Positions 1 to 64,000 of a stretch of 64,000 nt of DNA are shown piece after piece. The notes under the pieces are model-generated. The model did not search any database and was not told where the DNA came from. It saw only the letters and a list, made by a program, of their open reading frames with translations. The DNA lies in assembly GCF_026167665.1 (NCBI RefSeq), contig NZ_CP098740.1, forward strand, positions 5,766,001 through 5,830,000. Direction: 5' to 3'. The translations under genes were made by a program, and so were the position numbers. Every line of letters starts with the position of its first letter. Positions within the stretch are counted from its first letter, which is position 1. Source of the stretch: Streptomyces drozdowiczii (GTDB lineage: Bacteria > Actinomycetota > Actinomycetes > Streptomycetales > Streptomycetaceae).

Positions 1-1049
<1,049 letters not shown>

Positions 1050-1114
1050 CCGGAGAGGCATCGCGGGCTACGTTGAAGGGTAGGCGCGTCCTGCCCGACG
1101 ACGAGGAGCCCGCG

Positions 1115-2086
1115 ATGCCGTTCGCCCGACTGTCCGAAGCGACCACCCCCACCGCCCACATCGGGCTCGGCCTGGCCGCCGTCGGCCGGCCCGGCTACAT
1201 CAACCTCCACCGCGACCGCGACCTGCCCCAGGACCGCTCGCCCGACGCCCTGCGCGACCGTACGCACGAACTCCTCGACGCCGCCTACGCGCAGGGCGTC
1301 CGCTATTTCGACGCAGCCCGCTCCTACGGGCGCGCCGAGGAGTTCCTGGCCGGCTGGCTGGCCGCGCACCCCGAGGCGGACGACGTCGTCGTCGGCAGCA
1401 AATGGGGCTACACCTACACCGCCGACTGGGGCCTCGACGCGGAGACGCACGAGGTCAAGGACCACAGCCTCGCCGCGTTCGAACGCCAGCGCGCCGAGAC
1501 CGCCGCCCTGCTGGGCGACCGGCTGGACCTCTACCAGATCCACTCGGTCACCCCGGACAGCCCGGCGCTCACCGACAAGGAGCTGCACGCCCGCCTCGCC
1601 GAACTGGCCGCGCAGGGCGTCAGCGTCGGCATCTCCACCAGCGGCCCCGCCCAGGCCGAGGCGATCCTCGCCGCCCTCGCCGTCACGGTCGACGGCGCCC
1701 CCCTCTTCCGTACGGTCCAGGCCACCTACAACGCGCTGGAGACCTCGGCGGGCCCCGCGCTCGCCGAGGCGCACGCGGCCGGGCTGACCGTCATCGTCAA
1801 GGAGGGCATGGCCAACGGCAGGCTCGCCGGCGACCAGGTGCCCGCCGTCGTGCGGGAGATCGCGGACGAGGAGGGGCTTGGGGCCGACGCGGTCGCCCTC
1901 GCCCTGGTGCTCCACCAGCCGTGGGCCGGCGTCGTGCTCTCCGGTGCGGCCACCGTCGCCCAGCTCTCCGGCAACCTCCACGCGGCCGTCCCCGTACTCG
2001 ACGAGGAACGCCGGGCCAGGCTGGAGGCGCTGGTGGAGGAGCCGGAGGCGTACTGGCGGCACCGGGCCTCGCTGCCCTGGAGCTGA
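1115..2086 (+). CDS. Aldo/keto reductase family oxidoreductase
   Basis: A 323-residue NADPH-dependent aldo/keto reductase with a (beta/alpha)8 barrel. The catalytic set can be read in order: Asp in YFDAARSYG (also holding the Tyr), Lys in VVGSKWGY and His in LYQIHS. The start is the ATG of MPFARLSEATT because GAGGAG lies about 8 nt upstream; the frame is open further upstream without a better site. The substrate cannot be told from sequence. It lies between argH and a TetR regulator and ends just before the TetR operator, so co-regulation is possible but not shown. Confidence 0.9.
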   Translation: MPFARLSEATTPTAHIGLGLAAVGRPGYINLHRDRDLPQDRSPDALRDRTHELLDAAYAQGVRYFDAARSYGRAEEFLAGWLAAHPEADDVVVGSKWGYTYTADWGLDAETHEVKDHSLAAFERQRAETAALLGDRLDLYQIHSVTPDSPALTDKELHARLAELAAQGVSVGISTSGPAQAEAILAALAVTVDGAPLFRTVQATYNALETSAGPALAEAHAAGLTVIVKEGMANGRLAGDQVPAVVREIADEEGLGADAVALALVLHQPWAGVVLSGAATVAQLSGNLHAAVPVLDEERRARLEALVEEPEAYWRHRASLPWS

Positions 2087-2100
2087 CACCGGCGGGACGA

Positions 2101-2143
2101 CACTCACCCGAATGAGACACCAACGTCTCATTCGGGTTAGTGT
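2101..2143. promoter_or_regulatory. Long inverted repeat (TetR operator) with overlapping promoter
   Basis: Arms 2101-2118 and 2125-2142 are complementary over 18 bp with one mismatch; the inner 13 bp (ACCCGAATGAGAC and its complement) are perfect, with a 6-nt spacer. The heptamer GTCTCAT recurs at 2145-2151, over the start codon of the regulator. A candidate -10, TAGTGT (2138-2143), lies inside the right arm and 6 nt before the ATG, so a bound repressor would block its own promoter. The match to the adjacent TetR protein is inferred from position. Confidence 0.8.
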
Positions 2144-2149
2144 CGTCTC

Positions 2150-2701
2150 ATGACTCTTGATCGTGAGCAGGTGCTGCGCAGTGCCGCCGCCCTGCTGACC
2201 CGTAAATCCACCGCGACCATGGACGAGGTCGCCAAGGCGGCCGGGATCGGGCGCGCCACCCTGCACCGGCACTTCGCCGGGCGGGACGCCCTGGTCAGGG
2301 CGCTGGAGGAGCTGGGCATCCGGGAGTTCGAGGCCGCGCTCGACGCCGCCGCGATGGACGAGGGCACCAGCGAGGACGCGCTGCGCCGGTTCGTCCACGC
2401 GGTGGAGCCGAGCGCCGGGCTGCTCTCGTTCCTCGTGACGGAGAACCAGCTCTGGGAGGGCGGCGAGCAGAACGCCGGCTGGGACCGGCTGGACGCCCGC
2501 GTCGCCGCCTTCTTCCGGCGCGGCCAGGAGCGCGGCGAATTCCGCATCGACCTCACCCCGGCCTGGCTGACCGAGGCGCTGTACGGGCTCATCGGCAGCG
2601 GGGCGTGGGCCGTTCAGGCGGGCCGGGTGGCCGCCCGGGACTTCCCGTACATGATCGTCGAGTTGCTGCTCGGCGGCGCACGCCGGAGCGTGGAGCAATG
2701 A
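2150..2701 (+). CDS. TetR/AcrR family transcriptional regulator
   Basis: A 183-residue TetR-type repressor. The N-terminal helix-turn-helix spans about residues 8-50 (RKSTATMDEVAKAAGIGRAT, then LHRHFAGRDALVRAL); the rest is a helical ligand-binding domain. There is no Shine-Dalgarno sequence before the ATG, and a -10-like TAGTGT ends 6 nt upstream, which suggests a leaderless mRNA. The last four bases overlap the start of the MFS exporter (ATGA), so the two are translationally coupled. Autoregulation through the 2101-2142 palindrome and control of the exporter by a drug-like ligand are the usual logic for this arrangement; the ligand is unknown. Confidence 0.93.
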   Translation: MTLDREQVLRSAAALLTRKSTATMDEVAKAAGIGRATLHRHFAGRDALVRALEELGIREFEAALDAAAMDEGTSEDALRRFVHAVEPSAGLLSFLVTENQLWEGGEQNAGWDRLDARVAAFFRRGQERGEFRIDLTPAWLTEALYGLIGSGAWAVQAGRVAARDFPYMIVELLLGGARRSVEQ

Positions 2702-4242
2702 GCAGCGTCGAAGAGCACCCGGAGCCCCCCGTCGATCCGTACCGCCCCGGGCGGTGGATCGCGCTGGCCGTCCTCGTCCTCGCCGTGCTCCTCGTGGCCG
2801 TCGACGCGACCGTGCTCGGCCTGGCGACCCCGTTCCTCAGCGAGGACCTGGAGCCGACCGGCACCCAGCTGCTCTGGATCGGTGACGTCTACTCCTTCGT
2901 CATCGCCGGGCTCCTGGTCTCCATGGGCAGCCTCGGTGACCGGATCGGCCGCAAGAAGCTGCTGCTGTGCGGCGCCACCGCCTTCGGTGCGGTCTCGGTG
3001 CTCAACGCCTACGCGCACACGCCCGAGATGATGATCGTGGCGCGCGCCCTGCTCGGCGTCGCGGGCGCCACCCTGATGCCGTCCACCCTGGCCCTGATCC
3101 GCAACCTCTTCCACGACCCCCGCGAGCGCAGCCTCGCCATCGGCATCTGGGGCGCGATGGCCTCGGCCGGTGCCGCCGTCGGACCTGTGGTCGGCGGATT
3201 CCTCCTCGAACACTTCTGGTGGGGCTCGGTCTTCCTGATCAACCTGCCCGTCATGGCGGTGCTCGTGGCGGTCGGCATCAAGATGATCCCCGAGTCGAAG
3301 AACCCGGCGCCCGGACCGTGGGACCTGCCGAGCGTGGGCCTCTCGCTGGTCGGCATGATCGGGGTCGTCTACGCCATCAAGGAGATGGCCGCGCACGGCG
3401 TGAGCTGGACCTCCGCCCTGGTGGGCGTCGCCGGGCTGCTGGCGCTGGTCTGGTTCGTACGCCGTCAGTTCCGGCTCCCCGCCCCGCTGCTGGACATGCG
3501 GCTCTTCCACCACCGGGGCTTCTCCGGCGCGGTCCTCGCCGACCTGCTGACCATCCTCGGCCTGTCCGGGATCGTCTTCTTCCTCTCCCAGTTCCTCCAG
3601 CTGGTCCAGGGCCGCGGCCCCCTGGAGGCCGGGCTCGCCGAACTGCCCGCCGCCGTCGGCGCCGTCACCGCGGGCCTGCTGGCGGGCACGGTCGCCCGGC
3701 GGTTCACCGTACGGACGGTGGTCTCCGGCGGGCTCGGCGCCATCGGCCTGGCGCTGGCCGCGGTCGCCGCCGTCCACCGGGACACGGCCTACCCGCTCAT
3801 CGGCGCGCTGCTCCTGATCGTCGGCGTCGGCGCGGGCTTCGCGTTCACCGTGACGTCCGACGTCATCCTCTCCAGCGTCCCCAAGGAGCACGCGGGCGCC
3901 GCATCCGCGGTCTCCGAGACGGCGTACGAACTGGGCGCCGCCCTCGGCATCGCGCTGCTCGGCTCCATCGTGACCGGGGCCTACAAGAGCTTCCAGGCTC
4001 CGCCCGGCACCCCGCCCGCCGTCTCGGACGCGGCGCACGAATCGCTCGGCGGCGCCGTGGAGTCCTCGCACCTGCTGCCGCCGCCCGAGGCGCACGAGCT
4101 GGTCTCCTCGGCCCAGGACGCGTTCGTGGACGGGCTGCACCTCGCCTCGGTCGTCGGCGCCGTCGTCCTCGTCGCGACGGCCGCCGTCGCCTGGTTCCTG
4201 CTGCGCGGTCAGGAGCTGGAGGAGGGCATCGTGCACGAGTAG
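2698..4242 (+). CDS. MFS drug exporter, DHA2/14-TM family
   Basis: A 514-residue proton-coupled efflux pump of the EmrB/QacA type with about 14 membrane helices. The sequence after helix 1 (VDATVLGLATPFL) and the loop GSLGDRIGRKKLL between helices 2 and 3 are classic MFS motif A. An intracellular motif C-like glycine-rich stretch (GAMASAGAAVGPVVGGFLLE) follows. The ATG overlaps the stop of the TetR gene by 4 nt, which fixes the start. It is probably induced when the regulator binds its ligand. It ends just before a strong bidirectional terminator. Confidence 0.93.
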   Translation: MSSVEEHPEPPVDPYRPGRWIALAVLVLAVLLVAVDATVLGLATPFLSEDLEPTGTQLLWIGDVYSFVIAGLLVSMGSLGDRIGRKKLLLCGATAFGAVSVLNAYAHTPEMMIVARALLGVAGATLMPSTLALIRNLFHDPRERSLAIGIWGAMASAGAAVGPVVGGFLLEHFWWGSVFLINLPVMAVLVAVGIKMIPESKNPAPGPWDLPSVGLSLVGMIGVVYAIKEMAAHGVSWTSALVGVAGLLALVWFVRRQFRLPAPLLDMRLFHHRGFSGAVLADLLTILGLSGIVFFLSQFLQLVQGRGPLEAGLAELPAAVGAVTAGLLAGTVARRFTVRTVVSGGLGAIGLALAAVAAVHRDTAYPLIGALLLIVGVGAGFAFTVTSDVILSSVPKEHAGAASAVSETAYELGAALGIALLGSIVTGAYKSFQAPPGTPPAVSDAAHESLGGAVESSHLLPPPEAHELVSSAQDAFVDGLHLASVVGAVVLVATAAVAWFLLRGQELEEGIVHE

Positions 4243-4247
4243 GGCGC

Positions 4248-4298
4248 GTACGAGAGGGCCCGCTCCCCCCGGACCGGGGGAAGCGGGCCCTCTCGTAC
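4248..4298. terminator. Bidirectional terminator between MFS and acyltransferase genes
   Basis: A perfect 17-bp inverted repeat: arms 4248-4264 and 4282-4298, loop of 17 nt. It lies between two convergent genes (stops at 4242 and 4310). No U tract, as is usual in this group. Confidence 0.85.
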
Positions 4299-4309
4299 GT
4301 TCCGCCGGA

Positions 4310-4981
4310 TCAGGCGGCCTTCGCCTTGGTCGCGTACATGTCCACGTACTCCTGGCCGGACAGCCGCATCACCTCGGCCATCACGGAGTCGGTCACCGCC
4401 CGCAGCACATAGCGGTCGCGGTCCATGCCCTCGTACCGGGAGAACTCCATCGGCTCACCGAAGCGCACGGTCACCTTGCCGGGACGGGGCAGACCCGAAC
4501 CGCCCGGCTGGAGCTTGTCCGTGCCGATCATCGCGAACGGCACCACCGGCGCGCCCGTCATCAGCGTCAGCCGCGCGATGCCCGTACGGCCCCGGTAGAG
4601 GCGGCCGTCGGGGGAGCGGGTGCCCTCCGGGTAGATCGCGAACGCCTTGCCCTCCTCCAGGATCCGGCGCCCCGTCATCAGCGCCGCGACACCGCCGCGC
4701 CCGCCGTCCCGGTCGACCGGGATCATGCCGACGCCCGTGAAGAACCAGGCCATCAGCCGGCCCTTGAGCCCCTTGCCCGTCACGTACTCGTCCTTGCCGA
4801 TGAAGAACACCGGACGGTCGCAGCAGATCGGCATGATCATCGAGTCGATGAACGTCAGGTGGTTGCCCGCCAGGATCACCGGCCCGCTGCCCGGAATGTT
4901 CTCGATGCCCTCCATCCGGGGACGGAACATCAGGCGCAGGATCGGTCCGAGCACTGCCTTGATGAGTGCGAGACGGGACAA
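4310..4981 (-). CDS. 1-acyl-sn-glycerol-3-phosphate acyltransferase (PlsC family)
   Basis: A 223-residue membrane-associated acyltransferase expected to put an acyl chain on lysophosphatidic acid during phospholipid synthesis. The HX4D catalytic motif is NHLTFID (about residue 38), and the phosphate-binding motif is YPEGTRSPDG (about residue 118). The start is a TTG: GGAGGA lies 4-9 nt upstream on the minus strand and the protein then begins SRLALIKAVLGP, as in related Streptomyces proteins. The reading frame continues upstream but without family similarity. It is divergent from the glycerophosphodiesterase gene; both handle glycerophospholipids. Confidence 0.9.
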   Translation of the reverse strand: MSRLALIKAVLGPILRLMFRPRMEGIENIPGSGPVILAGNHLTFIDSMIMPICCDRPVFFIGKDEYVTGKGLKGRLMAWFFTGVGMIPVDRDGGRGGVAALMTGRRILEEGKAFAIYPEGTRSPDGRLYRGRTGIARLTLMTGAPVVPFAMIGTDKLQPGGSGLPRPGKVTVRFGEPMEFSRYEGMDRDRYVLRAVTDSVMAEVMRLSGQEYVDMYATKAKAA

Positions 4982-5082
4982 CGCTTCCTCCGGTGTAGTG
5001 GCCGGGCCGGCCGGGGCGACGGATTGTAAAGGTCCATGCAGGTGAGGACGATACTCGCGGGTACCGGCCGATCGCACATCGG

Positions 5083-5136
5083 GTTCACGCAACGGATACG
5101 CCGTGTTGACATGTGTTCGCGCCATGTTCGTCCAGG
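5083..5136 (+). promoter_or_regulatory. Candidate PHO box (PhoP-binding direct repeats)
   Basis: GTT-led units recur with a period of about 11 nt: GTTCACGCAAC at 5083, a degenerate unit at 5094, then GTT at 5105, 5115 and 5126 (GTTGACATGT, GTTCGCGCCAT, GTTCGTCCAGG). This resembles the Streptomyces PHO box, direct repeats of about GTTCACC spaced 11 nt. It sits 80-133 nt before the glpQ start in the divergent region. Known PhoP control of a glpQ gene in S. coelicolor supports it, but binding here is inferred. Confidence 0.55.
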
Positions 5137-5215
5137 TGCCGCCCCCAGGACCGTGCCCCTGCCTACGCTCGATCCTCGCTCGACAGGTGCCGTACATCAC
5201 ATGCGAGGAGCATTC

Positions 5216-6382
5216 ATGACAGAGCGTGCGCAGGGAGCGCCGGGACGCCGGACCGTCATCGGAGCGGGGGCGGCCGTCCTCGGAACCGCCGCCCTGGGCG
5301 TCACCGCAACGGCGCAGGCGGCCGACCGCAACGGCGGACACGGAGGCCGCGGCGGCCACCGCCTCGACCTGCCCGTCCCGACCGTCATCGGCCACCGGGG
5401 CACCAGCGGCTACCGCCCCGAACACACGCTGGGCTCCTACCAGCTCGCCCTGGACATGGGCGCGCACATCATCGAGCAGGACCTCGTCCCCACCCGCGAC
5501 GGCCACCTCGTCTGCCGCCACGAGAACGACATCACCGCCACCACCGACGTCTCCGCGCACCCCGAGTTCGCGAACCGGCGGACCACCAAGACCGTCGACG
5601 GCGTCTCCCTCACCGGCTGGTTCACCGAGGACTTCACCCTCGCCGAGCTCAAGACGCTCCGCGCCAAGGAGCGCATCCCGGCCAACCGCCAGAAGAACAC
5701 GCTCTACGACGGCCGCTGGGAGGTCCCCACCTTCGAGGAGGTCCTGCGTTGGGCCGACCGCGAGGGCCGCCGCCGCGGCAAGCCCGTCTGGCTGTACGTC
5801 GAGACCAAGCACCCCACCTACTTCCGGGGGATCGGGCTCGGCCTGGAGGAACCCCTCGCCAAGCTGCTGCGCCGCTACGGACGCCACCGCGCCCAGTCCC
5901 CGGTCATCCTCCAGTCGTTCGAGCCCGGCAGCGTCCAGCGCCTGGCCCGGCTCGTCGCGACCCCGCGCATCGTCCTGCTCTCCGGCACGGGCACCAAGCC
6001 CTGGGACTTCGAGGTGTCCGGCGACCCGCGCACCACGGACGACCTGGTGAAGCCGGCCGGCCTCAAGTGGATGGCCTCCTTCGCCCAGGGCATCGGCCCC
6101 ACCCTGGACCTGATCATCCCCAAGGACGCCGCCGGCCGGCTGGCCGAGCCCACCACCCTGGTGCGCGACGCCCACGCGCAGGGCCTCGTCCTCCACCCGT
6201 ACACGATGCGCAACGAGAACACCTTCCTGCCCGCCGACTTCCGGCGCGGCAGCGACCCGAACGCGTACGGGGACGCGTTCGGCGCGTTCGCCGCGTACTT
6301 CGCGACCGGGATCGACGGCATCTTCTCCGACAACCCGGACACCGCCCTCCTCGCGGCGGCGGACTTCACGGCGAAGAAGTAG
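5216..6382 (+). CDS. glpQ: Secreted glycerophosphodiester phosphodiesterase (GlpQ)
   Basis: A 388-residue GDPD enzyme that hydrolyses glycerophosphodiesters to sn-glycerol-3-phosphate and alcohol outside the cell. The N-terminus has a Tat-type signal: GRRTVIGAG followed by a hydrophobic stretch and AQA cleavage near residue 35. GDPD motifs are visible: IGHRGTSGYRPEHT, EQDLVPTRDG and the metal-ligand HEND. The ATG at 5216 is chosen because GAGGAG stands about 6 nt before it. PHO-box-like repeats upstream suggest induction by phosphate starvation, which fits scavenging of phosphate from lipid head groups and teichoic acids. Confidence 0.92.
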   Translation: MTERAQGAPGRRTVIGAGAAVLGTAALGVTATAQAADRNGGHGGRGGHRLDLPVPTVIGHRGTSGYRPEHTLGSYQLALDMGAHIIEQDLVPTRDGHLVCRHENDITATTDVSAHPEFANRRTTKTVDGVSLTGWFTEDFTLAELKTLRAKERIPANRQKNTLYDGRWEVPTFEEVLRWADREGRRRGKPVWLYVETKHPTYFRGIGLGLEEPLAKLLRRYGRHRAQSPVILQSFEPGSVQRLARLVATPRIVLLSGTGTKPWDFEVSGDPRTTDDLVKPAGLKWMASFAQGIGPTLDLIIPKDAAGRLAEPTTLVRDAHAQGLVLHPYTMRNENTFLPADFRRGSDPNAYGDAFGAFAAYFATGIDGIFSDNPDTALLAAADFTAKK

Positions 6383-6428
6383 CACTGTGGGCCCGACTCC
6401 CCGTCAGCACCCCGCTCCCGTCACATCG

Positions 6429-6458
6429 CAGGGGAGTTGGCTATGTCACAGGGGAGTT
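6429..6458 (+). promoter_or_regulatory. Direct repeat upstream of GNAT gene
   Basis: The 10-mer CAGGGGAGTT occurs at 6429-6438 and 6449-6458, exactly 20 nt apart (two helical turns), inside near-identical longer units. It lies about 130 nt upstream of the acetyltransferase start, so it is a possible activator site. No consensus is recognised. Confidence 0.3.
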
Positions 6459-6586
6459 TGGGCCCCATCCGTTCCCGATGCCTTGGATGTCTGCGCAGAA
6501 TGCTCGCGGCGGAGGTTGTCGCTCCTGAACCGTGGGAAAGGAGCGGGAGACAACCGGCGGATCAGGTGAGCGGGAGGCATGCGCAC

Positions 6587-7093
6587 ATGGGCATGAGCGT
6601 GACCATCTCGGCGGCGGACGTGCGGGACGCCGAAGAGATTCTGAAGCTGCAGTACCTCTGTTTCCAGAGCGAGGCGGAGCTGTACGGCAATTACCGCATC
6701 GACCCGCTCGTCCAGACCCTCGACTCGGTACGCGCCGAGATCGCGGAGAACCTGGTCTACGTGGCACGGCTCGGCGACCAGGTCGTCGGCTCGGTGCGGG
6801 GCTCGACCGACGAGGAGGGCACCGGCCAGATCGGCCGGCTCTGCGTCCACCCCCGCCTCCGGGGCCACGGCCTCGGCGCCCGGCTGCTGCGCGCGGCGGA
6901 GGCCGGCCTCGCCGACGAGCGCGCCGCCACCCGCTTCCGGCTGCACACCGGCCACCGCAGCGAGGCCAACCTGAGGCTCTATCAGCGCGCGGGCTACGCC
7001 GCCGTGGGCAACGCCCCGGGCAGCGACGGGGTCATGATGATCCTGCTGGAGAAGGAGGCCCCGGCGCCGTCCGCGTACGTGGCCAGCGCCTAG
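6587..7093 (+). CDS. GNAT family N-acetyltransferase
   Basis: A 168-residue single-domain GNAT acetyltransferase using acetyl-CoA. Motif A is visible in the middle (IGRLCVHPRLRGHGLGARLL), with RxxGxG for the pyrophosphate, and motif B near the C-terminus (RLYQRAGY). The ATG at 6587 is preferred because CGGGAGG lies about 8 nt upstream; an earlier in-frame ATG has none. The acceptor is unknown. It is monocistronic and convergent with the membrane protein pair downstream. Confidence 0.85.
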   Translation: MGMSVTISAADVRDAEEILKLQYLCFQSEAELYGNYRIDPLVQTLDSVRAEIAENLVYVARLGDQVVGSVRGSTDEEGTGQIGRLCVHPRLRGHGLGARLLRAAEAGLADERAATRFRLHTGHRSEANLRLYQRAGYAAVGNAPGSDGVMMILLEKEAPAPSAYVASA

Positions 7094-7101
7094 CCGTACG
7101 A

Positions 7102-7140
7102 GCGCCGCGCCCCCACCGTCACGCGGTCCGGGCGCGGCGC
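7102..7140. terminator. Convergent terminator with the minus-strand stop codon in its loop
   Basis: Arms 7102-7112 and 7130-7140 form a perfect 11-bp GC stem. The stop codon of the minus-strand membrane protein (7119-7121) lies in the loop, so one hairpin serves both convergent genes. Confidence 0.6.
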
Positions 7141-7553
7141 AGCCACATCATCCCGGTCACCGGCAGGATCACCGGGATGAACAGATAGTCCCGGCCGCAG
7201 TACGACCACACGGTCGCGTCGGCGAATGCGGACGGCTCCACCAGCGTCCACGTCCCCACGATCAGCACCCCGGCCAGCTCGGCCGCGCAGCACACCAGCG
7301 CCGTCCGGCGCGCCCGCTCGCCGCCGCGCACCAGCGAGTACGTGATGAAGCCGTAGACGAGCGCGGCGACCGCCGACAGCACGTAGGCCAGGGGCGCGCG
7401 GCCGAAGTCCAGGATCATCTGGACGATCGAACGGGAAGCCGCCGCCACGGTGAACACGCCGTAGAACCAGACGAGGACCCGGCCGGGACCGGTGCCGAGG
7501 TCGAAGGGCCGCTTCTCGCCGGCCGCCGCCTGCGTGGTGTCGGTGTCGGTCAC
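7119..7553 (-). CDS. Conserved small integral membrane protein
   Basis: A 144-residue protein with about four hydrophobic segments and a short charged N-terminus (VTDTDTTQAAAGEKRPF). I do not recognise a family with known function. The start is a GTG just 2 nt past the stop of the preceding gene (7556-7915), with GGGGAAG overlapping that gene's end as ribosome binding site, so the two are one translational unit. The pair may form a membrane complex, but this is inference from position only. Confidence 0.75.
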   Translation of the reverse strand: MTDTDTTQAAAGEKRPFDLGTGPGRVLVWFYGVFTVAAASRSIVQMILDFGRAPLAYVLSAVAALVYGFITYSLVRGGERARRTALVCCAAELAGVLIVGTWTLVEPSAFADATVWSYCGRDYLFIPVILPVTGMMWLRRARTA

Positions 7554-7555
7554 GG

Positions 7556-7915
7556 TCAGCTTCCCCAGATGTCGTAGAGCCGTACTTCGAGGACGGCCAG
7601 GACCACCGCGCCCGCCGCCACCGTCACCGAGCCCCAGCGGGTCCGCTCGCTCAGCGACAGGAACCCCGCCGCCGGCACGGCGAGGAACGCCCCGGCGAGG
7701 TACGCGATGAAGATGGTCATGCCCTGCTCGGGCCGCTCGCCCCGGGCCAGCTGCACGATCCCCGTCACCAGCTGCGCCAGGGCCAGCAGCGAGACGACGG
7801 CCATGCCGATGAAGTGCCAGTCCTTGGTGGGCTGGTCCCGGTAGGCGGCGTATCCGCACCAGGCGGCGAGGGCGAGGGCGGCCACGGCGACCGCGACCGT
7901 CAGGGCGTCGAGCAT
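7556..7915 (-). CDS. Conserved small integral membrane protein
   Basis: A 119-residue protein almost entirely made of four predicted membrane helices (first: residues about 3-22). The only soluble parts are short loops such as YRDQPTKDWH and ARGERPEQGM. The family is not recognised. First gene of a two-gene minus-strand unit with the 144-residue membrane protein. The ATG at 7915 is the first start after the divergent intergenic region that also carries the metNIQ leader. Confidence 0.75.
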   Translation of the reverse strand: MLDALTVAVAVAALALAAWCGYAAYRDQPTKDWHFIGMAVVSLLALAQLVTGIVQLARGERPEQGMTIFIAYLAGAFLAVPAAGFLSLSERTRWGSVTVAAGAVVLAVLEVRLYDIWGS

Positions 7916-8120
7916 GAGCCGAGGGTATTACGGCGCGCCGGGCCCGCCGCCCTCGCCCCCGGTTCGCCGGGGATCGTGGCCTTGACCACAGGGTGCGCTG
8001 GACCCGGGCATCGGGGGAGTGGCACATCCGGGGTCGTTGCGGACACATCGCCGCAGGTCAGAGCCGTATGGCTGGAAAGGTTCGGCCGATACGAGGCCGT
8101 CGCGGCGACCCATCCACGAC

Positions 8121-8147
8121 TGTCCGCTATCCGGACAACCGGTCCGG
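8121..8147. promoter_or_regulatory. Overlapping palindromes upstream of the met leader ORF
   Basis: Three half-sites alternate in orientation: TGTCCG (8121-8126) pairs with CGGACA (8132-8137), and CCGGAC (8131-8136) pairs with GTCCGG (8142-8147), each with a 5-nt spacer. They end 31 nt before the leader ATG, over the expected -35 region, which is a good place for a repressor of the methionine transporter. The protein is unknown. The rest of 7916-8178 shows no gene. Confidence 0.45.
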
Positions 8148-8178
8148 CGGCGAACTCACGTCTGTTTTACTTGTGCCC

Positions 8179-8265
8179 ATGACCACGACGAGCAGCCGCA
8201 CCCTTGCGACCGAGGCGATCACGACGCCCGGTGCTCGTTGTATGGGTCGAATGCGCGCCTTCTGA
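8179..8265 (+). CDS. Putative 28-residue leader peptide of metNIQ
   Basis: ATG at 8179 opens a 28-codon ORF ending ARCMGRMRAF before TGA at 8265, about 190-200 nt upstream of metN. It has Cys-Met and a second Met near its end, as expected if translation senses methionine or cysteine charging. The ATG has no Shine-Dalgarno sequence; an A+T-rich TTTTACTTGT just upstream may be a -10, giving a leaderless mRNA. Possible stems follow the ORF: CTCGC/GCGAG near 8285 and CGTCCGG/CCGGACG (8390-8396 with 8404-8410). Function as an attenuator peptide is inferred. Confidence 0.5.
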   Translation: MTTTSSRTLATEAITTPGARCMGRMRAF

Positions 8266-8466
8266 GGGCCCACGACCGAGCCTCGCGCCCCGAAGCGAGA
8301 TCCTTCCCGGCCGCCCGTACGGGCCCCGGCCCGCGGTGACCGCCGCGCCCGGACGCCCCGGGAACCCGCTCGGAACGTCCGATCGAAAACGTCCGGATCA
8401 CCCCCGGACGCATGCCCCGTGCCCGGCGGACACCGCGCCGCGCACTCGACAGTGACGGAAACCCCT

Positions 8467-9516
8467 GTGATCACCACGACGGGCCTCACGAAGGTCTACC
8501 GTTCGCGCGACCGCGAGGTCACCGCCCTGGACGGCGTCGACCTCCACGTACGCGAGGGCGAGGTGTACGGCGTCATCGGCCGCAGCGGCGCCGGCAAGTC
8601 GTCCCTCATCCGCTGCGTCAACCTCCTGGAGCGCCCCACCTCCGGCACCGTGACCGTGGCCGGCCAGGACCTCACCGCGCTCGCGGGCCGGGGCCGCCGG
8701 GCCGGCAAGGAGCTGCGCGAGGCGCGCAGCCGCATCGGCATGGTCTTCCAGCACTTCAACCTGCTGGCCTCCCGCACCGTGCAGCGCAACGTCGAACTCC
8801 CGCTGGAGATCCTCGGCGTCACCGGCCGCGAGCGCTCCCGCAAGGCCCTCGAACTCCTCGACCTCGTCGGCCTCGCCGACAAGGCCAAGTCCTACCCCGG
8901 CCAGCTCTCCGGCGGCCAGAAGCAGCGCGTCGGCATCGCCCGCGCCCTCGCCGGCGACCCCAAGGTGCTCCTGTCCGACGAGGCGACCTCCGCCCTGGAC
9001 CCCGAGACCACCCGCTCCATCCTCCAGCTGCTGCGCGACCTCAACCAGCAGCTCGGGCTCACCGTCCTGCTCATCACGCACGAGATGGACGTCGTCAAGA
9101 CCGTCTGCGACTCCGCCGCGCTGATGCGGGGAGGCAGGATCGTGGAGTCCGGCACCGTCGGCGAACTGCTCGCCACCCCCGGCTCCGAGCTGGCCCACGA
9201 GCTGTTCCCCGTGGGCGGCACCGCCTCCGCGCCCGACCGCACCGTCGTGGACGTCACCTTCCACGGCGAGGCCGCCGCCCGCCCGGTGATCTCGCAGCTC
9301 TCCCGTACGTACAACATCGACATCTCGATCCTGGGCGCCGCCATGGACACCGTCGGCGGCAAGCAGATCGGGCGCATGCGCATCGAACTGCCCGGCCCGT
9401 TCGAGGAGAACGTCGTCCCGATCGGCTTCCTGCGCGAACAGGGCCTCCAGGCCGAGCTGGTGGACGCCGCACCCGTCTCCGTACCCGCACCGCTCACCAA
9501 GGAGGTGGCGAAGTGA
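8467..9516 (+). CDS. metN: Methionine ABC transporter ATP-binding protein MetN
   Basis: The ATPase of the MetNIQ importer, 349 residues. Walker A is GRSGAGKSS, the Q-loop is in GMVFQHFN, the ABC signature is LSGGQKQR and Walker B is VLLSDEATSALD. The C-terminal third (after about residue 255) is the NIL domain that binds methionine for trans-inhibition (FHGEAAARPVISQLSRTYNI). The GTG of VITTTGLTK is preferred because GGAA lies 6 nt before it; a GTG five codons earlier (8452) is an alternative. It overlaps metI by 4 nt. The leader ORF and palindromes upstream suggest control by methionine supply. Confidence 0.95.
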   Translation: MITTTGLTKVYRSRDREVTALDGVDLHVREGEVYGVIGRSGAGKSSLIRCVNLLERPTSGTVTVAGQDLTALAGRGRRAGKELREARSRIGMVFQHFNLLASRTVQRNVELPLEILGVTGRERSRKALELLDLVGLADKAKSYPGQLSGGQKQRVGIARALAGDPKVLLSDEATSALDPETTRSILQLLRDLNQQLGLTVLLITHEMDVVKTVCDSAALMRGGRIVESGTVGELLATPGSELAHELFPVGGTASAPDRTVVDVTFHGEAAARPVISQLSRTYNIDISILGAAMDTVGGKQIGRMRIELPGPFEENVVPIGFLREQGLQAELVDAAPVSVPAPLTKEVAK

Positions 9517-10181
9517 CCTGGTCCGAAATGCAGCCACTGCTGACGCAGGGCACCGTCGACACCCTCTACATGGTGCTGTGGTCCGCCCTCGTCACCGTCC
9601 TGGTCGGACTGCCCCTCGGCGTCCTGCTCGTCCTCACCGACAAGGGCGGACTGCTCCAGAACACCCCGGTGAACAAGGTCGTCGGCGTGATCGTGAACAT
9701 CGGCCGCTCGCTGCCGTTCATCATCCTGCTGATCGCCCTGATCCCGTTCACCACCTGGGTCGTCGGCACCTTCATCGGCCCCACCGCGATGATCGTGCCG
9801 CTCGCCGTCGGCGCCATCCCGTTCTTCGCCCGGCTGGTCGAGACGGCGGTGCGCGAGGTCGACCACGGGCTCGTGGAGGCGGTCCAGTCGATGGGCGGTT
9901 CCATCCCGACGATCGTCCGCAAGGTCCTCCTCCCGCAGGCCCTGCCGTCCCTGGTCTCCGGCATCACCACCACCGTCATCGTGCTCATCGGCTACTCCGC
10001 GATGGCCGGCGCGGTCGGTGGCGAAGGGCTCGGCTCCAAGGCCGTCACCTACGGATTCCAGCGCTTCGACAACCGGTTCATGCTGATCACGGTCGCGCTG
10101 CTGATCGTCATAGTGACCCTCGTCCAGCTGATCGGCGACCTCGCCGTCCGCCTGCTGGCCCGCCGAGGCCGCACCACCTGA
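9513..10181 (+). CDS. metI: Methionine ABC transporter permease MetI
   Basis: A 222-residue permease with five to six membrane helices. The EAA loop that docks on MetN is visible around GLVEAVQSMGGSIPTIVRKV (about residues 114-133). The GTG start overlaps the metN stop by 4 nt (GTGA), showing coupling. MetQ follows after 74 nt with its own ribosome binding site. Together with MetN and MetQ it imports D/L-methionine. Confidence 0.95.
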   Translation: MTWSEMQPLLTQGTVDTLYMVLWSALVTVLVGLPLGVLLVLTDKGGLLQNTPVNKVVGVIVNIGRSLPFIILLIALIPFTTWVVGTFIGPTAMIVPLAVGAIPFFARLVETAVREVDHGLVEAVQSMGGSIPTIVRKVLLPQALPSLVSGITTTVIVLIGYSAMAGAVGGEGLGSKAVTYGFQRFDNRFMLITVALLIVIVTLVQLIGDLAVRLLARRGRTT

Positions 10182-10255
10182 GACTTCCTCTCCCCACCAA
10201 GCCCGCACTCCTTGTCCGGGCGCACCACCATCACCACCTGAAAGAGGCACTTTTC

Positions 10256-11104
10256 GTGCGTACCAGCATCAAGATCACCGCCGCCGCCGCGGCCACCACC
10301 GCCCTCGCCCTCGGCCTCACCGCCTGCGGCACGGACTCCGACCCGTCGTCCAAGAGCGGCGACACCTCCAAGGCGCTCGTCGTCGCCGCGTCCCCGACGC
10401 CGCACGCCGACATCCTCGGCTTCGTCAAGAAGAACCTCGCCGAGAAGGCCGGCCTCAAGCTGGAGGTCAAGGAGTTCACGGACTACGTCCTGCCGAACAC
10501 CGCCACCGAGACCGGCCAGGTCGACGCCAACTTCTTCCAGCACCAGCCCTACCTGGACGACTTCAACAAGAAGAACGACACCCACCTGGTCTCCGTCGGC
10601 ACCGTCCACCTCGAACCCCTCGGCCTCTACTCCAAGAAGGCCAAGAGCCTCGACGCCATCAAGGCCGGCCAGACCATCGCCGTCCCCAACGACACCACCA
10701 ACGAGGGCCGCGCGCTCCAGCTGCTCGCCGAGAACCACCTCATCACCCTCAAGGCGGGTGTCGGCACCAGCGCCAAGCTGAGCGACATCACCGACAAGAA
10801 GGGCCTGAAGTTCAAGGAGCTGGAGGCCGCCACGGTCCCGCGCGCCCTGAACGACGTGGACGCCGCCGTCATCAACGGCAACTACGCCATCGAGGCCAAG
10901 CTCAAGCCCGCCAAGGACGCCCTCGTCCTGGAGAAGGCCGACGGCAACCCGTACGCCAACATCGTCGCCGTCAAGAAGGGCAACGAGAAGGACCCCCGCG
11001 TCCAGAAGCTCGTGAAGCTCCTCCACTCCGACGAGGTCAAGAAGTTCATCGAGGACACCTACCAGGGCTCGGTCGTCCCGGCCTTCGGTGACGCCAAGTC
11101 CTGA
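10256..11104 (+). CDS. metQ: Methionine-binding lipoprotein MetQ
   Basis: A 282-residue NlpA-type solute-binding lipoprotein anchored on the outer face of the membrane. The signal peptide ends in the lipobox LTAC with Cys near residue 24. The mature part carries family segments such as VAASPTPHADILGFVK and ANFFQHQPYLDDFNK. The GTG start has AAAGAGG about 9 nt upstream. The C-terminal end is rich in Lys and Asp. Third gene of metNIQ, followed by a strong terminator. Confidence 0.95.
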   Translation: MRTSIKITAAAAATTALALGLTACGTDSDPSSKSGDTSKALVVAASPTPHADILGFVKKNLAEKAGLKLEVKEFTDYVLPNTATETGQVDANFFQHQPYLDDFNKKNDTHLVSVGTVHLEPLGLYSKKAKSLDAIKAGQTIAVPNDTTNEGRALQLLAENHLITLKAGVGTSAKLSDITDKKGLKFKELEAATVPRALNDVDAAVINGNYAIEAKLKPAKDALVLEKADGNPYANIVAVKKGNEKDPRVQKLVKLLHSDEVKKFIEDTYQGSVVPAFGDAKS

Positions 11105-11126
11105 CCCGTACGCGGCACTTGCCCGA

Positions 11127-11164
11127 GGAGCCCCGCACACCCCGCCCGGGGGGTGCGGGGCTCC
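11127..11164 (+). terminator. Terminator of metNIQ
   Basis: A 12-bp perfect stem GGAGCCCCGCAC/GTGCGGGGCTCC (11127-11138 with 11153-11164), extendable inward, begins 22 nt after the metQ stop. Confidence 0.8.
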
Positions 11165-11245
11165 GCCGTACCGACCCGGCCATGCACGCGCCCCCGGCGA
11201 TGCTGCATGCTGTGCATTTACACGGTCTTCGGCATGGAGCTGCGC

Positions 11246-11884
11246 ATGACTTCCACCTTCCCGGACATCTCCATCAGCACGGACCGGCTGGTGCTGCGCC
11301 CATTCGACATGGCGGACATCCCCGCGTACATCGAGATGATGAACGACGAACTGGTCACCGCCTGGACCGACGCACCCCACCCCTACACCCAGGTCGACGC
11401 CGAACGCTGGGTGCGCAGAATCGCTCCGGCACACCGGACCAAGGGCGACGGGATCGCCCTCGCCGTCACCGAGTTCCTCACCCAGCGCCTCGTCGGCTCC
11501 GTACGGCTCCGCAACACCGACTGGCGCACCCTCTCCACCGAGGCCGCCTACATCACCGCCCCCTGGGCCCGCGGCGAGGGCTACGCCACCGAATCCGTGC
11601 TTGCCGTCGCCCAGTGGCTCTTCCGCGACCAGGGCTTCGAGCGCATCGAACTGCGCACCGCCGCCGACAACACCGCCTCCCAGCAGGTCGCCCAGAAACT
11701 CGGCTGCATCAGCGAGGGCGTCCTGCGCAACGCCCGCATAGCGCGCTCCCAGACGGAGGACGGCGGATGGACCGACATCCGCACCGACCTCATCGTCTGG
11801 GGCCTGCTCCCCGAAGACCTCGAAGGCGTCGCCGAACAGCTCGCCGACGCCGGCGGCTACGGCACCTACAACGACTGGAACTGA
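11246..11884 (+). CDS. GNAT family N-acetyltransferase, RimJ-like
   Basis: A 212-residue acetyltransferase of the RimJ/RimL type, which modifies N-termini or small amines. Family features: TDRLVLRPF at the N-terminus, an acetyl-CoA loop around WARGEGYATESV (about residue 107) and the C-terminal block ASQQVAQKLGC. The ATG at 11246 has GGAG 6 nt upstream, better than the ATG 12 nt earlier. It is preceded by the metNIQ terminator and followed after 108 nt by cobL, so it is probably transcribed alone. The target is unknown. Confidence 0.85.
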   Translation: MTSTFPDISISTDRLVLRPFDMADIPAYIEMMNDELVTAWTDAPHPYTQVDAERWVRRIAPAHRTKGDGIALAVTEFLTQRLVGSVRLRNTDWRTLSTEAAYITAPWARGEGYATESVLAVAQWLFRDQGFERIELRTAADNTASQQVAQKLGCISEGVLRNARIARSQTEDGGWTDIRTDLIVWGLLPEDLEGVAEQLADAGGYGTYNDWN

Positions 11885-11992
11885 CCGGCGACGGGGCCCC
11901 GGCAGCCCGCCGGAGGGGACCCGGTAACCTCACCCTGCCCGCCCCCGGGCCACCCGCCCCGCCTGCGACGACTCCAGGAGAATGACACCAAG

Positions 11993-13231
11993 ATGGCCGA
12001 CCGGGTCACAGTGATCGGCTGGGACGGCTCGCCGCTGACCAGAGCGGCCACCGCAGCGCTCTCGGCCGCCACCCTGGTCGCCGGAGCCGCCCACCACCTC
12101 GCGCTGCCCGAAGTCCCCCGGACCGCCGAACGCATCCGCCTCGGCTCCGTCGACCTCGCCGCCCGCCGCATCGCGGGCCACCGCGGCAGCGCCGTCGTCC
12201 TCGCCGACGGCGACCCGGGCTTCTTCGGCGTCGTCCGCACCCTGCGCGCCCCGCAGCACGGCCTGGAGGTCGAGGTCGTCCCGGCCGTCTCCTCCGTCGC
12301 CACCGCCTTCGCCCGCGCCGGCATGCCCTGGGAGGACGCCCAGACGGTCGTCGCCCACCCCCGCACCCTGCGCCGCGCCGTGAACGTCTGCCGCGCCCAC
12401 CACAAGGTCGCCGTCCTCACCTCGCCCGGCGCCGGGCCCGTCGAACTGGCCCTGCTCCTCGAAGGCGTCCACCGCACGTTCGTCATCTGCGAGGAGCTGG
12501 GCACCGACCGCGAACAGGTCACCGTCGTCACCTCGGACACCGCCGCCGACCACGTCTGGCGCGACCCCAACGTCGTCATCGTCATCGGCGGCAGCCCCGA
12601 ACAGCAGGCCGAGGGCGCCTGGATCGCCGGCCGCCACCCCGCCTACCCGCAGGGCGTACGGGGATGGGCCCTGCCCGCCGGGGCCTACCCGGACCCGGGC
12701 GCCCGCCCGACCGGGGAGAGCGGCGAGGGCGAGGGCCCCGTCCTGCGCGCCGCCCAGCTCGCCCACCTCGGCCCCCGCACCGGCGACCTCGTCTGGGACA
12801 TCGGCTCCGGGGGCGGCGCGCTGGCCGTCGAGGCGGCCCGCTTCGGCGCGGCGGTCCTCGCGGTGGACAGCGACCCCGACGCCTGCGCCCGTACCACGGC
12901 CGCCGCCCGCGCCTTCGGCGTCCAGCTCCAGGTCGTCGAGGGCCGCGCCCCGCACGTACTGGAACGGCTGCCCGAGCCCGATGTCGTACGCATCGGGGGC
13001 GGCGGAGTCCCCGTCGCCACCGCCGTCGCGGACCGCCGCCCGGAGCGCATCGTCACGCACGCCTCCACCCGCGACGAGGCCGAGGCACTCGGTGCCGCAC
13101 TGGCCGGAAACGGCTACACGGTCGACTGCTCGCTCCTCCAGTCCGTGGAACTCGACACGACCGCCTGGTCGGAGCGCGAACGCACGGTCGTCTTTCTGCT
13201 TTCCGCACTTCGTTCGGACCTTGCCCCCTGA
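11993..13231 (+). CDS. cobL: Precorrin-6Y C5,15-methyltransferase (decarboxylating) CobL / CbiET
   Basis: A 412-residue two-domain cobalamin enzyme. The N-terminal CbiE-type tetrapyrrole methyltransferase (residues about 1-210) has the GDPGFFG motif. The C-terminal CbiT domain (about 245-410) has the SAM loop WDIGSGGGALAVE. Together they methylate C5 and C15 of the corrin ring and remove the C12 acetate carboxyl. An AGGAGAATG stretch lies about 12-20 nt before the ATG. It is followed by 331 nt without a firm gene and then bluB-cobT, so the B12 genes are close but not overlapping. Confidence 0.93.
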   Translation: MADRVTVIGWDGSPLTRAATAALSAATLVAGAAHHLALPEVPRTAERIRLGSVDLAARRIAGHRGSAVVLADGDPGFFGVVRTLRAPQHGLEVEVVPAVSSVATAFARAGMPWEDAQTVVAHPRTLRRAVNVCRAHHKVAVLTSPGAGPVELALLLEGVHRTFVICEELGTDREQVTVVTSDTAADHVWRDPNVVIVIGGSPEQQAEGAWIAGRHPAYPQGVRGWALPAGAYPDPGARPTGESGEGEGPVLRAAQLAHLGPRTGDLVWDIGSGGGALAVEAARFGAAVLAVDSDPDACARTTAAARAFGVQLQVVEGRAPHVLERLPEPDVVRIGGGGVPVATAVADRRPERIVTHASTRDEAEALGAALAGNGYTVDCSLLQSVELDTTAWSERERTVVFLLSALRSDLAP

Positions 13232-13317
13232 CCCGTCGGCAAGCGGTGCGAGGTAGGCTGGCCGATCGTCGCACCGCTCCCGGACGTTCGTCGCTTCGTT
13301 CGTCAATGTCCGGAAAA

Positions 13318-13336
13318 GGGGACCGTTTTGGTCCCC
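13318..13336 (+). terminator. Short hairpin after cobL
   Basis: GGGGACC (13318-13324) and GGTCCCC (13330-13336) pair perfectly around the loop GTTTT, 87 nt after cobL. It may terminate cobL transcription or be a 5' leader structure of the next gene. Confidence 0.4.
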
Positions 13337-13431
13337 GTTGTGGTACGGCAACACCCTGGGACGCGCAACGTGGCGCAGTCCACAGCGGGCCGTGGCGAAA
13401 TGAGCTGCCGCGGCGGCGAACGACCGCGAGA

Positions 13432-13566
13432 ATGCAGGATGTCCGCGACCGATTCGTGCCGCGCGGTGCGCCCGCTCGTTCCACCGGACGAGCACCGCGT
13501 GCCGTGTCCGGGCGTCCCGGGCGAAGGGCCGAAGGAGCACTGACGATGGGCGAGGGGAACGCATGA
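13432..13566 (+). other. Possible upstream ORF(s) before bluB-cobT
   Basis: Two overlapping small frames lie in this gap. A 44-codon ORF (13432-13566) ends MGEGNA and its TGA overlaps the bluB-cobT ATG as ATGA; its last six codons also have their own ATG (13546) with GAAGGAG about 8 nt upstream. A second frame, 13439-13543 (34 codons), has strongly G/C-ending codons. Either could be a translation-coupling leader; neither resembles a known family. No cobalamin riboswitch core is visible in 13232-13562. Confidence 0.25.
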
Positions 13567-16500
13567 GTGACACCGGCCGGATCCCGGGCGAGGGACTGCC
13601 GGAGAACACGGGCACGGTGGAGCAGCCGGGCGTCCCCGCGCCCGACTCCTACACCTACCTCGAACCCTCCGCGCACACCCCCGAGGACGACGACCTCCTC
13701 CTGATGCCGAGCGCCCAGGGCGCCTGGGGCGAACCCCAGCCGACGGCTCAGCCTGCGGACCCCTACGCCGACCCCGCCGCGCAGGGCGCCTACCAGCCGC
13801 ACTTCCAGCCCCAGCCCGCCGACCCGGCCCACGCCCAGGGCCCCGTCCAGCTCCAGGAGCAGGCCCCCGCGTACGCCATGCACCAGGCCGCCCCCGCGCC
13901 GCTGCCCGAGACCGGCCCCGGCGCGCACGAGTCCGGAGGCCGCGACTCCGGCTCCGTCGACCTCGGCGCCGTCCGCATCCCCGCCGCCGCGCAGACCCCC
14001 GTACGCCGCCCGCTGCACCGCGGCCCGGCCTCGCCCGAGCCGTCCTACGGCGGTACGTCGGGGGCCGGCGTCGTCCGCTCCCTGGCCGACCGCGGCCCGG
14101 CCGGCGCGCCCCCCGCCCGCCACGCGGGCCCGGCGACGGCCGAACCCGAGTACTTCGACCCCCAGCCGGCGGACCAGCCCCTCCCGGGCCCCCAGCTCGG
14201 CGAGATCCCGCCGCAGACCGCCCACCAGTGGACGCCGGAGGCGCCGGTTGCCGAGCAGCCGGTCGCGGAGCCCGTGGCGGCCCCGGCCGAGGTCGCGGCA
14301 CCGGATCCCGTCGCCGTGGCGGAGCCCGAGACGGCTCCGGTCGCCGAGGTGGCCGCACCGGCACCGGTCGCGGAGCCCGTGCCGGCCGCCGAGCCGGAGC
14401 CGGTGGCCGTGGCGGAGCCCGTACCGGCCCCCGAGCCACAGCTCGCACCGGCAGCCGAGGCGCCCGCCGAGCCGCAGGCCGAGTCAGCCGCCGAGCCGCA
14501 GCCGGAACCCGCTCCGGCCGCCGCGCCGCAGTTCGTCGCGGTCGCGGAGCCCGTCCCGGCCGCCGAGCCGGAGCCGGTGGCCGTGGCGGACCCCGTACAG
14601 GCCCCTGAGCCGCAGCCCGCACCGGCCGCCGAGCCGGAGCCGGTGGCCGTGGCGGAGCCCGTTGCGGCCCCCGAGCCGCAGCTGGTCCCGGCTGCCGAGC
14701 CGGAGCCCGTCGCGGTGGCGGAGCCCGTAACGGCCCCCGAGGCGCAGCCGGTCCCGGCTGCCGCGCCGGAGCCGGTGGCCGTGGCGGAGCCCGTACAGGC
14801 CCCCAGGCGCAGCCCGCACCGGCTCCCGAGCCGCAGCCCGCACCGGCACCCGAGCCGCAGCCCGAGGCCGTGGCCGAGCCCGCACCGGCCCCCGAGCCGG
14901 AAGCCGCCCCCGCGCCGGAGGCCGTTGCCGAACAGCCGATACAGCCGGAGGCACTCGCTCCCGTCTCCGAGCCCGAGCCCGGCCCCGAGGTCATCGAGAC
15001 CCCGGACCTGAGCGACGAGGCGGAGCCCGCAACGGCCGAGGCCCCCGAACTGGCGCCCACGGCGCCCCCCGCACCCGGCTACGACGACGCCGAGCGCGAA
15101 GCGGTCCTGCGGGTCATGCGGGAGCGCCGCGACATCCGCAACGGCTTCCGCAGCGACCCCATCCCGCACGAGGTGCTGCTGCGCGTCCTGGAGGCCGCGC
15201 ACACGGCGCCCAGCGTGGGCCACTCGCAGCCGTGGGACTTCGTGGTCATCCGGTCCGCCGAGACGCGCCGCTCGATGCACGAGCTGGCGCAGCAGCAGCG
15301 GGAGGCGTACGCCAAGTCCCTGCCGAAGGCACGGGCGAAGCAGTTCAAGGAACTGAAGATCGAGGCGATCCTCGACACCCCGGTCAACATCGTCGTGACC
15401 GCCGACCCGACGCGCGGCGGCCGCCACACGCTCGGCCGGCACACACAGCCGCAGATGGCCCCGTACTCGTCGGCGCTCGCCGTCGAGAATCTCTGGCTGG
15501 CGGCGCGCGCCGAGGGCCTGGGCGTCGGCTGGGTCAGCTTCTTCGACGAGCGCGAGATGGTGCGCGCGCTGGGCCTGCCGGAGCACCTGGAGATCGTGGC
15601 GTACCTCTGCGTGGGGTACGTGGACGAGTTCCCCGAGGACCCGGAGCTGATGCAGGCGGGCTGGTCGAAGCGGCGTCCGCTGTCCTGGGTCGTCCACGAG
15701 GAGACGTACGGCCGCCGCGCCCTGCCCGGCGAGGCGCCGCACGACCTGCTCCAGGAGACGATCTCCAACATCCGCCCGCTGGACGCCAAGGCGCTCGGCG
15801 AGGCGTGGGAGCGCCAGAAGCGGATGACCAAGCCGGCCGGTGCGCTCGGCATGCTGGAGATCATCTCGGCGCAGCTGGCCGGGCTCTCCCGGATGTGCCC
15901 GCCGCCGATCCCGGAGCCGGCGGCCGTCGCGGTGTTCGCGGGCGACCACGGGGTGCACGCGCAGGGTGTCACGGCGTGGCCCCAGGAGGTCACCGGCCAG
16001 ATGATCGCCAACATGCTCGGCGGCGGCGCGGTGTGCAACGCCTTCGCGTCCCAGGTCGGCGCCGAGGTGTGCGTGGTCGACGTGGGCGCGGTCGCGGAAC
16101 TGCCCCCGATGCCGGGCCTGCTGCCCCGCAAGGTACGGGCGGGCACGGCGGACTTCACCACGGGCCCGGCGCTTACCCGCGAGGAGGTCCACGCGGCGAT
16201 CGAGGTCGGCATCGAGACCGCCCGCGACCTGGTGGCGGCGGGCAACAAGGGCCTGCTGACCGGCGAGATGGGCATCGCGAACACGACGGCGTCGGCCGCC
16301 CTGATCTGCGTGTACACGGGGATGGACCCGGCCGAGATCACGGGCCGGGGCACCGGGATCAACGACGAGATGCACGCCCGCAAGATCGACGTGGTGCGGC
16401 GCGCCCTGGAACTCCACCAGCCCGACCCGGCGGACCCGATCGGCGTCCTGGCGGCCGTCGGCGGCCTGGAGCACGCGGCGATGGCCGGCTTCCTGCTGGG

Positions 16501-16795
16501 CGGCGCTTCGCTCCGTACGCCGGTCATCCTGGACGGCGTGAGCGCGGGCGCGGCAGCCCTGGTGGCCCGGGCGATCGCCCCGGAGGCCCTGGCCGCGTGC
16601 ATCGCCGGCCACCGCAGCGCGGAGCCGGGCCATGTGGCCGCGCTCAACAAGCTGGGCCTGCGCCCGCTGGTCGACCTGGACCTGCGCCTCGGCGAGGGCA
16701 CGGGCGCGTTGCTCGCCCTTCCGATCGTGCAGAGCGCTGCGCGCGCGATGCACGAGGTGGCGACGTTCGACTCGGCGGGCGTCACGGAGAAGTAG
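13563..16795 (+). CDS. cobT: BluB-CobT fusion with long N-terminal repeat region; frameshifted as sequenced
   Basis: After repair the protein has about 1077 residues. The first ~500 are low-complexity, rich in Ala, Pro, Glu and Val. Then comes a BluB-like flavin-dependent 5,6-dimethylbenzimidazole synthase domain (RRDIRNGFRSDPIP, SVGHSQPWDFVV, GVGWVSFFD), then CobT, nicotinate-nucleotide-dimethylbenzimidazole phosphoribosyltransferase (GDHGVHAQGVTAWP, GEMGIANTTASA, EHAAMAGFLLGG). The fusion would make the lower ligand and activate it in one polypeptide. The frame breaks at the C5 run 14800-14804; one added C restores it. Without repair, the downstream part could begin only at internal starts such as GTG 14870. 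The ATG at 13563 follows GAGGGG. Confidence 0.85.
14225..14935 (+). repeat. Imperfect coding repeats in the CobT N-terminal extension
   Basis: Units encoding variations of AEPEPVAVAEPVQAPEPQPAP recur roughly every 60-66 nt, at least six times. Neighbouring copies share 15-20 nt blocks such as GAGCCGGTGGCCGTGGCGGA. The region also contains the C-run frameshift at 14800-14804. Such arrays expand and contract easily. Confidence 0.75.
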
Positions 16796-16807
16796 CGCGG
16801 CACGTTG

Positions 16808-16945
16808 CGGGGGCCCTGCCCCCGTACCCCCGCTCCTCAATCGCCGCAGGGGCTTGATTTGGCGCGGCCACTCTCAGCCCCACCGGCGTTCGAGGCGCGG
16901 GGTCCGGGGCGGCGCCCCGGTTTCGGGAAGGGGCGGGGAGGGGGC
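16808..16945. repeat. Streptomyces REP-like intergenic repeat with nested hairpins
   Basis: Contains GGGGGC/GCCCCC near 16810-16823, an imperfect 18-nt inverted repeat (16837-16854 with 16876-16893, TCAATCGCCG...AGCCCC type) and CCGGGGC/GCCCCGG (16904-16910 with 16914-16920). This arrangement matches a dispersed intergenic element familiar from many Streptomyces genomes. It probably also terminates cobT transcription. Confidence 0.6.
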
Positions 16946-17059
16946 AAGGCCCGCCGCAGGCGCACCCCTCCCACCCCGTATCGTGAACACCACCCACCTC
17001 GCCGCTCCATCGCCGCAGCGGCCCGCGCTTCCGCACCGCCCCGAGGAGCCCGCACCACC

Positions 17060-18298
17060 ATGGCCGAGCACGCCGATCGCCCCGCCTACCCCGTCGGACT
17101 GCGCCTCAACGGGCGCCGCGTAGTCGTCGTCGGCGGCGGCCAAGTCGCGCAGCGCCGCCTCCCCGCCCTCATCGCGGCCGGCGCCGACGTCACCCTCGTG
17201 TCGCCGTCCGCCACCCCCTCCGTCGAGGCGATGGCGGACGCCGGCGAGATCCGCTGGGAGCGCCGCAGGTACGCCGAAGGCGACCTCACCGACACCTGGT
17301 ACGCGCTCATCGCGACCGACGACGACGCCGCCAACGAGGCCGCGTCCGCCGAGGCCGAACGCACCCGCACCTGGTGCGTCCGCAGCGACGACGCCGAGGC
17401 GGCCACCGCCTGGACGCCCGCCACCGGCCGCAGCGAGGGCGTCACCGTCGCCGTGCTCACCGCCGGCGCCCACGGCCGCGACCCGCGCCACTCCGCCGCC
17501 GTCCGCGACGCGATCGTGGAGGGCCTGCGCGACGGCAGCATCGCCGCCCCGCACCACCGCACCCGGACCGCCGGCGTCGCCCTGGTCGGCGGCGGCCCCG
17601 GCGACCCGGACCTCATCACCGTCCGGGGCCGCCGCCTCCTCGCCGAGGCGGACGTCGTCATCGCCGACCGCCTCGGCCCCCGCGACCTCCTGGACGAGCT
17701 CCCGCCGCACGTCGAGGTCATCGACGCCGCGAAGATCCCGTACGGCCGCTACATGGCCCAGGAGGCCATCAACAACGCGCTGATCGAGCACGCCAAGGCA
17801 GGCAAGGCGGTCGTCCGGCTCAAGGGCGGCGACCCGTTCGTCTTCGGCCGGGGCATGGAGGAGGCCCAGGCGCTCGCCGCCGAGGGCATCCCGTGCACCG
17901 TCGTGCCCGGCATCTCCAGCTCCATCTCGGTCCCCGGCGCGGCCGGCATCCCCGTCACCCACCGGGGCGTCGCCCACGAGTTCACCGTGGTCAGCGGGCA
18001 CGTCGCCCCCGACGACGCACGCTCCCTCGTCGACTGGGCCGCCCTCGCCAAGCTGCGCGGCACCCTGGTGCTCCTGATGGCCGTCGACAAGATCGGCGCC
18101 ATCGCCCGTACGCTCGTGGAGCACGGCCGCGCGCCCGAGACCCCGGTCGCCCTCGTCCAGGAGGGCACCACGGCCGCCCAGCGCCGCGTCGACGCGACCC
18201 TCGCGACGGTGGCCGAGCGGGTGGCCGCCGAGGACGTCCGCCCGCCCGCCGTCATCGTCATCGGCGCCGTCGTGGAGGTCGGCGTCAACCATGGCTGA
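17060..18298 (+). CDS. cobA: Uroporphyrinogen-III C-methyltransferase / siroheme synthase-like (CysG-type)
   Basis: A 412-residue fusion. The N-terminal part (residues about 10-160) is a Rossmann domain like Met8/CysG precorrin-2 dehydrogenase (VVVVGGGQVAQRR). The C-terminal part (about 170-405) is S-adenosylmethionine:uroporphyrinogen-III methyltransferase with GGGPGDPDLIT and the signature RLKGGDPFVFGRG. It makes precorrin-2 (and possibly sirohydrochlorin), the branch point to B12 and siroheme. The ATG has GAGGAG about 12 nt upstream. It overlaps the RNA methyltransferase gene by 8 nt. No separate central CysG dimerisation/chelatase insert is obvious. Confidence 0.92.
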   Translation: MAEHADRPAYPVGLRLNGRRVVVVGGGQVAQRRLPALIAAGADVTLVSPSATPSVEAMADAGEIRWERRRYAEGDLTDTWYALIATDDDAANEAASAEAERTRTWCVRSDDAEAATAWTPATGRSEGVTVAVLTAGAHGRDPRHSAAVRDAIVEGLRDGSIAAPHHRTRTAGVALVGGGPGDPDLITVRGRRLLAEADVVIADRLGPRDLLDELPPHVEVIDAAKIPYGRYMAQEAINNALIEHAKAGKAVVRLKGGDPFVFGRGMEEAQALAAEGIPCTVVPGISSSISVPGAAGIPVTHRGVAHEFTVVSGHVAPDDARSLVDWAALAKLRGTLVLLMAVDKIGAIARTLVEHGRAPETPVALVQEGTTAAQRRVDATLATVAERVAAEDVRPPAVIVIGAVVEVGVNHG

Positions 18299-19109
18299 AG
18301 CCCTCACCGTCGACACCCCCGACGACCCCCGCCTCGCCGACTACGTCAGCCTCACCGACGTGGAACTCCGGCGCAGGAAGGAGCCCGCCGAGGGCCTCTT
18401 CATCGCCGAGGGCGAGAAGGTCATCCGCCGCGCCCGCCAGGCCGGGTACGAGATGCGCTCCATGCTGCTCTCGGCGAAGTGGGCCGACCGGATGCGGGAC
18501 GTCATCGAGGAGACCGACGCCCCCGTCTACACGGTCGCCCCGGACCTCGCAGAACGCGTCACCGGCTACCACGTCCACCGGGGCGCCCTCGCGTCCATGC
18601 AGCGCAAGCCCCTCCCGACCGCAGCCGAAGTCCTCCGCACGGCCCGCCGCGTGGCCGTCATGGAGGCCGTCAACGACCATACGAACATCGGCGCGATCTT
18701 CCGCAGCGCCGCCGCCCTCGGGATGGACGCCGTCCTGCTCTCGCCGGACTGCGCCGACCCGCTCTACCGGCGCTCCGTCAAGGTCTCGATGGGCGCGGTG
18801 TTCTCCGTGCCGTACGCCCGTCTCGACGCCTGGCCGCAGGGGCTGGAAGCCGTACGCGAGGCCGGGTTCACGGTGCTCGCGCTGACGCCCGCCGAGAAGG
18901 CCGTCAGCATCGAGGAGGCGGCGCCGCACCGGATGGACCGGGTCGCCCTGATGCTCGGCGCCGAGGGCGACGGCCTCTCCGCCCGGGCCCTCGCCGCCGC
19001 CGACCGGTGGGTGCGCATCCCGATGGCCCACGGAGTGGACTCGCTGAACGTCGGCGCGGCGGCCGCGGTCGCGTTCTACGCGGTGGCCACGGGTCGCCCC
19101 GAGAGCTGA
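18291..19109 (+). CDS. TrmH/SpoU-family RNA 2'-O-methyltransferase
   Basis: A 272-residue SPOUT methyltransferase that uses SAM to methylate ribose 2'-OH in tRNA or rRNA. An N-terminal substrate-binding domain (residues about 15-100) precedes the knot domain with motif 1 (HTNIGAIFRSAAALGMDAVL), motif 2 (LMLGAEGDGLS) and motif 3 (IPMAHGVDSLNVGAAAAVAF). The start overlaps the end of cobA by 8 nt, so they are co-transcribed. Its stop codon directly abuts the stop codon of the convergent kinase gene with no base between. The exact RNA target is not deducible. Confidence 0.9.
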   Translation: MAEALTVDTPDDPRLADYVSLTDVELRRRKEPAEGLFIAEGEKVIRRARQAGYEMRSMLLSAKWADRMRDVIEETDAPVYTVAPDLAERVTGYHVHRGALASMQRKPLPTAAEVLRTARRVAVMEAVNDHTNIGAIFRSAAALGMDAVLLSPDCADPLYRRSVKVSMGAVFSVPYARLDAWPQGLEAVREAGFTVLALTPAEKAVSIEEAAPHRMDRVALMLGAEGDGLSARALAAADRWVRIPMAHGVDSLNVGAAAAVAFYAVATGRPES

Positions 19110-20393
19110 TTACTGGCTCTGGCTCGGACCGTGCCCCAGGTCCACGCCCAGCCCCCGGGCCGGGCCCTGGCAGCCCTGCGCCGCCGCGATCCCCAGCGCC
19201 ACCAGCAGCGTCACCACCACGAAGACGACGAGCCGCTGCCGCAGCAGCTTCGGGTTGGCCGGGCGCCGTCCCGTCGAGGTGGTCCGGGTGCCGGGCCGGG
19301 TGCCCGGCCTGCCGTTCGTCCCGTTGGTGCCCTGCGGACGCCTCGCCGGCCGCGCCGTCCCGCGCGGCGGCTGCTGCTGCGCCGGCCGGCCGCCCCCGGT
19401 GCGGGCGGGGGCGGAACGCGCCGCCGACGGCCGGTTCTGCGGGCGCGACCCGGGCGCCGGACCGGCCGCCCGGCGGGTCTGCTGCTCGGTGTACGGGCCG
19501 TCCAGCCGGCCGGTCGGGCGGTCCGCCTCCTGGGCCGAACGCTGGACGGGCGGCCGGCTCTCGTGCAGCCCCTGCGCCTCGCGCGCCGCGATCTCCTTCA
19601 GCCGCATCGACAGCTGGAGCGTGCTCGGCCGCTCCTCCGGGTCCTTCGCCAGGCAGGCGCTCACCAGCGGCGCCAGCGCGTCGTGCACATCGAAGAGCTG
19701 GGGCTCCTCGTGCACCACGCGATACAGCATCACCTCGGAACTGCCGTGCCCGAAGGGCGAGTCGGCCATCGCCGCATACGCCAGCGTCGCCCCGAGCGAG
19801 AACACGTCCGTCGCCGGCGTCACCGCCGCCCCGCGCACCTGCTCGGGCGCGAGGAAGCCGGGCGAGCCCACCGCCGTACCGACGTGCGTCAGCGTGGACG
19901 CGCCCGTCGACCAGGCGATTCCGAAGTCGATGATCCGGGGGCCCTTGGGGGAGAGGAGGATGTTCGAAGGCTTCAGGTCCCGGTGGACCACCCCGGCCTC
20001 GTGCACCGCGACCAGGCCCTCGGAGAGCGCCGCCCCGATCGAGGCCACCTCCGCGGCCGACAGCGGGCCCTCCTCGGCCACCTTGTCGTGCAGCGAGGGC
20101 CCCGGAACGTACTGCGTGGCGAACCAGGGGCGGTCCGCCTCCAGATCGGCGGCGACCAGCCGGGCCGTACACCCGCCGCGGATCCGCCGGGCCGCGGACA
20201 CCTCGCGCGCGAACCGCGAACGGAACTCCTGATCCTCCGCCAGGTCCGGGCGGATCACCTTCAGCGCGACGCGCTGGCCCCGCCGGTCCGAACCCAGGTA
20301 GACGACACCCATCCCGCCGGCCCCGAGCCGCCGGTGCAGCCTGAACGAGCCGACGACACGCGGGTCCTCGCGCCGGAGCCGCATCATCGCCAT
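19110..20393 (-). CDS. Membrane-anchored Ser/Thr protein kinase (PknB-like)
   Basis: A 427-residue Hanks-type kinase. Residues about 15-275 are the kinase domain: glycine loop LGAGGMGVVY, lysine in VALKVIRPD, catalytic HRDLKPSN and DFG in RIIDFGIAW. Residues about 280-380 are a disordered linker rich in Arg, Pro, Gln and Gly. One membrane helix near residue 392 (LVVFVVVTLLVALGIAAAQG) leaves a short outer tail without PASTA domains, so no extracellular ligand domain is seen. The ATG at 20393 is followed by two more Met codons. It stands alone on the minus strand. Confidence 0.9.
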   Translation of the reverse strand: MAMMRLRREDPRVVGSFRLHRRLGAGGMGVVYLGSDRRGQRVALKVIRPDLAEDQEFRSRFAREVSAARRIRGGCTARLVAADLEADRPWFATQYVPGPSLHDKVAEEGPLSAAEVASIGAALSEGLVAVHEAGVVHRDLKPSNILLSPKGPRIIDFGIAWSTGASTLTHVGTAVGSPGFLAPEQVRGAAVTPATDVFSLGATLAYAAMADSPFGHGSSEVMLYRVVHEEPQLFDVHDALAPLVSACLAKDPEERPSTLQLSMRLKEIAAREAQGLHESRPPVQRSAQEADRPTGRLDGPYTEQQTRRAAGPAPGSRPQNRPSAARSAPARTGGGRPAQQQPPRGTARPARRPQGTNGTNGRPGTRPGTRTTSTGRRPANPKLLRQRLVVFVVVTLLVALGIAAAQGCQGPARGLGVDLGHGPSQSQ

Positions 20394-20598
20394 GTCTGCC
20401 CATCCCCGCTGCCTGGTACGCCTGACGAGGCACAGCTTACGTACCCGCCGCCCGGGGCGCTCAGAGGCCGCGCCCTCAACGGGGATCCGATTGTCAGTGG
20501 CGGGTGGGAGACTTGAGGAGTGGTCAGGGAGCCGCGGATCCAGGCGCCCCGGCCCGTGCGAGATCTCAAAGGTCCGTCGCAGAAGGGGGATTGGATCA

Positions 20599-20859
20599 AT
20601 GAAGGGCGATCGAGTCGAGATAGTCGTGGACGCCGGGGACAGCACCCGGACCTACGAGGTGGTGGCCTCCCGGGCAGGCCGCCGGGTGGAGACCGCGGTC
20701 CGCCGGGGCGTGGTCGAAGTGAGTGAAGTCACCCGGAACGGGTCCGTGGTGCGCACGGCCCGCTTCATGGCGACCAGGGTCCTCGCCCTGGTCGAACAGC
20801 CGGTCCCCAGGGAGGACAGCTCCGAGCGTCCCCTCCGGGAAGACCCCAAGCCCGCGTAG
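20599..20859 (+). CDS. Conserved hypothetical protein, 86 residues
   Basis: An 86-residue acidic/basic mixed protein beginning MKGDRVEIVVDAGDSTRTYEV, with a beta-rich first half (EVVASRAGRRVETAVRRGVV) and no membrane segment. No function is known to me; close relatives are common in Streptomyces next to the kinase gene. The ATG has AGAAGGGGG about 8 nt upstream. It is divergent from the kinase gene, and the 205-nt gap between them must hold both promoters. Confidence 0.7.
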   Translation: MKGDRVEIVVDAGDSTRTYEVVASRAGRRVETAVRRGVVEVSEVTRNGSVVRTARFMATRVLALVEQPVPREDSSERPLREDPKPA

Positions 20860-21046
20860 TCCGGTCTCCACCCAGGGGAGTACGCCGACCGAGCACGGCT
20901 CATCCTCCGGGAGGCCCGGGATTCGGTACGCGGGCATGACGCCGCCCGCCCCCCCGGATCCCTAATGTTGAGTCCAAGCGGCGGGCGTCGCACTCGTCCC
21001 CCGAGGTCAAACGCCCGTCGCCCCACATCGGGTCAGGAGAGGAACC

Positions 21047-21238
21047 ATGGCTGACACGGCAGCACGGACGGTGGTCCGCACGCGGACACGCGACTCGTAC
21101 GCCGCGTCCGGCCGCCGCCACCCGCTGGTGGCGACCGTCATGGTCCTTCCCCTGGCGGCCCTGCTCGTCGTCGTCTTCGGCGGCTGGGAAGCAGTGGTCA
21201 CACAGGCGTCGTCCGTGGGCGTGATGCTGGGGCGCTGA
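21047..21238 (+). CDS. Small membrane protein, 63 residues
   Basis: A 63-residue protein with a basic N-terminus (RTVVRTRTRDSY), one long hydrophobic helix (residues about 27-46, VATVMVLPLAALLVVVFGGW) and a short tail. The start is firm: CAGGAGAGGAACC stands right before the ATG. No family recognised. It is monocistronic, 187 nt after the 86-residue gene and before a long hairpin. Confidence 0.7.
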   Translation: MADTAARTVVRTRTRDSYAASGRRHPLVATVMVLPLAALLVVVFGGWEAVVTQASSVGVMLGR

Positions 21239-21318
21239 GCGGCGCCCCGGGTCCGGAAGAGCGGTCCGGACCGGGACATCCGGCCAACAGCCCCGTGGGG
21301 ACGGGGGTGCGGCGGACG

Positions 21319-21364
21319 GCAGCGTTTGTCCGGTCAGCTGGGGAGCTGACCGGACATCGCGCTG
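21319..21364 (+). terminator. Long GC hairpin after the 63-residue membrane protein
   Basis: A perfect 13-bp inner stem (21327-21339 with 21344-21356, 4-nt loop GGGG) is extended by GGCAGCG/CGCTGCC outside (21319-21325 with 21358-21364). It is 80 nt after the small gene and 80 nt before the phosphotransferase, so it may be a terminator or an operator. Confidence 0.5.
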
Positions 21365-21445
21365 CCCGGACCCCGGCGCCTCCCCTCCGCGTACGCTCTG
21401 CCGGGGCGTGACCGCCACAGCCCGTCCGCGACACCGGGAGAGACC

Positions 21446-22402
21446 GTGACCACCGCACTCGTGCGCGCGCTGGGGGACCTCGCCCACCGGGCGGTCCACC
21501 CGGCCGGCTGCGGCACGCGCGTCTGTCCGCCGGCCGTCGTGCTCGCCGAGCGCGACGACGGGACCGTCGTCCGCAGCGGGTCCGTCGTCGCCAAGGCGCA
21601 CGCCGCCGGTACGGACACCGCCGACCTCGCCGCCCGGCTGCGCCTGGCCGCCGGTCCGGGGCGGGCGGACACCCTGCTCGCGCCCCTGCACGGGGCGCAC
21701 CTCACCGAACTGCACGGCCGCCCCGTCACCCTCTGGCCCCACGGCGAGCCCGTCGACCCCGGCGACCCGGACGCGGCGCCCTGGGAGGAGGCCGGGGCGC
21801 TCCTGGCCCGGCTGCACCGGACCGGGACCCAGGGGCCGCTCCCCGCCATGCGCGGGCCCGCGAAAGCCGCGCTCGCCGTCGACCGGATGCGCGCCGCCCG
21901 CCCCGGCGACCCGGCCGTCGCGCCGGTGCTCGCGGCCTGGCGCGGGCTGCCGGGCTGGGCGCGGGGCGAGGCACCGCCTCCGGCCGGCCGGGGCGCGTAC
22001 CTCTGCCACGGCGACCTCCACCTGGGCCAGCTCGTGCGCCACCCCGCCCCGCACGGCCCCTGGCTGCTCATCGACGTGGACGACGCCGGCCTCGGCGACC
22101 CCGCCTGGGACCTCGCCCGCCCCGCCGCCTGGTACGCCGCCGGGCTGCTCCCGCCGGACGTCTGGCTCCGCTTCCTGGACGCCTACCGGGCCGGCGGGGG
22201 CCCCGCCGTACCTCCCGACGGCGACCCCTGGCCCGCCCTCGACGTCGCGGCCCGCGCGCTGACCGTACAGACCGCCGCGCTCGCCTGGGCCAAGTCGGCG
22301 GCGGAGGGCCGGGCTCCGGATGAGGTGGAACAGGTGATGATCGACGCCTGCGCCCGAATCGCCTCGCTCCCGCCCGAGTTGGCGGCCGAACACACGTCGT
22401 AG
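21446..22402 (+). CDS. Aminoglycoside phosphotransferase (APH)-fold protein
   Basis: A 318-residue kinase-like protein of the APH/choline kinase superfamily. The catalytic loop is CHGDLHLGQ (about residue 190) and the Mg-binding motif is IDVDDAGLGDPAWDLA (about residue 210), both intact. The N-lobe is shorter and less typical (VVAKAHAAGTD holds the likely ATP-binding Lys). The GTG has GGGAGAG close upstream. The substrate is unknown; household APH-like proteins are common in Streptomyces, so resistance should not be assumed. Confidence 0.82.
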   Translation: MTTALVRALGDLAHRAVHPAGCGTRVCPPAVVLAERDDGTVVRSGSVVAKAHAAGTDTADLAARLRLAAGPGRADTLLAPLHGAHLTELHGRPVTLWPHGEPVDPGDPDAAPWEEAGALLARLHRTGTQGPLPAMRGPAKAALAVDRMRAARPGDPAVAPVLAAWRGLPGWARGEAPPPAGRGAYLCHGDLHLGQLVRHPAPHGPWLLIDVDDAGLGDPAWDLARPAAWYAAGLLPPDVWLRFLDAYRAGGGPAVPPDGDPWPALDVAARALTVQTAALAWAKSAAEGRAPDEVEQVMIDACARIASLPPELAAEHTS

Positions 22403-22470
22403 GGTGAACCGACCGTCGGCGGGCATGCATTCCGGCGACGGCGAACCAACGGCGAGGAGTGAGCCCGAAC

Positions 22471-22749
22471 ATGCAGTGTCCCAAGTGCCACGCGCAGATG
22501 CACACGTACAACCGCAACGGCATCCAGATCGAGCAGTGCAGCGGCTGCCGGGGGATATTCCTGGACTACGGCGAGCTGGAGACGCTGACCCGCATCGAGT
22601 CCCAGTGGGCCCAGCAGGCCCCGCCGCCGGCCGCTCCGCCGCAGGCGTACCCCGCCGCCCCCGCGCCCGCCTGGGGCGCCCCGCACCACGGTGGCCACCA
22701 CGGTCACTACCGGCAGAAGAGCTTCGGCCGCATGCTCTTCTCCTCCTGA
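22471..22749 (+). CDS. TFIIB-type zinc-ribbon protein
   Basis: A 92-residue protein. Residues 1-40 form a zinc ribbon with two Cys pairs (CPKC and CSGC) followed by RGIFLDYGELETL, typical of the zf-TFIIB family. The second half is Pro/Ala-rich and then His/Gly-rich (HHGGHHGH), which might bind metal. The ATG at 22471 is chosen because GAGGAG is 14 nt upstream; a GTG at 22459 is too close to it. No process is known. A strong terminator follows at once. Confidence 0.85.
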   Translation: MQCPKCHAQMHTYNRNGIQIEQCSGCRGIFLDYGELETLTRIESQWAQQAPPPAAPPQAYPAAPAPAWGAPHHGGHHGHYRQKSFGRMLFSS

Positions 22750-22759
22750 CCGAGCACGA

Positions 22760-22793
22760 CGAAGCCCCGGTCGCCGAGACGACCGGGGCTTCG
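22760..22793. terminator. Terminator between zinc-ribbon gene and tRNA cluster
   Basis: A perfect 14-bp stem CGAAGCCCCGGTCG/CGACCGGGGCTTCG (22760-22773 with 22780-22793) with a 6-nt loop. It serves both the plus-strand gene and the minus-strand tRNA operon that ends at 22800. Confidence 0.85.
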
Positions 22794-22799
22794 TGACAG

Positions 22800-22871
22800 T
22801 GCGCGATACTGGGATTGAACCAGTGACCTCTTCCGTGTCAGGGAAGCGCTCTCCCGCTGAGCTAATCGCGC
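22800..22871 (-). tRNA. tRNA-Val(GAC), copy 1
   Basis: A 72-nt cloverleaf on the minus strand: acceptor GCGCGAT/ATCGCGC, D-arm AGCTCAGCGGGAGAGC, anticodon loop CTGACAC (anticodon GAC), T-loop GGTTCAATCCC, discriminator A. The CCA end is not encoded. Last gene of the tRNA operon. Confidence 0.95.
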
Positions 22872-22893
22872 AGGTGAACCCGCGTGTACTGCG

Positions 22894-22965
22894 TGCGCGA
22901 TACTGGGATTGAACCAGTGACCTCTTCCGTGTCAGGGAAGCGCTCTCCCGCTGAGCTAATCGCGC
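22894..22965 (-). tRNA. tRNA-Val(GAC), copy 2
   Basis: Identical in sequence to the copy at 22800-22871; separated from it by 22 nt. Confidence 0.95.
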
Positions 22966-23002
22966 GGGTGATCCATACGGACCGGTGATCCTTGCGGATC
23001 AG

Positions 23003-23074
23003 TGGACGATACTGGGATTGAACCAGTGACCTCTTCCGTGTCAGGGAAGCGCTCTCCCGCTGAGCTAATCGTCC
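23003..23074 (-). tRNA. tRNA-Val(GAC), copy 3
   Basis: Same body and anticodon GAC as the other two copies, but the acceptor stem is GGACGAT/ATCGTCC. The changes on one arm are compensated on the other, so folding is kept. Confidence 0.95.
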
Positions 23075-23078
23075 TTGG

Positions 23079-23149
23079 AGGTGGAGACGGGATTTGAACC
23101 CGTGTAGACGGCTTTGCAGGCCGTTGCCTCGCCTCTCGGCCACTCCACC
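23079..23149 (-). tRNA. tRNA-Cys(GCA)
   Basis: A 71-nt cloverleaf: acceptor GGTGGAG/CTCCACC, anticodon loop CTGCAAA (GCA) and discriminator U, as expected for tRNA-Cys. Only 4 nt from tRNA-Val copy 3. Confidence 0.95.
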
Positions 23150-23187
23150 AGGGGCGGGAGTCCGGGAAGAATCCCCCGCCTTCTGCG

Positions 23188-23260
23188 AGCGGACGACCAG
23201 GTTCGAACTGGCGACCTCAACCTTGGCAAGGTTGCGCTCTACCAACTGAGCTACGTCCGC
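23188..23260 (-). tRNA. tRNA-Gly(GCC)
   Basis: A 73-nt cloverleaf: acceptor GCGGACG/CGTCCGC, anticodon loop TTGCCAA (GCC) and discriminator U. First gene of the operon Gly-Cys-Val-Val-Val. Confidence 0.95.
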
Positions 23261-23302
23261 TTGTCTTTCCCGGTCCGCTTGCGCGTCCCGGCGACGTGTT
23301 GA

Positions 23303-23330
23303 ACTCTAGCGGATTCCCGGGCCAGTACAA
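23303..23330 (-). promoter_or_regulatory. Promoter of the Gly-Cys-Val-Val-Val tRNA operon
   Basis: On the minus strand, TTGTAC (23330-23325), a 16-nt spacer and TAGAGT (23308-23303) match the major vegetative sigma factor. The tRNA-Gly begins 42 nt downstream of the -10. Confidence 0.6.
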
Positions 23331-23367
23331 AAACGCGTTTGTGCAGCGTGCTGAGGTGCGCTCGCCC

Positions 23368-23398
23368 CGGCGCGGGTCACCCCGCGCCGTCCTACACT
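23368..23398 (+). promoter_or_regulatory. Palindrome and -10 in front of pabB
   Basis: A perfect inverted repeat CGGCGCGGG/CCCGCGCCG (23368-23376 with 23381-23389, 4-nt spacer) covers the expected -35. TACACT (23393-23398) is a -10 candidate only 7 nt before the GTG of pabB, so the mRNA is probably leaderless and the palindrome a possible operator. Confidence 0.45.
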
Positions 23399-23405
23399 CG
23401 CGGAC

Positions 23406-24461
23406 GTGCACGACCTCGCTCCCATGGCCCGCTTCGGCGGCCTCGTCGCCTCCGGTCTGCGGGATGTGACCAGTGATCCCGCCGCCCTCGACTCGTCCGG
23501 CTTCTGGGCCGTCTGCGCGGGCTTCGAAGGCTCCCTGACCTGCGCCCGCTTCGACACCGTGCGCCCCGCTCCCGTGCCCGCCCCGGTCCCCGGCGCCTGG
23601 CGCGGCCCGGCGGCCGGGGACTGGACCTCCTCGCTCGACCGGGCGGCGTACACCGAAGGCGTACGCCGCATCCGCGCGTACATCGCGACCGGCGAGGTCT
23701 ACCAGGCCAACCTCTGCCGCGTGCTGACCGCGCCGCTGCCGGGGCCGGGACCGGCCGACGTGGACGCCCTCACCGCGCTGCTGGCGCGCGGCAACCCGGC
23801 CCCGTACGCAGGAACGATTCGGCTCCCCGCGCACGGCGTCGAGATCGCCACCGCGTCCCCCGAGCTCTTCCTGCGCAGGGACGGCCGCACGGTCGAGTCC
23901 GGGCCCATCAAGGGCACCGGCCGCACCGAGGCGGACCTGCTGGAGAAGGACCACGCGGAGAACGTGATGATCGTGGACCTGGTCCGCAACGACCTGGGCC
24001 GGGTCTGCGCCACCGGATCGGTCACCGTCCCCGACCTCTGCGCCGTCGAGAAGCACCCCGGCCTCGTCCACCTCGTCTCCACCGTGCGCGGCCGCCTCGC
24101 CGAGGGCGCCGGCTGGCCGGAGATCCTCGCCGCGGCCTTCCCACCCGGCTCGGTCACCGGCGCCCCCAAGTCCAGCGCGCTGCGGATCATCGGCGAACTG
24201 GAGACCGCCCCGCGCGGCCCGTACTGCGGCGGCATCGGCTGGGTGGACGCCGACCGGAGGACCGCCTCGCTCGCCGTCGGCATCAGGACCTTCTGGGCCG
24301 ACCGCACCGGACCCGCACCCCTGCTGCGCTTCGGCACCGGCGCCGGCATCACCTGGGGCTCCGATCCGGAACGCGAATGGGACGAGACCGAACTCAAGGC
24401 GTCCAGGCTGCTCGCTGTAGCGTCGGGCGCATACGAAGCAACCGGAAGGACCGCACCATGA
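23406..24461 (+). CDS. pabB: Aminodeoxychorismate synthase component I (PabB-like, chorismate-binding)
   Basis: A 351-residue chorismate-binding enzyme. Key blocks: EVYQANLCR, PIKGTGRTEADLL, IVDLVRNDLGR and PPGSVTGAPK. The PIKGT stretch with Lys is characteristic of PabB rather than anthranilate synthase. It is shorter than TrpE-type proteins because the N-terminal half-domain is reduced. It converts chorismate and ammonia to 4-amino-4-deoxychorismate for folate. The partner lyase PabC is encoded next with a 4-nt overlap. The GTG start has no Shine-Dalgarno and lies 7 nt after a -10. Confidence 0.88.
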   Translation: MHDLAPMARFGGLVASGLRDVTSDPAALDSSGFWAVCAGFEGSLTCARFDTVRPAPVPAPVPGAWRGPAAGDWTSSLDRAAYTEGVRRIRAYIATGEVYQANLCRVLTAPLPGPGPADVDALTALLARGNPAPYAGTIRLPAHGVEIATASPELFLRRDGRTVESGPIKGTGRTEADLLEKDHAENVMIVDLVRNDLGRVCATGSVTVPDLCAVEKHPGLVHLVSTVRGRLAEGAGWPEILAAAFPPGSVTGAPKSSALRIIGELETAPRGPYCGGIGWVDADRRTASLAVGIRTFWADRTGPAPLLRFGTGAGITWGSDPEREWDETELKASRLLAVASGAYEATGRTAP

Positions 24462-25279
24462 GGATCTGGGTCAACGGCGAGCTGCGCCCCGCCGACGACG
24501 CCCGGGTGTCCGTGCTCGACCACGGGCTCACCGTCGGCGACGGCGTCTTCGAGACGCTCCGGGTCTCCCAGGGCCGCCCCTTCGCCCTCACCCGCCATCT
24601 CGACCGCCTGACCCGCTCCGCCCGGGGCCTCGGCCTGCCCGACCCGGACCTGGACGAGGTGCGCCGCGCCTGCGCCGCCGTCGTGGAGGCCAATCCGGTC
24701 GGGCTCGGCCGGCTGCGGATCACGTACACCGGCGGCATCTCGCCCCTCGGCTCCGACCGCGGCAACGAGGGACCCGGCCTCGTCGTCGCCCTCGGCGAGG
24801 TGAGCCGACGCCCCGACACCACGGCCGTCGTCACCGTGCCCTGGACCCGCAACGAACGCTCCGCGCTCACCGGCCTCAAGACCACCTCGTACGCGGAGAA
24901 CGTCGTCGCCCTCGCCCGCGCCCACGAGCAGGGCGCGTCCGAGGCGCTGTTCGCCAACACCGCGGACCGGCTCTGCGAGGGGACCGGGTCCAATGTCTTC
25001 GTCGTCCTGGACGGGCAGCTCCACACCCCGCCCGTCGCCTCCGGCTGCCTGGCCGGCATCACCCGGGCGCTCACCGTGGAGTGGACCGGCGCGCAGGAGA
25101 CCGACCTGCCGTTCGACGTCCTGGACCGGGCCGACGAGGTCTTCCTGACCTCCACCCTCCGTGACGTGCAGGCCGTCCACCGGGTCGACGGCCGGGAGCT
25201 GCCGGGCGCACCGGGACCGGTGACGGCCAAGGCGATGCGGATCTTCGAGGAGCGCGCGGCCGACGACCTGGACCCGTGA
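24458..25279 (+). CDS. pabC: Aminodeoxychorismate lyase (PabC-like, class IV aminotransferase fold)
   Basis: A 273-residue PLP enzyme of fold type IV. The family blocks are VLDHGLTVGDGVFETLR near the N-terminus, the PLP lysine in LTGLKTTSYAENV (about residue 142) and EGTGSNVFVV. It releases pyruvate from aminodeoxychorismate to give p-aminobenzoate. GGAAGGA precedes the ATG by about 8 nt, and the ATG overlaps the pabB stop (ATGA), giving a tight pabBC unit. A branched-chain or D-amino acid aminotransferase role cannot be fully excluded from sequence but the pairing argues against it. Confidence 0.88.
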   Translation: MRIWVNGELRPADDARVSVLDHGLTVGDGVFETLRVSQGRPFALTRHLDRLTRSARGLGLPDPDLDEVRRACAAVVEANPVGLGRLRITYTGGISPLGSDRGNEGPGLVVALGEVSRRPDTTAVVTVPWTRNERSALTGLKTTSYAENVVALARAHEQGASEALFANTADRLCEGTGSNVFVVLDGQLHTPPVASGCLAGITRALTVEWTGAQETDLPFDVLDRADEVFLTSTLRDVQAVHRVDGRELPGAPGPVTAKAMRIFEERAADDLDP

Positions 25280-25345
25280 CCGGGGACCGACCCGTCCGCG
25301 TAAATGCGGGTGACGGGCCCCCGCGCAGGGGATAGAAACCACCTG

Positions 25346-26182
25346 ATGACGACGACACTGCGGCCGGCCGGGCCGATCCAGTCAGGCGCCGACGGCGCAC
25401 AGCGGCGCGCGTACGACGTGTGCGACAACGGACGCCCCGTCGGCTCCGTCGCACTCGCCGTGGAGCCGGGCGTGGGCGGGGCGACGGGCCTGATCAGAGC
25501 CCTGCGGATCGACGAGGCCGTCCGCCGGCGCGGCCGGGGCACCATCGCCGCGCTGGCCTCCGAGGAGATCCTGCGCGGCTGGGGCTGCGCCCAGGTCTGT
25601 ACGGAGGTGGCCGCCGGGGACACCGCGGGGCAGCGGCTCGCCGCCGCGCTCGGCTACACCGAGCGCAGCCGCAACATGGTCAAGACGCTGCCCGAGGAGC
25701 CCCCGGCCCTCCCGGACGGGCTCACCGCACACCCGATGACACCCGAGGAGTTCGCCGCCTGGGAGCGCGACGCGATCGCCGCCTACACGGAGAACCTGGT
25801 GAGCCGGGGCGTCCCGCGCGAGGCGGCGCCGGCCGCGGCCCGCGCCTCCCACGCCCGCCACCTGCCGGACGGCCTCGCCACCGAGGGGGCGCGGCTGGAC
25901 CACCTGCGCCACGGGGGCGAGACGGTGGGCCATGTCTGGGAGGCGCCGTTCGAGATGCACCCCGGCATGCGCGTCGGTTACGTGTTCGACGTGGAGGTGG
26001 CGGAGCCGTACCGGGGACGCGGCTACGGGCGTGCCCTGATGCTCCAGGCCGAGCGGATCGCGCTGGCGGCGGGGGAGACGCGGATCGGCCTGCACGTCGT
26101 CACGGCCAACACCCCGGCCCTGCGGCTGTACGAATCGCTGGGCTACGAGCCGACCCAGCACAACCTGGCGAAGCCGCTGTAG
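25346..26182 (+). CDS. Tandem GNAT acetyltransferase
   Basis: A 278-residue protein with two GNAT domains. The first (residues about 15-118) has a weak acetyl-CoA loop around RRRGRGTIAALASEE. The second (about 130-275) is canonical, with VAEPYRGRGYGRALMLQAE and the C-terminal NTPALRLYESLGYEPTQ. The second half is therefore the likely active one. There is no clear ribosome binding site before the ATG. The gene starts 66 nt after pabC and is convergent with the DsbA-like gene. The substrate is unknown. Confidence 0.83.
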   Translation: MTTTLRPAGPIQSGADGAQRRAYDVCDNGRPVGSVALAVEPGVGGATGLIRALRIDEAVRRRGRGTIAALASEEILRGWGCAQVCTEVAAGDTAGQRLAAALGYTERSRNMVKTLPEEPPALPDGLTAHPMTPEEFAAWERDAIAAYTENLVSRGVPREAAPAAARASHARHLPDGLATEGARLDHLRHGGETVGHVWEAPFEMHPGMRVGYVFDVEVAEPYRGRGYGRALMLQAERIALAAGETRIGLHVVTANTPALRLYESLGYEPTQHNLAKPL

Positions 26183-26193
26183 GCCCGGCCCCC

Positions 26194-26709
26194 TCAGCCC
26201 TGTTCGGCCAGGAGCCGGTCGGCGATCACCTCGATGCGCTCGCGCAGCCCGTCCTGGCTCTTGCCGCCGTCCAGGCGCTCCCCGCCGATCACGTACGTCG
26301 GCGTGCCGGTCACCCCGATCGCCTTGCCCTCGGCCTGGTCCGCGTCCACGATCAGCATGTGCCGGCCGTCGATGAGCGCGGTGTCGAACTCCTCCGCGTC
26401 AAGACCCAGCTCCCCGGCCACCTCGACCAGCAGCTTCTCGCCCCGGTCCCCGAGGTCACCGGTGCGCGCGAGCACCGCCTCGATGTACGGCCAGCCGCTG
26501 CCCTGGGACACGGCCTCCTCGGCGGCCTGGGCGGCGGCGTAGGCGTGCTTGTGCTTCTCCAGGGGGAAGTGCCGCAGCCGGATGTCCAGCCGGTCCCCGT
26601 ACCGGGCCCGCAGGGCGTGCACATCGGTGAGGGCGTGGTGGCAGTCGGGGCACTGGAGCTCGCACCAGACGTCGAGGACGACCGGCGCGGCGGGGGTGGA
26701 ATCGCTCAT
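26194..26709 (-). CDS. DsbA-family thioredoxin-fold protein
   Basis: A 171-residue cytoplasmic thioredoxin-fold protein. The redox motif is CPDC (residues about 20-23) in WCELQCPDCHHAL, and the cis-proline segment is VTGTPTYVIGG near residue 136, with an inserted helical domain between, as in DsbA. No signal peptide or membrane helix is present, so it works inside the cell or as an oxidoreductase for specific partners. The ATG is at 26709. It is divergent from the 153-residue membrane protein. Confidence 0.87.
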   Translation of the reverse strand: MSDSTPAAPVVLDVWCELQCPDCHHALTDVHALRARYGDRLDIRLRHFPLEKHKHAYAAAQAAEEAVSQGSGWPYIEAVLARTGDLGDRGEKLLVEVAGELGLDAEEFDTALIDGRHMLIVDADQAEGKAIGVTGTPTYVIGGERLDGGKSQDGLRERIEVIADRLLAEQG

Positions 26710-26866
26710 GGGGCCAGTCTCGCAGGGTGCACGGCAGGCCGGCCGCCCGGCACCTGGGGAGGAGCCCGGCCCTGAGATGTCCCTGATACGGGCACGGGGC
26801 ATGGCCGCCCGCCCGGTGGCCGGTGCAGGATGGAAGGGACGTATCCCCCTGCGCCAGGAGGCACCG

Positions 26867-27328
26867 ATGCTTGCCGAGACCATTTGTTCCGCGGTGTCCG
26901 CGGCGGGCCTGGGCATCGCGGCCGTCACCGCGTACCGCAAGCGGTTCCTCACCGCGACGAGGATCGCCGCCTACGCGCTGGTGCCGGTCGGCCTGGTGCT
27001 GACGGGCGTCGTGAAGTGGGTGTCGGACATCGCCTTCAAGCCGAGCGTCTGGCTGGGCTTCGGCCTGCTGGGCGTGGCCTGGCTGCTCTTCATGATCACG
27101 CGCGCGGTCGAACGCCGGGGCGGCGGCAGCCGCAAGGAGCGGCGGGCCGCCGCCCGGGCCGCCCGGGGCGAGGCCGTGGAGCCGGCCGCGTCGGCCCCCT
27201 CGCTCGGCGCGGGTTCCTCGCCGGAGGCCGCGCGCACGCGCGGCAAGCAGGGCAAGCAGTCCGGCTCGGCGGGGACCGGCGAGGACTTCAGCGACATCGA
27301 GGCCATCCTGAAGAAGCACGGCATCTGA
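26867..27328 (+). CDS. Conserved membrane protein, 153 residues
   Basis: A 153-residue protein with two to three membrane helices in the first 80 residues (VSAAGLGIAAVTAY, IAAYALVPVGLVLTGVV, GFGLLGVAWLLFMIT), then a basic and Ala/Ser-rich cytoplasmic tail. The last 15 residues (DFSDIEAILKKHGI) form a conserved-looking acidic/basic helix that may be a docking motif. CAGGAGG right before the ATG fixes the start. No function is known to me. Confidence 0.78.
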   Translation: MLAETICSAVSAAGLGIAAVTAYRKRFLTATRIAAYALVPVGLVLTGVVKWVSDIAFKPSVWLGFGLLGVAWLLFMITRAVERRGGGSRKERRAAARAARGEAVEPAASAPSLGAGSSPEAARTRGKQGKQSGSAGTGEDFSDIEAILKKHGI

Positions 27329-27566
27329 GACCGGAAGCCGTCCGGACCCCCGGGTCCCGCCGCACCACGCGGCGGGGCCCGCCCCGTCTCACCAGGTGAA
27401 TCGCTCCGCCCGGGTCGCCCGGGATTCCTTGACCCTGCCCGGCGGCGCCGCATAGCGTCCCGCTGGGCCGTGAACGTATGCGTTCGGGCCCATGAAACCG
27501 GGGGCGGGACTCGTGGACCTGTGCGGCGGACGCCGCCCCCTTCCGCGTGCCCGAAACGGAGAACCG

Positions 27567-28538
27567 ATGGCCCTGTTCGACCTGCCCCTGGACCAGCTGC
27601 GCGGCTACCGGCCCGACCCCGACGAGCCGGAGGACTTCGACGCCTTCTGGCAGCTCACCCTGGACGAGGCCGCCGCCCACCCGCTGGACGCCGAGTTCGC
27701 GCCCTACGACGGCGCGCTCGCCGCGGTCGACTCGTACGACGTGTCGTTCGCCGGCTGGGGCGGGCACCGGATACGCGCCTGGCTCAACGTCCCCGCGGGC
27801 GCCGAGGGCCCCCTGCCGACCGTGGTGCACTACCTCGGCTACGGCGGCGGGCGCGGGCTGCCCCACGACCACCTGGTGTGGCCCTCGGCCGGCTGGGCCG
27901 CGCTGATCGTGGACACCCGGGGCCAGGGCGCGGTCAACCACCACTCGGCGGGCGCCACCCCGGACCCGTACGGCGCCGCCAACTCGCAGGCGCCCGGCTT
28001 CATGACCAACGGCATCCTCGACCCGGAGACGTACTACTACCGCCGGGTCTTCACGGACGCGGTGCGCGCCGTCGAGGTCGCCCGCAGCCACCCGGCCGTC
28101 GACCCCGCCCGCATCGTCGTGAACGGCGCCAGCCAGGGCGGCGGTATCGCCCAGGCCGTGGCGGCCCTCAGCCCGCAGGTGAAGGCCGCGTTCGTGGACG
28201 TGCCGTTCCTGACGCACTTCCGGCGGGCCGTCGAGATCACCGACAAGGACCCGTACCAGGAGATCGTCCACTTCCTCGCCACCCAGCACCGCGCGGACAC
28301 CCAGGTCTTCCGCACCCTGTCGTACTTCGACGGCGTCAGCTTCGCGGCCCGCGCGACCGTGCCCGCGCTCTACTCGGTCGCCCTCATGGACGCGGTCTGC
28401 CCGCCCTCCACGGTCTTCGCCGCCTACAACCGCTGGGCCGGGCCCAAGGAGATCGAGATCTACCCCTGGAACGGCCACGAGGGCGGCACCGGGGTCCACC
28501 GCCAGGTCCAGCTGCGGATGCTGCGCGAGCTGCGCTGA
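27567..28538 (+). CDS. Acetylxylan esterase / cephalosporin-C deacetylase (CE7 family)
   Basis: A 323-residue alpha/beta hydrolase of carbohydrate esterase family 7, which removes acetyl groups from xylo-oligosaccharides and cephalosporins. The nucleophile elbow is NGASQGGGIA (Ser about 187), preceded by VDTRGQG, the CE7 signature around the oxyanion region. Asp and His of the triad lie in SVALMDAVCPPST and WNGHEGG. There is no signal peptide, so it acts in the cytoplasm. ACGGAGA stands 5 nt before the ATG at 27567; upstream in-frame codons lack family similarity. Confidence 0.92.
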   Translation: MALFDLPLDQLRGYRPDPDEPEDFDAFWQLTLDEAAAHPLDAEFAPYDGALAAVDSYDVSFAGWGGHRIRAWLNVPAGAEGPLPTVVHYLGYGGGRGLPHDHLVWPSAGWAALIVDTRGQGAVNHHSAGATPDPYGAANSQAPGFMTNGILDPETYYYRRVFTDAVRAVEVARSHPAVDPARIVVNGASQGGGIAQAVAALSPQVKAAFVDVPFLTHFRRAVEITDKDPYQEIVHFLATQHRADTQVFRTLSYFDGVSFAARATVPALYSVALMDAVCPPSTVFAAYNRWAGPKEIEIYPWNGHEGGTGVHRQVQLRMLRELR

Positions 28539-28690
28539 GCCGACGGGCCCGCAGGGTGCGGGGGCTAGGAAATGTGCCGGACGCTCGCACGCGGGAGCGA
28601 TTAACGAACCCCCCATGACGGGTGAACTCCCGTCGTGAAGAGGCAGGTTGGTACGGAGCACCCTCCGGACTGCGTCATGATCGTCCCGAA

Positions 28691-28845
28691 ATGGTGGACA
28701 CCTCTCGGGGCGACGCCCCCGCACCCCCTGCCGAAGAGCCGCGCGGCTGCCTCTTCGCGCTTTCCCAGCCCCTCTGATGATCTTCCTCTCGGTCATCGGC
28801 ACCCTGCTGCTGATGGCCGCGTTGCACGATCTCTTCCTGCTGTGA
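28691..28845 (+). CDS. Tiny membrane protein, split into two overlapping ORFs (possible frameshift)
   Basis: ORF A (28691-28777) encodes 28 residues ending CLFALSQPL. ORF B (28777-28845) encodes 22 residues, MIFLSVIGTLLLMAALHDLF plus LL. They overlap as TGATG. Adding one base in CCCCTCTGATG joins them into a single 51-residue protein with one membrane helix, a natural-looking product. Either they are coupled micro-ORFs or one frameshifted gene. No Shine-Dalgarno is seen. Otherwise 28539-28849 holds only a hairpin (GAAGAG/CTCTTC near 28733-28756). Confidence 0.4.
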
Positions 28846-28849
28846 GCGG

Positions 28850-29425
28850 TCAGCCGGCCGCTTCCCGGCGGCGCGCCCGGTACGCGGCCACATGCAGGCG
28901 GTTACCGCAGGTGCGGCTGGAGCAGTAGCGGCGGGAGCGGTTGCGCGAGAGGTCCACGAAGGCGTTCCGGCAGTCCGGCGCCTCGCACCGCCGCAGCCGC
29001 TCCGTCTCGCCCGCCACGATGATGAAGGCGAGCGCCATGCCGCAGTCGGCCGCCAGGTGGTCGGCGATCGAGGCGTCGGGCGAGAAGTAGTGCACATGCC
29101 AGTCGTAGCCGTCGTGGGCGGTGAGCTGCGGCGTCGTGCCCGCCGCGGCCACCAGGGCGTTCACCAGTCCGGCCGCGGTGCGCGCGTCCCCGGCGGCGAA
29201 GACCTCGGCGAACCGGGCGCGTACGTCGTGCACGGCCTTCAGGTCCCGCTGGTCGAGCACGCCGATCCCGCTCACGCGGTGGCGTACGGCGAACGCGTGG
29301 AGCGCCGCGACGTCGGCGAGTCCGTCGGCCGGCGCCCCGCCCCCTTCCGGCTCGCTCTCCGGCGCGGTGTTCACCAGATCGACCACTAGGTCGAGGGCGA
29401 TCCGGGTGTCGTGGGGGATCAGCAC
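28850..29425 (-). CDS. CGNR zinc-finger / ABATE-domain putative regulator
   Basis: A 191-residue protein. The N-terminal ABATE-type domain (RIALDLVVDLVNT to about residue 120) may bind a stress-related ligand. The C-terminal CGNR zinc finger has four Cys in CEAPDCRNAF and YCSSRTCGNR and is a presumed DNA-binding part. The GTG has GGGAG 8 nt upstream on the minus strand. It lies downstream of ssgB on the same strand but with a hairpin between, so it is probably separate. Targets are unknown. Confidence 0.88.
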   Translation of the reverse strand: MLIPHDTRIALDLVVDLVNTAPESEPEGGGAPADGLADVAALHAFAVRHRVSGIGVLDQRDLKAVHDVRARFAEVFAAGDARTAAGLVNALVAAAGTTPQLTAHDGYDWHVHYFSPDASIADHLAADCGMALAFIIVAGETERLRRCEAPDCRNAFVDLSRNRSRRYCSSRTCGNRLHVAAYRARRREAAG

Positions 29426-29569
29426 GCTTTCGCTCCCTGGCCTCCGGCGTGCGGGCGCCCGCCGATGCCGGACGACTCTACTGGCTCGGCCGCGACGCGG
29501 ACCGGCGCCGGTCGCCACGGTGGATCCGTGGCACCGGCGCCGGTGTCAGCCGTATGAGGTTGTCCGCGC

Positions 29570-29598
29570 GACGCCGTCTCCCCGAGTCGGACGGCGTC
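29570..29598 (-). terminator. Probable ssgB terminator
   Basis: A perfect 9-bp stem GACGCCGTC/GACGGCGTC (29570-29578 with 29590-29598), loop 11 nt, beginning 19 nt past the ssgB stop. Confidence 0.55.
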
Positions 29599-29617
29599 TC
29601 GCAGCTCTCGGCCTGGC

Positions 29618-30031
29618 TCAGTTCTCGGCCAGGATGTGTGAGAGCTCCGTATCGAGGTCGAAGTGGCGGTGTTCGGTGCCCGGTGGAACCGCGGCGTCGG
29701 TCCGCTTCAGGAACGACTCCAGGGCCCGTGCCGGGGCCTCGAGCAGTGCTTCGCCCTCTGGGGAGCTCAGCGCGATGCAGACGACGCCCTGGCCGTGACT
29801 CCGGGATGGCCAGACACGTACGTCTCCGGTGCCGGTGGGCCGGTGCAGCCCCTCGGCAAGGAGGTCGCGGGCGAAAACCCACTCGACCGTCTCCTCCGCT
29901 CCGGTGTGGAAGGTGGCGTGCACGGCATAGGGATCGGCCGTGTCATACCGCAGGCCCGCGGGTACAGGCAGTGAGGACTCGCTCGACACAACGAGGCGCA
30001 GGTGCAGCTCGCAGCTGACCGTGGTGTTCAT
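29618..30031 (-). CDS. ssgB: Sporulation-specific cell division regulator SsgB
   Basis: A 137-residue SsgA-like protein, exactly the length of S. coelicolor SsgB. It begins MNTTVSCELHLRLVVSSESS and carries YDTADPYAVHATFHTGAEE, the conserved SALP core. SsgB recruits FtsZ to future septum sites in aerial hyphae, under guidance of SsgA, and is needed for sporulation septation. The weak ribosome binding site AAAGG lies about 11 nt before the ATG. The upstream region has an inverted repeat GCCACC/GGTGGC near 30091-30105; ssgB is known to depend on a stress sigma factor (sigH) in S. coelicolor. The divergent neighbour is the PGPGW membrane protein. Confidence 0.96.
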   Translation of the reverse strand: MNTTVSCELHLRLVVSSESSLPVPAGLRYDTADPYAVHATFHTGAEETVEWVFARDLLAEGLHRPTGTGDVRVWPSRSHGQGVVCIALSSPEGEALLEAPARALESFLKRTDAAVPPGTEHRHFDLDTELSHILAEN

Positions 30032-30221
30032 AAGCGCCAGGGCCTTTCGCTCAGTGTGCGCTCGGGGATTCGCACGTCGGCGAAATCGACATGCCACCTA
30101 CGGTGGCGTTGTAAACCCCTCTGACCGTTTTGAGATGCTTCGGGTAGCTCGTACAGCGGTGTGTAACTTTGCGTCATGCGGCCATTCAAGTGAACGCGAG
30201 CCGGTCCGGTAGGTTGGATCC

Positions 30222-30713
30222 ATGAATGCGGAGAGTGACGAGCGGGACGGTGCCGCCGCGGCGAAGACACCGGCTCCCGCCGCGGGGGAAGCGCCCCGCG
30301 ACGCGACGGGGGACGTCATACCGGGAGTGACCAAGGAGGAACCGGCGCTCGGCTCCAGAGCGCCCGGCTTCATCAAGGCGTCCCGGCCACTGCACATCAG
30401 CTGGCAGGTCGGCGTCTTCGTCGTCGGCCTCGCCGTCGTCGTGGCCGGCATCATCATGCTGCCGCTGCCGGGCCCCGGCTGGCTGGTGATCTTCGGCGGC
30501 ATGGCGATCTGGGCGACCGAGTTCGTCTGGGCCCAGCTGGTGCTGCGCTGGACCCGGCGCAAGGTCACCGAGGCCGCCCAGCGGGCGCTCGACCCCAAGG
30601 TCCGCCGACGCAACATCATCCTCACGGTGATCGGACTCGTGATCATCGCGGTGCTCGTCGGGATCTACGTGTGGAAGTTCGGGATAGTCATGCCCTGGAA
30701 GATCCACGAGTGA
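30222..30713 (+). CDS. PGPGW-motif membrane protein (TIGR02611 type)
   Basis: A 163-residue actinobacterial membrane protein. An acidic disordered N-terminus (residues 1-60) precedes about three membrane helices. The hallmark LPLPGPGWLVIFGG is at about residues 85-98, and the chain ends in a helix near residues 134-152. Its function is unknown. TAGGTT (30210-30215) lies 6 nt before the ATG and there is no Shine-Dalgarno, suggesting a leaderless message. It is divergent from ssgB and followed by tRNA-Val(CAC). Confidence 0.88.
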   Translation: MNAESDERDGAAAAKTPAPAAGEAPRDATGDVIPGVTKEEPALGSRAPGFIKASRPLHISWQVGVFVVGLAVVVAGIIMLPLPGPGWLVIFGGMAIWATEFVWAQLVLRWTRRKVTEAAQRALDPKVRRRNIILTVIGLVIIAVLVGIYVWKFGIVMPWKIHE

Positions 30714-30768
30714 CCCGGCAGGTGGTCGGAGGGCGCCGCTGACATGGGGTAATGTTGGCCGTGCGCCC

Positions 30769-30840
30769 GGGCGATTAGCTCAGTGGGAGAGCGCTTCGTT
30801 CACACCGAAGAGGTCACTGGTTCGAACCCAGTATCGCCCA
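30769..30840 (+). tRNA. tRNA-Val(CAC), copy 1
   Basis: A 72-nt cloverleaf: acceptor GGGCGAT/ATCGCCC, anticodon loop TTCACAC (CAC), T-loop GGTTCGAACCC and discriminator A. A -10-like TAATGT lies at 30750-30755. Confidence 0.95.
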
Positions 30841-30847
30841 CCCGGAC

Positions 30848-30884
30848 CGAAGGCCCGGAAGCTCCAAGAGCTTCCGGGCCTTCG
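30848..30884. terminator. Terminator after tRNA-Val copy 1
   Basis: A perfect 16-bp stem (30848-30863 with 30869-30884) with a 5-nt loop CCAAG. It also serves the convergent membrane protein gene ending at 30902. Confidence 0.85.
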
Positions 30885-30901
30885 GCGTTCCCGCGCTCAC
30901 C

Positions 30902-33386
30902 TCACCGCATCCGCCCCAGCGCCTCCTTCAGCCGCCGGGCGTCCCGCAGCCGCTTCTCGTACGTCGCCCCCACCGCCAGCAGCAGCAACCCGGCCAGCGC
31001 CGGCACCACCCACCGCGGCAGCGCCCCCGCCACCTGCACCACATACGGCGCCAGCTCGTGCAGCGCGTCCAGCGCCAGCACCGCACCGCCCAGCACCAGC
31101 AGCGCCTGGAGCCGCAGCCGCGCACCCGCCAGCGTGATCGCCAGGGCCGCCAGCCCCAGCAGCAGCGGGCGCGCCCAGTGCGGGTCCGTCCAGGCCGCGC
31201 CCAGCGACGGCACCAGCGTCACCGCGAGCCCCGCCCCGTACGCCGTCCACGAGGAGGCCGACGGATCGCGGCGCCGGCGCAGCACCCCTACCACCAGCGC
31301 CGGCACCGTCACCGGCAGGGTGTACGCCTCCGGGGCCGACACCCCCGACACCGCGAGCCGCACCCACGCCGCCGAGACGAACAGCGCCGTCGCGAGGTAC
31401 CCCGCGCACACCCGCCGCTCGGGGCGCAGCGCCGTCCCCGCCGCGAGCACCCCGCACAGCGCCAGCACCAGCGCCAGGAACCGCGCGTCGCCCGCCGCCA
31501 TGGCGACCGCCACCCCGCCCGCCGCCGCCCCGGTCACCTCGACCGGCACCGCCGCCGGGTGGCCCTTCAGCCGCGCCCCCGCCAGCGCCGTCGCCGCCGG
31601 GACCACGAGCACCGGCAGAGCCGCCTCGTGCGCCGCGAAGCCCAGCGAGGCCCCAGCGCGGCCATCGGCACCACCGCGCACACCACCGCCGCACAGGCCG
31701 CCGCCGACACCACCACGGGCGCGGCGCCCTCCTGCCGGTCCAGGGCCACCGCCAGCGCCACGAACACCACCACCAGCAGACCGAAAGCCGTGTACGTGGC
31801 CGCCTCCGTCGCCAGCGACAGCAGCGCCGCGCCCACCGCACCGGCCGCCCCGACCGCACCGGCCGTCACCGCCACACCCCGGGCGCCGGCCCGCAGCCCG
31901 GCCACCACCAGGCCGAACGCCGCCACGGCCAGGACCAGCTGCCCCGCCTGGGCCGCCGCGAAGGACAGGCCCAGCGCGGCCGGCAGCACCATCAGCCCCG
32001 CCCAGCCCAGCACCACCGCGGCCGACCCCACCGCACCCCGCCAGGCGGGCCCGGGCGCCGGAACCGACCCGGCCGCCCACCGGTGCAGCCCCTCCCACCA
32101 GCGGTACGCGGCACCGAGCGCCACGGCCACCAGCAGCAGCACCGCCGGGGCGGACGCCATCGCGTCCCACGGCAGATCCGTCGCACCCACCGCGCCCCGG
32201 GCCCCGCCGCGCGGCGCACCGGACCACACCGCGCCCAGCCGCGTCACCGGTCCCGCCGCGACCACCGCCACCGGCGCCAGCGACACCAGCACCGCGCCGG
32301 CTGCCACGACCGCCGACGCCCACCCGAGGCCCCGCGCCGCGGCGACGCCCAGCGGAGCCCGTACGGAGAACAGCAGCGCCCCGGCGCACAGCACGTACGC
32401 CAGGACCCGCCAGCCGTCCGGCACCCCGGCCGCGAACACCCCGCCCACCGCCGCCACGGCCGCGAGACCGGCCACCACACCGCCCGCCGCCGCGAACGCC
32501 ACCGGAGCCCGGCGCGCCCCCGCCAGGGCGAGCACCGCACCGGCCAGCAGCAGCGCCCCGGCACCACCGCACCGGCGGGCCCGGCCGCCGTCAGCGACTC
32601 CGCCAGCGCCAGCAGCAGCCCCGTCCCGCCCGTCGCGCACAGGGCGACGCACGCCATGACCCGTACCGACGTCCGTCCGACGGTCAGCGCCACCGCGCCG
32701 TCCAGCGCGGCCGTCACCAGCAGCGCCCCCGAGAACCACAGCGGCCCGCCGTCCGCCGCCCACACCCACAGCACCAGCGGCAGCTGCGCCGCGACGACCG
32801 CCAGCGGCAGCGGCAGCCGCAGCTTGCCCAGGAGCAGCCCGTAGGCCGTCCACAGCAGCGCGAGCACCGCCGCCGCCGTCCCCGCGTACGCGGCACCGTC
32901 CGTGCCCAGCAGTGCCGCCACGTACACCGCGTACGCGTCGAGCACCATCAGCAACGACGCCACCGCCACCAGCGCCTCCGCGGTCGCGGCCAGGCCCCGG
33001 CGCAGCAGCGCCACCGGAGCGGCCAGCGCCCCGGCCGTCACCGCGGTCAGCGCCGCGCTGCGCCCGCCGATGCCCAGGTCGCCCCAGCTGACCAGGGTGA
33101 ACGCCAGGGCGGCGACCGCGAGGAGCAGCCCGCCGAGGACCAGCAGTACGTTCTGCGCACTGCGCTTCGACGCCGGACGCGCCGGGGCGAACCCGCCGGG
33201 GCCCGGGCCCCAGGGAGCGGGCCCGGTGGCTTCCAGCGCCCGCAGCAGCCAGGCGCGTCGGGTCAGCAGCTGCGCCCGGCGGGCGTCCAGCCGGGCCAGT
33301 TCACTATCGAGGAGCGCCAATTCCTCGGCGGGCGGCGGCACATGTTCCATGGACGCGAGTGTGCTGCGCGCCACGCGGCCGAACAT
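30902..33386 (-). CDS. Large polytopic membrane protein, two frameshifts as sequenced
   Basis: With two one-base repairs the gene encodes about 828 residues: a coiled-coil-like N-terminus (EELALLDSELARLDARRAQLL) and about 20 or more Ala/Leu/Val-rich membrane helices, ending KRLRDARRLKEALGRMR. I do not recognise a function; related Streptomyces proteins are annotated only as membrane proteins. The breaks are at plus-strand C4 runs 32556-32559 and 31651-31654; adding one C to each makes a single open frame. The start may be ATG 33386 or ATG 33350; neither has a clear ribosome binding site. Two identical tRNA-Val genes flank it. Confidence 0.75.
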
Positions 33387-33391
33387 GCGTC

Positions 33392-33421
33392 CGCGTACTC
33401 AGATACCCGCCTGAGTACGCG
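33392..33421. promoter_or_regulatory. Perfect inverted repeat in divergent promoter region
   Basis: CGCGTACTCAG (33392-33402) and CTGAGTACGCG (33411-33421) are perfectly complementary with an 8-nt spacer. The site lies between the starts of the large membrane protein (minus) and the SRPBCC protein (plus), so it may control both. Confidence 0.5.
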
Positions 33422-33444
33422 CGTCCGGGGCGCATCCTGGGGAG

Positions 33445-33891
33445 ATGAACTGGAACCACTACCGATTCGTCAGCGTATGGGAGTTCCGGGCGCCGCCCGA
33501 GGCCGTGTACGCCGAACTCGAACGCGTCGAGCACTACCCGCGGTGGTGGCCGCAGGTCCGCGAGGCCACCCGGTCCGGCAGCGGCTCCGGCACCACCCGC
33601 ATCCGCTCCGTCCTGCCGTACGACCTCGTCACGACCGTGCGCGAACAGCGCCGTGACCCGGCGCACGGCGTCCTCGAAGCCGCGCTCGGCGGCGATCTCG
33701 AAGGCTGGGTCCGCTGGACGGTCGCGCCCCGCGGCTCCGGCACCCGCGTCGTCTACGAGCAGGAGGTCGAGGTGCGCCGGACGCTGATGCGGGTCCTCGC
33801 GCTGCCCTGCCGGCCGGTGTTCCGCGCCAACCACGCCCTGATGATGCGAGCCGGGCGACGCGGGCTCGCGGCCCGGCTGGAAGCGGTTTGA
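33445..33891 (+). CDS. SRPBCC / polyketide cyclase-like ligand-binding protein
   Basis: A 148-residue protein of the START/Bet v 1 superfamily, which holds hydrophobic ligands in a deep pocket. It begins with YRFVSVWEFRAPPEAVYAEL and has the typical VEHYPRWWPQV after the first helix, the usual opening of these proteins. No catalytic residues can be assigned. GGGGAG abuts the ATG, which is too close for normal use. The -35 of the tRNA-Val promoter overlaps its stop codon. Confidence 0.85.
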   Translation: MNWNHYRFVSVWEFRAPPEAVYAELERVEHYPRWWPQVREATRSGSGSGTTRIRSVLPYDLVTTVREQRRDPAHGVLEAALGGDLEGWVRWTVAPRGSGTRVVYEQEVEVRRTLMRVLALPCRPVFRANHALMMRAGRRGLAARLEAV

Positions 33892-33917
33892 ACCAGGGCC
33901 GCCCGGCCCTGTATGGT
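33888..33917 (+). promoter_or_regulatory. Promoter of tRNA-Val(CAC) copy 2
   Basis: TTGAAC (33888-33893), an 18-nt spacer and TATGGT (33912-33917) fit the vegetative sigma factor. The -35 overlaps the stop codon of the SRPBCC gene. The spacer holds AGGGCCG/CGGCCCT. Confidence 0.6.
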
Positions 33918-33930
33918 TCAACCCGTTCCC

Positions 33931-34002
33931 GGGCGATTAGCTCAGTGGGAGAGCGCTTCGTTCACACCGAAGAGGTCACTGGTTCGAACCCAGTATCGCC
34001 CA
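33931..34002 (+). tRNA. tRNA-Val(CAC), copy 2
   Basis: 72 nt, identical to the tRNA at 30769-30840, including anticodon CAC and discriminator A. Confidence 0.95.
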
Positions 34003-34008
34003 CCCCGG

Positions 34009-34047
34009 AGAGGCCGGTCCGTCAGCACCACCGACGGACCGGCCTCT
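34009..34047. terminator. Terminator after tRNA-Val copy 2
   Basis: A perfect 15-bp stem (34009-34023 with 34033-34047), loop 9 nt. It also faces the convergent exonuclease gene ending at 34071. Confidence 0.85.
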
Positions 34048-34070
34048 GCATGTCCGACCGCTTCCGCCCC

Positions 34071-34796
34071 TCACGCGGCGGTGCGCAGCTCCGGGCGCAG
34101 CGGCCAGGCCGGGTCCACCGTCTCCGGCGTCCCGCTCCGCGCGAACCACGCCTGGAGCCCCCGCGCCTGGGCGGCGTGCCACACCGCCTGGAGCGTGTGC
34201 AGCTCCGCCGGGGTCAGCCGTTCGAGCCGCGCCGAGAAGCGCCGCCCCACCGCCCGGACCAGCTCCAGCGAGGCCGCCGCGTCCGCCGCCGCGTCGTGCG
34301 CCCCGTCCAGCAGCACGCCGTACAGCTCGCACAGGTCCGTGAGCGTGCGCCGGCCCTTGCGGTAGCGGTCCAGGTGCTTGTCCAGCACCCGGGGGTCCAG
34401 CACGCACAGCGCCGAGCGCTCCAGGTACGCCCCCAGCGACGACGCCCGGTGCCGCTTCAACTCCCGGTCCAGCAGCGTCAGATCGAACGGCGCGTTCATC
34501 ACGACGAGCGGCCGCCCCGCCGCGCACTGCTCGGCCAGCGCCCGCGCCATCTCCTCCACCGCCGGCGCCGGCCAGCGGCCGTTGCGCTGGAGGTGGTCGT
34601 CGGTCAGCCCATGGATCTCCGTCGCCCCCGGGGGGACCGGCACCCCCGGATTCACCAGCCAGCGGGTGACGCGCACCGGGCCGTCCGCCCGGTCCTGGAT
34701 CACCAGGGCGGCCGAGACGATCCGGTCCTCCTCGACGTCCACACCCGTCGTCTCCGTGTCGAAAGCGGCCAGCGGCCCTTCGTACCAATGAGTCAT
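34071..34796 (-). CDS. 3'-5' exonuclease (DnaQ/epsilon-like)
   Basis: A 241-residue DEDD exonuclease like the proofreading subunit of DNA polymerase III. Exo I is AAFDTETTGVD (Asp, Glu), Exo II is MNAPFDLTLLDRE, and Exo III is GAHDAAADAAAS with the His and Asp of DEDDh. The ATG at 34796 has CGAGGAG about 8 nt upstream on the minus strand. It stands alone, so whether it works in proofreading or in RNA turnover is not clear from context. Confidence 0.92.
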   Translation of the reverse strand: MTHWYEGPLAAFDTETTGVDVEEDRIVSAALVIQDRADGPVRVTRWLVNPGVPVPPGATEIHGLTDDHLQRNGRWPAPAVEEMARALAEQCAAGRPLVVMNAPFDLTLLDRELKRHRASSLGAYLERSALCVLDPRVLDKHLDRYRKGRRTLTDLCELYGVLLDGAHDAAADAAASLELVRAVGRRFSARLERLTPAELHTLQAVWHAAQARGLQAWFARSGTPETVDPAWPLRPELRTAA

Positions 34797-34996
34797 CCCC
34801 GAACTCCTCGCGCACGCACGGCAGATGGCGGGATTGCTCCGCCCGGTTCGGTGATACCCGCACCCTTTGCCTGATACGCCGTTTGCGCACGGTCCCGTGC
34901 GGTGACAACACAAGTACCGGCAGCGGAAGTTGACCGCCCGGCACTTCGCATCCCCCTCTCATCCCCATCGGTACGGCCCGGAAGGCTTACGGAGCC

Positions 34997-35563
34997 ATGG
35001 CGCTCGCGCAGCCCGAACCGAGCGGGCTGCTGCCCCAGCGGACCGCACCGCTGCGCGGCGGACTCGCCACCACCGCCTGCATGGAGACCCTCCAGGTGGG
35101 CTACCTCCACGCCGTCGCCGCGGCGGCGGGCTGCTCGCTGTCGCAGCCCTTCCCCGACAACGGCATCGACTGGCACGTCAGCCACGGTTCCCCCGGCCAT
35201 CTCGTGGACGACGAGGTGACCATCAAGGTCCAGCTGAAGTGCACCTACCAGATACCGGCCCGGCCGCCCGGCCCGACCTTCGCCTTCACGCTGGACAACG
35301 CCCACCTGGTGAAGCTCGCCCGGACGCCCGTCTCGGTGCACAAGATCCTGGTCGTGATGCTCGTGCCGCGCAGCCAGGACGACTGGCTGCGGGCCGGCCC
35401 GGACAGCCTCGACCTGCGGCACTGCTGTTACTGGACCAACCTGGCCGGCCACCCCGTGACCGGCCGCCACCGGACCACCGTGCGGCTCCTGACCTCGCGC
35501 GTCTTCGACGACCGTGCGCTCTGCGAGATCATGACCCGCGTCGGGGCGGGAGGGAGACCCTGA
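34997..35563 (+). CDS. DUF4365 domain protein (PD-(D/E)XK nuclease-like)
   Basis: A 188-residue DUF4365 protein. This family belongs to the PD-(D/E)XK nuclease-like fold. The putative active site can be traced: GIDWHVSHG (Asp), then DDEVTIKVQLKCT, where QLK takes the place of the E-x-K core. The N-terminus LPQRTAPLRGGLATTACMET leads in. ACGGAG lies just before the ATG. Its stop overlaps the ATG of the next gene by 1 nt, so the two form an operon. Nuclease activity is inferred from the fold; the process is unknown. Confidence 0.82.
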   Translation: MALAQPEPSGLLPQRTAPLRGGLATTACMETLQVGYLHAVAAAAGCSLSQPFPDNGIDWHVSHGSPGHLVDDEVTIKVQLKCTYQIPARPPGPTFAFTLDNAHLVKLARTPVSVHKILVVMLVPRSQDDWLRAGPDSLDLRHCCYWTNLAGHPVTGRHRTTVRLLTSRVFDDRALCEIMTRVGAGGRP

Positions 35564-36750
35564 TGCACGAGTCCGTACGCACCCGCGGCGAGGCCGCCCC
35601 GCCCTCCTGGGGCCTGCCCGACCCCGCCCGCGTCGACCCCGCCGTCCTCGGCGCCCTGCTCACCCGGCACGGCTGGCGGCGGCGCGGCCCGGGCACCGGC
35701 CCCTACAGCCGCTGGACCCCGCCCGGCTCCACCGCCAGCCTCCTCGTACCCCGCACCAGGACCTTCCCCGACAGCGAGGACCTGCTGACCGAGGCCCTGA
35801 CCGCGCTCGCCCGCAGCGCCGAGCCCTCCGCCCGGGAGATCCTGGTCGCCCTCACCGTCCCCAGCGACGAGATCCGCTGGCACCGAGGGGTCCCCGAACC
35901 CGCCGCCGGGGCCGCCGACTGGCTCGGCGCGGAGCAGCTGCACGGCGCCGCCCGCCAGATCCTGCTGGCCGGTGCGCTCGCCGTCCGGGGCCCGGCCGGC
36001 TACCACGGCGCCCGCCGCCGCAGCCGCGCCCTCGCCGCCCTCGGCCCCGTCCTGACCGGCCCAGGACCCGGCGGCCGGTCACTCACCGCCTTCGTTCCCG
36101 TCGACCCGGGCCGCCCCGTCGCCGTCCGGCTCCACCACGCCCTGCACGCCACCCGCGAGGCGGTGGACTACCAGCGGGCCACCGGCGGCATGGAAGCCTT
36201 CGACAACGCCGTCGCTGCGGGCGTCAGCCGCGAGCTGACGGAGGCCGTCGTCGCCCTCGTCCGGGGCTCCGAGGGCGCCGCGATCGCGCTGGACTGGGCG
36301 CCCGCCGCCGGAACGCCCGCCGGCTGCCCAGCACGCCCCGAGCCCGTCGAGTTCTCCCCGGGCGACCTGCCCGCGCTGCGCCGGGCCGGGGCGCGCTACC
36401 TGCGCGACGAGCCCGCCGTCACGGTACGGATCACCGGGGCCGTCGTCCGGCTGCGGCGGTCCGGGCCGCGCGGAGCCGGGATCGTACGGCTGCGGGTGCT
36501 GGCCGGGGCCGAGGTGCCGCACGTCCGGATCGAGCTGGACGAGGAGGCGTACCGGATCGCGGGCCAGGCCCACCTGGTCGGGCTGCCGGTCCGGGTGGAG
36601 GGACGGCTGGAGAGCCGGGGCGGCTTCCGGCGGCTGACCGGGGCCTCGCAGGTCGTCCCCGTACAGGTGGACGACGAGGAGCGGGACCGGCTGATGAAGT
36701 CGCTCCAGGAGAACGTGGACTTCTTCGAGGAGGCGTGCACGGGGGAGTAG
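35563..36750 (+). CDS. Conserved hypothetical protein coupled to DUF4365
   Basis: A 395-residue soluble protein that I cannot assign to a family. It has a first part up to about residue 170 with [19 protein letters not shown], a middle alpha-rich part ([16 protein letters not shown]) and a last 90 residues that look like a beta-barrel domain ([15 protein letters not shown] to [14 protein letters not shown]). The ATG overlaps the DUF4365 stop (TGATG) and has GGGAGA 7 nt upstream. Tight coupling suggests a two-protein system with the nuclease-like partner. Confidence 0.78.
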
Positions 36751-36841
36751 GGCCTTTCGCAATGGGGGCCCCGGGCTCGGTACGATTCCTAGTGCACTTG
36801 CAATAGAAACGCGGGTGCATCCCCTGAGTCAGGAGAGACCG

Positions 36842-38818
36842 GTGTCAGATGTCCGTGTGACCATCCAACGCGATTCCGAGCGGGAAGAGCGCGTGGTGAC
36901 GACGGGCACTACGGCTGCCGAGCTCTTCCCCGGTGAGCGCACCATCGTCGCGGCCCGCGTCGGCGGCGAGCTGAAGGACCTCGCGTACGAGCTCCAGGAC
37001 GGCGAGACCGTCGAGCCCGTGGAGATCTCCTCCGAGGACGGCCTCAACATCCTGCGCCACTCCACCGCGCACGTCATGGCCCAGGCCGTGCAGGAGCTGC
37101 ACCCCGAGGCCAAGCTCGGCATCGGCCCGCCGGTCAAGGACGGCTTCTACTACGACTTCGACGTCGAGAAGCCGTTCACGCCCGAGGACCTCAAGGCCAT
37201 CGAGAAGAAGATGCAGGAGATCCAGAAGCGGGGCCAGCGGTTCTCCCGCCGGGTCGTGACGGACGAGGCCGCCCGCGAGGAGCTGGCCGACGAGCCGTAC
37301 AAGCTGGAGCTCATCGGCATCAAGGGCTCCGCCTCCTCGGACGACGGCGCGGACGTCGAGGTGGGCGGCGGCGAGCTGACCATCTACGACAACCTCGACC
37401 CGAAGACCGGCGAGCTGTGCTGGAAGGACCTCTGCCGGGGCCCGCACCTGCCGACCACCCGGTTCATCCCGGCCTTCAAGCTGATGCGGAACGCCGCCGC
37501 GTACTGGCGGGGCAGCGAGAAGAACCCGATGCTCCAGCGCATCTACGGCACCGCCTGGCCGACCAAGGACGAGCTGAAGGCGCACCTGGAGTTCCTGGAG
37601 GAGGCCGCCAAGCGCGACCACCGCAAGCTCGGCAACGAGCTGGACCTCTTCTCCTTCCCGGACGAGATCGGCCCCGGCCTCGCCGTCTTCCACCCCAAGG
37701 GCGGCGTCATCCGCCGGGCCATGGAGGACTACTCGCGCCGCCGGCACGAGGAGGAGGGCTACGAGTTCGTCTACTCGCCGCACGCCACCAAGGGCAAGCT
37801 CTTCGAGAAGTCCGGCCACCTGGACTGGTACGCCGACGGCATGTACCCGCCCATGCAGCTCGACGACGGGGTGGACTACTACCTCAAGCCGATGAACTGC
37901 CCGATGCACAACCTGATCTTCGACGCGCGCGGCCGTTCGTACCGTGAACTGCCCCTGCGCCTCTTCGAGTTCGGCACGGTGTACCGGTACGAGAAGTCGG
38001 GCGTCGTGCACGGCCTGACCCGCTCGCGCGGCTTCACGCAGGACGACGCGCACATCTACTGCACCCGTGAGCAGATGGCGGAGGAGCTGGACCGGACCCT
38101 CACCTTCGTCCTGAACCTGCTCCGCGACTACGGGCTCACCGACTTCTACCTGGAGCTGTCCACCAAGGACCCGGAGAAGTACGTCGGCTCCGACGAGACC
38201 TGGGAAGAGGCCACCGAGACCCTGCGCCAGGTCGCCGAGAAGCAGGGCCTGCCCCTGGTCCCGGACCCGGGCGGGGCCGCGTTCTACGGCCCGAAGATCT
38301 CGGTGCAGTGCAAGGACGCCATCGGCCGGACCTGGCAGATGTCGACCATTCAGCTCGACTTCAACCTGCCGGAGCGGTTCGACCTGGAGTACACGGGTCC
38401 GGACGGCTCCAAGCAGCGCCCGGTCATGATCCACCGTGCCCTGTTCGGCTCCATCGAGCGCTTCTTCGCGGTGCTCCTGGAGCACTACGCGGGCGCGTTC
38501 CCGGTCTGGCTGGCCCCGGTCCAGGCGGTCGGCATCCCGATCGGCGACACCCACATCCCGTACCTCCAGGAGTTCGCGGCCAAGGCCCGCAAGCAGGGGC
38601 TGCGGGTGGACGTGGACGCCTCCTCGGACCGCATGCAGAAGAAGATCAGGAACCAGCAGCGGAACAAGGTCCCGTTCATGATCATCGCGGGTGATGAGGA
38701 CATGGCCAACGGTGCCGTCTCCTTCCGTTACCGCGACGGTTCGCAGGAGAACGGCATCCCGGTCGACGAGGCCATCGCCAAGATCGCCAAGGCCGTCGAG
38801 GACCGCGTCCAGGTCTGA
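36842..38818 (+). CDS. thrS: Threonyl-tRNA synthetase
   Basis: A 658-residue class II synthetase charging tRNA-Thr. Domains in order: TGS (residues about 1-62), editing domain ([14 protein letters not shown] with the HxxxH zinc/editing site, about 75-230), catalytic core with motif 2 ([20 protein letters not shown]) and motif 3 ([15 protein letters not shown]), and C-terminal anticodon-binding domain. The GTG start is chosen by AGGAGAG 5 nt upstream and by the conserved N-terminus [12 protein letters not shown]. It is followed by a terminator shared with the convergent channel gene. Confidence 0.98.
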
Positions 38819-38830
38819 CCCGAGCCTTTC

Positions 38831-38873
38831 CAGGAGCCCCCGGCCCGAGCTACCCGCTCGCCGGGGGCTCCTG
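38831..38873. terminator. Convergent terminator overlapping the K+ channel gene end
   Basis: A perfect 14-bp stem CAGGAGCCCCCGGC with its complement (38831-38844 and 38860-38873). The channel stop codon (38850-38852) lies in the loop and the right arm is channel coding sequence. Confidence 0.75.
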
Positions 38874-39527
38874 CTCGTCCTGCCTCCGGAACACCTGGAT
38901 CAGCCACGACGAGAACGCGCCCGTCACCGCCCCCAGCAGCGCCAGGCCGCACGCCATCAGGCCCGCCGCGATGATCCGGCCGCCCGCCGTCACCGGCACG
39001 GCGTCCCCGTAACCCACCGTCGTCAGCGTCTCGCACGCCCACCAGACCGCGTCCCCGAACGTGCGGATCGAGGCGCCCGGGGCGTCGTGCTCCCAGTGGT
39101 ACACGCTGAGGGCCGCCGAGACGCCGAGGAGCACGGCGGTCAGGCCGGCGTACGAGATCACCCGCGCGTACAGGCCGAGGCGCGGGCGGTCCCGCTTCTC
39201 CTGGACCGCCGTGTAGACCTGCACCATGCGCAGCGGGCGCAGCAGCGGCAGCACCAGGACGAGGGTGTCGAGCCAGTGCACCCGGACGAAGCGGGGGCCG
39301 AGGCCGCTGAGCCGGAGGCGTACCGCGTAGTCCAGGACGAAGAGCAGCCAGGTCGCGCCGACGAGGGCGAGGGAGATGTCGTGCCAGGGCTGCGCGTCGT
39401 ACGGGGCGAGGACGCGGAACGCGTAGCCGGCGAGGAAGACCAGGGAGGCGGCGAGGAGCGGGACCTCCGTGCGCCGCTCCCAGCGGGTGAGGGCGGGAGG
39501 GGGCGGGGCCGGGGTGCGCGCGCTCAT
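38850..39527 (-). CDS. Voltage-gated-like potassium channel family protein
   Basis: A 225-residue ion channel. About five to six membrane helices are visible, and the pore loop carries the K+ selectivity filter TVGYGD (about residue 177) in CETLTTVGYGDAVPVTAGG. An Arg-bearing segment (LRPLRMVQVYTAVQ) may be a reduced voltage sensor. The ATG at 39527 starts MSARTPAPPPPALTRW. There is no cytoplasmic RCK domain. It is convergent with thrS and divergent from the HIT gene. Confidence 0.9.
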   Translation of the reverse strand: MSARTPAPPPPALTRWERRTEVPLLAASLVFLAGYAFRVLAPYDAQPWHDISLALVGATWLLFVLDYAVRLRLSGLGPRFVRVHWLDTLVLVLPLLRPLRMVQVYTAVQEKRDRPRLGLYARVISYAGLTAVLLGVSAALSVYHWEHDAPGASIRTFGDAVWWACETLTTVGYGDAVPVTAGGRIIAAGLMACGLALLGAVTGAFSSWLIQVFRRQDEQEPPASG

Positions 39528-39605
39528 CGGCCCAGCATCGCGGTGCGTGTACGGGATCAGCCCCGGCGACACGCTCCGCACAGGTGAAGCAATATGCTGG
39601 CCGGC

Positions 39606-40154
39606 ATGACGAGTGAGCCGGAGCAGCAGATCGGAGTGGGGACGCCCGACGCGTTCCAGCGCCTGTGGACGCCCCACCGGATGGCGTACATCCAGGGCGA
39701 GAACAAGCCGACCGGCCCGGAGGCGGGGGACGGCTGTCCGTTCTGCGGGATTCCGGAGAAGTCGGACGAGGACGGGCTCGTCGTCGCGCGCGGTGCGCAG
39801 GTGTACGCCGTGCTGAATCTGTACCCGTACAACGGGGGGCACCTGATGGTGGTGCCGTACCGGCATGTCGCGGACTACACGGAGCTGGACGGTCCGGAGA
39901 CGGCGGAGCTGGCCGATTTCACGAAGCGGGCGATGCGCGCGCTGCGGGCGGCCTCGGGTGCGCACGGTTTCAACATCGGGATGAACCAGGGTGCGGTGGC
40001 GGGGGCGGGCATCGCCGCGCATCTGCACCAGCATCTGGTGCCCCGGTGGGGTGGGGACGCCAACTTCATGCCGGTGGTGGGGCACACCCGGGTGCTGCCG
40101 CAGCTGCTGGCGGACACCCGGAAGATGCTGGCGGACGCCTGGCCGGCCGCTTGA
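39606..40154 (+). CDS. HIT-family nucleotide hydrolase / Ap4A phosphorylase-like
   Basis: A 182-residue histidine-triad protein. The triad is HLHQHLVPRW (about residues 137-146), and CPFCGIP near residue 41 supplies a Cys pair that may bind zinc. Actinobacterial relatives phosphorolyse or hydrolyse diadenosine tetraphosphate. The ATG at 39606 (MTSEPEQQIG) is preferred, but ATG 39594 is also in frame, and neither has a strong ribosome binding site. In related genomes this gene precedes pgsA; here two minus-strand genes intervene. Confidence 0.9.
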   Translation: MTSEPEQQIGVGTPDAFQRLWTPHRMAYIQGENKPTGPEAGDGCPFCGIPEKSDEDGLVVARGAQVYAVLNLYPYNGGHLMVVPYRHVADYTELDGPETAELADFTKRAMRALRAASGAHGFNIGMNQGAVAGAGIAAHLHQHLVPRWGGDANFMPVVGHTRVLPQLLADTRKMLADAWPAA

Positions 40155-40232
40155 TCTTTCCTTGCTTCCTGCTCGCCGTGCGGGGCGCTCCGGATTCCTT
40201 CCGGGGCGCCCCGTTCGCGTACCCGGGCCTCG

Positions 40233-41888
40233 TTACGCGTCGTAGAGGTCGGCCTTGCCGGGGGTGGGCTGCTGGACGAGGCCGCTGAGGACCGAGGAGC
40301 GGCTGTTGAAGCGCTCGGTGTCCACGCCGTGCTCCTCCAGGACCTTGATGGCGGCGTTGTGCACGACGCGCAGGACGGGGGTCGCGGCGCGCATGGCGTC
40401 GTCGGCCATGAAGCGGTGGCGCCAGGGCTTCTCGGCCCAGGCGTGGCGGAGGCCGAAGGGTTCGGGCAGGGCGATCTTGCCGCCGAGGTGGTCCAGGAGC
40501 GGCGGATACCAGGTGAAGGGGGCGCGCAGGGCGAGGCGGGTGACCTCGTGGGCGTCGACCAGGGAGAGGGTGATGTCGCGGGTCTCCCAGAACCGGACGG
40601 TCTTGTTGACGGTCCGGGTCTTCGCGGCGGGCTTGGAGGTGAAGAGGGAGTGGACGGGGCCGAGGGCGTGTCCGGTGACCTCGATGCGCAGGGTCTCGTA
40701 GAGGACGGTGACGGTGATCATCATGGTGATGACGAGCTGGCCGTCCCAGAGGGTGAACTGCACGCCGAGGTAGTGCCGGTTGCCGCCGCCGAACTGCTGG
40801 TGGTTGCAGATCCGCTGTATCTCGTGGGGCTTGATCTGGTAGGTGGCGACGTCCTCGCCCTGGGGGCGGGTGACGGCGTCGGCGTTCTCGCCGATGGGGG
40901 TCACGATCCAGTGGTTGACGGACGGGGTGGGGAATCCGCCGGTGTTCAGCGGGCCGCGTTCCAGCAGTTTGAGCTGGTCGTGGATGACGCGGATGACGTC
41001 CCAGCTGCGGAACTGGTGGATCTCCTTGCCGGGCTCCTTGGGGACGAGGTCCTCGGCGAGGTGCCAGCTGCCCCAGCGGGTGCCCATGCCGAGGATGCCC
41101 TTGGGGCCCGCGTAGAAGACGGAGTTGGACTGCTGCTCGGCGGAGAGCTTCTCCAGGCCCTGGCGCAGGGCCTCGCGGGCGGTCTCGCTGGGGTTCTTCG
41201 GGACCGTCTCGGGGATCTTGGCGGTGACCCCGCCGCCGGAGAGCAGGCCCTCCCAGCGGGCGCGCATGTCCTGGGCGGACTTCTCCGCGATCCGTTTGGC
41301 GATGTACCAGCCGATGACCGGGGCGACGAACATCGCGCGCAGGTAGAGGCCGAGGAGCCCGGTCAGCGGCAGTCGGATCATCAGGAAGACGATGCCGATG
41401 CCGACGAGGGGCAGCAGGCTGTTGCCGAGGATGGTGAGGAGCCGGTCCTTGGTCTTGGCGAAGCTGTCGCGCAGCCAGAAGACGATGACCCACAGCAGCA
41501 TGCCGGGCAGGAACAGGAAGCCGAACAGCACGGTGACGGCGGTGAGCCGGGTGTCCCGTGCCTTGCGGAGGCTGTTGGCGGAGAGGCAGTGCTCGACCAC
41601 GGTCTGCGGGTCGGTGCCGAAGGACTGGATGAGGTCCTTGCGGGCGCCGCCGAGCATGCGCTCCTGTACGGCGCGGGCGAACGCCTCGCCGAGGTTCGGC
41701 TTGAAGTAGTCGGAGCGGCCCTTCTTCACATCGGACTTGTGCCACTCGCTGTTGGCTTTGAGGATCTCCTCCACCGGGCTGTCGCGGTACGCCGCGGAGG
41801 CGAGGGCGTTGGTCGCCACCGCCGCGCCTCCCGAACCCTGGAGCGGAATCTGCGCTCCGGGTGAGAAATCGAATCCGTTGCTGGCCAC
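40233..41888 (-). CDS. Conserved membrane protein of unknown function, 551 residues
   Basis: A 551-residue protein without a family I recognise. Residues 1-110 are soluble; helices lie near residues 114-138 (VTVLFGFLFLPGMLLWVIVF) and 150-190 (SLLPLVGIGIVFLMIRL and LYLRAMFVAPVIGWYI). The remaining 350 residues are cytoplasmic or external, with a weak hydrophobic patch LVITMMITVTVLYE. It is conspicuously free of motifs of known enzymes. The GTG at 41888 (VASNGFDFSPGAQIPL) has GGGGG about 6 nt upstream; a GTG at 41900 is the alternative. Confidence 0.75.
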   Translation of the reverse strand: MASNGFDFSPGAQIPLQGSGGAAVATNALASAAYRDSPVEEILKANSEWHKSDVKKGRSDYFKPNLGEAFARAVQERMLGGARKDLIQSFGTDPQTVVEHCLSANSLRKARDTRLTAVTVLFGFLFLPGMLLWVIVFWLRDSFAKTKDRLLTILGNSLLPLVGIGIVFLMIRLPLTGLLGLYLRAMFVAPVIGWYIAKRIAEKSAQDMRARWEGLLSGGGVTAKIPETVPKNPSETAREALRQGLEKLSAEQQSNSVFYAGPKGILGMGTRWGSWHLAEDLVPKEPGKEIHQFRSWDVIRVIHDQLKLLERGPLNTGGFPTPSVNHWIVTPIGENADAVTRPQGEDVATYQIKPHEIQRICNHQQFGGGNRHYLGVQFTLWDGQLVITMMITVTVLYETLRIEVTGHALGPVHSLFTSKPAAKTRTVNKTVRFWETRDITLSLVDAHEVTRLALRAPFTWYPPLLDHLGGKIALPEPFGLRHAWAEKPWRHRFMADDAMRAATPVLRVVHNAAIKVLEEHGVDTERFNSRSSVLSGLVQQPTPGKADLYDA

Positions 41889-42042
41889 TGTCGCCCCCAC
41901 TCGCCACCGAGGAACCGCTCCTGCGGCTGTTTCCCAACTGCCGTGCCCGGCACACTTTCTGAGCTGGGGTCTCAGCGTATCGTCCGGATACGTCCGCCGT
42001 CCGGCCCTGTGGACAACGTTCGGGGGAGCGGGTGCTTTCGCG

Positions 42043-44253
42043 TCACCCCCGCCGGGCGAGGACGCGGTCGGCGAGCTGTGGGGGCATGGGTTCGTGGCGG
42101 GCGTACGAGCGGTCGAAGCGTCCGGTGCCGTGGGTGAGGGCGCGCAGCTCCACCGCGTACCGGCCGATCTCCAGTTCGGGCACGTCGGCGCGGACGAGGG
42201 TGCGTCCGGAGCCGGACTGCTCGGTGCCGGTGACCCGGCCCCGGCGGCCCGAGAGGTCGCTCATGACCGGCCCGACGTAGTCGTCGGGCACCAGGACGCC
42301 GACCTCGGCGACGGGTTCCAGGAGCCGGACGTGCGCCTCGGCGGCGGCCTCGCGCAGGGCCAGGGCGCCGGCGGTCTGGAAGGCGGCGTCCGAGGAGTCC
42401 ACGGAGTGCGCCTTGCCGTCGCGCAGGACGACCCGGATGTCGACCAGGGGGTGCCCGGCGGCGACGCCCCGGGCGGCCTGGGCGCGGACGCCCTTCTCGA
42501 CGGAGGCGATGAACGGGCGGGGGACGGCGCCGCCGACGACCCGGTCCACGAATTCGACGCCGGAGCCCGGGGGCAGGGGTTCGACGTCGATCTCGCAGAC
42601 CGCGTACTGGCCGTGGCCGCCGGACTGCTTGACGTGGCGGCCGCGTCCGGTGGCCGGTCCGGCGAAGGTCTCGCGGAGGGCGACGCGGTGCGGGACGGTG
42701 TCGACCTGGACGCCGTAGTGGTCGCGCAGCCGGTCCAGGGCGACGTCCAGGTGGGCCTCGCCCAGGCACCACAGGACGAGCTGTCCGGTGTCCGGGTTCT
42801 GTTCGAGGCGGATGGCCGGGTCCTCGGCGACGAGGCGGGCCAGGCTGTGGGAGAGCTTGTCCTCGTCGGCCTTGCCGTGGGCCCGGACCGCGAGCGGGAG
42901 CAGGGGGTCGGGGGTGGTCCAGGGTGCGAGGAGGAGGGGGTGCCCGGTGCCGGAGAGGGTGTCGCCGGTCTCGGCCGTCTCCAGCCGGGCGACGCAGGCC
43001 AGGTCGCCGGCGACGCACGCGTCGAGGGGCCGCTGCTGCTTGCCGAAGGGTGAGGTGAGGGCGCCGACCCGGGTGCGCGCCTCGTGGCAGGGGCGGTCCT
43101 CGTGGGTGGGGGAGCCGAGGCCGTGGCCGTAGACGTGCACGGTGTCGTCGGGGCGCAGGGTGCCGGAGAAGACGCGGACGAGGGAGAGCCGGCCGACGTA
43201 GGGGTCGGAGGACGTCTTGACGACCTCCGCGACCAGGGGGCCTTCGGGGTCGCCGTCCAGGGCGGGGAGCGGGGAGCCGTCGGGGGTGGTGACGGCGGGC
43301 AGCGGGTGTTCGAGGGGGGTCGGGAAGCCGCCGGTGATCAGGTCGAGGAGTTCGACGGTGCCGATGCCCTGGCGGGCGCCCTCGGCGGCGGGGGCGGCGG
43401 CGAGGACGGGGTGGAAGGTGCCGCGGGCCACGGCGCGTTCGAGGTCGGTGATCAGGGTGGCGGTGTCGATGGCCTCGCCGCCGAGGTAGCGGTCCATCAG
43501 GGTCTCGTCCTCGCTCTCCGCGATGATCCCCTCGATGAGCCGGGCGCGGGCCTCGGCCAGCGGGGCCCGCTCGTCGCCGGACGGCGGGTGCTCGGCGCGT
43601 TCGCCGCCGGAGTAGTCGAAGATCCGCTGGGTGAGCAGGCCGGTGAGGCCGGTGAGCGGGGCGTGCCCGTCGGCGGCCTCGGGGCCGAGCACGGGCAGGT
43701 AGAGGGGGAGTACGGCGTCGGGGTCGTCGCCCCCGAACAGCTCCCCGCAGATCCGGGTCATCGCGTCGAACGGGGTGCGGGCGGTGTCGAGGTGGGTGAC
43801 CACGAGGGCGCGGGGCATGCCGACGGCGGCGCACTCCTCCCACAGGGCGCGGGTGGTCGCGGCGACGGCCTCGGCCTCCTGGGCCGCCGAGACCACGAAG
43901 AGGGCCGCGTCCGCCGCGCGCAGCCCGGCCCGTACCTCTCCGACGAAGTCGGCGTACCCGGGGGTGTCCAGCAGGTTGACGCGGTGCCCGTCCCAGTCCA
44001 CGGGGACCAGGGAGAGCTGGACGGACCGGTTCTGGCGGTGCTCGATCTCCTCGTGGTCGGAGACGGTCGTGCCGTCCTCGACCCGGCCGGCCCGGCCGAG
44101 GGCGCCCGCGGTCTGCGCGAGCGCCTCGACCAGCGTGGTCTTGCCGGAGCCGCTGTGGCCGACCAGCGCCACGTTGCGCAGGGCGCGGGGGTGGCGGCCG
44201 GCCGCCGGTGCCCCTCCGGCGGCTCCGGTGCGTGCGTGTGCCTTGTCGCCCAT
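42043..44253 (-). CDS. Elongation factor G-like protein (FusA2 type)
   Basis: A 736-residue translational GTPase with all EF-G domains but a divergent sequence. G1 is GHSGSGKTTL and G3 is DTPGYADF. The expected NKxD of G4 is replaced by THLD (LVVTHLDTA), which may weaken guanine selectivity. Domain IV and V segments (KQSGGHGQYAVCEI, PVAEVGVLVPDDYVGPVMSD) are present. Mycobacterial FusA2 proteins are similar and lack normal translocation activity. Start ATG 44253 has GGGAGG 7 nt upstream; the ATG 6 nt earlier would be too close to it. Confidence 0.9.
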   Translation of the reverse strand: MGDKAHARTGAAGGAPAAGRHPRALRNVALVGHSGSGKTTLVEALAQTAGALGRAGRVEDGTTVSDHEEIEHRQNRSVQLSLVPVDWDGHRVNLLDTPGYADFVGEVRAGLRAADAALFVVSAAQEAEAVAATTRALWEECAAVGMPRALVVTHLDTARTPFDAMTRICGELFGGDDPDAVLPLYLPVLGPEAADGHAPLTGLTGLLTQRIFDYSGGERAEHPPSGDERAPLAEARARLIEGIIAESEDETLMDRYLGGEAIDTATLITDLERAVARGTFHPVLAAAPAAEGARQGIGTVELLDLITGGFPTPLEHPLPAVTTPDGSPLPALDGDPEGPLVAEVVKTSSDPYVGRLSLVRVFSGTLRPDDTVHVYGHGLGSPTHEDRPCHEARTRVGALTSPFGKQQRPLDACVAGDLACVARLETAETGDTLSGTGHPLLLAPWTTPDPLLPLAVRAHGKADEDKLSHSLARLVAEDPAIRLEQNPDTGQLVLWCLGEAHLDVALDRLRDHYGVQVDTVPHRVALRETFAGPATGRGRHVKQSGGHGQYAVCEIDVEPLPPGSGVEFVDRVVGGAVPRPFIASVEKGVRAQAARGVAAGHPLVDIRVVLRDGKAHSVDSSDAAFQTAGALALREAAAEAHVRLLEPVAEVGVLVPDDYVGPVMSDLSGRRGRVTGTEQSGSGRTLVRADVPELEIGRYAVELRALTHGTGRFDRSYARHEPMPPQLADRVLARRG

Positions 44254-44405
44254 GATCATGCCTCCCGTCGGTGGCGCACGGGCACGCGCCGAGGGGCGGC
44301 GACGCCCGCGGTATTTCGAGCTTGGCACCGCCTCGGGGCCGCGTCCACAGGGGAGTCCGGGGTGCCCGGACAGTGGACGGCGTAACGCGTGACTACGATG
44401 GGCGC

Positions 44406-44567
44406 GGAGGGTGCTGAAGGCCCTGGCCGGGCTCGCGGCGCCCGGCACGCACGTCTGCGGCGTTGCCGAAACGCCTTCATGGCTCCGCCATGGAGACGCT
44501 CCGGCGCCTTGCAGCCGCACGCACCGGCCACCGCTCCCTGATCCGGCCAGGGCCTTCAGCACCCTCC
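44406..44567. repeat. 162-bp cruciform-like inverted repeat (MITE-like)
   Basis: Perfect 25-bp terminal arms (44406-44430 and 44543-44567) enclose further imperfect pairing and a central palindrome CATGGC/GCCATG (44478-44483 with 44487-44492) on the same axis. It fills the divergent gap between the EF-G-like gene and pgsA. No target-site duplication is visible at its ends. It could be a small non-autonomous mobile element or a large 5' UTR structure of pgsA. Confidence 0.7.
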
Positions 44568-44616
44568 AGCCGGTGGCCGACGGGGTCACGCGGCCCAGCT
44601 ACCCCTCGGGAAGGCC

Positions 44617-45267
44617 ATGCTGAACAAGTACGCGCGTGCCTTTTTCACGCGTGTCCTCACGCCGTTCGCCGCACTGCTCCTCCGTCTCGGCGTGAGCCCG
44701 GACGCGGTCACCCTGATCGGCACGGCCGGGGTGATGGCCGGTGCGCTGGTCTTCTTCCCGATGGGGGAGTTCTTCTGGGGCACGATCGTCATCACGATCT
44801 TCGTGTTCTCGGACCTCGTCGACGGGAACATGGCGCGCCAGGCGGGCATCTCCAGCCGGTGGGGCGCGTTCCTGGACTCCACGCTCGACCGGGTCGCCGA
44901 CGGTGCGATCTTCGGCGGCTTCGCCCTCTGGTACGCGGGCAGCGGGGACGACAACATCCTGTGCGCGGTCGCGATCTTCTGCCTGGCGAGCGGCCAGGTG
45001 GTCTCGTACACCAAGGCGCGCGGTGAGGCGATCGGGCTGCCGGTGGCGGTCAACGGGCTCGTGGAGCGTGCCGAGCGCCTGGTGATCTCGCTGGTCGCGG
45101 CCGGTTTCGCGGGTCTGCACAAGTTCGGGGTGCCGGGCATCCAGGTGCTGCTGCCGATCGCGCTGTGGATCGTCGCCGTCGGCAGCCTGGTGACGCTGGT
45201 CCAGCGGGTCGTCACCGTGCGCCGGGAGGCGGCGGAGGCGGACGCGGCGGACGCGGCGGGGCAGTGA
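44617..45267 (+). CDS. pgsA: Phosphatidylinositol phosphate synthase (CDP-alcohol phosphatidyltransferase)
   Basis: A 216-residue integral membrane enzyme that joins CDP-diacylglycerol to inositol phosphate. The CDP-alcohol phosphotransferase signature D-x2-DG-x2-AR-x8-G-x3-D-x3-D is complete in DLVDGNMARQAG and WGAFLDSTLDRVAD (about residues 67-97). About six helices. The ATG follows a GGGAAGG. It overlaps the acyltransferase gene by 4 nt. The downstream pimA shows that the product feeds phosphatidylinositol mannosides rather than phosphatidylglycerol. Confidence 0.93.
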   Translation: MLNKYARAFFTRVLTPFAALLLRLGVSPDAVTLIGTAGVMAGALVFFPMGEFFWGTIVITIFVFSDLVDGNMARQAGISSRWGAFLDSTLDRVADGAIFGGFALWYAGSGDDNILCAVAIFCLASGQVVSYTKARGEAIGLPVAVNGLVERAERLVISLVAAGFAGLHKFGVPGIQVLLPIALWIVAVGSLVTLVQRVVTVRREAAEADAADAAGQ

Positions 45268-46205
45268 GCGGCGCCGAAGCGCGGCCCGGCCCGAAGGAGC
45301 GGCTGAGCGACGCGCTGTACGGGCTGGGCTGGGCGGCGGTCAAGACGCTGCCCGAACCGGCCGCCCGGGCCCTGTTCCGTACCCTCGCCGACCAGGTGTG
45401 GAAGCGGCGCGGCAAGAGCGTGCTGCGCCTGGAGGCGAACCTGAAGCGGGTCGTGCCGGACGCCGATCCGGCCCGGCTGGCCGCCCTGTCGCGGGCCGGC
45501 ATGCGTTCGTACATGCGCTACTGGATGGAGTCGTTCCGGCTGCCCACCTGGAGCCCGGAGCGGATCAAGGCGTCGATCGACGTCACGGACGCGCACCGGC
45601 TGACGGACGGGCTCGACTCCGGGCGCGGGGTGATCCTCGCCCTGCCGCACCTGGGGAACTGGGACCTGGCCGGGGCGTGGGTCACCACGGACCTGAAGGT
45701 GCCCTTCACCACGGTCGCCGAGCGGCTGAAGCCGGAATCGCTGTACGACCGGTTCGTCGCCTACCGCGAGGGCCTGGGCATGGAGGTGCTGCCGCACACC
45801 GGCGGCGCCGCGTTCGGGACGCTGGCCCGGCGGCTGCGGTCGGGCGGTCTGGTCTGCCTGGTCGCCGACCGCGACCTGTCCTCGTCGGGCATCGAGGTGT
45901 CGTTCTTCGGCGACACGGCCCGGATGCCGGCGGGGCCCGCGCTGCTGGCCCAGCAGACCGGCGCGCTGCTGCTGCCGGTGACCCTCTCGTACGACGACAC
46001 ACCGGTGATGAAGGCGCGCGTCCATCCGCCGGTCGAGGTGCCGGAGTCAGGTGACCGGGCCGCGAGGACGTCCGTGATGACACAGGCCCTGGCCGACGCG
46101 TTCGCCGTGGGCATCGCCGCTCACCCGGAGGACTGGCACATGCTGCAACGGCTCTGGATCGCCGACCTCGAACCCCGTGGAGACCGGAGCGGAGACCCGA
46201 CGTGA
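45264..46205 (+). CDS. Phosphatidylinositol mannoside acyltransferase (PatA-like)
   Basis: A 313-residue lysophospholipid/lipid-A acyltransferase-type enzyme, expected to acylate the mannose of PIM1/PIM2 on the inner face of the membrane. The HX4D catalytic motif is PHLGNWDLAG (about residues 128-137). The second conserved Glu/Arg block lies in VEVPESGDRAART and later. The GTG overlaps the pgsA stop by 4 nt and its own stop overlaps pimA by 4 nt. The order pgsA-patA-pimA is the standard actinobacterial PIM operon. Confidence 0.92.
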   Translation: MSGAEARPGPKERLSDALYGLGWAAVKTLPEPAARALFRTLADQVWKRRGKSVLRLEANLKRVVPDADPARLAALSRAGMRSYMRYWMESFRLPTWSPERIKASIDVTDAHRLTDGLDSGRGVILALPHLGNWDLAGAWVTTDLKVPFTTVAERLKPESLYDRFVAYREGLGMEVLPHTGGAAFGTLARRLRSGGLVCLVADRDLSSSGIEVSFFGDTARMPAGPALLAQQTGALLLPVTLSYDDTPVMKARVHPPVEVPESGDRAARTSVMTQALADAFAVGIAAHPEDWHMLQRLWIADLEPRGDRSGDPT

Positions 46206-47362
46206 AGATCGGCATCGTCTGCCCGTACTCCTGGGACGTTCCGGGCGGTGTGCAGTTCCACATCCGCGACCTGGCCGAGCATCTGATCCGGCTCGGCCAC
46301 GAGGTGTCCGTGCTGGCCCCGGCCGACGACGAGACGCCGCTGCCGCCGTACGTGGTCTCCGCGGGCCGGGCCGTGCCGGTCCCGTACAACGGCTCGGTGG
46401 CCCGGCTGAACTTCGGGTTCCTGTCGGCGGCCCGGGTACGGCGCTGGCTGCACGAGGGCACGTTCGACGTCATCCACATCCACGAGCCGACCTCGCCGTC
46501 GCTGGGGCTGCTGACCTGCTGGGCGGCGCAAGGGCCGATCGTCGCCACCTTCCACACGTCCAACCCGCGCTCCCGGGCGATGATCGCCGCGTACGCGATC
46601 CTCCAGGCCGCGCTGGAGAAGATCAGCGCGCGGATCGCGGTCAGCGAGTACGCCCGCCGGACCCTGGTCGAGCACCTGGGCGGCGACGCCGTGGTCATCC
46701 CGAACGGGGTGGACGTCGACTTCTTCGCGCGGGCCGAGCCCCGCCCCGAGTGGCAGGGCGGCACGATCGGCTTCATCGGCCGCATCGACGAACCCCGCAA
46801 GGGCCTGCCCGTGCTGATGCGCGCGCTCCCCGCGATCCTCGCCGCCCGCCCGGAGACCCGGCTGCTGGTGGCCGGCCGGGGCGACGAGGAGGAGGCCGTC
46901 GCCTCGCTGCCCAAGGAGATGCGCTCGCGGGTGGAGTTCCTGGGCATGGTGAGCGACGAGGACAAGGCGCGGCTGCTGCGCAGCGTCGATCTGTACGTGG
47001 CGCCCAACACCGGGGGCGAGAGCTTCGGGATCATCCTGGTCGAGGCCATGTCGGCGGGCGCGCCGGTCCTCGCCAGCGATCTGGACGCCTTCGCGCAGGT
47101 CCTGGACCAGGGTGCGGCGGGCGAGCTGTTCGCCAACGAGAACGCGGACGCGCTGGCCGAGGCGGCGGTCCGGCTGCTGGGCGACCCGGAGCGGCGCGCC
47201 GGGCTGCGCGAGCGGGGGAGCGCCCATGTGCGGCGCTTCGACTGGTCGACGGTCGGGGCGGACATCCTCGCGGTGTACGAGACGGTGACGGACGGGGCCG
47301 CCTCGGTGGCGGCCGACGAACGCACGGGGCTGCGCGCCCGGTTCGGGCTGGCCCGGGAGTGA
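46202..47362 (+). CDS. pimA: Phosphatidylinositol mannosyltransferase PimA
   Basis: A 386-residue GT4 glycosyltransferase that moves mannose from GDP-mannose to phosphatidylinositol, the first step of PIM synthesis, on the cytoplasmic face. Features: IVCPYSWDVPGGVQ at the N-terminus (glycine loop GGV), IHIHEPTSPS and the GT4 EX7E block NTGGESFGIILVEAMSAGAP near residue 264. Start GTG overlaps patA by 4 nt (GTGA). It is the third gene of the operon; the next gene starts after 37 nt with its own promoter-like -10. Confidence 0.94.
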   Translation: MKIGIVCPYSWDVPGGVQFHIRDLAEHLIRLGHEVSVLAPADDETPLPPYVVSAGRAVPVPYNGSVARLNFGFLSAARVRRWLHEGTFDVIHIHEPTSPSLGLLTCWAAQGPIVATFHTSNPRSRAMIAAYAILQAALEKISARIAVSEYARRTLVEHLGGDAVVIPNGVDVDFFARAEPRPEWQGGTIGFIGRIDEPRKGLPVLMRALPAILAARPETRLLVAGRGDEEEAVASLPKEMRSRVEFLGMVSDEDKARLLRSVDLYVAPNTGGESFGIILVEAMSAGAPVLASDLDAFAQVLDQGAAGELFANENADALAEAAVRLLGDPERRAGLRERGSAHVRRFDWSTVGADILAVYETVTDGAASVAADERTGLRARFGLARE

Positions 47363-47399
47363 CCGGCCGGGGCCCCGCGCCCCGGTAGCCTTGCCGCCC

Positions 47400-47942
47400 G
47401 TGACCGTAACCCTCATCATCTGGGCCGTCGTGGTGCTCGTCGCGATCGGCCTGTACCTCAGCTGGACCGCCGGGCGCCTCGACCGGCTGCACACCCGGAT
47501 CGACGCGGCCCGGGCCGCCCTCGACGCGCAACTGCTGCGCCGGGCGTCGGTCACCCAGGAGCTCGCCACCTCCGGCGTCCTCGACCCGGCCGCGTCGATC
47601 GTGCTCTACGAGGCCGCGCACGCCGCGAGGCAGTCGCCGGAGGACCACCGCGAGGTCGCCGAGAGCGAGCTGAGCACCGCCCTGCGCGCCGTGTTCGGTG
47701 AGAGTGCGCAGGTGGAGGCGGTACGGGAGATCCCCGGGGGCCAGGAGGCGGCGTCCGAGCTGGCGGCGGCGGTGCGGCGGGTGCCGATGGCGCGCCGCTT
47801 CCACAACGACGCGGTCCGGGCCGCGCGGGCGCTGCGCCGGCACCGCACGGTGCGGTGGTTCCGGCTGGCGGGGCACGCGCCGTTCCCACTGGCCTTCGAG
47901 ATGGACGACGAGCCGCCGGTGGCCCTGGCGGACCGGCCCTGA
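47400..47942 (+). CDS. Conserved membrane-anchored protein, LemA-like N-terminus
   Basis: A 180-residue protein with a single N-terminal membrane helix (residues about 3-23, [20 protein letters not shown]). A helical stretch follows ([20 protein letters not shown]) that recalls the LemA coiled helices. The rest is helical and basic. Function unknown. There is no Shine-Dalgarno; TAGCCT (47386-47391) lies 8 nt before the GTG, suggesting a leaderless message. It is placed between pimA and pdxS. Confidence 0.7.
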
Positions 47943-48075
47943 TCGACAAGACCCCCTGGGGCGAAAACGATCCACCGGCCTCCTATTGGCCCTTGCTGTG
48001 GACTGGTGCGGGGGAGTTTGCTCGGGACCGCGTCATTCGGCGCGTCCGCATCCGCTCCCCCCAGTGAGGTCATCC

Positions 48076-48996
48076 GTGTCCACGCTTCCCAGCACCCCGC
48101 AGTCCGCCGACGCCCCGGCCACCGGCACCGCCCGCGTCAAGCGCGGCATGGCCGAGCAGCTCAAGGGCGGCGTGATCATGGACGTCGTCAACGCCGAGCA
48201 GGCGAAGATCGCCGAGGACGCGGGCGCGGTGGCCGTCATGGCCCTGGAGCGGGTGCCGGCGGACATCCGCAAGGACGGCGGCGTGGCCCGGATGTCCGAC
48301 CCGAACATGATCGAGGAGATCATCGAGTCGGTGTCCATCCCGGTGATGGCCAAGTCCCGCATCGGCCACTTCGTGGAGGCTCAGGTCCTCCAGTCCCTCG
48401 GCGTCGACTACATCGACGAGTCCGAGGTCCTGACCCCGGCCGACGAGGTCAACCACAGCGACAAGTTCGCCTTCACCACCCCCTTCGTCTGCGGCGCCAC
48501 CAACCTGGGCGAGGCGCTGCGCCGCATCGCCGAGGGCGCGGCCATGATCCGCTCCAAGGGCGAGGCCGGTACGGGCAACGTCGTGGAGGCCGTCCGCCAC
48601 CTGCGCCAGATCAAGAACGAGATCGCCCGGCTGCGCGGCTTCGACAACAACGAGCTGTACGCCGCCGCCAAGGACCTCCGCGCCCCCTACGAGCTGGTCA
48701 AGGAGGTCGCGGAGCTGGGCAAGCTGCCCGTCGTGCTGTTCTCCGCGGGCGGCGTCGCCACCCCGGCCGACGCGGCGCTGATGCGTCAGCTCGGTGCCGA
48801 GGGCGTCTTCGTCGGCTCCGGGATCTTCAAGTCCGGCGACCCGGCCAAGCGCGCCGCGGCCATCGTGAAGGCGACCACCTTCTACGACGACCCGAAGATC
48901 ATCGCGGACGCCTCCCGGAACCTGGGCGAGGCCATGGTCGGCATCAACTGCGACACGCTGCCCGAGGCCGAGCGCTACGCCAACCGCGGCTGGTAG
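48076..48996 (+). CDS. pdxS: Pyridoxal 5'-phosphate synthase lyase subunit PdxS
   Basis: A 306-residue (beta/alpha)8 barrel that builds PLP from ribose 5-phosphate, glyceraldehyde 3-phosphate and ammonia supplied by PdxT. The conserved [19 protein letters not shown] and the catalytic lysines in VMAKSRIGH and [13 protein letters not shown] are present. The GTG has GAGG 6 nt upstream. A 12-12 complex with PdxT is expected. PdxT follows after 6 nt. Confidence 0.97.
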
Positions 48997-49002
48997 CCAC
49001 CG

Positions 49003-49596
49003 ATGAACGACACCCCTGTGATCGGAGTCCTGGCCCTCCAGGGCGACGTACGGGAACACCTGGTCGCCCTGGCCTCGGCGGACGCCCTGGCCAGGCCGGT
49101 CCGGCGTCCCGAGGAGCTGGCCGAGGTGGACGGCCTGGTCCTGCCCGGCGGCGAGTCCACCACCATGTCCAAGCTGGCCGCCCTCTTCGGCATGCTGGAA
49201 CCGCTGCGCGAGCGGATCGCGGCCGGCATGCCGGTGTACGGCACCTGCGCCGGGATGATCATGCTCGCCGACAAGATCCTCGACCCCCGGTCCGGCCAGG
49301 AGACGCTGGGCGGCATCGACATGATCGTGCGCCGTAACGCTTTCGGGCGGCAGAACGAGTCCTTCGAGGCGGCCGTCGACGTCGCCGGGATCGACGGCGG
49401 GCCGGTCGAGGGCGTCTTCATCCGGGCCCCCTGGGTGGAGTCCGTGGGCGCCGGGGCGAAGGTCGTCGCCGAGCACGGCGGTCACATCGTGGCCGTACGG
49501 CAGGACAACGCCCTCGCCACCTCGTTCCACCCGGAACTGACCGGGGACCACCGGCTCCACGCGTACTTCACCGAGATGGTGCGCGCGGCCGGGTGA
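49003..49596 (+). CDS. pdxT: Pyridoxal 5'-phosphate synthase glutaminase subunit PdxT
   Basis: A 197-residue glutamine amidotransferase that gives ammonia to PdxS. The nucleophile Cys is in GTCAGMI (about residue 82), and His/Glu of the triad are in SFHPELT near residue 174. The PGGESTT loop (about residue 46) contacts the glutamine. It is 6 nt downstream of pdxS, so one message carries both. A pdxST pair like this marks the DXP-independent PLP route. Confidence 0.96.
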
Positions 49597-49657
49597 CTCG
49601 ATCCCGGTAGGATCTCTCGGGTTCGTACGGAATTTGGTGACGCGAAGGAGAAGGCAG

Positions 49658-50410
49658 ATGTCCGGCCACTCTAAATGGGCTACGACGAAGCACAAGAAGG
49701 CCGTGATTGACGCCAAGCGCGGCAAGCTCTTCGCGAAGCTGATCAAGAACATCGAGGTCGCGGCCCGCACCGGCGGTGTGGACCCCGAGGGCAACCCGAC
49801 CCTCGTGGACGCGATCCAGAAGGCGAAGAAGAGTTCGGTCCCGAACAAGAACATCGACTCCGCGGTCAAGCGCGGTGGCGGTCTCGAAGCGGGCGGCGTC
49901 GACTACCAGACGATCATGTACGAGGGTTACGGCCCCAACGGTGTCGCGGTGCTCATCGAGTGCCTCACCGACAACCGCAACCGTGCCGCGTCCGACGTCC
50001 GGGTCGCCATGACCCGCAACGGCGGCTCGATGGCCGACCCGGGTTCCGTCGCGTACCTCTTCAACCGCAAGGGCGTCGTCATCGTCCCCAAGGGCGACCT
50101 GACCGAGGACGACGTGCTCGGTGCCGTCCTCGAAGCGGGCGCCGAGGAGGTCAACGACCTCGGTGACTCCTTCGAGGTCGTCAGCGAGGCCACCGACATG
50201 GTCGCGGTCCGCACCGCGCTCCAGCAGGCGGAAATCGACTACGACTCGGCCGAGGCCAACTTCCTGCCCACCATGCAGGTCGACCTCGACGAGGAGGGCG
50301 CGCGCAAGATCTTCAAGCTGATCGACGCGCTGGAGGACAGCGACGACGTGCAGAACGTCTTCGCCAACTTCGACGTCAGCGACGAGGTCATGGCGAAGGT
50401 CGACGCCTGA
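49658..50410 (+). CDS. YebC/PmpR-family regulatory/translation protein
   Basis: A 250-residue YebC/TACO1-family protein beginning [19 protein letters not shown], with three domains. Members act as DNA-binding regulators or help translation of proline-rich stretches. The adjacent ruvCAB cluster is a typical bacterial arrangement (yebC-ruvC). The ATG has AAGGAGAAGG about 5 nt upstream. A terminator-like hairpin follows, so ruvC probably has its own promoter as well. Confidence 0.95.
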
Positions 50411-50436
50411 GCCGCGTCTGACACAGCCGTTGTGGA

Positions 50437-50468
50437 CGGGCCGGCGGGGGACACACCCCGTCGGCCCG
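50437..50468 (+). terminator. Terminator between yebC and ruvC
   Basis: A 13-bp stem with one G-U pair: 50437-50449 with 50456-50468, loop of 6 nt. It starts 27 nt after the yebC stop. Confidence 0.65.
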
Positions 50469-50541
50469 CCGCATTGTCGGTGCCGACCGATAGCCTGCTG
50501 AAACACTGGAACAGTTGACCGATCGGCAGGGAGGGGCGACC

Positions 50542-51117
50542 GTGCGCGTGCTCGGCGTGGACCCGGGACTGACCAGGTGCGGGGTCGGCGTGGTCGAGGG
50601 CGTCGCGGGCCGCCCGCTCACCATGCGCGGCGTGGGCGTCGTGCGCACCCCGGCCGACGCGGAGCTGGGCGACCGGCTCGTGGCGATCGAGCGCGGCATC
50701 GAACAATGGCTGGACGAGCACCGCCCCGACTGCGTCGCCGTGGAGCGGGTCTTCGCCCAGCACAACGTGCGTACGGTGATGGGCACCGCCCAGGCCAGCG
50801 CCGTCGCGATGCTCTGCGCGGCCCGGCGCGGCCTCCCCGTCGCCCTGCACACCCCCAGCGAGGTCAAGGCCGCCGTCTCCGGCAGCGGACGCGCCGACAA
50901 GGCGCAGGTCGGCGCCATGGTCACCCGGCTCCTGCGGCTGGACGCCCCGCCCAAGCCGGCCGACGCCGCGGACGCCCTGGCCCTCGCCATCTGCCACATC
51001 TGGCGCGCCCCCGCCGCCAACCGCCTCCAGCAGGCGCACGCGGCGGCCACCGCCGCCCGCGCCACCCCGCGCGTCCCGCGCACCGCAGCCGTACCCGTCC
51101 GGAAGGTCCCCCGATGA
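50542..51117 (+). CDS. ruvC: Holliday junction endodeoxyribonuclease RuvC
   Basis: A 191-residue RNase H-fold nuclease that cuts Holliday junctions. Catalytic acids: Asp in [12 protein letters not shown] (residue 7), Glu in [12 protein letters not shown] and the Asp pair in [15 protein letters not shown]. The GTG has AGGGAGGGG about 6 nt upstream; upstream codons in frame are less likely. Its stop overlaps ruvA by 4 nt. A basic Ala-rich tail (residues about 165-191) extends beyond the usual length. Confidence 0.95.
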
Positions 51118-51740
51118 TCGCCTTCGTCACCGGCCCCGTCGCCGCGCTCGCCCCGACCACGGCCGTCATCGAGGTCGGCGGCATCGGCATGGCCGTCCAG
51201 TGCGCGCCCAACACCCTGGCCGCCCTGCGCATCGGCCAGGAGGCCAGGCTCGCCACCTCACTCGTCGTCCGCGAGGACTCGCTGACCCTCTACGGCTTCG
51301 CCGACGACGACGAGCGGCAGGTCTTCGAGCTGCTCCAGACCGCCAGCGGCGTCGGCCCCCGGCTCGCCCAGGCCATGCTGGCCACGCACACCCCGGACGC
51401 CCTGCGGCTCGCCGTGGCCACCGGTGACGAGAAGGCGCTCACCGCCGTCTCCGGCATCGGCAAGAAGGGCGCCCAGAAGCTGCTGCTGGAGCTGAAGGAC
51501 CGGCTCGGCGAGCCGATCGGCACCCACGCCCCCGGCCAGGGCATCGGCGCCGCCGTCTCCGCCTCCTGGCGCGACCAGCTCCAGGCCGCCCTGATCGGCC
51601 TCGGCTACGCCACCCGCGAGGCCGACGAGGCGGTCGCCGCCGTCGCGCCCCAGGCCGAGGAAGCCCTCGCCGCCGGGGGCCAGGCACCCGTGCCGCAGCT
51701 GCTGCGCGCCGCCCTGCAAACGCTCAACCGGGCGCGCTGA
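51114..51740 (+). CDS. ruvA: Holliday junction branch-migration protein RuvA
   Basis: A 208-residue protein that binds the four-way junction and docks the RuvB motor. Domain I is an OB fold ([20 protein letters not shown]), domain II has two helix-hairpin-helix motifs ([13 protein letters not shown] and [16 protein letters not shown]), and domain III ([17 protein letters not shown]) contacts RuvB. Start ATG overlaps ruvC by 4 nt. RuvB follows after 77 nt. Confidence 0.96.
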
Positions 51741-51817
51741 GCGGCGCGGGCCACCCTTCAGACCCGGCCGGGCACCTGCGGCGGGGCACCGAGACATCCG
51801 AGGCGGGACAGGACGAG

Positions 51818-52890
51818 ATGAACTGGGACGACACCGGAGCCGGCACGGACGACCGGCTGGACGAACGGCTGGTCGACGCCGGCGCGGACGGCGACGACAC
51901 CGCCGTCGAGGCGGCGCTGCGCCCCAAGGACCTGGACGAGTTCGTCGGCCAGGAGAAGGTCCGCGAACAGCTCGACCTGGTCCTCAAGGCCGCCCGCGCC
52001 CGCGGCGCCACCGCCGACCACGTCCTGCTCTCCGGCGCGCCGGGCCTCGGCAAGACCACCCTTTCGATGATCATCGCGGCGGAGATGAACGCCCCGATCC
52101 GGATCACCTCCGGCCCCGCCATCCAGCACGCCGGCGACCTCGCGGCGATCCTCTCCTCGCTCCAGGAGGGCGAGGTGCTGTTCCTGGACGAGATCCACCG
52201 CATGTCCCGGCCCGCCGAGGAGATGCTGTACATGGCCATGGAGGACTTCCGGGTCGACGTCATCGTCGGCAAGGGCCCCGGCGCCACCGCGATCCCGCTG
52301 GAACTGCCCCCTTCACGCTGGTCGGCGCCACCACCCGGGCCGGGCTGCTGCCGCCCCCGCTGCGCGACCGCTTCGGCTTCACCGGGCACATGGAGTTCTA
52401 CGCCCCCGCCGAACTGGAGCGGGTGATCCACCGCTCCGCCCGCCTGCTCGACGTCGAGCTGGACGCCGAGGGCGCCGCCGAGATCGCCGGACGCTCCCGG
52501 GGCACGCCCCGCATCGCCAACCGGCTGCTGCGCCGCGTACGGGACTACGCCCAGGTCAAGGCCGACGGCCGGATCGACCGGGAGATCGCGTCGGCGGCCC
52601 TCGGGGTGTACGAGGTGGACGCCCGGGGGCTGGACCGGCTGGACCGGGCGGTGCTCGGGGCGCTGCTCAAGCTGTTCGGCGGCGGTCCGGTGGGCCTGTC
52701 CACGCTCGCGGTCGCCGTGGGGGAGGAGCGCGAGACCGTCGAGGAGGTCGCCGAGCCCTTCCTCGTACGGGAAGGACTGCTGGCCAGGACGCCGCGCGGA
52801 CGGGTCGCCACCCCGGCCGCCTGGGCCCACCTGGGACTGGTCCCGCCGCAGCACGGCGTAACGGGACAACAGGGCCTGTTCGGGGCGTGA
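51818..52890 (+). CDS. ruvB: Holliday junction helicase RuvB; frameshifted as sequenced
   Basis: An AAA+ ATPase that drives branch migration with RuvA. Repair gives 357 residues, the normal length. Walker A is [11 protein letters not shown] and Walker B is LFLDEIHRM. The winged-helix C-terminal domain includes [16 protein letters not shown]. The frame breaks at the C5 run 52307-52311 just after IPLELPP; with one added C the sequence reads on to [20 protein letters not shown], the sensor region. Every downstream block is intact, so error in the sequence is likelier than decay. ATG 51818 follows a weak GGACGAG. Confidence 0.9.
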
Positions 52891-52937
52891 TGCGTCACAG
52901 GTTGACCGGAAGCGGAACCACGGTGCCATGCTGGGCG

Positions 52938-52967
52938 TTGTTCCATCGATGCGGACTCGCTTAGACT
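52938..52967 (+). promoter_or_regulatory. Promoter for yajC-secDF
   Basis: TTGTTC (52938-52943), an 18-nt spacer and TAGACT (52962-52967) match the vegetative sigma consensus; the transcript would have an 80-nt leader before yajC. Confidence 0.5.
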
Positions 52968-53055
52968 CCGCCGATGCCGCCCGTAACGGGTCGGTGTACC
53001 CACCCCCGTAGACCAGGCCGTTCTCCAGTGCGGTCGTGCGAAGGAAATTCGTCCC

Positions 53056-53517
53056 GTGAATCCCGTGACTCTCCTCCCCTTCATCGTGCTCATCGGGGCC
53101 ATGTTCCTGATGACGCGGTCCGCCAAGAAGAAGCAGGCGGCGGCTGCGGCCATGCGCAATGAAATGCAGCCCGGCACCGGCGTCCGCACGATCGGGGGCA
53201 TGTACGCCACCGTCAAGGAGCTTCACGACGACACGGTCCTCCTCGAGGTCGCCCCCGGCGTCCACGCCGTGTACGCGAAGAACGCGATCGGCGCCGTCCT
53301 GGACGACGCGGAGTACAACCGCATCGTCCACGGCGACGACCCCGAGCTCGACGTCGACGGCGCGGTCGTGCCCGACGACGCCTCCTCGCTCACCGAGGCC
53401 GACCACGCGAAGACCGACCTGGTCAAGAAGACCGACTCGGACGCCGACGCCGAAGCCGAGGCCGCGGACGACAAGAAGTCCGAGGGCAAGGCCGACGGCG
53501 AGGCCGACGCGAAGTAA
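53056..53517 (+). CDS. yajC: Preprotein translocase subunit YajC
   Basis: A 153-residue accessory subunit of the SecDF complex. The single N-terminal membrane helix (PVTLLPFIVLIGAMFLMT) is followed by the conserved KKKQAAAAAMRNEMQPGTGVR and a beta domain (VRTIGGMYATVKELHDDTV). The last 45 residues are an unusual acidic Asp/Ala/Lys-rich tail. The GTG has AAGGAA about 9 nt upstream. A hairpin and 147 nt separate it from secD. Confidence 0.93.
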   Translation: MNPVTLLPFIVLIGAMFLMTRSAKKKQAAAAAMRNEMQPGTGVRTIGGMYATVKELHDDTVLLEVAPGVHAVYAKNAIGAVLDDAEYNRIVHGDDPELDVDGAVVPDDASSLTEADHAKTDLVKKTDSDADAEAEAADDKKSEGKADGEADAK

Positions 53518-53528
53518 CACACCGCGAC

Positions 53529-53567
53529 CCGGGGATGCCGTGAGCCCACAGGCGTCCGGCACCCCGG
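53529..53567 (+). terminator. Hairpin after yajC
   Basis: CCGGGGATGCCG (53529-53540) pairs with CGGCACCCCGG (53557-53567) with a single bulged A, loop 16 nt. It may reduce read-through into secD. Confidence 0.5.
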
Positions 53568-53664
53568 TCCGTGCGTGCCTTCGCGGGGGCGGGTCCCCAC
53601 TAAACTTCGTGGCCGCTTGGGCGCATACCCGGCGCGGGGCGGTTGGACAGGGAGAAACGACAAG

Positions 53665-55407
53665 GTGGCAGCACCGAAGAAGGGCCGAGGCGCGGCCGGC
53701 GGTCAGGGGAACCCAGGGCGTTCCCTGGCGCTGATCCTGATCGCCATGATCGCCCTCACGGGCGGGATGTTCCTGGCCCACCAGCCGACGCCGCGACTCG
53801 GCATCGACCTGGCGGGCGGCACCTCCATCACGCTGGAGGCCAAGGCCGAGCCCGGCCAGGAAAAGGCCATCAACAAGACCAACATGGACACCGCGGTCGA
53901 CATCATGAACCGCCGTGTCAACGGTCTTGGTGTCAGCGAGGCCGAGGTCCAGACCCAGGGCAATCGCAACATCATCGTCAACATCCCCAAGGGCACGAAC
54001 TCCGCCGAGGCCAGGGAGCAGGTCGGCACCACCGCCAAGCTGTACTTCCGGCCGGTGCTGACCGTCGCCCAGGGCGCGCCCACCCCGGAGCCCAGCGCCT
54101 CGCCCTCCGGCAAGGCCAGCGGCTCGCCCTCGCCGAAGGCGTCCGCCTCCGAGAAGGCGACGGACGGCGACAAGGCCGGCAGCCCGTCCCCGTCCGCCAC
54201 CACCCAGGGCCGCGCGGTCACCGGCGCCCTGAAGGCCGACTCCTCGCCGTCGCCGAAGGCCAGCGCCACGCCGAAGGCCAGTGAGTCCGCGTCCGCCGAG
54301 GACCAGGCCGCCGCCGCCAAGCTCCAGAAGCAGTTCGAGTCGCTCGACTGCTCCAGCAAGGCGTCCCGCTCCAAGGCCGCCCAGGGCAGCAAGGCCGGCG
54401 ACACGGTCGTGGCGTGCAGCCAGGAAGGCGACGCCAAGTACGTCCTCGGCCCGGCCGAGGTGTCCGGCACCGAGGTCAAGACCGCCAAGGCCGCCTTCGA
54501 CCAGCAGCGCGGCATGTGGATCGTCCAGATGGAGTTCTCCGGCAAGGGCTCCAAGCAGTTCCAGGCGATCACCAAGAAGCTCTCCACGCAGCAGGAGCCG
54601 CAGAACCAGTTCGCCATCGCGCTGGACGGCGAGGTCGTCTCCGCCCCCCGCGTCAGCGAGCAGCTGAGCGGCAGCGCCGAGATCTCCGGCAGCTTCAACC
54701 AGCAGAGCGCCGAGGCCCTGGCCAACCAGCTCTCCTACGGTGCGCTCCCGCTCTCCTTCAAGGAGCAGAGCGTCACCACCGTCACCGCCGCGCTCGGCGG
54801 CGAGCAGCTGAAGGCCGGGCTCATCGCCGGCGCCATCGGCCTCGCCCTCGTGGTCGTCTACCTGGTGGCCTACTACCGCGGTCTGGCGTTCATCGCCCTG
54901 CTGAGCCTCCTGGTCTCCGGCATCCTCAGCTACACGATCATGTCGCTGCTCGGCCCGGCCATCGGCTTCGCGCTGAACCTGCCGGCCGTCTGCGGTGCCA
55001 TCGTGGCCATCGGTATCACCGCCGACTCCTTCATCGTGTACTTCGAACGCGTACGGGACGAGATCCGCGAGGGCCGTACGCTGCGTCCCGCCGTGGAACG
55101 CGGCTGGCCGCGCGCCCGGCGCACCATCCTGGTCTCCGACTTCGTGTCGTTCCTCGCCGCCGCCGTCCTCTTCGTGGTGACCGTCGGCAAGGTCCAGGGC
55201 TTCGCGTTCACGCTGGGTCTCACCACCCTGCTCGACGTCGTCGTGGTGTTCTTCTTCACCAAGCCGCTCATGACGATCATGGCGCGCAAGAAGTTCTTCG
55301 CCGGCGGCCACCCGTGGTCCGGTCTGGACCCGAAGCGCCTCGGTGCCAAGCCGCCGCTGCGCCGCTCCCGTCGTGTCAACGCCCCCACCGAACCGAAGGA
55401 GGCGTGA
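53665..55407 (+). CDS. secD: Protein translocase subunit SecD
   Basis: A 580-residue inner membrane protein that uses proton flow to help pull proteins out of SecYEG. The first helix (SLALILIAMIALTGGMFLA) is followed by RLGIDLAGGTSITLEAK, the periplasmic P1 domain, and a final bundle of about five helices with GIAITADSFIVYFERVRDE (conserved Asp and Arg). Between residues about 130 and 230 an insert rich in Ser, Pro, Ala and Lys (SPSPKASASEKATDG) lies in the external domain. The GTG start has GGGAG 12 nt upstream. The ATG of secF is 2 nt after its stop. Confidence 0.95.
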   Translation: MAAPKKGRGAAGGQGNPGRSLALILIAMIALTGGMFLAHQPTPRLGIDLAGGTSITLEAKAEPGQEKAINKTNMDTAVDIMNRRVNGLGVSEAEVQTQGNRNIIVNIPKGTNSAEAREQVGTTAKLYFRPVLTVAQGAPTPEPSASPSGKASGSPSPKASASEKATDGDKAGSPSPSATTQGRAVTGALKADSSPSPKASATPKASESASAEDQAAAAKLQKQFESLDCSSKASRSKAAQGSKAGDTVVACSQEGDAKYVLGPAEVSGTEVKTAKAAFDQQRGMWIVQMEFSGKGSKQFQAITKKLSTQQEPQNQFAIALDGEVVSAPRVSEQLSGSAEISGSFNQQSAEALANQLSYGALPLSFKEQSVTTVTAALGGEQLKAGLIAGAIGLALVVVYLVAYYRGLAFIALLSLLVSGILSYTIMSLLGPAIGFALNLPAVCGAIVAIGITADSFIVYFERVRDEIREGRTLRPAVERGWPRARRTILVSDFVSFLAAAVLFVVTVGKVQGFAFTLGLTTLLDVVVVFFFTKPLMTIMARKKFFAGGHPWSGLDPKRLGAKPPLRRSRRVNAPTEPKEA

Positions 55408-55408
55408 G

Positions 55409-56503
55409 ATGTCGCGACTCGGGAATCTCGGCGCCCGTCTCTACCGAGGCGAGGTCGGCTACGACTTCATCGGCAAGCGCAAGATCTGGTACGGCGTCTC
55501 CGTCCTGATCACCATCACGGCCATCCTCGGCCTGGTGGTCAGCGGCCTGAACATGGGCATCGAGTTCAAGGGCGGTGCCGTCTTCACCACCCCGAAGACG
55601 AGCGTGTCCGTCTCCGAGGCGGAGGACTTCGCCTCGGACGCCTCCGGCCACCAGGCCATCGTCCAGAAGCTCGGCAACGGCGGTCTGCGCATCCAGATCA
55701 CCGAGGTCGACACCCAGAAGTCCGACGAGATCCAGGACAAGCTCGCCAAGGACCTCGACGTCCCGCGCGAGAAGATCGCGGCCGACCTCGTCGGTCCCAG
55801 CTGGGGCGAGCAGATCGCCAACAAGGCGTGGACCGGCCTCGGCGTCTTCATGATCCTGGTCGTGATCTACCTGGCCATCGCCTTCGAGTGGCGGATGGCG
55901 GTCGCGGCCCTCGTCGCGCTGGTCCACGACATCACCATCACGGTGGGTGTCTACGCCCTGGTCGGCTTCGAGGTCACCCCGGGCACCGTGATCGGTCTGC
56001 TGACCATCCTCGGTTACTCCCTCTACGACACGGTCGTCGTCTTCGACAGCCTCAAGGAGGGCACGAAGGGGATCACCAAGCAGACCCGGTGGACGTACAG
56101 CGACGTCGCCAACCGCTCCATCAACAGCACGCTGGTCCGCTCGATCAACACCACCGTCGTCGCGCTGCTGCCGGTCGCCGGTCTGCTGTTCATCGGCGGC
56201 GGCGTCCTCGGCGCCGGCATGCTGAACGACATCTCGCTCGCCCTCTTCGTCGGCCTCGCGGCCGGTGCGTACTCCTCGATCTTCATCGCCACCCCGCTGG
56301 TCGCCGACCTCAAGGAACGCGAGCCGCAGATGAAGGCCCTGAAGAAGCGGGTCCTCGCCAAGCGCGCGGCCGCCGCCGCAAAGGGCGACACCGAGGAGGA
56401 CGACCGAGGCGAGGGCGACCACGAGGACGCCGCCCCCGCCGGTGCGGTCGTCGGTCAGCGTCGCGAGCCGAGGGGCCACGGCCGGACCCCGGGGAAGCGC
56501 TGA
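55409..56503 (+). CDS. secF: Protein translocase subunit SecF
   Basis: A 364-residue partner of SecD with six helices. Conserved GIEFKGGAVFTT after helix 1 and VHDITITVGVYALVGFEVTP and GYSLYDTVVVFDSLKEG in the membrane core are visible. The C-terminal 50 residues are a charged disordered tail. GAAGGAGG overlapping the end of secD serves as ribosome binding site. Its stop overlaps the apt start by 1 nt. Confidence 0.95.
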   Translation: MSRLGNLGARLYRGEVGYDFIGKRKIWYGVSVLITITAILGLVVSGLNMGIEFKGGAVFTTPKTSVSVSEAEDFASDASGHQAIVQKLGNGGLRIQITEVDTQKSDEIQDKLAKDLDVPREKIAADLVGPSWGEQIANKAWTGLGVFMILVVIYLAIAFEWRMAVAALVALVHDITITVGVYALVGFEVTPGTVIGLLTILGYSLYDTVVVFDSLKEGTKGITKQTRWTYSDVANRSINSTLVRSINTTVVALLPVAGLLFIGGGVLGAGMLNDISLALFVGLAAGAYSSIFIATPLVADLKEREPQMKALKKRVLAKRAAAAAKGDTEEDDRGEGDHEDAAPAGAVVGQRREPRGHGRTPGKR

Positions 56504-57054
56504 TGACCAGCACCACCGACAGCACCAGGGAGCTCCTGCTCAGCCGCATCCGTGACGTGGCGGACTACCCGAAGCCGGGCGTGATGTTCAAGGACATCAC
56601 CCCGCTGCTCGCGGACCCGGTCGCCTTCACGGCCCTCACCGACGCCCTCGCGGAGCTGTGCCTGCGGCACGGCGCCACGAAGATCGTCGGCCTGGAGGCC
56701 CGCGGCTTCATCCTGGCCGCGCCCGTCGCGGTCCGGGCCGGCCTCGGCTTCGTACCGGTCCGCAAGGCCGGGAAGCTGCCGGGTGCCACGCTCAGCCAGG
56801 CGTACGAGCTGGAGTACGGCACCGCCGAGATCGAGATCCACGCGGAGGACCTGTCCGCCGACGACCGGATCATGGTCATCGACGACGTGCTCGCCACCGG
56901 CGGCACCGCCGACGCCTCCCTGGAGCTCATCCGCCGGGCCGGTGCCCAGGTCGCCGGGGTCGCCGTCCTCATGGAGCTGGGCTTCCTGGCCGGCCGGGCC
57001 CGCCTGGCCGACAGCCTGCGCGGGGCCCCGCTGGAGGCCCTGATCACGGTCTGA
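56503..57054 (+). CDS. apt: Adenine phosphoribosyltransferase
   Basis: A 183-residue purine salvage enzyme that joins adenine to PRPP to give AMP. The PRPP-binding motif is [17 protein letters not shown] (about residues 124-140), preceded by the family stretch [15 protein letters not shown] and [14 protein letters not shown]. It overlaps secF by 1 nt. A perfect-stem terminator follows, then relA; the two are neighbours in many Actinobacteria and share purine/ppGpp metabolism. Confidence 0.96.
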
Positions 57055-57069
57055 GGACCGGCCGCACCG

Positions 57070-57111
57070 ACGCCGACGGGCACCCGGGAACAACCGGGTG
57101 CCCGTCGGCGT
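57070..57111 (+). terminator. Terminator after apt
   Basis: A perfect 18-bp stem ACGCCGACGGGCACCCGG with its complement (57070-57087 and 57094-57111), 6-nt loop. Confidence 0.85.
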
Positions 57112-57204
57112 TGTCAGGGCTCTCACGGTCCCCGGGGGAGGACCGGCCGCCGGGTCGTTACGATGGCCCTTCCGGGTGTGTCCGGATCCGCACGAGGAGC
57201 GCTC

Positions 57205-59762
57205 TTGCCAGACGAGGCCCAGCCAGTCGCCGCCCCGCAGCCCGACAAGCCCGAGGCGGGCTCCGCCGCGCCCGCGAAGCAGCAGGCCGCGGAGAAGCCG
57301 AAGCCTCCGGCGCCCCAGCCCGGCACGGGCCCGGCGTCCGCCGAGGCCAACGGCCCCGCGCCCGCTTCGCCCGCCCAGCCGGCCGCGCCCGCCCCGACCG
57401 CGCCCAAGCCCCCGCGAAGCCCGCCACCGGCTCCGCCTCGCCCACCGGCCCGGCGTCCCGCTCCGGCGGCTCCTCCAACCGCGTCCGGGCCCGCCTCGCC
57501 CGTCTCGGCGTCCAGCGCTCCAGCCCGTACAACCCGGTCCTCGAACCGCTGCTGCGGATCGTCCGCGGCAACGACGCCAAGACCGAGACCTCCACGCTGC
57601 GCCAGATCGAGCGGGCCTACCAGGTCGCCGAGCGCTGGCACCGCGGCCAGAAGCGCAAGAGCGGCGACCCGTACATCACACACCCGCTCGCCGTGACGAC
57701 GATCCTCGCCGAGCTGGGCATGGATCCGGCCACCCTGATGGCCGGGCTGCTGCACGACACGGTCGAGGACACCGAGTACGGCCTGGACACCCTGCGCCGC
57801 GACTTCGGCGACCAGGTCGCCCTGCTGGTCGACGGCGTCACCAAGCTGGACAAGGTCAAGTTCGGCGAGGCCGCCCAGGCCGAGACCGTGCGCAAGATGG
57901 TCGTCGCCATGGCCAAGGACCCGCGCGTCCTGGTCATCAAGCTCGCCGACCGGCTGCACAACATGCGCACCATGCGGTACCTCAAGCGGGAGAAGCAGGA
58001 GAAGAAGGCCCGCGAGACGCTGGAGATCTACGCCCCGCTCGCCCACCGCCTGGGCATGAACACCATCAAGTGGGAGCTGGAGGACCTCGCCTTCGCGATC
58101 CTCTACCCCAAGATGTACGACGAGATCGTGCGGCTGGTCGCCGAGCGCGCGCCCAAGCGCGACGAATACCTCGCCATCGTCACCGACGAGGTCCAGGCCG
58201 ACCTGCGCGCCGCCCGCATCAAGGCCACCGTCACCGGACGGCCCAAGCACTACTACAGCGTCTACCAGAAGATGATCGTGCGGGGCCGCGACTTCGCCGA
58301 GATCTACGACCTGGTGGGCATCCGCGTCCTCGTGGACACCGTCCGCGACTGCTACGCGGCGCTCGGCACCGTGCACGCGCGATGGAACCCGGTCCCCGGC
58401 CGGTTCAAGGACTACATCGCGATGCCCAAGTTCAACATGTACCAGTCGCTGCACACCACGGTGATCGGCCCCAGCGGCAAGCCCGTCGAGCTCCAGATCC
58501 GTACGTTCGACATGCACCGCCGCGCCGAATACGGCATCGCCGCCCACTGGAAGTACAAGCAGGAGGCCGTGGCGGGTGCCTCCAAGGTCCGCACCGACGT
58601 CCCCAAGAACACCGGGCGCGGCCAGGACACCGTCAACGACATGGCGTGGCTGCGCCAGCTCCTGGACTGGCAGAAGGAGACCGAGGACCCCAGCGAGTTC
58701 CTGGAGTCCCTGCGCTTCGACCTCTCGCGCAACGAGGTCTTCGTCTTCACGCCCAAGGGCGACGTCATAGCGCTCCCGGCCGGGGCCACCCCCGTCGACT
58801 TCGCGTACGCCGTCCACACCGAGGTCGGCCACCGCACGATAGGAGCACGGGTCAACGGCCGCCTCGTGCCGCTGGAGTCCACGCTCGACAACGGCGACCT
58901 GGTCGAGGTCTTCACCTCGAAGGCGGCCGGCGCCGGGCCCTCCCGCGACTGGCTCGGCTTCGTCAAGTCGCCCCGGGCCCGCAACAAGATCCGCGCCTGG
59001 TTCTCCAAGGAGCGCCGCGACGAGGCGATCGAGCAGGGCAAGGACGCCATCGCGCGGGCCATGCGCAAGCAGAACCTGCCGATCCAGCGCATCCTGACCG
59101 GCGACTCGCTGGTCACCCTGGCGCACGAGATGCGCTACCCCGACATCTCGTCCCTGTACGCCGCGATCGGCGAGGGCCACGTCGCCGCCGCCGGGGTCGT
59201 GCAGAAGCTGGTCCAGGCCCTCGGCGGCGAGGACGCGGCCAACGAGGACCTGGAGGAGAGCACCCCGCCCTCCCGCAGCCGCACCAAGCGCCGCTCCAAC
59301 GCCGACCCCGGGGTCGTCGTCAAGGGCGTCGAGGACGTCTGGGTCAAGCTCGCCCGCTGTTGCACGCCCGTGCCCGGCGACCCCATCATCGGCTTCGTCA
59401 CCCGGGGCAGCGGCGTCTCCGTGCACCGCGCGGACTGCGTGAACGTCGACTCGCTCTCCCAGCAGCCGGAACGGATCCTGGACGTCGAGTGGGCGCCCAC
59501 CCAGTCCTCGGTCTTCCTGGTCGCCATCCAGGTCGAGGCGCTGGACCGCTCCCGGCTCCTGTCGGACGTCACCCGGGTCCTCTCGGACCAGCACGTCAAC
59601 ATCCTGTCCGCGGCCGTGCAGACCTCCCGCGACCGGGTGGCCACCTCGCGCTTCACGTTCGAGATGGGCGACCCGAAGCACCTCGGCCACGTCCTGAAGG
59701 CGGTACGGGGCGTGGAGGGCGTCTACGACGTCTACCGGGTCACCTCGGCCCGCCGGCCGTAG
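57205..59762 (+). CDS. relA: Bifunctional (p)ppGpp synthetase/hydrolase RelA; frameshifted as sequenced
   Basis: A Rel protein of about 852 residues after repair. An N-terminal disordered Ala/Pro/Lys region of about 95 residues leads to the HD hydrolase domain ([23 protein letters not shown]), the synthetase domain ([13 protein letters not shown]), TGS ([19 protein letters not shown]) and a C-terminal ACT domain. The TTG start is chosen because GAGGAG lies 6 nt upstream and PDEAQPV follows, as in S. coelicolor. The frame breaks at the C5 run 57409-57413 in the disordered part; adding one C restores it. All catalytic domains are intact. Confidence 0.92.
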
Positions 59763-59770
59763 CCACGCGG

Positions 59771-59815
59771 ACGAAGAGGGGCCCTTCCGCCTGGTGCGGA
59801 AGGGCCCCTCTTCGT
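59771..59815. terminator. Terminator between relA and the DUF349 gene
   Basis: A perfect 20-bp stem (59771-59790 with 59796-59815), 5-nt loop, between convergent genes. Confidence 0.88.
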
Positions 59816-59831
59816 CTGGCACGGGACCGGA

Positions 59832-61061
59832 TCAGCCGCCGAACTCCTCCAGGCCCTTGAGCGCCTGGTCGAGCAGGGCCTGCCGGCCCTCCAGCTCACG
59901 GGCCAGCTTGTCCGCGCGGGCGTTGTTGCCCGAGGCGCGGGCCGCGTCGATCTGGCCGCGCAGCTTGTCCACGGCAGCCTGGAGCTGACCGGTCAGACCC
60001 GCGGCGCGGGCCCGCGCCTCCGGGTTCGTCCGGCGCCACTCGGCCTCCTCGGCCTCCTGGAGCGCCCGCTCCACCGCCTGCATCCGTCCCTCGACCTTCG
60101 GACGGGCGTCACGCGGTACGTGGCCGACGGCCTCCCAGCGCTCGTTGATGCCCCGGAACGCGGCCCTGGCCGCCTTCAGGTCCGTCACCGGCACCAGCTT
60201 CTCGGCCTCGTCGGCGAGCTCCTCCTTCAGCTTGAGGTTCTCGCCCTGCTCCGCGTCGCGCTCCGCGAAGACCTCGCCGCGGGCGGCGAAGAAGACGTCC
60301 TGGGCACCGCGGAAACGGTTCCACAGCTCGTCCTCGGCCTCGCGCTGGGCGCGGCCCGCCGCCTTCCACTGGGTCATCAGGTCGCGGTAGCGGGCGGCCG
60401 TCGTCCCCCAGTCCGTGGACCCGGAGAGCGCCTCGGCCTCCACGACCAGCTTCTCCTTGACCTTGCGGGCCTCCTCGCGCTGGGCGTCCAGCGAGGCGAA
60501 GTGGGCCTTGCGGCGCTTGGAGAACGCCGAGCGGGCGTGCGAGAAGCGGTGCCACAGCTCGTCGTCGGACTTGCGGTCGAGCCTGGGCAGGCCCTTCCAG
60601 GTGTCCACCAGGGCGCGCAGCCGCTCGCCCGCGGAGCGCCACTGCTCGCTCTGCGCCAGCTCCTCGGCCTCGGCGACCAGGGCCTCCTTGGCGTGCTTCG
60701 CCTCGTCGGCCTGCTTCGCCTTCTGGGCCTTGCGCTCCTCGCGCCGCGACTCGACCGTCGCGACGAGCGCGTCCAGCCGCTTGCGCAGCGCGTCCAGGTC
60801 GCCGACGGCGTGGTGCTCGTCGACCTGGGTGCGCAGGTGCTCGATGGCGGTCGTCGCGTCCTTAGCGGACAGATCGGTGGTCTTCACCCGCCGTTCGAGG
60901 AGGCCGATCTCGACCACAATGCCCTCGTACTTGCGCTCGAAGTAGGCCAGCGCCTCCGCCGGCGAACCGGCCTGCCACGATCCGACGACCTGCTCGCCGT
61001 CGGCTGTACGCACGTACACGGTGCCCGTCTCATCGACACGGCCCCACGGGTCGCTGCTCAC
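59832..61061 (-). CDS. DUF349 domain protein
   Basis: A 409-residue, highly charged, helical protein made of repeated DUF349 units. Repeated Trp-containing blocks such as WRSAGERLRALVDTWKGLPR, DELWHRFSHARSAF and DELWNRFRGAQDVFF recur about every 75 residues. The C-terminal 60 residues form a long coiled coil. The start is the GTG of SSDPWGRVDETG, with GGAGGAGG about 5 nt upstream. Function is unknown; it is often next to relA in Actinobacteria. Confidence 0.9.
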   Translation of the reverse strand: MSSDPWGRVDETGTVYVRTADGEQVVGSWQAGSPAEALAYFERKYEGIVVEIGLLERRVKTTDLSAKDATTAIEHLRTQVDEHHAVGDLDALRKRLDALVATVESRREERKAQKAKQADEAKHAKEALVAEAEELAQSEQWRSAGERLRALVDTWKGLPRLDRKSDDELWHRFSHARSAFSKRRKAHFASLDAQREEARKVKEKLVVEAEALSGSTDWGTTAARYRDLMTQWKAAGRAQREAEDELWNRFRGAQDVFFAARGEVFAERDAEQGENLKLKEELADEAEKLVPVTDLKAARAAFRGINERWEAVGHVPRDARPKVEGRMQAVERALQEAEEAEWRRTNPEARARAAGLTGQLQAAVDKLRGQIDAARASGNNARADKLARELEGRQALLDQALKGLEEFGG

Positions 61062-61233
61062 AGCGCCTCCTCCACCTGATGCCCGTGAGGGGTCACCCCC
61101 CTGGCATCGTCCACAGTTTCCTGGGGCGGGCACCGCCCGCCCTGCACGACGCCAATCTAGGCGACGGGCCGCCCGGCTGTCCGCACTCCGCACGGCCGGA
61201 TTTATTCGCCGCCCGGCGGGCCCGCCCCCGGGA

Positions 61234-62028
61234 TCACACCTTGTCGACGGTCAGCTTCGAGATGTTCACGGCCTTCTTCGGCGCACCGTCGGGCCCGCCG
61301 CCGTCCACTCCGGCCTTGCCGACGGCCTCGACGGCCTTCAGCGACTTCGCGTCCATCGTGCCGAACGGCGTGTACGTGGGCGGCAGCTTGCTGTCCTTGT
61401 AGACCAGGAAGAACTGGCTGCCGCCGGTGTGCGGCTGGCCGGTATTGGCCATCGCCACCGTGCCCGCCGGGTACGTCACCGAGCCGTCCGTGCCCGCCTT
61501 GCCCAGCGCGGTCAGGTTCTCGTCGGGGATGGTGTAGCCCGGACCGCCGGTGCCGTCGCCCTTGGGGTCGCCGCACTGGAGCACGTAGATGTTCTCCGTG
61601 GTCAGCCGGTGGCACTTGGTGCCGTCGAAGAACTTCTTGTCGGCCAGCGACTTGAAGGAGTTCGTCGTGTGCGGGGTCTTCGACGCGTCCATGGTGAACG
61701 CGATGTCGCCCTGGCTCGTCTTGAGCGACATCGTGTACTCGGCCTTCTTGTCGATCTTCATCGCCGGCTCCGGCTTCGCCTCCTCCGTGGGCGAGGGCGA
61801 CGCCTCGGCCGACGGGCTCTGGCTCGCCGCCGCGTCCGTCTTGTCCTTGTCGTCGTCCCCGCTGGTGGCGAGGTACGTCGCGCCCGCGATGACCGCCACC
61901 ACGGCGACCGCCGAAGTGATGGCGAGCGTCAGCCGCCTGGTACGCCGGCGGGCCTCCTCCCGGCGCCGCTGCTGCCGCTCGTACTTCTCCCGGGCGAGCT
62001 GCCGCCGCCGCTGATCGCTGGTGACCAC
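61234..62028 (-). CDS. Membrane-anchored cyclophilin-type peptidyl-prolyl isomerase
   Basis: A 264-residue protein. A basic cytoplasmic start (residues 1-32), one membrane helix (LAITSAVAVVAVIAGATYLA) and a Ser/Pro/Glu linker precede the external cyclophilin domain (residues about 95-264). The domain shows TTNSFKSLADKKFFDGTKCH, VAMANTGQPHTGGSQFFLVY and YTPFGTMD. The usual active-site FHR is replaced by KCHR, seen also in related actinobacterial proteins. GTG 62028 has AAGGAGA about 8 nt upstream. It would help fold exported proteins. Confidence 0.92.
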   Translation of the reverse strand: MVTSDQRRRQLAREKYERQQRRREEARRRTRRLTLAITSAVAVVAVIAGATYLATSGDDDKDKTDAAASQSPSAEASPSPTEEAKPEPAMKIDKKAEYTMSLKTSQGDIAFTMDASKTPHTTNSFKSLADKKFFDGTKCHRLTTENIYVLQCGDPKGDGTGGPGYTIPDENLTALGKAGTDGSVTYPAGTVAMANTGQPHTGGSQFFLVYKDSKLPPTYTPFGTMDAKSLKAVEAVGKAGVDGGGPDGAPKKAVNISKLTVDKV

Positions 62029-62177
62029 CGGGTGTTCTCCTTGTACGTCGTGTGTTCGGGCCTGGGTCGCCCCGTACCGTATATGGGTTAGCTGTGGAAT
62101 GAGGAGCGCCGGTAGGCTCTGAACTGCTGTGACCTCGCGGTCGCTCTTCCGTGCAGGACTACCGATTGAGGACGATC

Positions 62178-62873
62178 GTGCTGATTGCCGGGTTCCCCGC
62201 CGGGGCCTGGGGGACCAACTGTTACCTGGTCGCCCCCGCCGCGGGTGAGGAGTGCGTGATCATCGACCCGGGCCACCAGGCCGCCGCCGGAGTCGAGGAG
62301 ACGCTGAAGAAGCATCGGCTCAAGCCCGTCGCCGTCGTCCTGACGCACGGCCACATCGACCACGTCGCCTCGGTCGTCCCGGTGTGCGGCGCGCACGACG
62401 TCCCGGCCTGGATCCACCCCGAGGACCGCTACATGATGAGCGACCCGGAGAAGGCGCTCGGCCGCTCCATCGGGATGCCGCTCATGGGCGAGCTGACGGT
62501 GGGGGAGCCGGACGACGTCCAGGAGCTGACCGACGGCGCCCGGCTGCGCCTCGCGGGCATGGAGTTCGGCGTCTCGCACGCGCCCGGCCATACCAAGGGG
62601 TCGGTGACGTTCAGGATGCCCGAGACCCCGGAGGTCCCGCCGGTCCTCTTCTCGGGCGACCTGCTCTTCGCCGGCTCCGTCGGACGCACCGACCTGCCCG
62701 GCGGCGACCACGCCGAGCTCCTCGAGTCGCTGGCCCGTGTGTGCCTGCCGCTCGACGACTCGACCGTGGTGCTGTCCGGCCACGGCCCCCAGACGACCAT
62801 CGGCCGCGAGCGCGCCACCAACCCGTTCCTGACCGGAATGAACGGTGTGGACGCGCCCCGGCGAGGAATGTGA
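62178..62873 (+). CDS. Metallo-beta-lactamase-fold hydrolase (glyoxalase II-like)
   Basis: A 231-residue MBL-fold protein. The metal-binding motif is [10 protein letters not shown] (about residues 55-64), with further ligands in [22 protein letters not shown] and LSGHGPQTT. This set matches glyoxalase II-like thioester hydrolases. The GTG at 62178 is chosen because GAGGA stands 6 nt upstream. The upstream region holds TAGGCT (62112-62117) as possible -10. It is followed by hisS after 13 nt, so the two are likely co-transcribed. Confidence 0.9.
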
Positions 62874-62886
62874 CGAGAGCGGAATC

Positions 62887-64000
62887 GTGAGCACCTTCAA
62901 GGCCCCCAAGGGCACGTACGACCTGACCCCGCCGGACTCCGCGAAGTACCTCGCGGTGCGCGAGGCGATCGCCGCACCGCTGAAGAACTCCGGCTACGGC
63001 TACATCGAGACCCCCGGCTTCGAGGACGTGGCCCTCTTCTCGCGCGGTGTGGGCGAGTCCACCGACATCGTGACCAAGGAGATGTACACCCTCACCACCA
63101 AGGGCGGCTCCCAGCTCGCCCTGCGCCCCGAGGGCACCGCGTCCGTGCTTCGCGCCGCGCTGGAGGCCAACCTCCACAAGCTCGGCAACCTGCCGGTCAA
63201 GCTCTGGTACTCCGGCTCGTACTACCGCTACGAGCGCCCGCAGAAGGGCCGCTACCGCCACTTCTCGCAGGTCGGGGCCGAGGCCATCGGCGCCGAGGAC
63301 CCGGCGCTCGACGCCGAGCTGATCATCCTGGCCGACCAGGCGTACCGCGCACTGGGCCTGCGCGAGTTCCGCATCCTGCTGAACTCGCTGGGCGACAAGG
63401 AGTGCCGCCCCGTCTACCGCGACGCGCTCCAGGGCTTCCTGCGCGAGCTGGACCTGGACGAGGAGACCCGGCGGCGCATCGAGATCAACCCGCTCCGCGT
63501 CCTGGACGACAAGCGCCCCGAGGTCCAGAAGCAGCTCACCGGCGCCCCGGTGCTGCGCGACTTCCTCTGCGACGCGTGCAAGGCGTACCACGAGCAGGTC
63601 CGCGACCTGCTCAACGAGGCGGGCGTGATCTACGAGGACGACGAGAAGCTGGTCCGCGGCCTCGACTACTACACCCGCACCACTTTCGAGTTCGTCCACG
63701 ACGGTCTCGGCTCGCAGTCGGCGGTGGGCGGCGGCGGCCGCTACGACGGGCTCTCCGAGATGATCGGCGGCCCGGCGCTCCCGTCGGTCGGCTGGGCGCT
63801 CGGCGTGGACCGCACGGTCCTCGCCCTGGAGGCCGAGGGCATCGAGCTGGACCTGCCCTCCACCACCAGCGTCTTCGCGGTCCCGCTCGGCGAGGAGGCG
63901 CGCCGGGTCCTGTTCGGCGTCGTCACCCAGCTGCGCCGGGAGGGCGTGGCCGCGGACTTCGCGTTCGGCGGCCGGGGGCTGAAGGGCGCGATGAAGAGCG
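62887..64000 (+). CDS. hisS: Histidyl-tRNA synthetase, 3'-truncated by window edge
   Basis: The first 371 residues of a class II synthetase. Motif 1 lies around [20 protein letters not shown], motif 2 is [19 protein letters not shown], and the histidine-A motif is [15 protein letters not shown], with motif 3 near [16 protein letters not shown]. The GTG start follows GAGCGGAATC. The C-terminal anticodon-binding domain has just begun when the window ends. The preceding MBL-fold gene and hisS are commonly adjacent in Actinobacteria. Confidence 0.97.

Follow-up and report, generated by a model that had tools for sequence, protein, structure and literature searches.

Frame losses at G/C homopolymers in a Streptomyces drozdowiczii genome assembly probably reflect systematic consensus error

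When three Streptomyces genomes assembled from PacBio reads only were compared with their Illumina-corrected versions, 70, 295 and 335 differences were found, the vast majority of them single-base insertions made in homopolymers on correction (PMC6923854). The assembly analysed below likewise shows single-base losses in homopolymers and frameshifted genes, and in two of those three strains such losses ran to several hundred in each genome; those assemblies were checked with short reads, whereas the present case is known from the assembly alone (PMC6923854). Streptomyces tuirus PHM034 is a PacBio RS/FALCON/Quiver assembly whose authors themselves blame sequencing errors (PMC10609185). The locus of this strain used here (L123) displays the same run-length signature as the present assembly, with a higher density of candidate frame jumps (4 in 21.8 kb versus 41 in 864 kb). 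For Nanopore drafts, the Kastor report states that gene-fragmenting errors are mostly false deletions and most often follow runs of 4-5 bases; in its Pseudomonas draft A/T runs were the most affected, while A/T runs of at least four bases are too few here to tell (PMC12007338). In MinION assemblies, both SNPs and indels are over-represented at homopolymers, as reported in a further study (PMC6325685).

The window is a stretch of 64,000 nucleotides of Streptomyces drozdowiczii (G000:C1:5766001-5830000), from a genome that consists of a single contig of 7,386,614 bases with a completeness of 99.64. Positions are those of the window unless the contig is named. Streptomyces SID9727 is among the highest-identity named matches, with 96% for the query protein. 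A sequence-only reading of the window had reported five losses of frame, one each in bluB-cobT, ruvB and relA and two in a large membrane protein gene, all in runs of four or five C on the plus strand.

Frame losses in the window

A six-frame codon-usage model was trained on the long open reading frames (ORFs) of the window, blind to the reported sites, and junctions where the upstream frame ends were discarded. By this model, five in-gene jumps and no others were left in the 64-kb window, at 14789-14850, 31650-31721, 32557, 52306 and 57358. The reported runs are all present in the sequence, and the five jumps fall at the same places. Each jump was assigned to the deletion type, in agreement with the claim that every event is the loss of one base. 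The log-likelihood gain is 72-132 at four of the sites, and the flanking frames on both sides have normal codon use. As the reading had proposed, one added base per break brings the total length to a multiple of three; by arithmetic on the ORF ends, this requires one base for 51818-52890, one for 13563-16795 and two for 30902-33386.

Positions no more than 4 nt away from a G/C run of at least four bases make up 13.9% of the window, so that breaks adjoining such runs in five of five cases are not expected by chance. The five runs do consist of C on the plus strand, but C is not special, since G runs are lost elsewhere too. C accounts for 334 of the 571 plus-strand runs of 4-5 bases in the span; five of five C rather than G is only mildly unusual (0.585^5, about 0.07). 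A further event of the same type lies in non-coding DNA, where the C run at 28772 is one base shorter than in the aligned sequence of the relative G124.

The ruvB gene (51818-52890, plus strand, delimited by ORF ends and Pfam matches) loses its frame in the C run at 52307-52311, inside the P-loop domain. Positions 1-131 of RuvB_N are encoded in the upstream frame, and positions 133-159, the lid and the C-terminal domains in the downstream frame. The split copy is the top RuvB_N match of the genome (201 bits); the next, unrelated place reaches 48.8 bits. At the break, the relatives carry one extra base in every one of the 13 alignments. The two pieces share one open frame in all eight relative loci and are 92-100% identical to their intact counterparts.

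The large conserved protein gene at 30902-33386 is read in three frames. That it loses the frame twice, as previously claimed, holds for both sites, but the gene lies on the minus strand, so that its coding strand carries both as runs of G. At the first loss (31651-31654) relatives are one base longer at three of three loci, two of which have identical sequence, and at the second (32556-32559) one of one (L129) is longer; the more distant alignments are too gappy to read, here as at relA. In all 13 relative loci, the three pieces, searched separately, lie in order within a single ORF, 799-897 codons long. None of them matched a Pfam family at E<=0.001, the nearest being a weak match to DUF2157 (E=0.0026).

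In relA (57205-59762, plus strand), the span is counted from a TTG ahead of PDEAQP, taken as the probable start codon. Its frame loss was placed by the codon model at 57358, in the A/P-rich leader, and by the relatives at 57413, at the end of the C run at 57409-57413 in this low-complexity N-terminal segment. Among the four matches listed of six, L050, L052 and L186 are one base longer, three of three alignments shown that reach the site. The HD, RelA_SpoT, TGS and ACT domains are all encoded in one frame downstream of the break (57414-59762), and the upstream piece has a match in one of seven relative loci. With ruvB and both sites of the membrane protein gene, relA bears out the comparison with the same genes of close relatives that had been proposed as a check.

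The bluB-cobT fusion gene (13563-16795, plus strand, from ORF ends and Pfam) breaks in an A/P/E-rich repeat linker, at the C5 run 14800-14804 or at a base beside it; in the 864-kb scan described below, the codon model placed the jump in the interval 14792-14866. The Nitroreductase (BluB) and DBI_PRT (CobT) domains both lie in the downstream frame. The sequences flanking the break are found in a single ORF in four of seven relative loci; one further locus matches the downstream part only, and two have no match. Relative to G124 the net length difference is not a multiple of three, without an exact placement of the base. None of the relatives aligned across the break at site level, the linker being repetitive and diverged. 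In the repeat copies at 14426, 14600, 14666, 14732 and 14887 the C (or CT) run is followed by GAG, in contrast to the broken copy at 14798. The base next to the C run differs between the other copies and the broken one, and the loss may therefore have occurred beside the C5 run rather than within it. The claim that all five losses fall within C runs is accordingly supported at the other sites and less certain here.

The loss of frame behind the claim of five frameshifts is real in the record, but in relA and bluB-cobT every recognised domain is encoded downstream of the break, and neither gene would be a clear knock-out even if the breaks were genuine. Broken frames of this kind are what ordinary pseudogene decay of single genes in the region would leave. 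Against this, all five events in the window are of one type and the same event recurs genome-wide, codon use is normal on both sides of the breaks, and the pieces are highly identical to intact relatives. The uniform pattern had been held to be unlike independent decay, and we agree; decay is scarcely to be credited.

Run lengths compared with relatives

Stretches of the present genome were compared with regions of G124 and SID9727 over 111 kb at 94.4% identity, and a run was counted when the same run was found in both sequences with clean flanks. Among 773 G/C runs of at least four bases, in regions chosen around known jumps, 16 are shorter here and one is longer. Runs of 2-3 bases display no bias towards loss (4 shorter and 7 longer, n=14372). 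The losses rise with run length, from 1/2700 at three bases to 4/610, 9/145 and 3/17 at four, five and six, with no gains at lengths 4-6 in this by-length count. Under a stricter filter 15 runs are shorter and one longer, or nine and one when the six anchor sites are removed, and gaps in short runs are balanced (14 versus 12). On the plus strand, the contracted runs of at least four bases comprise 5 C and 11 G runs, and they are present in coding and non-coding DNA alike.

One count goes against consensus error. When the window alone is compared with four named relatives, one G/C run of at least four bases is shorter and five are longer (n=282); four of the five longer cases are one and the same non-coding site, 50446, which enters the count with each of the four relatives. 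Most of the window sites are absent from this count because the relatives carry a substituted base in the run.

In control pairs with three named assemblies of unspecified platform as queries (L048, L049 and L050), 3 runs are shorter, 2 longer and 7 otherwise different (n=472), and at locus L028 of G005 2 are shorter and 1 longer (n=142). By contrast, 20 of the 317 G/C runs of at least four bases in the 21.8 kb of S. tuirus PHM034 are shorter and 1 is longer.

Actinobacteria rely on NucS rather than on MutS/MutL repair, and NucS has been reported not to mend indels. The losses could, for instance for this reason, be real and recent, in a strain with frequent homopolymer slippage; slippage, too, would restrict losses to homopolymers and make them commoner in longer runs. 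Real slippage should, however, give gains as well as losses, and the excess of losses over gains (16 versus 1) argues for error. In addition, several hundred genes would have been struck at once, the sole ispH found included, with no other decay, and the signature is not seen in the control pairs of named assemblies but is present in the PacBio-only assembly. We consider such mutations very unlikely. The same low standing applies to a one-sided burst of G/C homopolymer contraction, in which a mutator with NucS-type repair would have frameshifted hundreds of genes in part of the population.

Frame jumps across the genome

The first 464 kb of the genome examined, the window included, contain 20 candidate jumps. 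Aligned to G124, G155 and other relatives, 12 of these are clean one-base losses and two are complex length differences, while six have no aligned relative. In 864 kb, scanned with the minimum segment set slightly longer, so that relA fell below the length cut-off, 41 candidates were obtained, of which 39 are of the deletion type. The set used for the base count below (three candidates dropped, relA added) also numbers 39 sites in 864 kb; scaled up, it would mean about 330 affected coding sites per genome, by a filter that misses some sites.

With the same filter, G005 yielded 11 candidates in 274 kb (10 of loss type), G012 5 in 275 kb (3), G006 1 in 74 kb (none), G004 none in 76 kb, G009 1 in 76 kb (1) and L123 4 in 22 kb (3). 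Across 79 named loci (1.57 Mb) it returned 26 candidates, 17 of them of the deletion type, a result counted against the reading as error. Much of this background in the controls probably represents gene starts. Candidate jumps are roughly threefold more frequent in the present genome than in the named loci. A count of in-frame stops was also tried as a means of telling decay from error (39 in the present sample, 6 in G005 and 17 in G012); it was dropped, as the model merges neighbouring genes that share a frame and does not separate them.

The ispH gene is split into two adjacent PF02401 pieces in different frames (G000:C1:2515986-2516818), which are the sole PF02401 matches of the genome, and relatives are one base longer at the break in two of two cases. 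IspH is indispensable where the mevalonate route is lacking. A search for HMG-CoA reductase, the sole mevalonate-route enzyme looked for, found no match in the genome. With the sole ispH found to be split and this enzyme not found, an intact gene is to be expected in the living cell. No other single observation speaks as strongly for error over mutation as this split gene, which is also a better argument than the appeal to essential-type genes in the window, which the case does not need.

Three jumps judged by eye to be gene starts (L200 6289 and L208 6013, of insertion type, and L197 13398, of deletion type) were dropped before base composition and motifs were counted, relA was added by hand, and the base count excludes two ambiguous sites. 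At the remaining 37 sites, where one run is clearly the longest, it consists of C on the plus strand in 25 cases and of G in 12. On the coding strand the numbers are 28 C and 9 G, against a background C share of 0.576. This mild excess of C in the coding sense was counted against the reading as error.

In a search for a modification-linked motif, nine features of the sequence around the runs were tried at the 32 sites with a unique longest run, and no strong shared flanking motif was found. CCWGG-like ends occur at 3 of the 32 sites (background 317/7476) and GAG after the run at 5 of the 32 (background 344/7476); with nine features tried, neither is convincing.

Phase variation usually takes place at homopolymer runs, and the breaks could represent phase variation or programmed frameshifting at C/G runs. 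No conserved switch is apparent, as the relatives are in frame in all 13 ruvB alignments and hold the pieces in one open frame at both ruvB (8/8) and the membrane protein gene (13/13). Moreover, the genes hit, among them ruvB, ispH and those for a protein kinase and a LuxR-type regulator, have no relation to one another, and the runs lack a strong common flank. Such regulation is hardly plausible.

Origin of the missing bases

Judged from the assembled sequence, the bases are almost certainly missing from the assembly and not from the organism, through systematic error of the consensus in homopolymers. This explanation, favoured from the outset, is the best reading of a pattern in which the losses strike G/C runs alone, become more frequent the longer the run and have almost no gains to match them. 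The same type of event makes up five of five cases in the window and recurs throughout the genome. The consensus would under-count G/C homopolymers of at least four bases by one base, as a long-read-only consensus does, and each base lost within a gene would give rise to an apparent frameshift. The underlying data were probably PacBio continuous reads, or Nanopore reads without adequate short-read polishing, and accurate reads would be predicted to carry the longer runs.

The finding is one of data quality and involves no biological novelty. Gene calls had been said to be affected across the window; the defect is genome-wide. A comparison of run lengths with relatives flags such assemblies without recourse to reads. 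Claims of gene absence, pseudogenes, truncated domains or 'split genes' that are made from this assembly should first be compared with relatives.

Split ispH and a paired run change in an inverted repeat

The only copy of ispH (LytB) found in G000, the genome that holds the window, lies at G000:C1:2515986–2516818 (near position 16420 of stretch L152), and the recorded sequence splits it at a G run. Both relatives compared (2/2) are one base longer at the break. An inverted repeat at window 61081–61103 displays paired differences with respect to the near-relative genome G124, the G run having one base fewer and the C run opposite it one base more. These changes in the hairpin are possibly real rather than errors.

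The bluB-cobT leader repeat

At its N terminus, the BluB-CobT fusion carries an extension made up of a tandem repeat rich in A, P, E and V (window 14200–15000), with copies spaced 66 bases apart (14600, 14666, 14732 and 14798). In relatives, the linkers align poorly.

A similar signature in one other assembly, and possibly in a second

In the public assembly of Streptomyces tuirus PHM034 (L123; JAGTPG010000002.1), 20 G/C runs are shorter versus 1 longer (n = 317), a skew that agrees with what its own authors say about sequencing errors (PMC10609185). The shortening is one-sided, as it is in G000. The single-contig genome G005 (L028–L031 and L211–L220) contains 11 candidate in-gene frame jumps in 274 kb, 10 of the loss type, and its own ruvB lacks one base close to the site of the G000 ruvB loss. 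The homopolymer-loss problem of G000 may extend to G005, although its run lengths, which constitute a thin test, comprise 2 shorter versus 1 longer (n = 142).

The large conserved protein gene

The minus-strand gene at window 30902–33386 encodes a large conserved Streptomyces protein of approximately 800–900 residues, for which a Pfam search revealed no clear Pfam family. Annotation from the G000 record would render this gene as three pieces.
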